A DNA stretch of 34,713 nucleotides from a virus. The translations under genes and the position numbers were made by a program. The notes under the pieces are model-generated. The model saw only the letters and a program-made list of their open reading frames with translations. It made no database searches and was not told the origin of the DNA. Shown here piece by piece: positions 1 to 34,713 of the stretch (positions within the stretch are counted from its first letter, which is position 1; the number at the start of each line of letters is the position of its first letter). The DNA lies in IMG/VR virus record IMGVR_UViG_3300020205_001385, positions 1 through 34,713 of that record; one strand, written 5' to 3'.

Positions 1-2
1 AC

Positions 3-95
3 TTCAACAATATAACAGGACTTTTAGACGACTTGAACGGCACTTACCAGTACTACTACGGCAGTATTTTAACCGTTTCACGAACAGTATTTTAG
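3..95 (+). CDS. C-terminal fragment of upstream gene (possibly structural)
   Basis: Frame 3 is open from the window edge to a TAG at 93-95 and reads as a plausible protein C-terminus ending in SRTVF. The short stretch is rich in Asn, Gly, Tyr and Thr, as in tail-fibre or baseplate proteins, but it is too short to assign. The next gene starts 26 bp further on. The alternative frame 2 is also open from the edge into the following gene, but its residues (many Arg, Leu and Gln) look less protein-like. Function unknown; the tail-fibre idea is only an inference. Confidence 0.4.
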   Translation, partial: FNNITGLLDDLNGTYQYYYGSILTVSRTVF

Positions 96-109
96 TACCG
101 CTGGTACAA

Positions 110-116
110 TTAAATA
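110..116 (+). promoter_or_regulatory. TTAAATA box, possible late-promoter-like element
   Basis: TTAAATA lies 5 bp before the ATG at 122. It resembles the T4 late box TATAAATA but with two changes, and a start site about 6 bp downstream would give an essentially leaderless mRNA. It could be chance in AT-rich DNA. Confidence 0.25.
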
Positions 117-121
117 CGTGT

Positions 122-748
122 ATGCAAAATCACGTAGAAAAACTAAACTTCTCTGTTGACTTACCTCAATTACGAAAATACTATGAAACCCTTCAACAGG
201 AGTATTCAGACTATATTTGGAGTGTAAAAGGGTTAGCAGAAAAGGACGAATACACAGCAACACGAGTTGCAGATAGCTTACCAAATTACGGCTGGGCCAT
301 CACAACAGAAGTGCTTGATGAAACTGTAAAGTCTAATCCGCCATGGCCCGAGGTTATTAGCGAATTTAGTTATGCAGAAAAGACACTAAAACCCGAACGT
401 AAAACTCCGTTAGTGTTTGGGATAGCAGAAAAAATACTAGAACAAATACCATACGCACATCATGTTATAATGTCAGTTTTTCCTCCAACAGGAGCTACTA
501 TCCCACATAGTGATCAAGATTTTCTTTTACGGGTGCATGTTCCTCTTTATACAAACAGAGAAGTACGTTGGTTAACAGATTCTGGATATCATAAAATAGA
601 TGAACCAGGACAAGCCTATCTTTGTGACACACGTAAGATGCATGCCGCATATAACGATAGTAAAGAAAATCGTGTACATTTTATTTTTGCAATTGAAGAC
701 CGACATCTAGAAGACATTAGAAAAATTACTGGAATTATAAAAATATGA
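122..748 (+). CDS. Aspartyl/asparaginyl beta-hydroxylase-like Fe(II) oxygenase
   Basis: A 208-aa protein with the double-stranded beta-helix signature of Fe(II)/2-oxoglutarate oxygenases of the AspH type. An HSD triad pair lies at H129 and D131, in the sequence TIPHSDQDF. The distal H174 (RKMHAAYN) is followed by an Arg at about 184 (ENRVHFIF) that would bind the 2-oxoglutarate carboxylate. It probably hydroxylates an amino-acid side chain of a peptide or small substrate; the substrate is unknown. It is the first gene of a tightly packed forward run and overlaps the next gene by ATGA. ATG 122 is used because the upstream in-frame extension does not look protein-like. Confidence 0.72.
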   Translation: MQNHVEKLNFSVDLPQLRKYYETLQQEYSDYIWSVKGLAEKDEYTATRVADSLPNYGWAITTEVLDETVKSNPPWPEVISEFSYAEKTLKPERKTPLVFGIAEKILEQIPYAHHVIMSVFPPTGATIPHSDQDFLLRVHVPLYTNREVRWLTDSGYHKIDEPGQAYLCDTRKMHAAYNDSKENRVHFIFAIEDRHLEDIRKITGIIKI

Positions 749-1422
749 ATAGTTGGGATTGGTTCAATAATAACTTCTTGCCGCCACAAGATTACAATCC
801 GTACCCAAAAAAGAATCGTCCAAATTACGGAGTGAATTCTCACAATTACCGTTGTCCTGAGTTTGACACAATTGACTGGAAAAACAGTTACGTATTGCTC
901 GGAGGATCGGATGTGTTTGGGGAAGGATTAAAAGATAACGAAATCATGAGTTATTTTTTACAGGAAATGCTAGGACAACCAGTTATCAACTTAGCAGTGC
1001 CTGCTGCTTCAAATCAACATATCGTATTAACAATGAGTATGTTGGCAAGATATCATACTCCCAAGGGATGGTTAATAGGATGGAGCGATGAGTGTAGGTG
1101 GTTACATTGGGATCCAACAACGTCTGATCCAATTAAGGTACAAGCACATCGTGGACCACATAAAGAGTTTTGTGGCGATCCTTACCCTCAGTTGCTAGAT
1201 GCGTTGTCTTGGTATTCAAGCCAGTCAAGGGTCACAGCTCAGGCAATTGGAAGAGATCGATTAATTGAAATTGGTGGGGAAACTATTCCAATTTTGAAAG
1301 AATGGAATGTAACTGCTGTTCCTTATATAGATAAAGGTTTCGATAGTCAACACATTGGTATTGATACGCATCGTAAGGCTGCTGAAATACTTTATCAAAA
1401 AATTAAGGAACGCGGCCTATGA
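745..1422 (+). CDS. SGNH/GDSL-type hydrolase-like protein
   Basis: A 225-aa protein with SGNH-fold motifs: block I LLGGSDVFGEG with putative nucleophile S55, a block II-like NLAVPAASN at 82-90, and a C-terminal DSQH (D200, H203) followed by a helix typical of block V. The family holds esterases, acetyl-hydrolases and O-acyltransferases that act on glycans, lipids or small molecules. No signal peptide is seen, so it is probably cytoplasmic. It overlaps both neighbours by 4 bp (ATGA), which suggests translational coupling. A second SGNH-like gene lies on the opposite strand at the end of the same block. The substrate is not deducible. Confidence 0.65.
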   Translation: MNSWDWFNNNFLPPQDYNPYPKKNRPNYGVNSHNYRCPEFDTIDWKNSYVLLGGSDVFGEGLKDNEIMSYFLQEMLGQPVINLAVPAASNQHIVLTMSMLARYHTPKGWLIGWSDECRWLHWDPTTSDPIKVQAHRGPHKEFCGDPYPQLLDALSWYSSQSRVTAQAIGRDRLIEIGGETIPILKEWNVTAVPYIDKGFDSQHIGIDTHRKAAEILYQKIKERGL

Positions 1423-2120
1423 ATATAGAAACCCAAATTCAAAATTTTTATAGTGAAATCAAATTCCCAGGATTGTATAGTGTTGACGATTTGAACTTTT
1501 ATCAAGAAAGTATAGACAATAAGTTTTTATCCATGTATAATACAGGTATACAAGGTAGTAAGACAATCTTAGATATTGGATGCGGGACCGGATTTATTAC
1601 AAATCTATTAGCGATTAAAAACCCTGACATAAAAATTGATGCTGTAGACTTTAGTGACAGCATCGATTTTGCTTGGCGATTTGGTATTAAAAACAAAATA
1701 AAAAACGTAATGTATTATAAAGAAGATTTTTTTAAATTTAATCCAACTCAAAAATATGACTGTATTATTTGTAACGGAGTATTACACCATATGCCACTAT
1801 ATCAAGATGCGATAGAAAAAATTAAAACAATGATTACTCCAACGGGAAAATTAATACTGGGTGTATATAATCGTTATGGAAAAACAATTAAAAAAGTTTT
1901 GCCTATTACATACCGTTCCGAATTATTAAGAGCAGACCAGGAAGATGTTCCTTACGAAGTTAGTTTTTCTAATAAAGAATTTTTAAGTTATTTTTTAGAT
2001 TTTAAAATAAATTCTGTTTATCCTAGTGTTAATAAACAGTTAGTTGATATAAGCAATTTATTAAATTATAAAAATGGCGGCTTAACTGTTTACAACTTAG
2101 AAAAAGAGGCCGTGCAATGA
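1419..2120 (+). CDS. Class I SAM-dependent methyltransferase
   Basis: A 233-aa Rossmann-fold methyltransferase. Motif I is LDIGCGTG at residues 51-58, an acidic motif II (DAVDFSD) follows at 74-80, and a post-motif NGVLHH lies at 119-124, as in methyltransferase type 11/12 small-molecule enzymes. The C-terminal third is less typical and may bind substrate. The gene is strikingly AT-rich (runs of Lys, Ile and Asn codons) compared with the later part of the window, which may mark recent acquisition. It overlaps neighbours by 4 bp on each side. Target unknown. Confidence 0.8.
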   Translation: MNIETQIQNFYSEIKFPGLYSVDDLNFYQESIDNKFLSMYNTGIQGSKTILDIGCGTGFITNLLAIKNPDIKIDAVDFSDSIDFAWRFGIKNKIKNVMYYKEDFFKFNPTQKYDCIICNGVLHHMPLYQDAIEKIKTMITPTGKLILGVYNRYGKTIKKVLPITYRSELLRADQEDVPYEVSFSNKEFLSYFLDFKINSVYPSVNKQLVDISNLLNYKNGGLTVYNLEKEAVQ

Positions 2121-2647
2121 TGCAACTAATCAGTAAAAATCCTAACTTTGTAAAACAAGAATGGATTGATTGGTGTTTGCAAAACACAGGGCAACGTATG
2201 CCTAGAGATTACTATAATGCTGGAGAGATAGACCACGCTGTACATGATGTGGGCGAACGTTTAAAATGGTTTTCTGAATGGGGTATCGATCCTATGTCTA
2301 CATTTCTAGAACGTTTCGATTCATCTAACTGTCCGTTTGAGCCAGACTTTAGTTTTTTAGGTGAGCCTAATATACGCTGGGGAATATTAAAATACAAGCC
2401 AGGTTGGTACATGCCGTTGCACAGCGATGACGTTAGATTTAAAAATGAAAAACGATTGTGGATACCAATGCAAGACTATGTAGACGGGCATATGGTTATA
2501 CACGGCGGCGAGTATTTTAAAGGTTGGGAAGCTGGAGATGTATATCACTTTACTGTTGAGGATGCCATACACGGTGCCGCAAACATCTCAGGAGTTACTA
2601 GACTAGTGTTTACCGTTGTAGTATTCCCAGAGCAAGAAAACGAATAA
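2117..2647 (+). CDS. Cupin-fold Fe(II)/2OG oxygenase (AspH-like), copy A
   Basis: A 176-aa protein with H102 and D104 in the motif MPLHSDD, H152 in IHGAANI and R162 as a likely 2-oxoglutarate ligand, so the metal-binding facial triad is intact. It shares an ordered set of motifs with the next gene product: PGxxMPxHxD, WIPxQD, GHM or GHI, GDV, and HGAANI before an Arg. The two are therefore paralogues or a heteromeric pair. ATG codons at 2117 and 2120 are both possible starts; the former overlaps the preceding stop. Probably a hydroxylase; substrate unknown. Confidence 0.68.
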   Translation: MMQLISKNPNFVKQEWIDWCLQNTGQRMPRDYYNAGEIDHAVHDVGERLKWFSEWGIDPMSTFLERFDSSNCPFEPDFSFLGEPNIRWGILKYKPGWYMPLHSDDVRFKNEKRLWIPMQDYVDGHMVIHGGEYFKGWEAGDVYHFTVEDAIHGAANISGVTRLVFTVVVFPEQENE

Positions 2648-2648
2648 C

Positions 2649-3152
2649 ATGGAATTCTTAGGCAACTATAAAGACTGGATTAATCCACTATGGTTAGATG
2701 AGTTACTTTCTAATCAAGGTACTGCACGGCCCAAGGAAGGAAAACGCCCTGATAGTCCTGAAGAGGAATTAGAGTACACTAAGGCAAGAGCTGCTGGCTA
2801 TAAGGATGATGAAACTTACTTTTATATGTTTACCAAAGACAATACAAGTTTTGATATTTCTCCTCCCTTTGTCAACGGACAGTTTCATTGGTGGATAACA
2901 AAAATGTTACCCGGAAACTTTATGCCTATGCACGTTGACCCGCATACTATATATGAAAAAAATAGTATGAGGTATTGGATACCTCTTCAAGATTGGCAAC
3001 CAGGTCATATTTTTATGTACGAAAATTTAGTTATCACTGATTATAAAAAGGGCGATGTATGGTGCTATGACAATCCAACTGCCCTACACGGAGCAGCAAA
3101 TATAGGACATACTCCCAGGATAATTTTACAAATAAGCACTCATGGAAAATAA
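2649..3152 (+). CDS. Cupin-fold Fe(II)/2OG oxygenase (AspH-like), copy B
   Basis: A 167-aa paralogue of the preceding gene, carrying MPMHVD (H95, D97), WIPLQD, GDVW, LHGAANI (H147) and R157. The triad is complete. Its N-terminal 70 residues differ from copy A, which suggests a different partner or substrate. It starts 1 bp after the upstream stop and overlaps the halogenase gene by 11 bp, so it is probably co-translated with it. Hydroxylation before or after halogenation is a possible role, but only by context. Confidence 0.68.
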   Translation: MEFLGNYKDWINPLWLDELLSNQGTARPKEGKRPDSPEEELEYTKARAAGYKDDETYFYMFTKDNTSFDISPPFVNGQFHWWITKMLPGNFMPMHVDPHTIYEKNSMRYWIPLQDWQPGHIFMYENLVITDYKKGDVWCYDNPTALHGAANIGHTPRIILQISTHGK

Positions 3153-4707
3153 TAGAAAAATAATAATTGTAGGCGGTGGAACTGCTGGATGGATGACTGC
3201 TGGATATCTTGCAAAGTATCGAGGTGCAAGTAACATTACAGTAATAGAAAGTCCTACTATACCTAAAATAGGAGTAGGCGAAAGCGTAACTCCCCATGTG
3301 AGTAATTTCTTTGAAGAGATTGGAGTGCCAACACATCACTGGATGAAGCATACTGGTGCTGTTTACAAGTATGCCAATAAATTTATTAACTGGCAAACTG
3401 GCAACGGAGAGACTGAATATTTTAGTTTTAATTATACTGTTCCTGCAAAAAACTTTTACAAAGATATAACTCCTGCAATTACACAACACGATTTTTCAAA
3501 TGATGTAGAGCAAGATAGATCTACAGATTTTTTATTAAACTTGGGATACAAGTTTGATCAATATTTTAATCCCCAGTTTCACTACATGGAAAAAAATGTA
3601 GCACCATTTGATGATTCAAATTTACTGAACGGTCCATTTAGTTTTAGTCAGCATATTAATGCCGAACTTGCGGGTAATTATATTAGAGATCATATTGCCA
3701 TACCGCAAGGTGTTAATCATATATTAGCAACAGTCGACCGTGTTGAACACACAGGCGATACTATCAGTAAGTTAATTTTAAACAATGGTGATGAGATTAC
3801 AGGCGATTTGTTCATTGACTGTAGCGGTTTTCATAAAGTTTTAGTAAAAAAATTAGAGTGGGCAGAAAAGATTTATAAAGATCATCCAATAGATAGTGCA
3901 TGGGTTTGTCAAACAGAATACGAAGACCCAGCAGTAGAAATGGTAAACTATACACAAAGCATTGCAGAACCTTACGGATGGAGATTTAAAATAGGTGTTT
4001 ATCATCGTATGGGTAACGGTTATTGTTTTAGTTCAAAGTATATAAATGAAGATGATGCGTTGGAATACTTTGAAAAACAAATAGGCAAACAAAAAACAAA
4101 ACCTAGATTAATTAAATGGACTCCTGGTAGATTAGAAAAATTTGGAGGAGGCAACGTAGCTTCTATAGGGTTAAGTTGTGGATTTGTAGAACCGCTAGAA
4201 GCAAATGCTTTGTATACTATTGTAACCAGTATTAGACGATTAAACAATGTATTAGATTTACCTAGTTTAGATTTTACAACATATAACGAAAAAATGTCTT
4301 ATACTATCGACGACATTGCAGACTTTATTCTAGTACACTATACACTAAGTTCTAGGACAGACACTAAGTTTTGGACAGACATGCAAGAACTAGGTAAGAA
4401 GTTAGATCACACAGCATTGGTGTGGAACAAATACAATCATGCTAATAACTCTATGTATGGTGCTATAACAGGTTACACAATGTTTCCTGATTACATGTGG
4501 GCACAATTAGGATCATCTTGGAAGATTACTCCATATCAAAAGTATTTAGATCCTATTACTAAAAAATTGGCCGAGTTGCATTTTAAGTATAGTGAAGAAA
4601 AACACGATATTATTTCAAGTACAAGAACAAATAGTTATCATTGGCTAAAAGAAAACATTTTTGAAAATCTAACGCCTGCACAATGGCAGGAGAAGTATAT
4701 TAAATGA
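3142..4707 (+). CDS. Flavin-dependent tryptophan halogenase family protein
   Basis: A 521-aa protein. The FAD-binding GGGTAGWM lies at 11-18 and GVGESVTP at 44-51. AVYKYANKF contains K76, matching the catalytic Lys that carries or activates hypohalous acid. GFVEPLEANAL at 347-357 matches the C-terminal active-site motif with its conserved Glu. The usual WxWxIP motif appears as GWRFKI (279-284), so the second Trp is Phe and the Pro is lost. The enzyme would need a flavin reductase, and none is visible here. The family is known in cyanophages, where VirX1 of phage Syn10 has been characterised. Regiochemistry and substrate (free indole, peptide-bound or other aromatic) cannot be told from sequence. 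Confidence 0.88.
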   Translation: MENNRKIIIVGGGTAGWMTAGYLAKYRGASNITVIESPTIPKIGVGESVTPHVSNFFEEIGVPTHHWMKHTGAVYKYANKFINWQTGNGETEYFSFNYTVPAKNFYKDITPAITQHDFSNDVEQDRSTDFLLNLGYKFDQYFNPQFHYMEKNVAPFDDSNLLNGPFSFSQHINAELAGNYIRDHIAIPQGVNHILATVDRVEHTGDTISKLILNNGDEITGDLFIDCSGFHKVLVKKLEWAEKIYKDHPIDSAWVCQTEYEDPAVEMVNYTQSIAEPYGWRFKIGVYHRMGNGYCFSSKYINEDDALEYFEKQIGKQKTKPRLIKWTPGRLEKFGGGNVASIGLSCGFVEPLEANALYTIVTSIRRLNNVLDLPSLDFTTYNEKMSYTIDDIADFILVHYTLSSRTDTKFWTDMQELGKKLDHTALVWNKYNHANNSMYGAITGYTMFPDYMWAQLGSSWKITPYQKYLDPITKKLAELHFKYSEEKHDIISSTRTNSYHWLKENIFENLTPAQWQEKYIK

Positions 4708-5120
4708 TAACAGATTGGATTGAAAGATTGGCAAAACCCCGAGAAGAATTAGGAGGGATGAGCGTCTGTCCCTTTGCTAAAAATTCAGATTATAGTATTG
4801 TAGAAACAGACGGCAGTGATATTAATCCGCCGCCGTGGGACTTTGAACTTATCATTTATAAATTACCAGATGAATATTCAATTGAAGAGCTGGCTGAACT
4901 AGCAACAGAATACAACGATATTTTTCCAGAGATGATATTTTTGCCAGACCATAAGGATAGAGAAACATTCATTAATGGTGTTGCTACCAATAATGGAAAA
5001 TATAATTTAATTTTATGTCAGTGGCGTGATAACTTAAATAAAGCAAGATCCAAGCTAGAACATACAAAATACTATAGTTTTTGGGATCAAACCTATTTGG
5101 AAGAAATAACTAAATTATGA
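4704..5120 (+). CDS. Small CPFAK-motif protein, halogenase neighbour
   Basis: A 138-aa protein of unknown function. The N-terminal WIERL followed by a SVCPFAK motif (C22) loosely recalls DUF1415 proteins, but the resemblance is limited and not verified. The rest is acidic and alpha/beta in character, without signal peptide or membrane segment. It overlaps the halogenase by 4 bp and the amidinotransferase by 4 bp, which suggests it serves one of them as a partner or carrier. It could also be an independent enzyme using the Cys. Confidence 0.55.
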   Translation: MITDWIERLAKPREELGGMSVCPFAKNSDYSIVETDGSDINPPPWDFELIIYKLPDEYSIEELAELATEYNDIFPEMIFLPDHKDRETFINGVATNNGKYNLILCQWRDNLNKARSKLEHTKYYSFWDQTYLEEITKL

Positions 5121-6202
5121 GTGTATGGACAAATTGGGATCCGTTAGAGGAAGTAATAGTCGGCGACTGTCCGAGTAAGTCTAGTGAAAACTGGAATTTA
5201 GAACCGCGGGCGAGAGAATTGTTTGATGAAATATTATCTGAAACAAAAGAAGATTTAGATAATTTAGCAAACAAACTAACATCGTTAGGTGTAAAAGTAT
5301 TCAGACCAGCAATAACTAATTTTGATCAAGTGATCAATCAAGGCGATTTTATAATAAGAAACCCCACGTTTCCTATTGTTCCGAGAGATCAATATCTGGT
5401 GTACGGTGATACTGTATATCAAACTTATACCAGTATGCCTGACAGATATCTCGATAGTGTAAACTACTATGATATCTTTTTGCATTTGTTCAATGAAGGA
5501 CATAACTGGATTAGCCAACCTCCTCCAGTATTACAAAACTTTAATGACAACAAAAAGTGGTTTATCGAAGGACAACAAATATACCACGAGCAATATAAAA
5601 ATAGTGTACTATGGCACACAGCTACAATGTTTAAATGCGGTGATGCACTTATTACAAACAATTTAGGACCAGGCAGTAAGTTGGGATTAGAATGGATGCG
5701 AAGAAATACTAACGCTAACATTATAAACAACGACAATACTATAGTAGACAACTGGGGACACATTGATCATGGATTCTACATGAGCGATGACGATACTGTG
5801 TTTTGTTTGAATAAACGATGGGTGCCAGAAGTGCTACGTAATAAGAATGTAATTGAACTAGATTCGTTGACTCCAAAGCCTGCGTTTGACTATCAACTGT
5901 TTATGGAAGAGTGGAAAACTAGTAAAGGCAAATTAACAGTAGAGTGGCTAGAAGGTTGGATTTCCGAATGGAAGGGTTACTCACAAGAAATTGCTTTTGA
6001 AAGTAATAACCTCATTGTTGATTCAAAAAATATAATATTTTCTATAGAACAGCCAAAGGTGTTTGACTTAATGTCTGGTATGGGAATTACTCCGCACGTA
6101 TGTAAAATGCGGCACGGCTTGTTTTGGGAAGCAGGAATTCATTGTTTAACACTAGACATAAAAAGAAAAGGATTTAATCGTACAGTAATTTCGGCATCAT
6201 AA
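5117..6202 (+). CDS. Glycine amidinotransferase-like enzyme
   Basis: A 361-aa member of the amidinotransferase family (GATM, StrB and AmtA type), which moves the amidino group of arginine to an amine. It starts with the typical WDPLEEVIVG and has the catalytic elements in order: MFKCGDALIT (D176), GHIDHGFYM (H215) and a C-terminal GIHCLTLDIKR (C343). The segment KLGLEWMRRN before HID matches the family. Length is close to the usual 350-420 aa. The acceptor amine is unknown. With an aminotransferase later in the same run, a route from a keto group to an amine to a guanidine is conceivable. Confidence 0.82.
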   Translation: MSVWTNWDPLEEVIVGDCPSKSSENWNLEPRARELFDEILSETKEDLDNLANKLTSLGVKVFRPAITNFDQVINQGDFIIRNPTFPIVPRDQYLVYGDTVYQTYTSMPDRYLDSVNYYDIFLHLFNEGHNWISQPPPVLQNFNDNKKWFIEGQQIYHEQYKNSVLWHTATMFKCGDALITNNLGPGSKLGLEWMRRNTNANIINNDNTIVDNWGHIDHGFYMSDDDTVFCLNKRWVPEVLRNKNVIELDSLTPKPAFDYQLFMEEWKTSKGKLTVEWLEGWISEWKGYSQEIAFESNNLIVDSKNIIFSIEQPKVFDLMSGMGITPHVCKMRHGLFWEAGIHCLTLDIKRKGFNRTVISAS

Positions 6203-6205
6203 ATA
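6198..6205 (+). promoter_or_regulatory. CATAAATA box before radical SAM gene
   Basis: CATAAATA, one base from the T4 late consensus TATAAATA, overlaps the stop of the upstream gene and ends 4 bp before the ATG at 6210. If active it would start transcription about at the start codon. Weak evidence. Confidence 0.25.
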
Positions 6206-6209
6206 TTAG

Positions 6210-8126
6210 ATGAAAAACGTATATCTAATACAAGCTGAAATCTCATCCGGCCCGTCAAATGAACACTACTTACCATTTAGTGTTGGATGTATCTGGGCAT
6301 ACGCTAATCAATTTAAAGATATACAATCAAATTTTAAATTATGTGATGTAATTTGGCAAAGAGACCGCCAGGCAAATGTATTAGATAAAATTGTAGATCC
6401 AGATATTGTGGGGTTTAGTTGCTATGTATGGAATCATAATTGGAATTTAACTCTTGCTAAAAAAATAAAAAACAAATATCCAAATTGTTTAATTGTGTTC
6501 GGCGGGCCAAGTGTTAATGAAGAATGGTCTAACTACAAATTCATTGACGTAGCAATGTTTGGTGAAGGTGAAGTTGCTTGGGCAGAACTTTTAAGACTAT
6601 ATCAAGATAACAAACCCATACCTAAATATTGGAACAATCCTAGACAAAACGATATTGCTAATTTTCCAAGTCCGTACACTACTGGATTCTTTGATAAAAT
6701 TATCGAAGAGAATCCGGATGTAAGTTGGTTTATGATGTTAGAGACTAACAGAGGATGTCCGTATCATTGTACATTCTGCGGTTGGGGTGCAGACTATTTA
6801 AACAAACTTAAAAACTTTAATCTACATAGAGTTGAAGAAGAAATTGCATGGGCAATAACACATAATATACATTGGATGTTTATCATCGACGCAAACTCAG
6901 GAATCATGAAAGAACGTGATGTAGAAATTGCGTGGATGATCCGAAGAGCTATAGAAACTCCGGGCAGTAAAATTAGACGTGTTACATTTAATCACGCTAA
7001 AAATTTAAATGAACATTGCTTTGAAATGGAGAAAGTAATACAAGATTGGACTTATGGTTTAGAAATAGCCATACAAAGTATGCACCAACCTACACTCACT
7101 GCATCTAAACGAATCAATATGGGTATGAATAATTTAGAACGTGCTTATGCATTATGTCGTAAACACGGCATTCGCTACTATACGGAACTAGTGCTTGGGT
7201 TGCCTGAAGAAACTAAAGAAACATATATTAACGGATTAATGAAGTTGCTAGAATTAGGACAGCATGATAGTGTAAAAACATATCCGTGTACAGTAATACC
7301 TAATAGCGAAATGGATACAACTGAATACAGAGATCGCTACGGAATTAAATTAATATATCCAAGAGACATGTACAGAAGTCCAGAAGAAAGAATATGGGAC
7401 GATGAAGATCTAAGCCATGAAACAATAGCTATGGTATCTTCTACTGATTCAGCATCAAGTCAAGATTTAGCAGATTGTTTAAGTTACAGTTGGATGATGA
7501 GCCAGTTTCACTATGCAGGTATTACCCAACTTGTAGCACGATATTTGTATCATATTAAAAAAATAAACTATCGAGATTACTATGATAGTTTTTATCAAGC
7601 ATTAAAAAACGACAGCATAGGAAGCAACTTATTAAACAACGTTGAAGAAATATTACAAAATTATATGATTCACGGCGAAGTTCCAAAAAATGATAAATGG
7701 GGTAATGTTGTAGCCCTTACACTACCTGAAAGCTACGGCAGTGATGTAGTAATTCAAAATAAGAATCATTTTATACAACTAGGGTTAACTGTTGCTAATA
7801 AATTTGCTGAGATAGATTCTAGTATAATTGAATTGCAGTATGCATTTACAAAAACAGTTAATCAAGAATATCCGTATGTTGTTCATTCGACTATAGATAT
7901 TGATAGATGGGAAGTTGCTGATTGTTCTTACGAGATAGTCGATAGAAAAGCTGTCAGTCATATGCATGATCAAATGTATCACAAGTATTTGTTAAAGACT
8001 GATATTAAAAATATAACAAATCCATATGTTGAAAAATATATAGATGATACTTATAAAGGTCAAAAAATTGCCACTATCCCTATTAACTTAATTCCTTCAA
8101 CTGTACTAGAAGGTCGAGTAATGTAA
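6210..8126 (+). CDS. B12-binding-domain radical SAM protein
   Basis: A 638-aa protein. The N-terminal 140 residues resemble a cobalamin-binding Rossmann domain: IVGFSCYVWN at 67-76, FGGP at 97-100 and MFGEGEVAWAELL at 116-128. The radical SAM domain follows, with NRGCPYHCTFCGW at 180-192 (C183, C187, C190 for the 4Fe-4S cluster) and LVLGLPEETKE near 330. The 200-residue C-terminus is unassigned and may be substrate-specific. Enzymes of this class methylate unreactive carbons, or cyclise or epimerise substrates. It begins 7 bp after the amidinotransferase stop and overlaps the next gene by 1 bp. Confidence 0.87.
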   Translation: MKNVYLIQAEISSGPSNEHYLPFSVGCIWAYANQFKDIQSNFKLCDVIWQRDRQANVLDKIVDPDIVGFSCYVWNHNWNLTLAKKIKNKYPNCLIVFGGPSVNEEWSNYKFIDVAMFGEGEVAWAELLRLYQDNKPIPKYWNNPRQNDIANFPSPYTTGFFDKIIEENPDVSWFMMLETNRGCPYHCTFCGWGADYLNKLKNFNLHRVEEEIAWAITHNIHWMFIIDANSGIMKERDVEIAWMIRRAIETPGSKIRRVTFNHAKNLNEHCFEMEKVIQDWTYGLEIAIQSMHQPTLTASKRINMGMNNLERAYALCRKHGIRYYTELVLGLPEETKETYINGLMKLLELGQHDSVKTYPCTVIPNSEMDTTEYRDRYGIKLIYPRDMYRSPEERIWDDEDLSHETIAMVSSTDSASSQDLADCLSYSWMMSQFHYAGITQLVARYLYHIKKINYRDYYDSFYQALKNDSIGSNLLNNVEEILQNYMIHGEVPKNDKWGNVVALTLPESYGSDVVIQNKNHFIQLGLTVANKFAEIDSSIIELQYAFTKTVNQEYPYVVHSTIDIDRWEVADCSYEIVDRKAVSHMHDQMYHKYLLKTDIKNITNPYVEKYIDDTYKGQKIATIPINLIPSTVLEGRVM

Positions 8127-9286
8127 TGCTATTAGGATTTAATTCTTCCAACATAGATAGACTACTTTCTAGTATCGCTGGAACTCAGTTAGATTCTACA
8201 GTAAGCCTTTGCCATCAGTGCCATAGGCACATTCCTGCGTGGCGTTATCATAAAGACAATCAAGTGTTTATTGCTAAAGCATGTCCTATACACGGTGTTA
8301 GCCATCACATGATTGAAGCTGATTATGAGTTTTACGCTAACCTGTATTATACTCAGGATAATCCAGAGTTTAATTTTAATGGCGGAGTGCTTATTGAAGG
8401 TAGTGACCGTTGTAATCTAGAATGTCCGCATTGTTACCATTTACCAGAGAATGATACCCGCGACCCTTCTATAGAAGAATTGCTCGATCAAATACGAGCC
8501 ATGCCTGTGGGTGAGGATGGAGTACATAGAATTATCCTCGCTGGTGCTGAAAGTACCTTACGTAAAGACTTTCCAGAATTAGTTACAGCAATACGAAATA
8601 TCCATCCTTCAATGAATGTTAGTGTAATGACTAACGGGTTACGTTTTAATGATAGCGAGTTCAGCCATCAGTGTGTAATCGCAGGACTTACTGGAGTTAA
8701 CATAGGGCTTAACCACCCAAGTTACATTGACCACGAAACTGTAAGACGTAAACAAATAAGTGCTATTGAAAATATGCATCGCGAAAATGTTAGGATAGGT
8801 TACATAAGTTACACTATGGTTGATTTCAGCGAGTTAGATTATATCTTAACTGAGATTACAAGTAACCCCTGGACTCCAAAGAACTTTCGTATTAGGTGCG
8901 GAGCAGAGATTGGTCGCAATGCTAGTTCTGAACAACCGTTTGTTAGCAACCTATATAAACGTGTTGAGCAGTGGTGTAAAGATCATGGTAAGAGTTTCGA
9001 ACGTATTATCCAAGCTGACAATAATATCTATCATGTGATGGTAAACATAGATGATAAAGTTGTTAGGTTAATAGCATGGTGTGATGAAACTAATATTGAT
9101 ATGGAAGAATTACGTAGTGGCCCTTGGTGTAACTTTGTGCCAGACGGCATCACTAATTTCCTACATCAGATTATTCGTAGAGATGTATTTAAGAATCAGA
9201 ACATTCCACTACCAGATACTCCACCAGCGCGATACTTGTTTTGCCGAAATCCTGATAAGTCAAAATTGGATTTGTTAAATTTATGA
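8126..9286 (+). CDS. Radical SAM protein, MJ0619/Tes-like architecture
   Basis: A 386-aa protein. An N-terminal zinc-finger-like segment (C29, C32, C53, H56, with SLCHQC and KACPIHG) precedes the radical SAM CxxxCxxC at C96, C100 and C103 (DRCNLECPHCY). This layout is typical of the MJ0619-like group, which includes 7,8-dihydro-6-hydroxymethylpterin methyltransferase and archaeal tetraether lipid synthases. Family placement is from motif order only. A pterin substrate is worth considering because the window also carries a QueD/PTPS-like gene, but the two are 24 kb apart. It overlaps the SDR gene by 4 bp. Confidence 0.82.
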   Translation: MLLGFNSSNIDRLLSSIAGTQLDSTVSLCHQCHRHIPAWRYHKDNQVFIAKACPIHGVSHHMIEADYEFYANLYYTQDNPEFNFNGGVLIEGSDRCNLECPHCYHLPENDTRDPSIEELLDQIRAMPVGEDGVHRIILAGAESTLRKDFPELVTAIRNIHPSMNVSVMTNGLRFNDSEFSHQCVIAGLTGVNIGLNHPSYIDHETVRRKQISAIENMHRENVRIGYISYTMVDFSELDYILTEITSNPWTPKNFRIRCGAEIGRNASSEQPFVSNLYKRVEQWCKDHGKSFERIIQADNNIYHVMVNIDDKVVRLIAWCDETNIDMEELRSGPWCNFVPDGITNFLHQIIRRDVFKNQNIPLPDTPPARYLFCRNPDKSKLDLLNL

Positions 9287-9783
9287 AAATAGCAATAACA
9301 GGCGGAACCTCATCGGTGGGACAGAGTATAGCAAAGGCATATACTAAACGAGGTCACACTGTGATTGATATCTCACGCTCACTAGGTTATAATTTTAACG
9401 ATACTACCTCTATAATAAATGCCATACTACCCTGTGATGTATTTGTAAATTGTTTATACTTAGCAGACCTACAAGTTATGTTATTAGAACAAGTATGGAA
9501 CAATTGGGAAGGAACTAACAAGGAAATTATCAATGTTAGCACTTGTGTTACCCTGCCAATTTTTGCGGCTAAAGATGCCGAGTATAAAGAACAAAAAATA
9601 CTACTTGAAAACAAGCATTGGGAATTGATATCTAAAAATGTTATTAATCCTAAGATGTACCTAATAAAGTTCGGAGACGGCAACGATCATACTTCTTGGG
9701 ATAACTGCTGCGATTATGTAGTCAACTCCATAGAATTAGCAAAGCCAGATGTATCATTATTTGAAATGTTGGTATTCAAATGA
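9283..9783 (+). CDS. Short-chain dehydrogenase/reductase, minimal form
   Basis: A 166-aa SDR-like protein. It has the nucleotide-binding TGGTSSVG at 6-13, a Ser in the NVST motif (S86) and a YxxxK pair at Y101 and K105. The catalytic residues are thus present although the protein is about 80 residues shorter than classical SDRs and lacks most of the substrate-binding C-terminus. It probably oxidises or reduces an alcohol or ketone with NAD(P)H. It overlaps the neighbouring genes by 4 bp on both sides. Confidence 0.7.
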   Translation: MKIAITGGTSSVGQSIAKAYTKRGHTVIDISRSLGYNFNDTTSIINAILPCDVFVNCLYLADLQVMLLEQVWNNWEGTNKEIINVSTCVTLPIFAAKDAEYKEQKILLENKHWELISKNVINPKMYLIKFGDGNDHTSWDNCCDYVVNSIELAKPDVSLFEMLVFK

Positions 9784-10403
9784 ACTTAACTATTAATTTA
9801 CTACGACCTGGACTGTACGGACTATCAGTATTACTAGACCACGACTATGCTACTGTTATAAAAGCATTAGACTCTGAAGACTGGCAAGCTCACGCTGACA
9901 GAAAAGCAGATGCAGGACTATCAGGTGATCCGTATACAGAACGGGCTGGGTTGTTAAATCCAAAAAGTCAAGTTTTAAAAGATATCATGGAGTTTGTCAA
10001 TTCCGATGCTGTAAAAGAACAACTTGTAAATTTTGTATACGAAACACAAGGCGACTATATAAGTAGTCTATGGGAAGGATGGAGTAAGGAACAGATGCTC
10101 CAGTATACATTTTGGGGTTGTATGTTTAACAGAGACCAACCCGGATTTCACATACCGTTACATGTAGATACACGATTGCAGATTGCCACAGCTATGATAT
10201 ATTTTGTCGAAGAAGATGATCCAAAACAATCAACTGTATATTATACTAGCAACAAGTTTGATGATCCGTTAAGAATTAACAACACATTTGGTAATGGTGT
10301 ATTACATATAAACGATCATACAGCATGGCACGAAGGGTACAACAAGTCCAATATTACACGTTATAGTTTAATTTGCGGACTGCTATTAAAAGTAAAGGAA
10401 TAA
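9780..10403 (+). CDS. Prolyl-4-hydroxylase-like 2OG-Fe(II) oxygenase
   Basis: A 207-aa protein with the HxD pair in IPLHVD (H128, D130), a distal H184 in TAWHEGYN and R194 in ITRYSL, a complete Fe(II)/2-oxoglutarate oxygenase active site. MIYFVEEDD and VLHIND fit the strand order of the fold. Similar genes are frequent in marine T4-like phages. Substrate unknown; a peptide or small molecule of this pathway is likely. It ends 2 bp before the next start. Confidence 0.72.
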   Translation: MNLTINLLRPGLYGLSVLLDHDYATVIKALDSEDWQAHADRKADAGLSGDPYTERAGLLNPKSQVLKDIMEFVNSDAVKEQLVNFVYETQGDYISSLWEGWSKEQMLQYTFWGCMFNRDQPGFHIPLHVDTRLQIATAMIYFVEEDDPKQSTVYYTSNKFDDPLRINNTFGNGVLHINDHTAWHEGYNKSNITRYSLICGLLLKVKE

Positions 10404-10405
10404 TT

Positions 10406-11491
10406 ATGAAAATTAGCAAAATACCGGGACTAGGAAGATTTGGAACATTTGTAGACAATGTAGACTTTGATCACATCACTGACGAAGAATGGTTAGAAAT
10501 TGGCAAACTACATTTAAACAGTTTAGTTACAATTATACGAAACACTAATCTTACTAAAAAAAGATATATTGAACAGATTGGTAAATGGGGAACTCCTAGA
10601 GATACTGCATCTTACTATTTTACAAAGAAACATCATATTACTCCAATTGAAGCACTTAACTCAAATGCACAAGTAGGAGAGGAAGATGGCAAGTGGTTGC
10701 AGTTCCTGCGTCCTTTATTAGAAACAGACGACCAAGGCCGTCCGCTTGCACTGTTAAAAGTCACAGGTAAGAAAAACGAATACGGGGAGCCTGTTGGTCT
10801 GTTTGCTGAAGGCGAATTATTGTGGCATAGCAATGAGTCTGGTAATTTATTATTCACACCAGGTGTATCGTTGTTAGGCGAAACTGGAATGGTCGGTAGT
10901 TCAACAGGTTTTATGACTACAGTTGATTGGTACGAAAAACAAAGCGAAAGTTTTCGTAGCGAGTTAGATGAGATGGTTGTTCTGCATCGCTTTGCTCCAG
11001 GAAAAATAAATCCAGGATTACGTAAAGAACAAGACATGATCATTTATAAAAATATGTGTCCTGTCGACGACTCAAGAGTTCCAATGGTAATGCGTAGTCC
11101 AGGCGGCTACAAAGGATTACATTTCAGTGTGCATACAATGTATTCCATTGAGGGTATGAGCAAAAAAGATTCGGATAGTATGTTTGAACGTATTGCAAAA
11201 GAGTTATTTGTACCTGAGTATACATACGACCATTGGTATCAAACTGATAACGACTTATGTTTGTTTGATAACAGCATTACTCTGCACAGACGATTAGGTG
11301 GCGTTGAAAACAGACTAGCTCAACGCATACAATACGATTATAATCATATTCAGGAAAATAACTACAATCCGTACATACAAAAAGAGTTCCAAGATGTTTA
11401 TAAAAAACAAATGCGTGACTATTTTAAAGTAATGGGACGAACTAACGAATTGTCGTTTAAAGATAAAATATTAAGCACATTAGGATTTTAA
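10406..11491 (+). CDS. TauD/TfdA-like dioxygenase with Asp-to-Asn active-site change
   Basis: A 361-aa protein; start ATG 10406 is preferred because AAAGGAA lies 5 bp upstream, although the frame is open back to 10373. The TauD-like arrangement is visible: an N-terminal SLVTIIRN strand, then LLWHSNESGN (H141), a long insert, and the C-terminal FDNSITLHRR (H294) with an Arg near 308. At the position where the family has HxD the sequence reads HSN (N143), so the carboxylate metal ligand seems replaced. The protein may be altered in chemistry, use E144 instead, or be inactive. It adjoins the aminotransferase gene directly. Confidence 0.72.
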   Translation: MKISKIPGLGRFGTFVDNVDFDHITDEEWLEIGKLHLNSLVTIIRNTNLTKKRYIEQIGKWGTPRDTASYYFTKKHHITPIEALNSNAQVGEEDGKWLQFLRPLLETDDQGRPLALLKVTGKKNEYGEPVGLFAEGELLWHSNESGNLLFTPGVSLLGETGMVGSSTGFMTTVDWYEKQSESFRSELDEMVVLHRFAPGKINPGLRKEQDMIIYKNMCPVDDSRVPMVMRSPGGYKGLHFSVHTMYSIEGMSKKDSDSMFERIAKELFVPEYTYDHWYQTDNDLCLFDNSITLHRRLGGVENRLAQRIQYDYNHIQENNYNPYIQKEFQDVYKKQMRDYFKVMGRTNELSFKDKILSTLGF

Positions 11492-12661
11492 ATGGAATTA
11501 AATTTTAAAACTACAGAACAAGTAACAACTGAAGTGTTTAAAACAGAAGGTTATTGGATACACACCAACCACGGCAAATTATTAGATACTATATGCGGTA
11601 ACATGTCTTTTATCTACGGATATGATAATGAGTTTATTTTAAACCGCATGTACGAGCAACAGAAACAACTTGCATATCTTAACTTTAAACATAATGAAAT
11701 TTGTAAAGCTAATGATACATTAGTTGAATTGTTATGCAAAGAAGGAAACTTTAAAGGTATCGGCTATGCCATTAGTGGAACTGATGGAGTAGAATGTGCA
11801 GTTGCAATGAATTCACATTACTGGCGACAAGTTGATGCAACTCGAAAAACTATTATATCGTTTGCACCAGGTTATCACGGAGCAACATATCTGTGTCGTG
11901 CATTTCGTGGCGAGGAAGAACTGTCCAGTGTTAAAGTACTAAGAGCGCCAGAGTGGTTTAAAATTGAAGATAGAACTGCCCAGGAAGAAATGGCGTTTCA
12001 TCGTGTTAAGCATTTGCTAGAAACAGATAAAACAGTTGGCGCAATTATTATGGAGTCGATCCCGTGGGCAGAAGGCATCAGACCGTGGAGTACAAAGTGG
12101 TGGCAATACATCCGACATATTTGTACAGCTTATGGAGTTAATCTAATAGTCGATGATGTAATGGGTGGAATGGGTAAACTAGGTTATCGATTTAGCCACG
12201 ACCGTTATGGTGTACAACCTGATATCGTTGCATTGGGTAAGGCCATTACTGGAGGATTTAGTCCGCTAAGTTGTGCCTGTGCAATTGATAAGATAGCAGA
12301 TGTTATTAAAGACAAGTGGGATTACGGACACACGTGGCAACCTAATATGGCAGGAGTTGGAGCTGCGTTGGCAGTTTGGGAAATGTTTGATAGCGAAAAA
12401 ATACTCTTCATTGAAGATCAATTAACAATGCTAGGTAAAAAATTAAGTGCCATGGGCTTAATCACAGATTACGTAGTCATTGGTTTGATATTTTCTTATA
12501 AATTTAACACACCTATATCTTCAGATTCGTATGTTAAGCACGGACTAACAGGCGGCCCAGATGTTAAACATAGCATCAGCGGATGTGCGCCGGCAATTGC
12601 TGACTTTGAATACTTTAAAGAATTTGAAACTAGAGTAATCAACGTATTAGCTGATAGATAA
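11492..12661 (+). CDS. Class III PLP-dependent aminotransferase (GSAM-like)
   Basis: A 389-aa fold-type I enzyme. SGTDGVECAV lies at 95-104, PGYHG at 126-130, the PLP-binding acid is D221 in LIVDDVMGGMG, and the Schiff-base lysine is K250 in ALGKAITGGFSPLS. It is most like glutamate-1-semialdehyde aminomutases and related aminotransferases of biosynthetic clusters. It probably aminates a keto or aldehyde intermediate. It is the last gene of the forward run, starts right after the upstream stop, and its 3' end overlaps the convergent reverse-strand gene by 23 bp. Confidence 0.85.
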   Translation: MELNFKTTEQVTTEVFKTEGYWIHTNHGKLLDTICGNMSFIYGYDNEFILNRMYEQQKQLAYLNFKHNEICKANDTLVELLCKEGNFKGIGYAISGTDGVECAVAMNSHYWRQVDATRKTIISFAPGYHGATYLCRAFRGEEELSSVKVLRAPEWFKIEDRTAQEEMAFHRVKHLLETDKTVGAIIMESIPWAEGIRPWSTKWWQYIRHICTAYGVNLIVDDVMGGMGKLGYRFSHDRYGVQPDIVALGKAITGGFSPLSCACAIDKIADVIKDKWDYGHTWQPNMAGVGAALAVWEMFDSEKILFIEDQLTMLGKKLSAMGLITDYVVIGLIFSYKFNTPISSDSYVKHGLTGGPDVKHSISGCAPAIADFEYFKEFETRVINVLADR

Positions 12662-13166
12662 TATCTGCTACAAGTTGATTCCCAGTTTCGTTCATATGAT
12701 TAATATCCCCAGGGTTAGATACCCAGATTTGATTTAAATTAATTACGTCTGTTCTAATAGATTCAAAAAACGTTATATGAAAGCTGTTTGGAACTTGTAA
12801 TTTATCAACTAACAAATCAAACACATCGTTAAAATATTCTTCGTCCCAAATACTTTCTAAAATTTTAATATATTCTTTTTCTTTCTTTTCGTAAACATCA
12901 TTGATAATGATGTCACACTTAGGATGTGACTCTAGCAATCTACTAGAAATGTCTTTGTCATTTTTTAAAAATATTCTAGTTGGAGATGTATGAACAAATA
13001 TAATTTTATCTGTTTTTGAAATTTCAAATTTCTTTTTCAAATAAGTTTTGTAAATTCTGTATTCGCTACTGCCATTGGATGCAAAGTTATTAGTGGCTCC
13101 TAGTTTGCTAACCCAAGAGCTACTGTCATCGCTTGCAGCAAAGCTATCGCCGAAAATCCAAATCAT
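12639..13166 (-). CDS. SGNH-hydrolase-like protein, reverse-strand trio
   Basis: A 175-aa protein read from an ATG whose first base is 13166; the preceding gene's stop shares that base (TAATG). IFGDSFAA at 4-11 gives nucleophile S8, NFASNGSSE at 27-35 may be block II, and DINH at 154-157 matches the block V Asp and His. It is a small SGNH-fold protein, perhaps an esterase or acyltransferase. Its C-terminus overlaps the aminotransferase gene tail-to-tail by 23 bp, so the two strands share coding sequence there. Confidence 0.6.
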   Translation of the reverse strand: MIWIFGDSFAASDDSSSWVSKLGATNNFASNGSSEYRIYKTYLKKKFEISKTDKIIFVHTSPTRIFLKNDKDISSRLLESHPKCDIIINDVYEKKEKEYIKILESIWDEEYFNDVFDLLVDKLQVPNSFHITFFESIRTDVINLNQIWVSNPGDINHMNETGNQLVADIIYQLIR

Positions 13167-13756
13167 TAAACTTTTCCTATTATCATAAAACGTTTGTATA
13201 GTTGTAGTTGTATCTCTCCAGACCATATTACGTTTAAATGACTTTGATTTTCAAATTCTGATAGATTGTTCGCAATACGTACATGTTCATCAATCTTGTA
13301 ATTGTTACTTTGTAGCACTAGTAAACTATCTTTTGGCATTCTAGATAACCAGGTTTCGTATTGCTCCTGTGTTATATGTTCACAACTTGTATTAATAATA
13401 ACATCACCGTGGACTGGCACAGAACACATATCAGATGTTATTGCTCTAAATTTACCATCCTGCTCTTCTATCTTGTTCATCATTGTAGCAATAGGTTCAC
13501 AAGTAGGATCGAGATCCACACTACAAATATAATGTGTAGGAATATTACTTTGAAATAGCATACTGGCTAACACACCAACCCATCCACCGTGTATATCAAT
13601 ACGTACACTACGATGTATATGTTTACCTAGGCAATCTATCAGCCATTCTTTACTACGCATCTGACCTTGCCAGAAAGCATCCATTGTACGCATAGGGTCC
13701 GGACTTTGACGTATTGCGTTCATCCAGTAGTGTAAGTGTTCTGTATCTATTTGCAT
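13166..13756 (-). CDS. Methyltransferase-like Rossmann-fold protein
   Basis: A 196-aa protein with a Gly-rich loop DIHGGWVGVLA at 54-64, an acidic turn SVDLDP at 79-84 and later NTSCEHI, an arrangement typical of class I SAM-binding proteins although motif I is atypical (HGGW instead of GxGxG). The N-terminal half predicts helical SAM-enzyme packing. It overlaps the upstream radical SAM gene by 10 bp and the downstream SGNH gene by 1 bp, so the three are one translational unit. Substrate unknown. Confidence 0.6.
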   Translation of the reverse strand: MQIDTEHLHYWMNAIRQSPDPMRTMDAFWQGQMRSKEWLIDCLGKHIHRSVRIDIHGGWVGVLASMLFQSNIPTHYICSVDLDPTCEPIATMMNKIEEQDGKFRAITSDMCSVPVHGDVIINTSCEHITQEQYETWLSRMPKDSLLVLQSNNYKIDEHVRIANNLSEFENQSHLNVIWSGEIQLQLYKRFMIIGKV

Positions 13757-14718
13757 TTTGGTATTTTGCTATCTGCTGAACTAACACAACTAGGTGTAAT
13801 ACAGCGAGCGGCTTCCTTAAATAATTCAAAACTGTCTAGAGTTCCTAATGGAGCTTCGTGACAACTATATGAACGTTTAACTTCATTGCCTCTTATTATA
13901 ACACTTTGATATCCTGCATTGCAAGTCCAATCTTTAAACTTGTTAAATCCAAAGGCATTAAATCGTTCTGCTTGATCAAAAAGATATTCAGTGTTATTAT
14001 TGTCATATAAAGCAATTTGATATATGTCTTCACCGTTGGCACGTTGCGGGAATCCTGTTTGCATTTTATGTATCATATCTTCAGTATAACCGTCAACAAC
14101 CGCACTCGCCTGCGGATTGCTTTGCGGCTTGAGTGTTACGTTGATCCCACGTTTGTGGAAACGTTCCATACGTTCGTACAGTTCATAAAACTTTTCTGGA
14201 ACCATAACTTGATTGATAGTAACATGTACTAGCTCATATTGTAACTGTAAGCACTTGTCTCCAAACTCTTGTTCCTTGGCAAACTCATCGTGGAAGCTGG
14301 CTGTTATGCTACGGCGCTGTAATAATGCAGTATTGGCACACCAAGTGTTCCACCATTTGCTTCCAGGACTCAAATTGGTAGTCATGTGGATACTTTGATA
14401 TGTACTTTCCTTTTCGTCCAAATATTTAACAAGGTCATTTAACTGTTTGTAAGCTGTAGGCTCACCTCCGCTGAACGACCAATGGAACTGGTTAAACCCG
14501 TTGGCTCGTGCTTGACGCTTAATCTCGTCTACAGTAGATTTATATACTTCAAGCGGTTGGTGATCAACTCGGTCACTGCGGGCATAGGGCCAACAGTAAC
14601 TACAATTATAATTACAAAATCTTCCCAAAATCCAACTGGTGGAAAATAATGGATTGGCTAGCATAGTGCGTTGCCCGAAACGTACAATATTTTGGAATGG
14701 TATTTGGTTAAAGTTCAT
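13747..14718 (-). CDS. Radical SAM protein with SPASM-like C-terminus
   Basis: A 323-aa protein. CNYNCSYCW carries C35, C39 and C42 for the 4Fe-4S cluster; SFSGGEPTAY (81-90) is the SAM-binding GGE motif. The C-terminal 70 residues hold Cys in the order CNAGYQS, SYSC, CITPSC and the final KCK, consistent with a SPASM or twitch domain binding an auxiliary cluster. SPASM enzymes often modify peptides, so a protein or peptide substrate is possible, but no short precursor is evident nearby. First gene of the reverse-strand trio; a GTTAAATA-like box lies 6 bp before its ATG. Confidence 0.85.
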   Translation of the reverse strand: MNFNQIPFQNIVRFGQRTMLANPLFSTSWILGRFCNYNCSYCWPYARSDRVDHQPLEVYKSTVDEIKRQARANGFNQFHWSFSGGEPTAYKQLNDLVKYLDEKESTYQSIHMTTNLSPGSKWWNTWCANTALLQRRSITASFHDEFAKEQEFGDKCLQLQYELVHVTINQVMVPEKFYELYERMERFHKRGINVTLKPQSNPQASAVVDGYTEDMIHKMQTGFPQRANGEDIYQIALYDNNNTEYLFDQAERFNAFGFNKFKDWTCNAGYQSVIIRGNEVKRSYSCHEAPLGTLDSFELFKEAARCITPSCVSSADSKIPKCK

Positions 14719-14724
14719 TAGACA

Positions 14725-14732
14725 TATTTAAC
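14725..14732 (-). promoter_or_regulatory. GTTAAATA box before reverse-strand trio
   Basis: On the reverse strand GTTAAATA ends 6 bp before the ATG of the radical SAM/SPASM gene. It resembles a degenerate T4 late box. No convincing sigma70 pair was seen for this strand. Confidence 0.25.
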
Positions 14733-14759
14733 TTATAATATGCAGGGTACCAAAATAAC

Positions 14760-14788
14760 TTGACTTTCCCCTTAAACGAATATATACT
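14760..14788 (+). promoter_or_regulatory. Sigma70-type promoter for the tRNA-like gene
   Basis: TTGACT (14760-14765), a 17-bp spacer and TATACT (14783-14788). A start site 7 bp after the -10 box falls on 14795, the first base of the tRNA acceptor stem, so transcription would begin at or near the mature 5' end. It probably also drives the following genes. Confidence 0.65.
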
Positions 14789-14794
14789 TACAAT

Positions 14795-14912
14795 GTAGAC
14801 GTGAGTGGAACTTGGTATACCTCCTCCAATGGTATGTAACAAACTACCGGCGGAGGGATAGGGTCTAACCCTTAGGGTGACTTTGTAGGTTCGAATCCTA
14901 CCGTCTACACCA
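14795..14912 (+). tRNA. tRNA-like gene, 118 nt, class II-like with extended anticodon arm
   Basis: A 7-bp acceptor stem is perfect (GTAGACG 14795-14801 with CGTCTAC 14902-14908), followed by discriminator A and encoded CCA. The T arm is canonical (14885-14901, loop TTCGAAT). The D region around 14804-14823 with TTGGTATAC resembles tRNA-Leu. A variable arm fits 14863-14881 (GTC/GAC and ACCC/GGGT around TTA). The anticodon region is too long: CCTCC 14820-14824 pairs with GGAGG 14852-14856, but 27 nt lie between instead of 7. Inner CC/GG and GGTA/TACC pairs could lengthen the arm. The anticodon is not assigned. It may be an intron-bearing, decayed or specialised tRNA. Confidence 0.6.
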
Positions 14913-14936
14913 TTTTTAACACACAGAGAGGCAGAA

Positions 14937-15251
14937 ATGAAAAAGGCACTTTTAGTATTGTTACTTGTTTCAAATACAGCGTGGGCATGGAACTGGCAAG
15001 ATCCTGACTCAAAATTCGATGCTACTAAAAATGAAGTCATGGATGTTAAATTGCGTTGGGTTGTAGTTAAAGATATCGATGCCGCTTGTAGTGCAGAAAA
15101 TAAAAAACGTGGTGGCGGAGTTTTCCGTTTTAATGTTCAAGCCTGTTCGTTTTGGCAAGGTAAAGAGTGTATTATCATGACGCCTAAAATGGCTAGTATT
15201 CATAATTTAGGACACGAAGTGTTACATTGTTTTAGAGGCGCATATCATTAA
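14937..15251 (+). CDS. Small secreted HExxH protein
   Basis: A 104-aa protein with a Sec-type signal peptide (KK, hydrophobic 4-13, AWA cleavage near residue 17) and a mature part ending in GHEVLHCFRGAYH. HEVLH (93-97) is the zinc-binding HExxH of zincins; H104 or H89 might be the third ligand. Several Cys (51, 70, 78, 98) could form disulfides in the periplasm. It is very short for a protease, so it may be a minimal peptidase acting on the cell envelope, or only a metal-binding protein. GAGAGG precedes the ATG. It overlaps the next gene by 1 bp. Confidence 0.65.
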   Translation: MKKALLVLLLVSNTAWAWNWQDPDSKFDATKNEVMDVKLRWVVVKDIDAACSAENKKRGGGVFRFNVQACSFWQGKECIIMTPKMASIHNLGHEVLHCFRGAYH

Positions 15252-15805
15252 TGAAAAAAGTAGCATCAAGCCCTGAGCGACATACCTTTCAAAAAGAAGG
15301 TGCAATCGAGCGGGCAAGAGAAAATGGCGAAGAACCTAATCAAGCCTACATTGACATGTGGGAACAGATTAAGATTGACGATGCTAATAAGATCCACGAT
15401 CCCAACTGGCAAAAGAACAATATGGAGTATGATCTCCGTAGTAGTAAAGAGCTATGCGACAAAGTTAAACAGTCAGACAACTATGCTCAAAACTTATATG
15501 CAGCCATGTGTAATATGGAATGGCGTAAACGAGATTTGTTGCCTGAAATGAAAGAAGAAAACTGGGGTTGCAGTTGGAGGCATGCAGGTGGTATAATTGC
15601 TGACATGCGAGAATCGGGCGACTATATCGATTGGTACTGTAGTGGCATTGGCAATGAAGAACTAGGCAACGGCTTAACTGGTGCCATACCAGATACCACT
15701 GATGGACGAAACTATGTTCCAGAAGGCGTTGTTACAGAAGAAATCGAATTAGACTTAAATCGCTTAGGCTGGCGGCCTATTCCTTACGAAGATGAAGAAC
15801 TTTAA
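15251..15805 (+). CDS. Conserved T4-like phage protein, function unknown
   Basis: A 184-aa acidic, Trp-rich protein. The segments NIHDPNWQKNN-like (about 46-56), YAQNLYAAMCN (77-87) and SWRHAGGIIADMR (112-124) match, as I recall them, a protein recurrent in marine T4-like phages. No signal peptide, membrane segment or catalytic motif is evident. It overlaps the secreted HExxH gene by 1 bp and precedes the AbrB-like gene by 9 bp. Function not recognised. Confidence 0.6.
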   Translation: MKKVASSPERHTFQKEGAIERARENGEEPNQAYIDMWEQIKIDDANKIHDPNWQKNNMEYDLRSSKELCDKVKQSDNYAQNLYAAMCNMEWRKRDLLPEMKEENWGCSWRHAGGIIADMRESGDYIDWYCSGIGNEELGNGLTGAIPDTTDGRNYVPEGVVTEEIELDLNRLGWRPIPYEDEEL

Positions 15806-15806
15806 A

Positions 15807-15813
15807 GTAAATA
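15807..15813 (+). promoter_or_regulatory. GTAAATA box before AbrB-like gene
   Basis: GTAAATA lies 1 bp before ATG 15815 and 4 bp before ATG 15818. It is another late-box-like sequence abutting a start codon. Weak. Confidence 0.15.
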
Positions 15814-15814
15814 T

Positions 15815-15997
15815 ATGATGGAAAATAAAGAAAAATTCGTTTTTACAGCTGAAGATATATTTCAGGACATTCCCGGAGATCCTGAGAATGTCTTAATGAA
15901 ATTCCCAGACGAAGTGTTAGCACTTACTGGCTGGAAAGAAGGGGACACTTTAGATATTAAAATAGAAGACGGTAAAATTATCGTCAATAAGGTATAA
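15815..15997 (+). CDS. AbrB/MazE-like DNA-binding domain protein
   Basis: A 60-aa protein (59 aa if the second ATG, 15818, is used). The C-terminal half reads as a SpoVT/AbrB swapped-hairpin: VLMKFPDEVLALTGWKEGDT followed by LDIKIEDGKIIVNKV. Such domains bind DNA as dimers and often act as antitoxins or phage regulators. No toxin partner lies next to it; the following gene, overlapping by 1 bp, encodes IF-1. A regulator of phage transcription is the more likely reading. No clear ribosome-binding site precedes it. Confidence 0.7.
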   Translation: MMENKEKFVFTAEDIFQDIPGDPENVLMKFPDEVLALTGWKEGDTLDIKIEDGKIIVNKV

Positions 15998-16215
15998 TGG
16001 CTAAAGACGATATTATTGAATTAGTAGGATCCGTTGAAGAAGTATTACCTGGAAACATGTTTAGAGTTAAGGTAGATAATATGCCTAATACATTACTTTG
16101 TTACATGGGTGGGAAATTAAAGCAACACAAGATTAGAATCATTTTAGGCGATTCTGTAAAAATAGAAGTCAGCCCATACGATTTGTCAAAAGGTAGAGTA
16201 ACATATAGGTTGTGA
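15997..16215 (+). CDS. infA: Translation initiation factor IF-1
   Basis: A 72-aa S1/OB-fold protein, the same length as bacterial IF-1. It begins MAKDDIIELVGSVEEVLP, continues with NMFRVKVDN, and ends with GDSVKIEVSPYDLSKGRVTYRL, reproducing the diagnostic YDLSKGR motif and spacing of E. coli IF-1. The central loop, normally near VTAHISGKMRKNYIRI, reads CYMGGKLKQHKIRI. The factor binds the 30S A site with IF-2 and IF-3 and helps start-codon selection. A phage copy could steer host ribosomes to phage mRNAs or compensate for host shut-off. It is coupled to the AbrB-like gene upstream by 1 bp. Confidence 0.92.
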   Translation: MAKDDIIELVGSVEEVLPGNMFRVKVDNMPNTLLCYMGGKLKQHKIRIILGDSVKIEVSPYDLSKGRVTYRL

Positions 16216-16217
16216 CA

Positions 16218-16892
16218 ATGAACTCAATAATGGAAACGGTTTGTTTAATTTGCACACATGTTAGACATCGAACTAAACAAGACACTAGTTTTCCAAAGTT
16301 ATTGGTTGAATTGCGGCGCGAATTCAAACGTGCCGGTTTAGACGTAAAGATAAAATCACAATCAAAAAAGTTTCTTGACACAGAGGAATTTTATGTTAAT
16401 GCATACTACGATCCCGAAGATGACCAAAATAAAGAAACCCCAATCGAAATAATAATATATCATAATTTTGATAAAGAAGTTATTTGGAGTACAAAACAAA
16501 TAACAGATTTGCTTGTTCAAGTTTTCGACGCTACTATACACGAATTCAAACATCAAAGACAGAGCCGAAAGCGTAGTCATAGAGAATTTCGATTACGGGC
16601 AGATGCTGAACACGAATTCCATGAATACTTACAAGATCCTGATGAACTGGATGCTTATGCATTGAGCATTGCTATTGAGCTTTGCCGAACTGTTGGCAAA
16701 TTTAGAGCACTACGATACATGCCAAAATTTACTACATTGGCGAGATTCAAAGTCAAAGAAGAATTTGTTAGCCCAAATCTAAATGCATACGTTAGCCATT
16801 TCGAAACACCCGTAAGTCCATTATTAAGAAAACTTGCCAAAAAAGTTTATGTCCGATTGAAAAAGATTGACACGGACTTCATTTTCATGTAA
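16218..16892 (+). CDS. Phage HExxH metallopeptidase-like protein
   Basis: A 224-aa protein from ATG 16218; an earlier GTG at 16212 is possible, but AGG at 16207-16209 is better spaced for the ATG. It carries IHEFKH (H108, E109, H112), an HExxH zinc site, followed by a Arg-rich linker and DPDELDAYA (E143 or D141) as a potential third ligand. No signal peptide, so it is cytoplasmic. Related uncharacterised proteins occur in T4-like cyanophages. A prohead or host-protein protease is possible but unproven. The promoter of the next gene overlaps its 3' end. Confidence 0.62.
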   Translation: MNSIMETVCLICTHVRHRTKQDTSFPKLLVELRREFKRAGLDVKIKSQSKKFLDTEEFYVNAYYDPEDDQNKETPIEIIIYHNFDKEVIWSTKQITDLLVQVFDATIHEFKHQRQSRKRSHREFRLRADAEHEFHEYLQDPDELDAYALSIAIELCRTVGKFRALRYMPKFTTLARFKVKEEFVSPNLNAYVSHFETPVSPLLRKLAKKVYVRLKKIDTDFIFM

Positions 16893-16895
16893 AAT
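16867..16895 (+). promoter_or_regulatory. Sigma70-type promoter (TTGACA-17-TAAAAT)
   Basis: TTGACA 16867-16872, 17 bp, TAAAAT 16890-16895, overlapping the end of the HExxH gene. It is placed 35 bp before the 230-aa gene at 16931 and probably drives the following array. Confidence 0.6.
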
Positions 16896-16930
16896 ACAAA
16901 GTATATTAACTCATACACAGAGCGAGCGAA

Positions 16931-17623
16931 ATGTCTAACAAAGAGTTCCCTACCCAACAAGTATTAGAGCTGGCCTGTGCGGCCCAACGGATTAACGGTG
17001 CTTACATTAAAGAAAGCGAAAACGTTTGGGCCGAGGACGGCGTCTTTATGTATTCTAAAAAGACTAACAAAATGCTTATGCTCTGCACACTGGATCACGC
17101 CATTTGGACAGCTGATCCAAAAGATGCTCCAATGCCTTTGAAAGTATTACCCGAAGATACTGCACAAGCAGAAGAAATCAAAAAACATTTTCGAAAATTC
17201 TTGTTCAGTGCTATCGAAGGCGAAAATGATTTTCAAACTAACATCAACAGTATTCTTAGCAGTGATACAGTTAAGCAGAGCCAGTTTGGCTATGTTGCTT
17301 GTCTACCCAGCGTTCATGTTAGAGATGTTGCACAAACCAAAGTTAAACGTGCGGCTCAACAAGTCGAAGACGGATCACTAGCAGAAATTGGCAGTACCGT
17401 TAAAGATTTGGACGCAGAAATTATTTCATCAATTAAGTCAAAAAACTTTGAAGGCTACAATATAGATGCTATAATCAACAGTAAGATGGTATCTTGGATG
17501 AGCAAAACGGATCTTAAATTAGGGCCTTGCGTAGTTGTTAAAGCCAAAGTTAAAGATTGCAATAAGCATTGGAAACATCAAAATGATGTTACTAGATTAC
17601 ACTATGTAAAGGCGGCACAATAA
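16931..17623 (+). CDS. Conserved phage protein, function unknown
   Basis: A 230-aa soluble protein without signal peptide or membrane segment. The N-terminal half holds CAAQRINGAYIKE and NKMLMLCTLDHAI; the C-terminal quarter has VSWMSKTDLKLGPCVVVKAKVKDC and a basic end with KHWKHQNDVTRLHYVK, which suggests nucleic-acid contact. I do not recognise the family. It is first behind its own promoter and overlaps the next gene by 1 bp, so an early gene is likely. Confidence 0.6.
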   Translation: MSNKEFPTQQVLELACAAQRINGAYIKESENVWAEDGVFMYSKKTNKMLMLCTLDHAIWTADPKDAPMPLKVLPEDTAQAEEIKKHFRKFLFSAIEGENDFQTNINSILSSDTVKQSQFGYVACLPSVHVRDVAQTKVKRAAQQVEDGSLAEIGSTVKDLDAEIISSIKSKNFEGYNIDAIINSKMVSWMSKTDLKLGPCVVVKAKVKDCNKHWKHQNDVTRLHYVKAAQ

Positions 17624-17844
17624 TGTATAAGACAATCTACACAGAAGTTGAAGTAGACGTCGACATGAGCGATTTTGATACTGACGATCTAATTGAAGAA
17701 TTAGAGTCACGTGGTGCAGGTACCACAGGGTATGGTGATGGCAAAGATGTGCTGTTATCAATTTATGAAAAACGTAGGCTAGGACAAGACTATCAAACGG
17801 AATTGGAAACATTAATCTATTTGGGATTAGGAAAGATTATATGA
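17623..17844 (+). CDS. Small acidic conserved phage protein
   Basis: A 73-aa protein beginning MYKTIYTEVEVDVDMSDFDT, with an acidic N-terminal strand then a DDLIEELESRG helix. Similar short proteins recur in T4-like phages of aquatic bacteria. Function unknown; perhaps an inhibitor or adaptor of a host enzyme. Overlaps neighbours by 1 and 4 bp. Confidence 0.6.
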   Translation: MYKTIYTEVEVDVDMSDFDTDDLIEELESRGAGTTGYGDGKDVLLSIYEKRRLGQDYQTELETLIYLGLGKII

Positions 17845-18197
17845 GCGGTTGGGAAACAATTCAAAGAATCAAACGTGTCGAACAATCGATTGACGAGCTT
17901 GGTTTTAAATTTGCCAAGAGCAAGCACAGTGAGTGGACAGATAATCACGGTGCCCTAAGCCTTAAGCCAAAAGACCCTGACGCATTGCCTATATACTCAC
18001 GTGATGCTGAACTGTTTATTGGTACTGTTGAACGTCTAGAAGATTGGCTAGCTGGTGTACGTTGGGCACGTGAGTACGACATGATGTTGAAACTGACTGA
18101 CGAAGTAAAACGTACTAAGGCAGAACAAAAGGAACGTAATCGACAGTTGATGCGTACACTTAAAGAAGGTAAACGAATTGAAGGCACAGCAGAATGA
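17841..18197 (+). CDS. Conserved phage protein with C-terminal coiled coil
   Basis: A 118-aa protein. Central SRDAELFIGTVERLEDWLAG and a Lys/Arg/Glu-rich helical C-terminus (residues 80-115) point to an all-helical or coiled-coil protein. The pattern is seen in T4-like phage hypotheticals. No enzymatic motif. It overlaps both neighbours by 4 bp. Confidence 0.6.
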   Translation: MSGWETIQRIKRVEQSIDELGFKFAKSKHSEWTDNHGALSLKPKDPDALPIYSRDAELFIGTVERLEDWLAGVRWAREYDMMLKLTDEVKRTKAEQKERNRQLMRTLKEGKRIEGTAE

Positions 18198-18448
18198 GCA
18201 AGGCAAAACACAAACCCTATCAATGGATTGACGGTGAAACTGCGGATCGTATTACTAGTCTTAATCTAAAAGACTATCGAGCGTATCTCAAGAAAGAAAT
18301 CAAGCAGTGGAAGAAGAATCCAAAATCAGATGCTAACCCTACCGGCTATTGGCTACATCCAGAAGACGTAGGACTTAACATTCAAACTATTGCAGCACTG
18401 GATTTGATTATTAGTCATTTTCCAGAAACATCGGATGAGATAAAATGA
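18194..18448 (+). CDS. Small hypothetical phage protein
   Basis: An 84-aa basic protein (KAKHKPYQW start, KEIKQWKKNPK in the middle). GYWLHPEDVGLNIQTIAALDLIISHF may form a helix pair. Not recognised. It overlaps both neighbours by 4 bp, in a run of translationally coupled small genes. Confidence 0.55.
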   Translation: MSKAKHKPYQWIDGETADRITSLNLKDYRAYLKKEIKQWKKNPKSDANPTGYWLHPEDVGLNIQTIAALDLIISHFPETSDEIK

Positions 18449-19059
18449 AACTAGAACTAGATAAGTTGTTGTGTGAGAAGTATCCAAAGATGATGGTCAA
18501 CCGCAACAAGAACATGCAAGAAACTTGCATGTGTTGGGGATTCGAATGTGGTGATGGTTGGTACAATATTTTGGATCAGCTTATGGGCAATATCCAACAT
18601 CACATTGATTGGAAAGAAAAACAGCGAGCAGGAGCTATCAAATATAATGAAATGGCCGCACAGGCCAAAGCTGGTAACTTTGATTTGTTTGAAGAAACCA
18701 TGAAGGCCCTGCCCAATGATGAGTATAAAGAAAAACGTCTAGCAGAAATTGTTGCTGGAGACTTTAGACAATTACCCGAGTCAATTCCACAAGTAACATT
18801 GGACCAGGTTAAAGAAAAGTTTGGTACACTGAGATTTTACTACTCAGGCGGAGATGATATTATCGACGGCATGGTACGTATGGCAGAAAGCATGACTGGC
18901 GTTACTTGCGAAGAGTGTGGTAATGTTGGTGAACGCCGTGGTGGCGGCTGGGTGCATACATATTGTACTCCATGCGAGGAAGCACGTGAAATCAAACGTG
19001 CTAAAGAGACGGAAGAATGGGAACAACGTAAACTACTTAAAGAAGGATTTGAAGAATAA
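18445..19059 (+). CDS. Zinc-ribbon conserved phage protein
   Basis: A 204-aa protein whose conserved core is QVKEKFGTLRFYY (121-133), GMVRMAE (142-148) and a treble of Cys pairs CEEC (155-158) and CTPC (174-177) that would bind zinc. The combination is common in phage and prophage hypothetical proteins. C28 and C30 lie in a less conserved N-terminal part, and the C-terminus is a charged helix. Function unknown; nucleic-acid or protein contact through the ribbon is likely. Confidence 0.68.
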   Translation: MKLELDKLLCEKYPKMMVNRNKNMQETCMCWGFECGDGWYNILDQLMGNIQHHIDWKEKQRAGAIKYNEMAAQAKAGNFDLFEETMKALPNDEYKEKRLAEIVAGDFRQLPESIPQVTLDQVKEKFGTLRFYYSGGDDIIDGMVRMAESMTGVTCEECGNVGERRGGGWVHTYCTPCEEAREIKRAKETEEWEQRKLLKEGFEE

Positions 19060-19232
19060 TGGAAAAATTTATGGAATGGTTTGGTCGTAACCGTATAACG
19101 ATCGGATATACTATTGGCGGCATCAATGTGTTAAATGGAGTTGCAAGTGTAGCTATTGGAGACACATTAAACGGTATATTTTTTATTGTGTTGGGTTCAG
19201 CAATTATTTTTGATTCAAAGGTGTTTAAATGA
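19059..19232 (+). CDS. Small membrane protein, 57 aa
   Basis: An ORF of 57 codons starting MEKFMEWFGRNRITIGYTIGG, with two hydrophobic stretches (about 14-32 and 38-51). It overlaps the preceding stop by 1 bp and the next start by 4 bp (ATGA), which supports it as real. Probably an inner-membrane protein with both ends on the same side. Function unknown. Confidence 0.65.
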   Translation: MEKFMEWFGRNRITIGYTIGGINVLNGVASVAIGDTLNGIFFIVLGSAIIFDSKVFK

Positions 19233-19846
19233 TTACAATGAAAGAATGGATGGAATTGGTTGACTATAAAATTACCGAAGGTAGTGATTATGGTTGGAGT
19301 TGTTACGGCCCAAATGCATATAGCCTAGACAGCTGGAATGGCGTTCATGGCAAGGGCGGATACAGTTTTAGTATTGTATTCAGCACTAAGACTCAGAAGG
19401 TATACGAAGTAAGTGTATGCGATTATACTAACGACCGTGCTTATCGAATGATTGCCAAAAACAAACAAGACAAGCATCGCCAAGAAGCAGAAGATCGCAA
19501 TGTTAATTTGAACGAAGCATGGGACGAATGTGACTATGTTGATTTGGATGTGGTAGATGATTTTATCCAAAAGTGTTTGGCTATTCGAGCAGGTGAGGAC
19601 TACGATACCCGTGTACAAGTACCGGTTGACTTTTCGGACGAAGAACTGTTACAATACATGAAACTAGCGCACGAGCGTGATATGACCTTTAACGAACTTG
19701 TTGAAGAAGCATTACGTCATGCTCTTGTAGAAGTAGAAGCAGGGCGTCTTACTAAAGAAGATGCCCAGCGTTTTAAATTAGAAAGTCAAGGATTGCCTTG
19801 GCCATTTGAGAAAGAAGAAAGTGATGAAGATAAAGTTGGTCAGTGA
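19229..19846 (+). CDS. Conserved phage protein with RHH-like C-terminus
   Basis: A 205-aa protein. The N-terminal 120 residues (SYGWSCYGPNAYSLDSW and later NEAWDECDYVDLDVV) match no family I know. Residues about 129-170 read as a strand followed by two helices (VQVPVDFSDEELLQYMKLAHE, then MTFNELVEEALRHAL), resembling a ribbon-helix-helix dimerisation or DNA-binding unit. Its end overlaps the metallophosphoesterase start by 23 bp. Confidence 0.6.
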   Translation: MITMKEWMELVDYKITEGSDYGWSCYGPNAYSLDSWNGVHGKGGYSFSIVFSTKTQKVYEVSVCDYTNDRAYRMIAKNKQDKHRQEAEDRNVNLNEAWDECDYVDLDVVDDFIQKCLAIRAGEDYDTRVQVPVDFSDEELLQYMKLAHERDMTFNELVEEALRHALVEVEAGRLTKEDAQRFKLESQGLPWPFEKEESDEDKVGQ

Positions 19847-20684
19847 CCTCCACTTGGAGTTTAGTGATATCAATATTGTTAATGATCAGGACTACGATGT
19901 TTTGATTCTTGGTGGTGATATTTGTATCGCCCAGGATCTCCACGACCATCCTGAACCCGCTAATACTGCGGACCAGGCCGCTATTGCCAACGGCACCGGC
20001 TTGGGTCGTAGACAAATGACTGCACAGCGTTTTAGAGATTTCTTCAAGCGTTGTAGTTTTCAGTTTCCCCATGTAATTTACATCATGGGTAATCATGAAT
20101 TTTACAATGGCAAGTTCTATGCTGGTATTGACTATATGCGTGAAGAATGTGCCAAGTATCCTAACGTGTATATGTTAGAGCAAGACATGAAGATTATCAA
20201 CAATGTAGTGTTTGTGGGTGGAACACTTTGGACCAACATGAACAAGCGTGATCCGCTTACCATGCATGCCATTGAAGGTATGATGAACGACTTCCGTATC
20301 ATTCGTAACGATGCTAGAAACTATGCCTGTATGAGTGCTTTGGATGTTGCTATCAGACATGACAAAACTCTTGCCTACATTGAACACATTGTCCATGAGC
20401 ATAGAAATAAGAAGTGCGTTGTAGTTGGACATCACACACCAAGTTTTCAAAGTATGCATCCAATGTATGCACATGATACTTTGATGAACGGTGGATATCA
20501 CAGTGATTTAAGTGAGTTCATTTTGGACCACCCACAGATTAAATTGTGGACACATGGACATACACATCATCCTTTTGATTATACAATTGGTGAGACTCGT
20601 GTTGTATGTAACCCACGTGGTTATGAAAACGATGGTTACAGCGAGAGAACTGGCTGGAACCCAAACATTTTATTGGAGATTTAA
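19824..20684 (+). CDS. Calcineurin-like metallophosphoesterase
   Basis: A 286-aa enzyme from ATG 19824; earlier TTG and GTG codons are open in frame but MKIKLVSDLHLE is the natural N-terminus. All five metal motifs are present: D8 and H10 (SDLHLE), GGD at 30-32, GNHE at 89-92, VVGHHT near 200, and GHTHHP near 250. It is a binuclear phosphoesterase; the substrate may be a nucleotide, phosphoprotein or nucleic-acid end. Phages often carry such enzymes. It is directly followed by the coiled-coil gene. Confidence 0.85.
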   Translation: MKIKLVSDLHLEFSDINIVNDQDYDVLILGGDICIAQDLHDHPEPANTADQAAIANGTGLGRRQMTAQRFRDFFKRCSFQFPHVIYIMGNHEFYNGKFYAGIDYMREECAKYPNVYMLEQDMKIINNVVFVGGTLWTNMNKRDPLTMHAIEGMMNDFRIIRNDARNYACMSALDVAIRHDKTLAYIEHIVHEHRNKKCVVVGHHTPSFQSMHPMYAHDTLMNGGYHSDLSEFILDHPQIKLWTHGHTHHPFDYTIGETRVVCNPRGYENDGYSERTGWNPNILLEI

Positions 20685-20855
20685 ATGACAGAAGAAAAAC
20701 GCCCAACAGTTGTTGACATGTTGAGAACTACAGGCAACAATACTGCCGAATTTATGGATAAGGTTGCAGCTCATATCGAAACATTAGAGCAAGAAGTTAT
20801 CCGTTTACGTCAACGTGTTCAAGAAATGGAACTCAATGATGTCGACCTTAAGTGA
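20685..20855 (+). CDS. Small coiled-coil phage protein, 56 aa
   Basis: A 56-codon ORF starting right after the preceding TAA. The sequence VVDMLRTTGNNTAEFMDKVA is followed by a heptad-rich helix AAHIETLEQEVIRLRQRVQEMEL, a clear coiled coil. Similar small proteins recur in T4-like marine phages. Probably an oligomerising partner; function unknown. It overlaps the next gene by about 20 bp. Confidence 0.65.
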   Translation: MTEEKRPTVVDMLRTTGNNTAEFMDKVAAHIETLEQEVIRLRQRVQEMELNDVDLK

Positions 20856-21162
20856 AAAAGACTCTAAGCTATTTAAAAAATGGCTTAAAGGACATTTGGC
20901 TTTTGGGCCGGTAACTGTCGTCTTTACCAAAAAAGACGGAACCGAACGAGTTATGGAATGTACAACCAGTCCATCTCTTGTTCCGGTTGACTTAACTGAA
21001 GAAATACACTATACTAACACAAATGATCCAATAGACTTTCCAAAGCCTAAAAAGGAACGCAAGGTAAACGAAGAAGTTTGTCCCGTTTATGATTTAGAGT
21101 CAAAACATTGGAAGAGCTTTCGTTGGGATTCACTTAAACAGATTAGATTGGAAATAAAATGA
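20836..21162 (+). CDS. DUF2693-like phage protein
   Basis: About 108 aa from ATG 20836 (or 20839; the frame is open from 20815, inside the preceding gene). AFGPVTVVFTKKDGTERVMEC and the late NEEVCPVYDLESKHWKSFRWDSL match, by pattern, the phage DUF2693 family, which has a small beta-barrel fold. Such proteins are widespread in T4-like phages and unassigned. It overlaps the next gene by 4 bp. Confidence 0.65.
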   Translation: MMSTLSEKDSKLFKKWLKGHLAFGPVTVVFTKKDGTERVMECTTSPSLVPVDLTEEIHYTNTNDPIDFPKPKKERKVNEEVCPVYDLESKHWKSFRWDSLKQIRLEIK

Positions 21163-21599
21163 AAATCGGACTAAGCTACAGTCGTTGCATTCGTGACATT
21201 GTAGATGGTAAAGTAAACATCGATGATGTATTGGTGTTAATCACTCGTACAGATTTTGATCCGCATGATAACGATCAATGGCAGGGGATTTGGTTGGGTT
21301 ACGGTGGTGGCACTGATAATGCTTACAGTCGAGGTTTCTTTGCCCACAGCAATCCAGAATGGGCAGGCTATCACGACGAAGATCAATTCCGTAGTGTCAG
21401 TATTGAACTTTGGGAATCCGGTAAACTACATCAGCCACGCAAGTTTGGCGCACATCCGCAACGTCGGCCAGAGATTTGGTTAGAAGCAGTTCTACCAAGT
21501 AGTGAACTAGAAACTAATCCGGCCGCAAAAGCCGCTTGGGATAAATTCCAAATGATTGCGGGTTTGACTAACGTAGAATTAGATGACAAATATAAATGA
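21159..21599 (+). CDS. Conserved T4-like phage protein
   Basis: A 146-aa protein beginning MKIGLSYSRCIRDIVDGKV, followed by DVLVLITRTDFDPHD and GIWLGYGGGTDNAYS, then FRSVSIELWESGKLHQPR. I recognise this as a recurrent but uncharacterised protein of marine T4-like phages. No catalytic motif or membrane segment. Overlaps the next gene by 4 bp. Confidence 0.6.
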   Translation: MKIGLSYSRCIRDIVDGKVNIDDVLVLITRTDFDPHDNDQWQGIWLGYGGGTDNAYSRGFFAHSNPEWAGYHDEDQFRSVSIELWESGKLHQPRKFGAHPQRRPEIWLEAVLPSSELETNPAAKAAWDKFQMIAGLTNVELDDKYK

Positions 21600-21850
21600 G
21601 ATTTGTAATCACATTGTTGATAGTTTTAGTTGCAGGGTGTAGCAACAGCGCATCACTGCCTACTTATGAGCAATTGGTAAACTATCCACTTTCTTGTAAA
21701 CTTAAAAACGAACAATTCCGAGAATTAAAACAAATTCAAGGTAAGAAAAACTTTTCACAAGATCCTGATCAACTATCCGACCAAGACAGAAGGTACAATG
21801 CTTTGCTTAAAGAGCATCTTTGGTGGTATGTTTATAATTGCGAACAATGA
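21596..21850 (+). CDS. Small lipoprotein
   Basis: An 84-aa protein with a lipoprotein signal: basic start, hydrophobic VITLLIVLVAG and lipobox Cys at residue 15 (LVAGC). The mature part holds two further Cys (34 and 82) and DQDRRYNALLKEHLWWYV near the end. Presumably anchored in the membrane or periplasm. Its function may concern the host envelope, such as exclusion of other phages or lysis timing, but nothing in the sequence decides. Confidence 0.65.
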   Translation: MRFVITLLIVLVAGCSNSASLPTYEQLVNYPLSCKLKNEQFRELKQIQGKKNFSQDPDQLSDQDRRYNALLKEHLWWYVYNCEQ

Positions 21851-22371
21851 AAAAATTACTCATACTTCTAGCACTAACTAGCCAATTTGCATTGGCCGAA
21901 GATTGCCAAGTCCGCCAGGCTAGTAAAGTTACAGCTGAACGAAAAATGGGCAATATTGACGATTTGGTTAAAATTAAAAGTAACCAAAAATGTCGTGTTA
22001 AATTTAGCATTGTAGTTGACGGCGAGAAGCATAATGTAGATTGGACGCACGAAGATTATGGTGACCCAGAAATCAGTTGCCAAAAAGCCATTGAATACGG
22101 CATGAGTGAACTGAACATGCGGTTAGGAGGCAATTTCCAAAGCGAATCAATGCTAGTATGCGGAGATGGTTCAAGACGAACTCGTCCTTTAAAAATTGGT
22201 GACGAAGGTTTGGAAAATGAGTTTGGTACTGTAGCCAATAAAAAATACTTCCAATTTAAGGGAGCCAATTGTCGATATTTTAGTGAACGTTATAACAACG
22301 GCAAACTTCAATTTTCCAAAGGAGTGATTTGTCAAAATGATCAGCTTTGGACAGTTGTGGACAAATGGTGA
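21847..22371 (+). CDS. Secreted Cys-containing protein
   Basis: A 174-aa protein starting at ATG 21847 (4 bp overlap with the lipoprotein stop), though the frame is open from 21838. The signal peptide MKKLLILLALTSQFALA is cleaved before EDC. The mature protein contains about six Cys (for example C20, C47, C76, C104) that may form disulfides, which fits the periplasm. No catalytic motif was recognised. It lies in a run of envelope-directed genes. Confidence 0.6.
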   Translation: MKKLLILLALTSQFALAEDCQVRQASKVTAERKMGNIDDLVKIKSNQKCRVKFSIVVDGEKHNVDWTHEDYGDPEISCQKAIEYGMSELNMRLGGNFQSESMLVCGDGSRRTRPLKIGDEGLENEFGTVANKKYFQFKGANCRYFSERYNNGKLQFSKGVICQNDQLWTVVDKW

Positions 22372-22372
22372 C

Positions 22373-22401
22373 TTGACAATCGAAACACTTTCGCATATAA
22401 T
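22373..22401 (+). promoter_or_regulatory. Consensus sigma70 promoter (TTGACA-17-TATAAT)
   Basis: TTGACA 22373-22378, exactly 17 bp, TATAAT 22396-22401: a perfect consensus, right after the preceding stop. It serves the small membrane and entericidin-like genes. Confidence 0.85.
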
Positions 22402-22436
22402 ATACACATGTTCAACAAACATAGAAGGCAAATATT

Positions 22437-22565
22437 ATGAAGGCATTTATAGCAGGCACAATTTTTGGACTAGTTCTAGCTACTGTTGGTTTTTCCGGCA
22501 TTGCAAAGATTATGGACAAAGGCGTAGACACAGTTAAAACACACAGTCAGGAGTTGGCAAAATGA
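22437..22565 (+). CDS. Small membrane protein, 42 aa
   Basis: A 42-codon ORF with one hydrophobic helix (AFIAGTIFGLVLATVGFSG) and a polar tail IMDKGVDTVKTHSQELAK. It starts 36 bp after a consensus promoter and overlaps the entericidin-like gene by ATGA. Small single-pass phage membrane proteins of this type may act as a holin-like or regulatory partner; function not established. Confidence 0.6.
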   Translation: MKAFIAGTIFGLVLATVGFSGIAKIMDKGVDTVKTHSQELAK

Positions 22566-22696
22566 AAACAGTTGTAGCACTTATTTTGGCTATTAATGTA
22601 GCCGCTTGTAGTACATCCGCCGGTATGGTGAAAGGCCTTGGTGAAGATATCAAAGCTGGCACTGACTGGACGGCTTCTAAAATCAAATCCAACTAA
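22562..22696 (+). CDS. Entericidin-like lipoprotein
   Basis: A 44-aa protein: signal MKTVVALILAINVAA, lipobox Cys16 and a mature part CSTSAGMVKGLGEDIKAGTD. The Cys, then a TxxG/GLGEDI motif and Gly-rich amphipathic tail, closely follow the entericidin EcnA/EcnB pattern (CNTTRGVGEDI in E. coli EcnB). Entericidins are small membrane lipoproteins, one bacteriolytic (EcnB), the other an antidote (EcnA). It overlaps the 42-aa gene by 4 bp, and the two share a strong promoter. Confidence 0.75.
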   Translation: MKTVVALILAINVAACSTSAGMVKGLGEDIKAGTDWTASKIKSN

Positions 22697-22705
22697 GGAC
22701 TTAAA

Positions 22706-23266
22706 ATGAAAAAACTATTAACTGTTTTACCTATTGTTGCTGTATTGGCGGCTTGTGGTACAACTGATCCATATGGCAAAAGAGCCGATATGGAACGTGA
22801 ACGTCAAGAACGTCAAGTAGAACGTGTCATCGACAAAGCACCAAAATGGATGATAGATCTTCCAGTTAGTAACTCTGCGGTATATGCATCCGGTACTAGC
22901 TCTAGTGGAGATTATTCGATGGCATTGTTGAAAGCCAAAGCTGATGCATACGGTAAAATCTGTATGGCAGCTGGCGGCACTGCAAGTCAGCGTACCAAAG
23001 TGTACAAAGCAGACACTGCAAATACCAGCTCGGAATTGAGCGAAATGATTCTTCGTACATCTTGTGACAAAGTTGATTTGACCGGTGTCGAAGTTGCTAA
23101 AGACGGTATTAAACTGATACAAGAAGGTAATCGATATCGTGCGTATGTATTAGTAGCGTTGCCAACTGGTGATGCAAACATTTTACGCAAGGCTAAAGAA
23201 CAAGCCAAGCTCAACGAGATTACTGCTCGTCGTGCGCCGGAAGCATTTAAAGAACTGGATAATTAA
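22706..23266 (+). CDS. LPP20-like lipoprotein
   Basis: A 186-aa lipoprotein (LPIVAVLAAC, lipobox Cys at 17) preceded by AAGGA. A charged helix with RERQERQVERV follows, and the PKWMIDLPVSNSAVYASGTS segment (about 47-66) with the ALLKAKADAYGKI helix matches the LPP20 family of outer-membrane-associated lipoproteins. Only two Cys occur in the mature part. Fourth protein of the envelope-directed cluster; it overlaps the PGDYG gene by 1 bp. Confidence 0.7.
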   Translation: MKKLLTVLPIVAVLAACGTTDPYGKRADMERERQERQVERVIDKAPKWMIDLPVSNSAVYASGTSSSGDYSMALLKAKADAYGKICMAAGGTASQRTKVYKADTANTSSELSEMILRTSCDKVDLTGVEVAKDGIKLIQEGNRYRAYVLVALPTGDANILRKAKEQAKLNEITARRAPEAFKELDN

Positions 23267-23715
23267 TGATTAGAGAATATATCAACATTGTTGAATCGTT
23301 GGGCAAAGGAATTACTGACGATTGGTTTAAAGATGGTGGGTTTAAAACTTTTAAACGTCCTGCAAAAGAAAAGTACGAAATTGCTACTAGCCCTGGCACC
23401 ATCGATACCCTAGAAGGTCCGGTTAACTACCCCAAAGGGTTTTATATTATGACTGGCCCTAAAGGCGAGCAATATCCAATCAGTCCTGAAAAATTTAATG
23501 ATCTTAAAGACGATTTGGGTAACGGAGTTTGTACGCCTAAGAAGATTATCAAAGTTGCTAAACTTGCAGATCACTCAGGAACAGTTGACACTAGTTGGGG
23601 TGAAAAACTACATTACAATCCCGGCGAAGACTATATTGTTCGTCACGGTGAAAACGATTACGGTGTAGTAAAGAAAGATATATTTTCCCAAACCTACGAC
23701 ACATTAAAGGTTTAA
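23266..23715 (+). CDS. PGDYG-domain phage protein
   Basis: A 149-aa protein. The C-terminal part GEDYIVRHGENDYGVVKKDIFSQTY matches the PGDYG domain pattern, and an earlier KGFYIMTGPKGEQYPISPEKF looks like a degenerate copy of it (about 64-84). MIREYINIVES at the start is common in T4-like phage proteins. Function unknown. Confidence 0.65.
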   Translation: MIREYINIVESLGKGITDDWFKDGGFKTFKRPAKEKYEIATSPGTIDTLEGPVNYPKGFYIMTGPKGEQYPISPEKFNDLKDDLGNGVCTPKKIIKVAKLADHSGTVDTSWGEKLHYNPGEDYIVRHGENDYGVVKKDIFSQTYDTLKV

Positions 23716-23716
23716 T

Positions 23717-23965
23717 ATGTTTGATTGGTTTAAAAAGCGTGAATACAGTAACGTAATTCCCTTTCCAGAACCTAAGGCAGTTCCGTATATTGAACCGCCT
23801 AAGCAGGAACAAGAGTATTACAGTATTGGTATAACTAGTGAAAACCGAATAACTCTTAAAACAGGGTATTCAACACTTACTATGAATCACAAGGGTTGTT
23901 TAGATTTAATCGAGCAACTTGAAGTATTCATGAAACAAATAGAAGAAAAGGAAGATAATGCCTAA
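23717..23965 (+). CDS. Small hypothetical phage protein
   Basis: An 82-aa protein starting [20 protein letters not shown], a Pro-rich linker, then a beta-rich [20 protein letters not shown] and an amphipathic helix to the end. Not recognised. It overlaps ClpP by 8 bp and is probably coupled to it. Confidence 0.55.
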
Positions 23966-24548
23966 TTTAGTACCAATGGTTATCGAGCAAGAAGCTCGCG
24001 GAGAACGTAGTTACGACATTTACAGTCGTCTACTTAAAGATCGTATCTTAATGCTAGATACGGATGTTAACGAGCACTCTGCTAGTTTGCTTGTGGCACA
24101 GTTGCTCTTTTTAGAGAGCCAAGGAAATGAAGATATTACCATGTTTATCAACAGCCCAGGCGGAGTCGTTACCGCAGGCATGGCAATTTACGATACTATG
24201 CAGTTTATCAAGCCTGATGTTTGTACTGTGGTTATGGGTCAAGCCTGTTCTATGGGATCATTATTGGCTACTGCGGGTGCTAAAGGTAAGCGTAAAATGC
24301 TTCCTAATGCTCGCCACATGATTCATCAACCCAGCGGTGGTGCAGGCGGTCAAGCTACTGACATGGAAATCCAAGTTGAAGAAATCATCAAAATGAAGAA
24401 AAACTTAACTCAGATTTACGTAAACCATAATTCAAAAGGTAAGACCTTTGAGCAGTTTAAAAACGACATGGAACGTGATAAATTTATGAACGCAGAAGAA
24501 GCTTTAGAATACGGTTTGATTGACGAAATCATAACAAAACGCCCATAA
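23958..24548 (+). CDS. clpP: ClpP-type serine protease
   Basis: A 196-aa peptidase closely like host Clp[21 protein letters not shown] at the start, INSPGG at 65-70, catalytic S98 (MGQACSMGS), H123 (MIHQPSGG) and D174 (ERDKF, aligning with E. coli Asp171). The N-terminal propeptide is missing, as if the mature form is encoded. The tetradecameric barrel needs an AAA+ partner (ClpX or ClpA); none is in this window, so it may use the host's. Phage ClpP may process capsid precursors or remodel host proteolysis. A conserved proteolytic core is clear. Confidence 0.93.
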
Positions 24549-24579
24549 AGTACGCATATAACTGAAAGCCGTAGTATAC

Positions 24580-24587
24580 TATAAATA
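24580..24587 (+). promoter_or_regulatory. T4-type late promoter TATAAATA
   Basis: TATAAATA at 24580-24587 matches the T4 late consensus exactly and lies 19 bp before ATG 24607, with a Shine-Dalgarno CAGGAG at 24595-24600 in between. Confidence 0.7.
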
Positions 24588-24606
24588 CTAATGTCAGGAG
24601 TGTGCT

Positions 24607-25335
24607 ATGGCCCGTTCAGCCTTCAATTGGTCCGCCTTGGATCGCAGTACCTTGTACTCTATGGTTTATCAACTAAAATCAGAAATAGTCGATAAAAGGC
24701 TACCTATAGGCGAAATTACCAGTATAATAAGTAAGCATATTAAAGCCTATCTTCCTGTCAAAGTAATTAGCAGTAGATTTGCGCCTGTAAAAAAAGGCGA
24801 AGTTTGGGTCGGTGGTGCGTACTATAGTGATTTGGATAAAAAGGGCAGAAAGCGTTTCATCGAAATTGAACTAGCTTATCCTATCCGAACAGAAACTATG
24901 CGTATGAGTACCTATCGTTGGGAACGTGTATGTGTGGCAATTTCTGATACACTCTTACACGAAATTATTCATACCCGTCAATATCGTGCTAGAAATTTTA
25001 AAGACATCCCGGGTTATCAAAGCACTGCCTATTATGCTAAAACTCGCAAGGAACAAGAGTATTACGGCGATAGAGATGAAATGGGTGCCCACTCTTTTAA
25101 TCTAGCTCAAGACATGATTGATAAATTTGGGTTCGATCCAAAAGCGATTCGTGAATATCTAGATTCAAAAGTTCCAAAAAGAGTTCGACCAAATGGTTGG
25201 GGACGTTTTATGAAGGCATTTGAGTACGACCACACCCACCCAAAAGTTATCCAAATGAAGCATAAAATTATGACTCAATTGGAAAATGCCTACAACGGCA
25301 AACCATTTAAAACAACAAATCACTTGACATACTGA
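24607..25335 (+). CDS. Phage HExxH zincin-like protein, late gene
   Basis: A 242-aa protein with LLHEIIHTRQY (H118, E119, H122) and, about 36 residues on, GDRDEMGAHSF (E158), which fits a gluzincin-type third ligand. Basic flanks (KKKGRKRF, RWERV) and no signal peptide suggest a cytoplasmic or virion-associated peptidase. It is placed behind a T4-like late promoter, which argues for a role in assembly or virion maturation. A paralogous relation to the HExxH protein at 16218 is possible but weak. Confidence 0.65.
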   Translation: MARSAFNWSALDRSTLYSMVYQLKSEIVDKRLPIGEITSIISKHIKAYLPVKVISSRFAPVKKGEVWVGGAYYSDLDKKGRKRFIEIELAYPIRTETMRMSTYRWERVCVAISDTLLHEIIHTRQYRARNFKDIPGYQSTAYYAKTRKEQEYYGDRDEMGAHSFNLAQDMIDKFGFDPKAIREYLDSKVPKRVRPNGWGRFMKAFEYDHTHPKVIQMKHKIMTQLENAYNGKPFKTTNHLTY

Positions 25336-25352
25336 TAGTTAGGCTGTATAAT
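25324..25352 (+). promoter_or_regulatory. Consensus sigma70 promoter (TTGACA-17-TATAAT)
   Basis: TTGACA 25324-25329, 17 bp, TATAAT 25347-25352, beginning inside the last codons of the preceding gene and 32 bp before the DNA ligase start. Perfect consensus. Confidence 0.88.
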
Positions 25353-25384
25353 ATACACTTATACAGTTAATTATTGGAGTAAAC

Positions 25385-26698
25385 ATGAGCGTTTGTGCCA
25401 GCCACATTTGGAGTTTGGAAAGTCATCCAAGCCGTCTAAACAAAGAAGCAATTATCCTAGCTATTGCAGAAGAAGGAAATACAGAATTTTTCGAAGGATG
25501 CAGGCTTGCACTGGATCCAATGATAACTTTTGGACTTAAACAAATACCGGAGAAAATAGATGAAGATGGTGCTGGCTTACCTTGGGATAGTTTTACTCTC
25601 GCTCTTACTGGTTTTGTTACACGTCAAGTTACCGGTAACACAGCTAGGGATATGATCCAAGCAATGATGAAGTCTGCTACCAAAGCAGAATGGAATGGTT
25701 GGTATCGACGAATCCTCATCAAAGACTTACGTTGCGGTACTAGTGAAAAAACAATTAACAAAGTAGTGGAAAAGAAATATGCTCAGTTTGCTATTCCTAT
25801 ATTCGGCTGTCAGCTTGCTCACGATAGTGCTAATCATGAGTCGAAGGTATCAGGCAAAAAATATATCGAAGTTAAACTCGACGGAGTTAGAGTCATTACT
25901 ATTGTACGTACTGATGGTCGGGTGGATATGTTCAGTCGCAATGGTAAAGAACTTGCTAATTTTCCACACATTGTAGAACAAATTAGTTCAGTGGTTAAAC
26001 AAAACCCACCGCCATACGATTTGATTCTGGATGGCGAGATTATGTCTAGCAGTTTTCAAGACTTGATGACACAAGTACATCGTAAGACTGATGTTAAAGC
26101 TAATGATGCCATTCTCAATTTGTTTGACGTATTGTCGCTTGAAGAATTCGAAGCAGGCATTTGTAATAAGCGTCAGGAAGATCGTAGTGCAATGGTTTAT
26201 TATTGGCACAAACAACACAAAGATGTGTTGCCTAACGTATCAGTAGTGGGTCATGAACTTGTGGATTTAGACACTGAAGAAGGACAAAAGCGTTATAAAG
26301 AAATTAACGCCAAGGCAATTGCCGGTGGATATGAAGGCATTATGCTTAAAGATCCGGAAGCGCCTTACGAATGTAAACGTAGTGTAGCATGGTTAAAATT
26401 AAAACCATTTATCGAAGTTAGTCTTACAGTAGTGGCCACAGAAGAAGGCACTGGTAAGAATGTAGGCAAGATGGGTGCGTTGGTATGTGAAGGAGTTGAT
26501 GATGGAAAGGCTATTCGTGTTAATGTTGGTAGTGGCTTTACTGACACCCAGCGTGATGATTTTTGGCAGTGTAAGGTCGATGGACAAATTGTCGAAGTAC
26601 GTGCAGATGCCGTAACACAAAATCAGGATGGTACGTATAGTTTACGTTTTCCACGTTTTAAATCTTTTAGAGGATTTGCAGTAGGTGAAAAAATTTAA
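25385..26698 (+). CDS. ATP-dependent DNA ligase
   Basis: A 437-aa ligase of the covalent nucleotidyltransferase family. Motif I is EVKLDGVR with adenylated lysine K164, motif III-like DGEIM lies at 216-220, motif IV YEGIMLKDP at 316-324 and motif V KRSVAWLKLKP near 331-341, followed by an OB-fold domain. The 130-residue N-terminal helical extension is like T4 gp30. It seals nicks during phage replication and repair. It sits directly behind a consensus host-type promoter, which suggests early or middle expression. Confidence 0.93.
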   Translation: MSVCASHIWSLESHPSRLNKEAIILAIAEEGNTEFFEGCRLALDPMITFGLKQIPEKIDEDGAGLPWDSFTLALTGFVTRQVTGNTARDMIQAMMKSATKAEWNGWYRRILIKDLRCGTSEKTINKVVEKKYAQFAIPIFGCQLAHDSANHESKVSGKKYIEVKLDGVRVITIVRTDGRVDMFSRNGKELANFPHIVEQISSVVKQNPPPYDLILDGEIMSSSFQDLMTQVHRKTDVKANDAILNLFDVLSLEEFEAGICNKRQEDRSAMVYYWHKQHKDVLPNVSVVGHELVDLDTEEGQKRYKEINAKAIAGGYEGIMLKDPEAPYECKRSVAWLKLKPFIEVSLTVVATEEGTGKNVGKMGALVCEGVDDGKAIRVNVGSGFTDTQRDDFWQCKVDGQIVEVRADAVTQNQDGTYSLRFPRFKSFRGFAVGEKI

Positions 26699-26713
26699 AC
26701 TAGGGCTAACAAA

Positions 26714-26959
26714 GTGAAAATACTTCGTATGGCCGCTATGGTGTGGATTGCTTGTATGACGTTGTTAGTTGGCTTGGCTGTTGGAATACGCAGTCCAAAG
26801 CCACTAGTTACCGAAACAAGAATTTTTTGTGCTTACGGAAGAATTTTTGTCGAGTTTGAAGATAGTGGCAAAATTTGGGGAACATTAATGTTAGACTTAT
26901 ACGGACATCCACTTCCTTGCAAAGAAGGAAATGAACCAGAAATTAACAATACAATTTAA
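26714..26959 (+). CDS. Small membrane-anchored protein, GTG start
   Basis: An 81-aa protein with an N-terminal hydrophobic segment (MAAMVWIACMTLLVGLAVGI, residues 6-25) and a soluble C-terminal part with C38 and C71. GTG at 26714 is used because TAGGG precedes it by 9 bp; ATG at 26729 is an alternative. It may be an uncleaved membrane anchor with an outside domain. Not recognised. Confidence 0.55.
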   Translation: MKILRMAAMVWIACMTLLVGLAVGIRSPKPLVTETRIFCAYGRIFVEFEDSGKIWGTLMLDLYGHPLPCKEGNEPEINNTI

Positions 26960-26968
26960 GGAAAATAC

Positions 26969-27334
26969 ATGACAAATGCATTTAGAGATCAAGAAAAATT
27001 TATGAAGGCCTGTGATCAAACTACAGGCGGTGAGTTCGATGAAGAGCAATTTAAAATGTATCTTAGTTTAATTCAAGAAGAATATAATGAACTGCAAGTT
27101 GCAGTAAATAATAACGATCAGTTAGAAACACTAGATGCACTTATTGATATTCTAGTTGTTACTATTGGCGCTATCCATAGTATGGGTAGTGATGCTGAAG
27201 GTGCATGGAAAGAAGTTATGAGTACGAACTTTGCCAAGATTGATAAAGACACTGGCAAAGTTCGTAAGCGTGAAGATGGTAAAGTTTTAAAACCCGTGGG
27301 CTGGGTACCGCCTAATCTTAAACCGTTCGTTTAA
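26969..27334 (+). CDS. MazG-like nucleotide pyrophosphohydrolase
   Basis: A 121-aa all-alpha NTP-PPase. The metal-binding EExxE is at 37-41 (QEEYNEL), and the second acidic motif is LDALIDILV (D56, D60), spaced as in MazG, HisE and dCTPase families. Such enzymes clean the nucleotide pool or hydrolyse ppGpp-like signals; phage MazG homologues are common in cyanophages. It starts 9 bp after the preceding stop. Its C-terminal segment RKREDGKVLKPVGWVPPNL is typical of the phage branch. Confidence 0.75.
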   Translation: MTNAFRDQEKFMKACDQTTGGEFDEEQFKMYLSLIQEEYNELQVAVNNNDQLETLDALIDILVVTIGAIHSMGSDAEGAWKEVMSTNFAKIDKDTGKVRKREDGKVLKPVGWVPPNLKPFV

Positions 27335-27345
27335 AGGAGAATAAA

Positions 27346-28041
27346 ATGTTTGGTTCAAATTATATGGATAACGGTATTGTAAATTATCGTTCAGCAGAAG
27401 AAATTAATTCAGCTATGGGCCGTGTCTATGGACACATGAGCCTAGCAGTTGTTGTATCAATGTTTGTCAGTTACTTTGTAGGTACTAGTCCAGAATTGCT
27501 ACAATTCTTTTTCACAGGTGTACTAAAGTGGATTGTGATTTTTGCTCCGCTAGCGGCTATTTTTGGTGTCAGTTATGTGTTGGGTAATAACCCTAGTAAA
27601 GGTGTAGCACAGTTATGCCTACATGGATTTGCGGCACTTATGGGATTGAGCTTTGCTACAATCTTTGCTGTGTTCAACATGGGCAGTATTGTTAGTGCGT
27701 TTATGGGCGCGGCAATTTTATTCGGTGTAATGAGTGGGTACGGTTACTTTACCAAAAAGGATCTAAGCTCAATGGGTCAAATGATGTTTGTTGGCTTGAT
27801 TGCAATTATCATTGCCAGCATCGTTAATATCTTTATTGGCTCGACCGTGTTACAGATGGTAATCTCAGCTTTGGCAATTATTATCTTCCTAGGCCTAACA
27901 GCATACGACACACAACGTATTCGTGAGGAAGTCAGTGTTGACACTAGCCCAGCCGTGGAAGTAACAGGCGCATTGTCTTTGTACATGAACTTTATCAACT
28001 TGTTCCTAAACTTGTTGCAACTGTTTGGCGATAGAAAATAA
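27346..28041 (+). CDS. Bax inhibitor-1 (BI-1/YccA) family membrane protein
   Basis: A 231-aa multi-pass protein with about seven hydrophobic helices (roughly 30-45, 57-78, 88-110, 115-130, 144-163, 168-185, 208-226). Family marks are MGLSFATIF (99-107), FTKKDLSSMG (135-144), FLGLTAYDTQRI (181-192, with D188) and the C-terminal SLYMNFINLFLNLLQLFGDR. Bacterial members (YccA, YetJ) are calcium-leak channels or FtsH modulators. In a phage it may protect an infected cell's membrane or block FtsH. It has GGAGA 5 bp upstream and sits between MazG and a conserved phage gene. Confidence 0.88.
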   Translation: MFGSNYMDNGIVNYRSAEEINSAMGRVYGHMSLAVVVSMFVSYFVGTSPELLQFFFTGVLKWIVIFAPLAAIFGVSYVLGNNPSKGVAQLCLHGFAALMGLSFATIFAVFNMGSIVSAFMGAAILFGVMSGYGYFTKKDLSSMGQMMFVGLIAIIIASIVNIFIGSTVLQMVISALAIIIFLGLTAYDTQRIREEVSVDTSPAVEVTGALSLYMNFINLFLNLLQLFGDRK

Positions 28042-28054
28042 TTAAGGAATAAAA

Positions 28055-28891
28055 ATGCGTAGTCATTATTGGACGATTAGTAAGTTTGCAGATTGGCTTC
28101 GTGGTACGCCAAAGCTCAAGTGCGGCACTAGCGAGGAATGGCACGATTGGGAAGATAAAGCCAAGGCCGCATATCCAATTCGTTGGTGGATTGCTGAAGA
28201 AGGTCTTGATCATCTTCAGAAATTTGTTTATTATATACCGGACAAACTAAATGACATACGTTATTATATCAATAATCGCTGGGTCTCTTACAGCCACGCT
28301 CTTACAGCCCATCCTCGCGACATACAACCGGGTAACTGGAGTGATGTTGGCAATCGCTTTCTTCCTTGTATGTTCAATGAGCTTGTGGACTTTGTGGAAA
28401 TAGAGCAAGCGTGGCATCACTGTATCTGGAGTGATGACGCTAAGACTAAATTTGAAACCCCATGGTGGCGCAAGGGTTGGCTCCGTTGGCGTACTTGGCG
28501 TTGTCCAGAAGCTGGCATGGAATATCTCAAGTGGGCAAGCGAACTTACTATTGGCGAAGACATGGGTGCTGAACCTGGTAGTAAAGGATTTGGCGAACCA
28601 ACTTATCAAGCTAAAGCCGCTAAAGAAATTATTGAGCTTTACACTTGGTGGACTGTTACCTATCGCAATCGTCCAGACCCATATGACGCTAGTGGTTGGA
28701 CTGCGGCATGTGAGGCAAGTCGTATTGCCAACGGTGGCCGACTAAGTTTCAGTGGAGATAAGGATCCAGTGCTTAAAAAGGCCAGCGATAAGGCACACAA
28801 GTTACTTCAAAAAATTGAAGCGGCTTATGAAAAGGAAGATGAAGAAATGATGATTCGTCTTATCAAAATTAGACAAAGTCTTTGGACCTAA
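28055..28891 (+). CDS. Trp-rich conserved phage protein
   Basis: A 278-aa protein unusually rich in Trp (over 15 residues), for example MRSHYWTISKFADWLRG at the start and IEQAWHHCIWSDD, then TPWWRKGWLRWRTWRCPE. The C-terminal half has YTWWTVTYRNRPDP and a charged helix. Comparable proteins occur in T4-like cyanophages without known role. No membrane segment. It is followed immediately by a radical SAM gene, which begins the base after its stop. Confidence 0.6.
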   Translation: MRSHYWTISKFADWLRGTPKLKCGTSEEWHDWEDKAKAAYPIRWWIAEEGLDHLQKFVYYIPDKLNDIRYYINNRWVSYSHALTAHPRDIQPGNWSDVGNRFLPCMFNELVDFVEIEQAWHHCIWSDDAKTKFETPWWRKGWLRWRTWRCPEAGMEYLKWASELTIGEDMGAEPGSKGFGEPTYQAKAAKEIIELYTWWTVTYRNRPDPYDASGWTAACEASRIANGGRLSFSGDKDPVLKKASDKAHKLLQKIEAAYEKEDEEMMIRLIKIRQSLWT

Positions 28892-30262
28892 ATGAAAGAT
28901 GAAAAAATTATTTGGTTTAAAAAAGCCAAAACAATATTAGACCGAACAGGTCCCGGGATGTGTTTAGCAAAGTGGCTTCAAGTCACTTTGCATTTACAAA
29001 ATGGCCACACCCATAGTTGTCATCATCCAAATACTCATAAGATTCCTTTAGAAGAAATTTTAGAAGATCCTAGCGCATTACATAACACAAAGTTTAAAAA
29101 AGAACAGCGTAAAATGATGATGACTGGTCGTAGACCAGAAGAATGTCATTTTTGCTGGCAAGTCGAAGATTCCGCACCCGCTGATTCCGATATTTTTAGC
29201 GACAGAATATATAAAAGCACAGACGAATGGGCAGGCAAATCTCGATACTTTGATGTCATGGAAGCCGGGTGGGAACGTAATATTAAGCCTACATATCTCG
29301 AAGTAAGTTTTAGTCATGCCTGCAACTTTAAATGCTCATATTGCAGTCCGCATATTTCAAGTAAATGGATGGAAGAAATTGAAAAATTTGGCGGATATCC
29401 TACAACATTACAGTACAACAATTTAGAACATACTACTCATCAAAACAAAATGCCTATTCCAATCAAGGAACATAATCCTTATGTAGAGGCATTTTGGAAA
29501 TGGTGGCCAGATGTTTATCCTACACTACACACTTTCCGAATTACGGGCGGTGAGCCATTAATGAGTAAAGATACGTTCAAGGTACTTGACTATATTATTG
29601 AAAATCCAAATCCTAATTTAGAATTGGCTATTAACAGTAATTGTGTCTTACCTGACAAGTTGTTTGACAAGTTTATTGAAAAAATTAAAATCATTCAAGA
29701 AACAAATGCCGTTAAACGATTTACTCTGTTTACCAGCGCAGAAGCATATGGTGCAAAAGCAGAATATATTAGACACGGAATGGACTATAATATTTGGTTG
29801 GACAACTGTAATAAATTTTTAAGTGAAGTTCCCAAGGCGCATTTTAGTATAATGTCTACCTACAATGCCCTTTCGGTTACTTCTTATATGGAGTTTTTAA
29901 AAGATGTTTTAATAATGAAATTAAAACACTTTGATGAAGAACGTTCGATTAGTTTGGACATTCCATATTTGGATAACCCAAAGTGGATGAGTGTTCGTAT
30001 ATTACCAAAACAGTATAAAGATCAAATACTAAAACAAGTTAAGTATATGGAGTCCAATCATTGTGAAGGCAAGGGTTTTCAAAATTGGGAAATTTCCAAA
30101 TTGGAAAGAGTACAATACTTGTTTGATGAAGAACGTGAACAAACTCATTTAAAAGACTTTGCTTTATTCTTTGACGAGCACGACAAACGTAGAAATACCA
30201 ATTTTTTGGACACATTTCCCGAACTGTCTAACTTGTATGCAGAGTGTAAGAACTTGACATGA
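28892..30262 (+). CDS. Twitch-type radical SAM protein
   Basis: A 456-aa protein. The N-terminal 90 residues hold a Cys/His-rich segment (CLAKWLQ, HSCHHP and ECHFCW: C24, C43, C85, C88) that may bind metal. The radical SAM core is SHACNFKCSYC with C144, C148 and C151, and the SAM motif TGGEP is at 218-222. About 150 C-terminal residues are unassigned. The type is frequent in marine viral genomes as twitch-domain radical SAM proteins. It starts immediately after the Trp-rich gene's stop. Substrate unknown; peptide modification is one option. Confidence 0.82.
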   Translation: MKDEKIIWFKKAKTILDRTGPGMCLAKWLQVTLHLQNGHTHSCHHPNTHKIPLEEILEDPSALHNTKFKKEQRKMMMTGRRPEECHFCWQVEDSAPADSDIFSDRIYKSTDEWAGKSRYFDVMEAGWERNIKPTYLEVSFSHACNFKCSYCSPHISSKWMEEIEKFGGYPTTLQYNNLEHTTHQNKMPIPIKEHNPYVEAFWKWWPDVYPTLHTFRITGGEPLMSKDTFKVLDYIIENPNPNLELAINSNCVLPDKLFDKFIEKIKIIQETNAVKRFTLFTSAEAYGAKAEYIRHGMDYNIWLDNCNKFLSEVPKAHFSIMSTYNALSVTSYMEFLKDVLIMKLKHFDEERSISLDIPYLDNPKWMSVRILPKQYKDQILKQVKYMESNHCEGKGFQNWEISKLERVQYLFDEEREQTHLKDFALFFDEHDKRRNTNFLDTFPELSNLYAECKNLT

Positions 30263-30282
30263 GTACCGTTTGGTGCTATAAT
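30254..30282 (+). promoter_or_regulatory. Consensus sigma70 promoter (TTGACA-17-TATAAT)
   Basis: TTGACA 30254-30259 overlaps the preceding gene's stop; 17 bp; TATAAT 30277-30282. Predicted start near 30289, about 25 nt before the TTG start at 30314. Confidence 0.88.
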
Positions 30283-30313
30283 ACTTGTATTGTTAATTAA
30301 TCAGGAGCATAAA

Positions 30314-31513
30314 TTGGCTAAAGCTGCAACTAAATCACGTATTACCAAAAAACAAGTAATTGCACATCGTACTCGTGCAGTTAAGGATACTAGCCCAGTT
30401 TGGGAAGGTTGTGAAACTTGGGACGCAGACACATTCCATCGTTTTTTCAAACGTGCAATGGATTACTACCGCTTGGAAAGTGATATTAAAACTTACAAGC
30501 CCGCTGTTGTCAAATGGATGGAATCTGTTGGATGCACTAAAGCAGATATTACAGCGTTCAAAAAAGTTAAAGATGCTCGTGTTGGTACAACAATGGGTGC
30601 AGTGGCTTGCTGTTTGAACCGCGGTATGACTCCGCTACGTGCTGACTTTAATCAAGGCCGTGACACTTCTGCTTGGTTGCGAACAGAAATTGTTCGAGTT
30701 ATTGACGCTGGCAAGGATGACATTGACGAAGTTGAAGCTAAAGCAATCGAAGCCGCAAAGCCAGCAGTATATACTCCTAGTATTCAAGAGCGTGTTAAAG
30801 AAGCCGCTTACCGAATGACTGAAGAAATTGAAGATGCTATTGAAGGCTTCCAAACAGATCCAGAAAACTTCGATCCAAAAGCATTTAAGATGCTAAACTT
30901 GCTCAAAGGCAAAGAAGTTAAAGCCGCTCATGCAAGGATCATTAAAGGGTTCTACAGCAAGGATTTAGCTGAGCTGGAGGAGTTGGCATCCGGCAACGCA
31001 GATGAACAGCTTAAAGAGGGTTATAGCCACCGTAGCAAGAAGCAAATTAAGAACTTGATTGTATTCTATCAAGAAATTATGAGTGCTTGCGACATGCTGG
31101 CACAAGAAGCCAAAGTTAATCGTGCTCCACGTAAGACTAAAACAGTTCCAAAAGAGAAGTTGGTTGCTAAACTCAAGTACATGAAAACAAACGAACCGTT
31201 GAAACTAGTAAGTGTCAATCCTACAGACATCATCGGTTGCGGTGAATTGTGGGTTTACAACACTAAAAACCGTAAGTTGGGTCGGTATGTTGCCTCGGAG
31301 TTTAACGTACTAGGCGTCAAAGGCACTTCAATTACAGGATTTGATGAGTTTAAGAGTGTGTGCAAAACACTTCGTAAGCCTGAAGAAAAACTTAAAGAGT
31401 TTAAAGCAGCTGGTAAAGTTCAATTGCGTAAGTTCTTAGATGATATTAATGCTACAGACACTAAAATGAATGGACGCATTAATGAAGAAATTATCCTGCT
31501 CAAAGTAGCATAA
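30314..31513 (+). CDS. Conserved phage protein of 399 aa with TTG start
   Basis: The TTG at 30314 is chosen as start because AGGAG (30303-30307) is well placed 6 bp upstream and the -10 box leaves no room for an earlier start; an in-frame TTG at 30290 would be near the transcription start. The protein begins LAKAATKSRITKKQVIAHR, is basic at both ends, and is mostly helical with a KxK-rich middle (PRKTKTVPKEKLVAK). No known domain recognised. A single gene between its own promoter and a strong terminator, so it is a monocistronic unit. Nucleic-acid binding is an inference from charge. Confidence 0.7.
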   Translation: MAKAATKSRITKKQVIAHRTRAVKDTSPVWEGCETWDADTFHRFFKRAMDYYRLESDIKTYKPAVVKWMESVGCTKADITAFKKVKDARVGTTMGAVACCLNRGMTPLRADFNQGRDTSAWLRTEIVRVIDAGKDDIDEVEAKAIEAAKPAVYTPSIQERVKEAAYRMTEEIEDAIEGFQTDPENFDPKAFKMLNLLKGKEVKAAHARIIKGFYSKDLAELEELASGNADEQLKEGYSHRSKKQIKNLIVFYQEIMSACDMLAQEAKVNRAPRKTKTVPKEKLVAKLKYMKTNEPLKLVSVNPTDIIGCGELWVYNTKNRKLGRYVASEFNVLGVKGTSITGFDEFKSVCKTLRKPEEKLKEFKAAGKVQLRKFLDDINATDTKMNGRINEEIILLKVA

Positions 31514-31516
31514 TTT

Positions 31517-31546
31517 AAAAGCCCAGTTAATCCTGGGCTTTTTTTT
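31517..31546 (+). terminator. Rho-independent terminator
   Basis: Stem GCCCAG 31521-31526 and CTGGGC 31533-31538 with a 6-nt loop TTAATC, extended by A and T pairs, then eight T (31539-31546). It follows the stop of the 399-aa gene by 7 bp. Confidence 0.95.
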
Positions 31547-31569
31547 GGCTATACGTTACTCTAGTCTAA

Positions 31570-31577
31570 GATAAATA
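31570..31577 (+). promoter_or_regulatory. T4-type late promoter GATAAATA
   Basis: GATAAATA at 31570-31577, one base from T4 late consensus, lies 19 bp before ATG 31597, the same spacing as the TATAAATA before the gene at 24607. It precedes a structural gene, as expected for a late promoter. Confidence 0.65.
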
Positions 31578-31596
31578 CTGGATAAGAGATCCTACT

Positions 31597-33048
31597 ATGA
31601 GCCAAATTTTTTCCATTCAAGACGACAAAGTTGTTATTAAAAAACTCGCTGTAAGCGAAATACAGGGAGATGTAACTCTCGAGGGTACACTTACTGTAAA
31701 CTCATTAAACGTATTAGACAATAGAAAAACTGATGATTTAGTTGTTGATAATATCAATTGGACTGTTGAATCAGAAGCAGACCTGTTTAGTAAAGGACTA
31801 ACATGGACATGGCCTACGGGCACTGTGCAGTTGGCGTATCGTTCAGGAGCAAGAATTTGGTCGAGTGCGGATATTGACCTTGCGCCTAACAAATCTTTCA
31901 TGATTGAAAATGTTCCTGTACTAGATAAAGATAGCCTAGGTGGCGGCATTACTCGAAGTAATTTGAGAGAAGTAGGAACATTACAAAAATTAGTAGTGTC
32001 AGGCGAAGCTAGTATTGCAGACTTTGCATATTTTAATAGTTCGTTTGGTCGATTAGGTCTTAATACCGATACACCAAACGGTGTTTTAAGTGTTGTTGAT
32101 AATAATGTTGAGGTGGTAATTACTTCACCAAAAGACAACTTAGCACAGATTGGTACTTATACTAATCACGATTTAGAATTTATAACCGATAACCTACCAC
32201 GTGTTGCTATTAAGAATAATGGGCAAGTTGTATTTGGCAACGAATCTACAAAAAATGCAGATGTAAGAATTTACGGTACATTAACTGTTGACACAGTAGT
32301 TGCCGATAATAGAATTGATCGTTTTAGTCCGTTGGAATTTAAAACAAGTAAAGACCGCGGAATATATGGGCAAGGCTTAATATGGACTGGTACTGGTACT
32401 GTACGTCAACTTGTTATGATGGCTGGTCCAGATAGATTATGGTCAACTGAATCGTTAGACTTAGCCGAAGACCAAAGCTATATGATCAACGGACAATCTA
32501 TTATTTCAAGTGTTGGGCTTGGTCCTAACATTACACAGTCTAACTTGTCAAAACTTGGAACATTGGAAGTTCTTAATGTAGCTGGCGAAGCAACATTTAT
32601 GGATCGTATTAATGCTAGCCGTGCAATTATCAATGCTAAGGTAATTTTGTTTAACGATGGTGCAGAATTTACCATTAGAAATGGTGCAATATCTTCAAAT
32701 CAACAAGTTTCTATTGATATATTAGGACAAGAAAAATTCTACGCAGATCAAAATGAAATTACTATAGGTAATAAACAAGATACCCGCAAGCCAGTTAAAG
32801 TGTTTGGACAACTAACAGTTGGTATTAATAATCCTCCAGAAGGAGTTGATTTAGCTGTTAGTGGAAATATTCAATTTGCCAACAAGAAATTTGTAACTGG
32901 CGCTGCTATTCCAACATCAGGTTCATTTAGTAAAGGTGATATTTGTTGGAATTCGAATCCAACTGTAGACAACTATGTAGGCTGGATCTGCATTGATGGT
33001 GGTGCTCCTGGACAATGGCTACCGTTTGGTGGAATAAGTCGCCAATAA
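31597..33048 (+). CDS. Tail-fibre-like structural protein with internal duplication
   Basis: A 483-aa beta-rich protein, poor in Cys, with repeats of the LEGTLTVNSLNV type usual in phage fibres. Residues about 41-155 and 235-350 are duplicated: ARIWSSADIDLAPNKSFMI (85-103) matches DRLWSTESLDLAEDQSYMI (279-297), and ITRSNLREVGTLQKLVVSGEA matches ITQSNLSKLGTLEVLNVAGEA, both offset by 194 residues. The C-terminus PTSGSFSKGDICWNSNP and GGAPGQWLPFGGI resembles phage receptor-binding tips. It probably is a late tail or neck fibre protein and contacts the host surface. Confidence 0.8.
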   Translation: MSQIFSIQDDKVVIKKLAVSEIQGDVTLEGTLTVNSLNVLDNRKTDDLVVDNINWTVESEADLFSKGLTWTWPTGTVQLAYRSGARIWSSADIDLAPNKSFMIENVPVLDKDSLGGGITRSNLREVGTLQKLVVSGEASIADFAYFNSSFGRLGLNTDTPNGVLSVVDNNVEVVITSPKDNLAQIGTYTNHDLEFITDNLPRVAIKNNGQVVFGNESTKNADVRIYGTLTVDTVVADNRIDRFSPLEFKTSKDRGIYGQGLIWTGTGTVRQLVMMAGPDRLWSTESLDLAEDQSYMINGQSIISSVGLGPNITQSNLSKLGTLEVLNVAGEATFMDRINASRAIINAKVILFNDGAEFTIRNGAISSNQQVSIDILGQEKFYADQNEITIGNKQDTRKPVKVFGQLTVGINNPPEGVDLAVSGNIQFANKKFVTGAAIPTSGSFSKGDICWNSNPTVDNYVGWICIDGGAPGQWLPFGGISRQ

Positions 33049-33050
33049 CC

Positions 33051-33078
33051 TTGACCTTTACATATAAACCTGTATAAT
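33051..33078 (+). promoter_or_regulatory. Sigma70-type promoter (TTGACC-16-TATAAT)
   Basis: TTGACC 33051-33056, a 16-bp spacer and TATAAT 33073-33078, 3 bp after the tail-fibre stop. Predicted start near 33085, right at a hairpin in the leader of the QueD-like gene. Confidence 0.8.
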
Positions 33079-33085
33079 TACTATA

Positions 33086-33128
33086 TGCGGACTTAGGCAT
33101 TCATCCCGCAATATAAACTCTGCATGCC
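33086..33128 (+). promoter_or_regulatory. Candidate pseudoknot leader (possible riboswitch) of QueD-like gene
   Basis: TGCGG 33086-33090 pairs with CCGCA 33106-33110. The loop GGCAT 33096-33100 can pair with ATGCC 33124-33128, giving an H-type pseudoknot joined by an A-rich linker. Alternatively TTAG 33093-33096 pairs with CTAA 33133-33136, as in preQ1-I P2, or CTTA pairs with TAAG at the ribosome-binding site. No match to a known riboswitch consensus is claimed. Confidence 0.35.
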
Positions 33129-33153
33129 ATTGCTAATCTTAAGGAGATAAACA

Positions 33154-33603
33154 ATGGCAAAATTTTACTCAACAAAACATTACGGACACAACATTGGTCT
33201 GTCAGCAGTATTTAGACAACCAAATGCAGATCACAGTCACTGCCATTTGCTACACGGGTACAGTTTAGCGTTCACATTTACATTTGGTTGTGACACATTA
33301 GACAACAAGAACTGGGCAGTGGACTTTGGAGGACTTAAACCTTTGAAGGCCTGGCTAGAAGACCACTTTGATCATAAAATGGCTGTGGATAAAAGTGATC
33401 CACATCTAGCCAAATTCCAAGAACTAGAAGCATTGGATCTAGCAGAGATCCGAATCTTTGATGGCGTGGGTGCAGAGAAGTTTGCCGAACACGCATTTAA
33501 CTTTGCTGATAAATTGATTCGAGAAAAGACTAATAATCGTTGCTATTGCGTTAGGGTAGAATGTGCAGAACACGGTGCTAACTCAGCTATCTACGAAGGC
33601 TAA
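33154..33603 (+). CDS. 6-pyruvoyl/6-carboxytetrahydropterin synthase-like protein (QueD/PTPS)
   Basis: A 149-aa T-fold protein, the usual length. It has SAVFRQ near 17-22, then NADHSHCHLLHGYS (24-37) with H27, H29, C30 and H34, and WAVDFGGLKPLKAWLEDHFDH at 54-74, then VRVECAEHG near 133-141. The classical HGHxY zinc motif reads HGYSL, so the second His is missing; H27 or H29 may supply a ligand. This variant appears, by memory, in marine phages. It may make 6-carboxytetrahydropterin toward 7-deazaguanine (queuosine or DNA modification) or a reduced pterin. AAGGAG is 7 bp before ATG. Confidence 0.82.
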   Translation: MAKFYSTKHYGHNIGLSAVFRQPNADHSHCHLLHGYSLAFTFTFGCDTLDNKNWAVDFGGLKPLKAWLEDHFDHKMAVDKSDPHLAKFQELEALDLAEIRIFDGVGAEKFAEHAFNFADKLIREKTNNRCYCVRVECAEHGANSAIYEG

Positions 33604-33757
33604 AAATATTTGGCGTATTTGGGCAAAAGCCTTAGGTGAAAAATCAGGCAGTTCGGACGAGGAATCGGACCGAATTGCTTGCATTCGTACGCTAATTGTG
33701 TTATCATACTTACTTACAAACATCTTTATAATCTTAGGCGTCATAAGGCATTGGTAA
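33563..33757 (+). CDS. Small phage membrane protein, GTG start
   Basis: A 64-aa protein, GTG start overlapping the QueD-like gene by 41 bp; AGGG at 33553-33556 could be its ribosome-binding site. The segment NIWRIWAKALGEKSGSSDEE followed by RTLIVLSYLLTNIFIILGVI (one transmembrane helix) resembles a small membrane protein recurrent in T4-like marine phages. Function unknown. It ends with TAATG, coupling to UvdE. Confidence 0.65.
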   Translation: MQNTVLTQLSTKAKNIWRIWAKALGEKSGSSDEESDRIACIRTLIVLSYLLTNIFIILGVIRHW

Positions 33758-34713
33758 TGGGGAAAATAGGCTTCGCATGTAAATGGATCGATCATGCAGA
33801 TCAAGTAAACGGCATCAAGAAAGATGACGATGCTAAACAATACAACACTGGTACAACTACCATAAGTTGGTTAAATAGACAGTCGAAGGACATAGCAGAG
33901 CAAAAGCTATGGGACTTAATGGTCCAAAACATTACGGCTACTAAAAAACTTGTAGACCGTGTAGGAGAACTTAATGAAAATCTTAGGATGGTTCGCCTTA
34001 GTAGCGACATTCTTCCTGCTTATACCGAGCCTACTTGGAGTTATTTTTGGCGCAGGCCTGACGTTGTCAGCTATCTTGAGCGCAATTTTATCCTTATTGG
34101 TGATAGTGCTCGTGCAAGCGGTACCCGTGTTTCTATGCATCCTGGCCAGTTTGTTGTTCTTGCTAGTATTAATCCGGGCATTGTTCAACGAAGTATAGAA
34201 GAATTTGAATATCATGCTGACATGGCTCGCTATATGGGCTACGGTAAGAAGTTCCAGGACTTTAAAATTAACGTACATATCAGCGGCAAACTAGGCCCTG
34301 ATGGTATTCGTGATGCTTATAAGAAATTAAGCAACGAAGCACGTAATTGTATCACCATCGAAAACGAAGAAAACTCATGGGGGTTAGATGACTGTTTATC
34401 TATTAGCGATATCGTTCCTATTGTGCTCGATATACACCATCACTGGATTCGCGAGGGGGAATATATCCTTCCGACAGACAATCGTGTTAGCCGTGTCTTG
34501 GATAGTTGGCGTGGTGTGCGCCCTACTATGCATTATTCAGTTAGTCGTGAAGATTATCTCGTGGGGCATGACGGACTTACCGCACCTATTCACAGCCAAC
34601 TACTTTTAGATGGCTATAAGAAACAAAAGCTGAGGGCACACAGCGACTTTTATTGGAATCAAAAAACAAACGAATGGGCAATAACTTTTCTAAACCAGTT
34701 CGACATAATGTGC
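33757..34713 (+). CDS. uvsE: UV damage endonuclease UvdE, 3' truncated by window
   Basis: The frame runs from ATG 33757 to the window end (319 codons) without a stop. It begins MGKIGFACKWIDHADQ and carries the UvdE TIM-barrel marks: RLSSDILPAYTEP, RVSMHPGQFVVL, FKINVHISGKLG, ITIENEENSWGLDDC, IVLDIHHHW, MHYSVSRE and LRAHSDFYW. The enzyme cuts 5' of UV photoproducts using a metal cluster bound by these His, Glu and Asp residues. Because the usual length is near 300-350, only the last residues are missing. It fits DNA repair in a light-exposed aquatic phage. Confidence 0.9.
   Translation, partial: MGKIGFACKWIDHADQVNGIKKDDDAKQYNTGTTTISWLNRQSKDIAEQKLWDLMVQNITATKKLVDRVGELNENLRMVRLSSDILPAYTEPTWSYFWRRPDVVSYLERNFILIGDSARASGTRVSMHPGQFVVLASINPGIVQRSIEEFEYHADMARYMGYGKKFQDFKINVHISGKLGPDGIRDAYKKLSNEARNCITIENEENSWGLDDCLSISDIVPIVLDIHHHWIREGEYILPTDNRVSRVLDSWRGVRPTMHYSVSREDYLVGHDGLTAPIHSQLLLDGYKKQKLRAHSDFYWNQKTNEWAITFLNQFDIMC

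Follow-up and report, generated by a model that had tools for sequence, protein, structure and literature searches.

The Campylobacter phages CP220 and CPt10 carry a radical-SAM/glycine-amidinotransferase module that is interchangeable between related phages (Timms et al. 2010, PMC2853527) and that, in CP220, stands upstream of a tail-fibre gene. In the cyanophages Syn10 and Syn9, the flavin halogenases in the region of VirX1, a solved phage halogenase (6qgm), come after the tail-fibre genes and lead into a series of small genes, and ornithine and arginine decarboxylases derived from SpeD have been documented in phages and bacteria (PMC9992855, PMC10407285). Enzyme islands of this kind in large phages are usually catalogued gene by gene as 'auxiliary metabolic genes'.

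The locus described here belongs to a large aquatic phage and lies in the viral record IMGVR_UViG_3300020205_001385, whose full 34,713 nucleotides we call the window. Like the Campylobacter module it is a tightly organised operon in which several radical SAM genes accompany a homologous amidinotransferase (23-27% identity), and it resembles the VirX1 region, where a halogenase and many 2OG-type genes likewise come after fibre genes, with halogenase homology of about 30-33%. Our analysis indicates that the locus belongs to a conserved but exchangeable mosaic island of T4-like jumbo phages, apparently phage-specific, in which dozens of tailoring genes travel as a bounded unit across many uncultured phages.

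Results

The tailoring block of the window comprises 17 intact genes, 14 forward and three reverse (Table 1), with successive intergenic distances of -4, -4, -4, 1, -11, -4, -4, 7, -1, -4, -4, 2, 0, -23 (convergent), -61 and -10 nt, a coding density of about 1.0 (fraction 1.01) and a GC content of 35.9% against 39.3% for the remainder of the window. An earlier note, made from the letters alone, had counted 16 genes, 13 of them forward; its reverse trio and its tight packing stand, and its totals need correcting, since the 16 enzymes leave out the 138-aa gene. Its placement of the start at position 122 does not hold, as nt 3-92 already encode the C-terminus of a further B12-binding radical SAM enzyme: by tblastn they match residues 588-617 of a 617-aa gene of the relative L002, at the equivalent place, with 70% identity. 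Because the window opens inside this gene, the island extends past the contig edge, and the block is the 3' (right-hand) part of a longer island. The note was also right that NRPS, PKS and precursor peptide are missing, there being no Pfam match to NRPS or PKS modules or to a RiPP precursor among the 17 genes and no space for a precursor gene in so dense a block.

Table 1. Features of the locus and their positions in the window
Feature	Position	Strand	Evidence
3' end of further B12-binding radical SAM gene	3..95	+	tblastn vs L002; stop position inferred
Fe(II)/2OG oxygenase, Asp/Arg-hydroxylase type	122..748	+	PF05118 E 1e-9
SGNH-hydrolase-like (DUF6473-like) protein	745..1422	+	motif; PF20078 E 0.006, below cut-off
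Class I SAM methyltransferase	1419..2120	+	PF13847 E 2e-17
2OG oxygenase OxE, family multiply repeated in relatives	2117..2647	+	HSD...H motif
2OG oxygenase, Asp/Arg-hydroxylase type	2649..3152	+	HVD...H; PF05118 E 0.002, below cut-off
Flavin-dependent halogenase family	3142..4707	+	PF04820 E 5e-90
138-aa protein ('small'), phage-only family	4704..5120	+	family alignment
Pentein-fold amidinotransferase, HsvA/StrB-like	5117..6202	+	PDB HsvA E 1e-21 (sequence)
B12-dependent radical SAM, TokK/KedN5/CysS-like C-methyltransferase	6210..8126	+	TokK E 1.6e-69, CysS 2e-30; N-terminal B12-binding PF02310 E 3e-10, plus PF04055
Zn-ribbon radical SAM, HMPTM/Tes type	8126..9286	+	Zn ribbon PF23545 E 1e-14; PF04055 E 5e-14
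Short SDR-like Rossmann protein	9283..9783	+	profile vs PDB SDRs E 1.7e-7
2OG-oxygenase-like protein OxF	9780..10403	+	H128xD130...H184 invariant in family alignment
TauD-type oxygenase, HxN replacing HxD/E	10406..11491	+	PF02668 E 3e-12
Class III PLP aminotransferase, omega-amine type	11492..12661	+	PF00202 E 1e-44
SGNH-hydrolase-like protein	12639..13226	-	GDS...N-H-x-N motif reading
Methyltransferase-like protein MT2	13166..13756	-	family alignment
Radical SAM rSAM3, divergent to tRNA-like RNA	13747..14718	-	PF04055 E 2e-12
tRNA-like RNA	14795..14912	+	acceptor stem, D arm with GG, T arm, encoded CCA

The family calls of the note fared unevenly. Profiles support all three radical SAM enzymes, the flavin halogenase (with FAD motif and catalytic Lys and Glu), the PLP aminotransferase, the first methyltransferase (1419-2120), the TauD-type oxygenase and the Asp/Arg-hydroxylase at 122-748, with weaker support for that at 2649-3152, and PDB sequence and fold matches support the amidinotransferase; the SDR, two 2OG oxygenases, both SGNH proteins and MT2 remain weak or motif-based assignments. 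The CxxxCxxC motif is kept in 35 of the 37 relatives of the B12-dependent enzyme and in 62/62 of those of the Zn-ribbon enzyme, which also matches the Tes structure 7tol (E 1e-14); the former scores below the NCBIfam KedN5 cut-off (162 vs 700 bits) and the latter below the Tes and TrsS equivalog cut-offs (68 vs 450 and 79 vs 490 bits). The halogenase finds RebH, LooH and VirX1 among PDB structures and holds the G11 of its FAD motif, Lys76 and Glu353 in 28/28 sequences; the WxWxIP motif is not kept, the window reading WRFKIG and the second W and the P each recurring in 7/28 relatives. OxE clusters with the 2OG gene that follows it and retains HxD...H without a match in the profile search, PDB profile searches gave no match for OxF or MT2, and the reverse-strand SGNH-like gene has no Pfam match. 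The SDR match is confined to the N-terminal residues 2-35, and every copy of the TauD-type oxygenase found carries the motif WHSNE.

A recurrent core consists of the amidinotransferase, the class III aminotransferase, the 138-aa protein and, in relatives, a SpeD homologue. Among 65 dereplicated phage groups with the amidinotransferase subfamily, the aminotransferase is present in 41 (2/23 groups without the amidinotransferase, p 5e-6), the 138-aa protein in 39 (3/23, p 9e-5) and SpeD in 25 (0/23, p 1e-4), whereas the halogenase, a variable passenger, occurs in 22. A scan seeded by the 138-aa protein alone found the amidinotransferase nearby in 30/57 groups, and minimal sets of SpeD or the aminotransferase with these two proteins recur in otherwise unrelated contexts. 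The amidinotransferase fold matches StrB1, HsvA, SxtG and AGAT (Foldseek; E about 2e-21 for StrB1 and HsvA), and H167, H215, D217 and C343 are invariant in 73/73 sequences, so that the nucleophilic Cys343 and general-base His215 are kept; the triad Asp (D179 in StrB1, D254 in AGAT; position confirmed on the alignment) is replaced by His167 throughout. Transfer of an amidino group from arginine to an amine is the predicted activity. PDB matches of the aminotransferase include polyamine and omega-transaminases, and its PLP Lys250 and Asp are present in 43/43 sequences. For the 138-aa protein no PDB match emerged by sequence or fold (AF2 model, pLDDT 89.7); its cyanophage T4-GC 824 homologues adjoin the baseplate genes gp25 and gp6. 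The SpeD homologues retain the processing Ser/His/Cys, and the Pro diagnostic of AdoMetDC is missing from four; by the ODC-diagnostic residues of PMC10407285, with positions mapped by ourselves, 19/25 show the full Gln/Thr/Phe/Tyr pattern and one more lacks Tyr alone.

The right-hand edge of the island is formed by a tRNA-like RNA, which the earlier note had overlooked together with the fibre edge seen in relatives. It carries a variable long hairpin in place of the anticodon arm and a long variable arm, and neither ARAGORN nor Rfam 15 matched it in the window. A T-arm pattern search collected 72 distinct sequences, of which 69 adjoin island genes; rSAM3 is a neighbour in 59/72 loci, directly beside and divergent in 57 with a spacing of 21-76 nt, and MT2 lies within six genes in 54/72, while a reciprocal scan seeded by MT2 met the RNA in 47/80 loci. 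Its arms are paired in 99.4% of cells, its acceptor stem covaries, with 67 double-change cells against 27 after shuffling, and its length is 95-118 nt. A decoding tRNA was considered and rejected: acceptor stem, D arm, T arm and CCA are there, but a 5-bp anticodon stem with a 7-nt loop is not, such a loop occurring in only 1/73 folds, and UUCG or GNRA-type loops are common. Sequence comparison thus indicates that a previously uncatalogued family of non-decoding tRNA-like RNAs bounds the island.

At the other edge, in relatives, the island abuts a receptor-binding fibre gene with an Mtd_N domain (four were tested, with E from 7e-12 to 4e-8). Counting genes within about 10 kb, the fibre gene touches island genes in all 19 groups having it in view and lies at the island edge in 16 of them; in the relative G008 it (183308-185380) and the first island gene share 4 nt. 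The G008 island also has a GC content below that of the remainder (37.3 vs 42.9%). A second halogenase/2OG island of G008 directly follows Gly-rich, fibre-tip-like proteins. Orthology of the present island to that of VirX1 was rejected, since G008 has a VirX1-type island at 29-42 kb and this one at 185-219 kb. Both the fibre gene and SpeD are absent from the window fragment itself.

The gene order of the block recurs in many independent contigs and is therefore beyond chance, and a 265-kb T4-like jumbo relative holds a 33.6-kb version of the island. Cultured phages yielded only distant homologues of the amidinotransferase subfamily, and a search of bacterial genomes, within its sensitivity, yielded none. 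Purifying selection is strong where testable (dN/dS 0.04-0.16 for close pairs; 0.09 for the first oxygenase gene vs L002). Conserved linkage, the catalytic residues invariant across amidinotransferases, aminotransferases and halogenases, and the low dN/dS agree with the note's proposal of a linked, apparently functional phage-borne set tailoring small molecules, peptides or glycans, and contradict the scattering or pseudogenisation in relatives that it had named as grounds for refutation.

Discussion

The presence of a fibre gene and a non-decoding tRNA-like RNA as the bounds of a conserved enzyme set suggests that these phages decorate a molecule of their own. Our leading, still tentative, interpretation is that the exchangeable island builds an unusual group and couples it to one of the phage's macromolecules, most probably the fibre. 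The core, with its SpeD-type ornithine/arginine decarboxylase, amidinotransferase, omega-aminotransferase and 138-aa protein, would make a small cationic building block, which we infer to be a guanidino-amine, or possibly an aldehyde; the variable enzymes would hydroxylate, methylate, desaturate or halogenate the group on, or transferred to, its target, the likeliest being the fibre, or else some other protein of the virion surface, and such exchangeable surface chemistry could alter adsorption or hide the virion. No ligase or transferase able to attach the group to a protein was identified, and the fibre edge may be a mere recombination boundary, fibre loci being variable in most phages. Also counting against this interpretation are the missing triad Asp of the amidinotransferase and the absence of both the fibre edge and SpeD from the window. 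The RNA would act not in decoding but either as a carrier that is charged or as an RNA that is itself modified. It is quite improbable that it is charged with an amino acid, that island enzymes remodel the aminoacyl group by hydroxylation, C-methylation, halogenation and guanidinylation, and that the product is moved to the receptor-binding fibre without the ribosome, as an RNA-carried surface chemistry of phages. The earlier note had proposed that the phage makes or modifies a halogenated, hydroxylated, possibly guanidinylated compound, or decorates a virion or host protein or glycan: its linked tailoring set is borne out, but the island is wider, the halogenase is a passenger, and halogenase and amidinotransferase both depart from known active-site motifs.

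Other explanations were considered. The island could yield a free guanidinylated, hydroxylated and sometimes halogenated compound, derived from polyamines or amino acids, that changes the host's physiology or is harmful to competitors, a proposal in keeping with the core of SpeD, amidinotransferase and aminotransferase and with natural-product families such as the TokK/KedN5-like radical SAM enzyme and the HsvA-like amidinotransferase, bacterial relatives of which make phevamine A (PMC13123061); however, no gene for a ligase, NRPS, PKS, precursor peptide, export or self-protection was recognised among those annotated, and the tailoring genes vary too much between islands for a single conserved bioactive. 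We regard this proposal as unlikely. A rather more doubtful proposal is that a phage-encoded or host-surface glycan is modified, for example by transfer of amidino groups onto amino sugars. StrB, a fold relative, works on an amino-cyclitol phosphate; the amidinotransferases of cyanophage S-SCSM2R sit among glycosyltransferases, KdsA/KdsB, a DegT-type aminotransferase and 2OG oxygenases, that of CP220 adjoins two nucleotide-sugar-transferase-like genes, and one clade places it beside an epimerase, DegT and a glycosyltransferase, with further contexts containing QueD, FolE, epimerase and DegT. Such surroundings favour a sugar target in those phages, but the window block and the G008 island lack a nucleotide-sugar enzyme or recognised glycosyltransferase, and the core aminotransferase is of class III, not of the sugar (DegT) type.

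It is likewise rather improbable that the core merely tunes arginine and polyamine pools for replication, the remainder being unrelated cargo at a tRNA-derived recombination hot spot. tRNA genes are classical targets of recombination, and the low GC of the island in the window and in G008 would fit; phage decarboxylases derived from SpeD are, moreover, on record (PMC9992855). Against this, many families keep their co-occurrence and order across deep divergence, rSAM3 holds its distance from the RNA, and the RNA has kept both the tertiary elements of a tRNA and covariation in its acceptor stem, neither of which a mere target site would need. Least probable, in our estimation, is that the island is partly an RNA-modification system, in which rSAM3, MT2 and enzymes related to them act on the tRNA-like RNA or on tRNAs of the host: both genes are near-constant neighbours of the RNA and these phages possess QueC-like and QueD genes, but neither protein rises above the cut-off of any known RNA-modification family, and the halogenase, amidinotransferase and aminotransferase would be left unexplained.

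Decoration of the phage's own molecules thus provides a concrete hypothesis for the function that halogenases and 2OG oxygenases, along with radical SAM enzymes, have in T4-like phages of marine and fresh waters. The island also offers a minimal four-gene core open to assay, an RNA family that is new and can be put to the test, and, in the His-for-Asp amidinotransferase and the TauD-type oxygenase with HxN, unusual enzymes of interest to chemistry.

With regard to known systems, the CP220 region as read has no annotated halogenase, aminotransferase or SpeD, our RNA model found nothing in it, and its amidinotransferase retains the triad Asp, unlike the window family. HsvA (the Erwinia polyamine amidinotransferase), StrB1, SxtG and AGAT have in common with the window enzyme the fold and the His/Asp/Cys residues, and the HsvA/StrB1 group differs from the phage proteins in that triad Asp. 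The RNA resembles class II tRNAs in its acceptor, D-loop GG, T arm, long variable arm and CCA, the nearest by sequence being tRNA-Tyr of Aeromonas phages (3' part 85-87% identical over 40-46 nt), and departs from them in having no conserved 7-nt anticodon loop and no Rfam match. The literature searched yielded no combination of SpeD, amidinotransferase and class III aminotransferase; the island SpeD keeps the Ser/His/Cys of the published SpeD-derived decarboxylases and, by our own mapping of the positions, mostly their ODC pattern, and, unlike these, is tied to the other two enzymes.

Results

The window, a linear IMG/VR fragment of 34,713 bases, opens on a block that comprises 14 forward and three reverse genes on six-frame reading, neighbours mostly overlapping by 1-11 bases; the earlier note had recognized this block, leaving the gene of a 138-residue protein out of its count. 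Most of the enzyme assignments made there are backed by profiles or structures, while for the SDR, the SGNH proteins, the methyltransferase-like MT2 and two of the 2OG genes the evidence consists of weak profiles or motifs. The left edge of the block is artificial, and phage genes (ClpP-like protease, DNA ligase, MazG, QueD, fibre-like virion protein) lie downstream. GC content is 35.9% in positions 1-14718 versus 39.3% in 14937-34713, and likewise lower in the island of G008, a jumbo phage relative (37.3 versus 42.9%). A polyketide, nonribosomal-peptide or RiPP cluster was rejected, no module or precursor gene being recognized among the 17 block genes. N-terminal-twitch radical SAM genes occur outside the block and in a related locus.

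Features of the window and of related loci (L-numbers) and genomes
Feature	Location	Strand	Remark
Tail of another B12-radical-SAM gene	window, first 92 bases
Forward block genes	122 to 12661	+
138-residue protein gene	4704-5120
TauD-type protein gene	10406-11491
Reverse block genes	12639 to 14718	-
MT2	13166-13756	-
rSAM3 (radical SAM)	13747-14718	-
tRNA-like RNA	14795-14912	+	acceptor stem of 7 bp; GG invariant in the D arm; T arm TTCGAA; encoded ACCA
N-terminal-twitch radical SAM gene	28892-30262		NF033640, E 1e-104
Seven such genes, tandem	L032:10975-20969		after aminotransferase, 138-residue protein and amidinotransferase
Weakly sulfotransferase-like gene	L107:7923-8522
Fatty-acid-desaturase-like gene	L107:8525-9316		PF00487, E 2e-20
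Divergent SpeD homologue	L005:2250-2603		contig shared with L092
G008 island	about 185,377-218,960		about 37 genes
G008 second locus	29,000-47,600		L064, L065; VirX1-type, 29-42 kb; three more halogenases, tandem, 42-47 kb
S-SCSM2R region	PQ898602.1, 213-241 kb		L059, L288
S-PM2 138-residue family gene	26205-26669		L289

Two initial homology scans returned 34 and 24 loci with a common gene order. Scans based on alignments then gave 168 amidinotransferase loci and 154 loci of the Zn-ribbon radical SAM protein, 80 being retained from each. After dereplication into 88 groups, 65 contained the amidinotransferase, accompanied by the class III aminotransferase in 41, the 138-residue protein in 39, the Zn-ribbon radical SAM protein in 31 (a sampling-biased figure), SpeD in 25, and the halogenase and the B12-radical SAM protein in 22 each. 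Set against the 23 groups lacking the amidinotransferase, these 65 show a significant association of it with the aminotransferase, the 138-residue protein and SpeD, the groups being contig fragments that are phylogenetically non-independent. In 50,697 records of cultured phages nothing matched the Zn-ribbon radical SAM protein, and the B12-radical SAM protein had only two matches, both weak. A bacterial origin was considered and rejected, as two-peptide pattern scans, which would miss distant forms, found neither the amidinotransferase nor the 138-residue protein to have a relative in 84,980 bacterial and archaeal species (one genome each).

The genes are intact. Close pairs with usable dS gave dN/dS of 0.036-0.162; in nonredundant sets, amidinotransferase residues D91, H215, D217, H342 and C343 are invariant (73/73), the PLP lysine of the aminotransferase is kept in 43/43 and halogenase Lys76 and Glu353 in 28/28, and CxxxCxxC is present in nearly all radical SAM proteins. 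Because of these ratios and invariant residues, pseudogenes or random cargo were rejected. Some canonical motifs are altered: His167 replaces the triad Asp in all 73 amidinotransferases, the halogenase reads WxFxIG where WxWxIP is expected, and in the TauD-type protein HxN (WHSNESG) replaces the Fe-binding HxD/E in 5/5 copies found.

One island edge is marked by a tRNA-like RNA. Its 3'-end pattern occurs in at least 119 viral contigs; these and earlier loci yielded 72 distinct sequences with a complementary 5' acceptor strand, 69 adjoining island genes and 57 directly divergent from rSAM3, at a spacing of 21-76 nt. A covariance model recovered 73 copies in these loci and L046, and matched 47 of 80 loci seeded by MT2 alone. 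The acceptor stem covaries, its complementarity being a selection criterion for the 72 and T-arm invariance being partly imposed by the search pattern. Hairpins of varied lengths, frequently with UUCG or GNRA-type loops, replace the anticodon arm, a 7-nt loop appearing there in 1 of 73 folds. ARAGORN and Rfam reported nothing in the window, and an ordinary tRNA, tmRNA or intron-bearing tRNA was rejected after ARAGORN's intron options and tmRNA mode also came back blank; in ten short copies from relatives, ARAGORN's anticodons were mutually inconsistent or undetermined. The RNA shares a long variable arm with class II tRNAs, and among annotated sequences it comes closest to tRNA-Tyr of Aeromonas phages. 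The distant jumbo phage G003 likewise has it at its island edge. The family has no Rfam match, and our literature search found no published description of it.

The other edge carries a gene whose product has an Mtd_N domain at its N terminus and weak PHROG likeness to tail fibre or baseplate proteins; this gene touches island genes in all 19 groups where it is in view, occupying the edge position in 16. In L107, the desaturase-like and sulfotransferase-like genes separate it from the remaining island. In G008 (265,680 bases, T4-like by terminase and sheath matches) it runs 4 nt into the first island gene. The island there codes for eight radical SAM proteins and has about a dozen 2OG-type genes, together with genes for a QueC-like protein, a nitroreductase-like protein and a protein that is sulfotransferase-like by motif. 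The separate second locus of G008 follows Gly-rich fibre-tip-like genes and is orthologous to the VirX1 region of cyanophage Syn10.

Discussion

That the island exists, is conserved and intact, and is linked to the RNA can be stated with high confidence, and the chemistry of its core with moderate confidence. The amidinotransferase model (pLDDT 79) matches StrB1, HsvA, SxtG and AGAT. SpeD homologues (PF02675) keep Ser, His and Cys in all but one, the L005 protein, in which all three are replaced and which would be either degenerate or devoted to another role. We first supposed these proteins to make decarboxylated SAM, a guess dropped after residue comparison: 19 of 25 carry the complete pattern Gln...Thr-Ser-Asn...His-Phe...Tyr and one more lacks only the Tyr, a pattern that we read from sequence as the published ODC-diagnostic Gln/Thr/Phe/Tyr, and in four the proline that characterizes genuine AdoMetDC is missing, as it is in ADC. 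Enzymes derived from SpeD in phages have proved to be ODC or ADC (PMC9992855). Following established logic, ornithine would be converted to putrescine, the amidino group of arginine would pass to an amine with regeneration of ornithine, and the omega-amine would be transaminated; the window itself contains no SpeD gene.

The 138-residue protein matched nothing in the PDB by sequence or fold, resembles only viral predicted structures, and a suspected DUF1415 link was unsupported on checking. When this protein alone served as the seed of a scan, the amidinotransferase lay close by in 30 of 57 groups; of the other, more distant copies, most adjoin the T4-type baseplate genes gp25/gp6, an arrangement shared with cultured cyanophages. 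In S-PM2 and other marine T4-like cyanophages (also L254-L286) the family (T4-GC 824, hypothetical) stands just before gp25/gp6, with no amidinotransferase.

As to target and biological role, our confidence is low. We tentatively favour decoration of virion surface proteins, because the gene of a receptor-binding fibre stands at the island edge and because both of the distinct enzyme islands of G008 follow genes of fibre type. Serious rivals to this reading are a free small molecule, polyamine supply combined with hot-spot cargo, RNA modification and glycan decoration, for the last of which the cyanophage S-SCSM2R offers a culturable system. There, two amidinotransferases lie among glycosyltransferases, KdsA/KdsB and a DegT-type aminotransferase, in a region that further holds radical SAM, SpeD, 2OG oxygenase and halogenase genes. 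The RNA, for its part, could be an aminoacyl carrier, a modified RNA or a relic marking a recombination site, the last being disfavoured because its tRNA elements are conserved.

Our literature search found no paper combining phage, radical SAM, amidinotransferase and halogenase. Identity with the cyanophage VirX1 island, named for its flavin halogenase, is ruled out, the G008 orthologue of the latter sitting at another site; the VirX1 locus is a cousin of the present island and distinct from it. Among systems already described, the interchangeable radical-SAM/amidinotransferase module of Campylobacter phages comes closest (PMC2853527).
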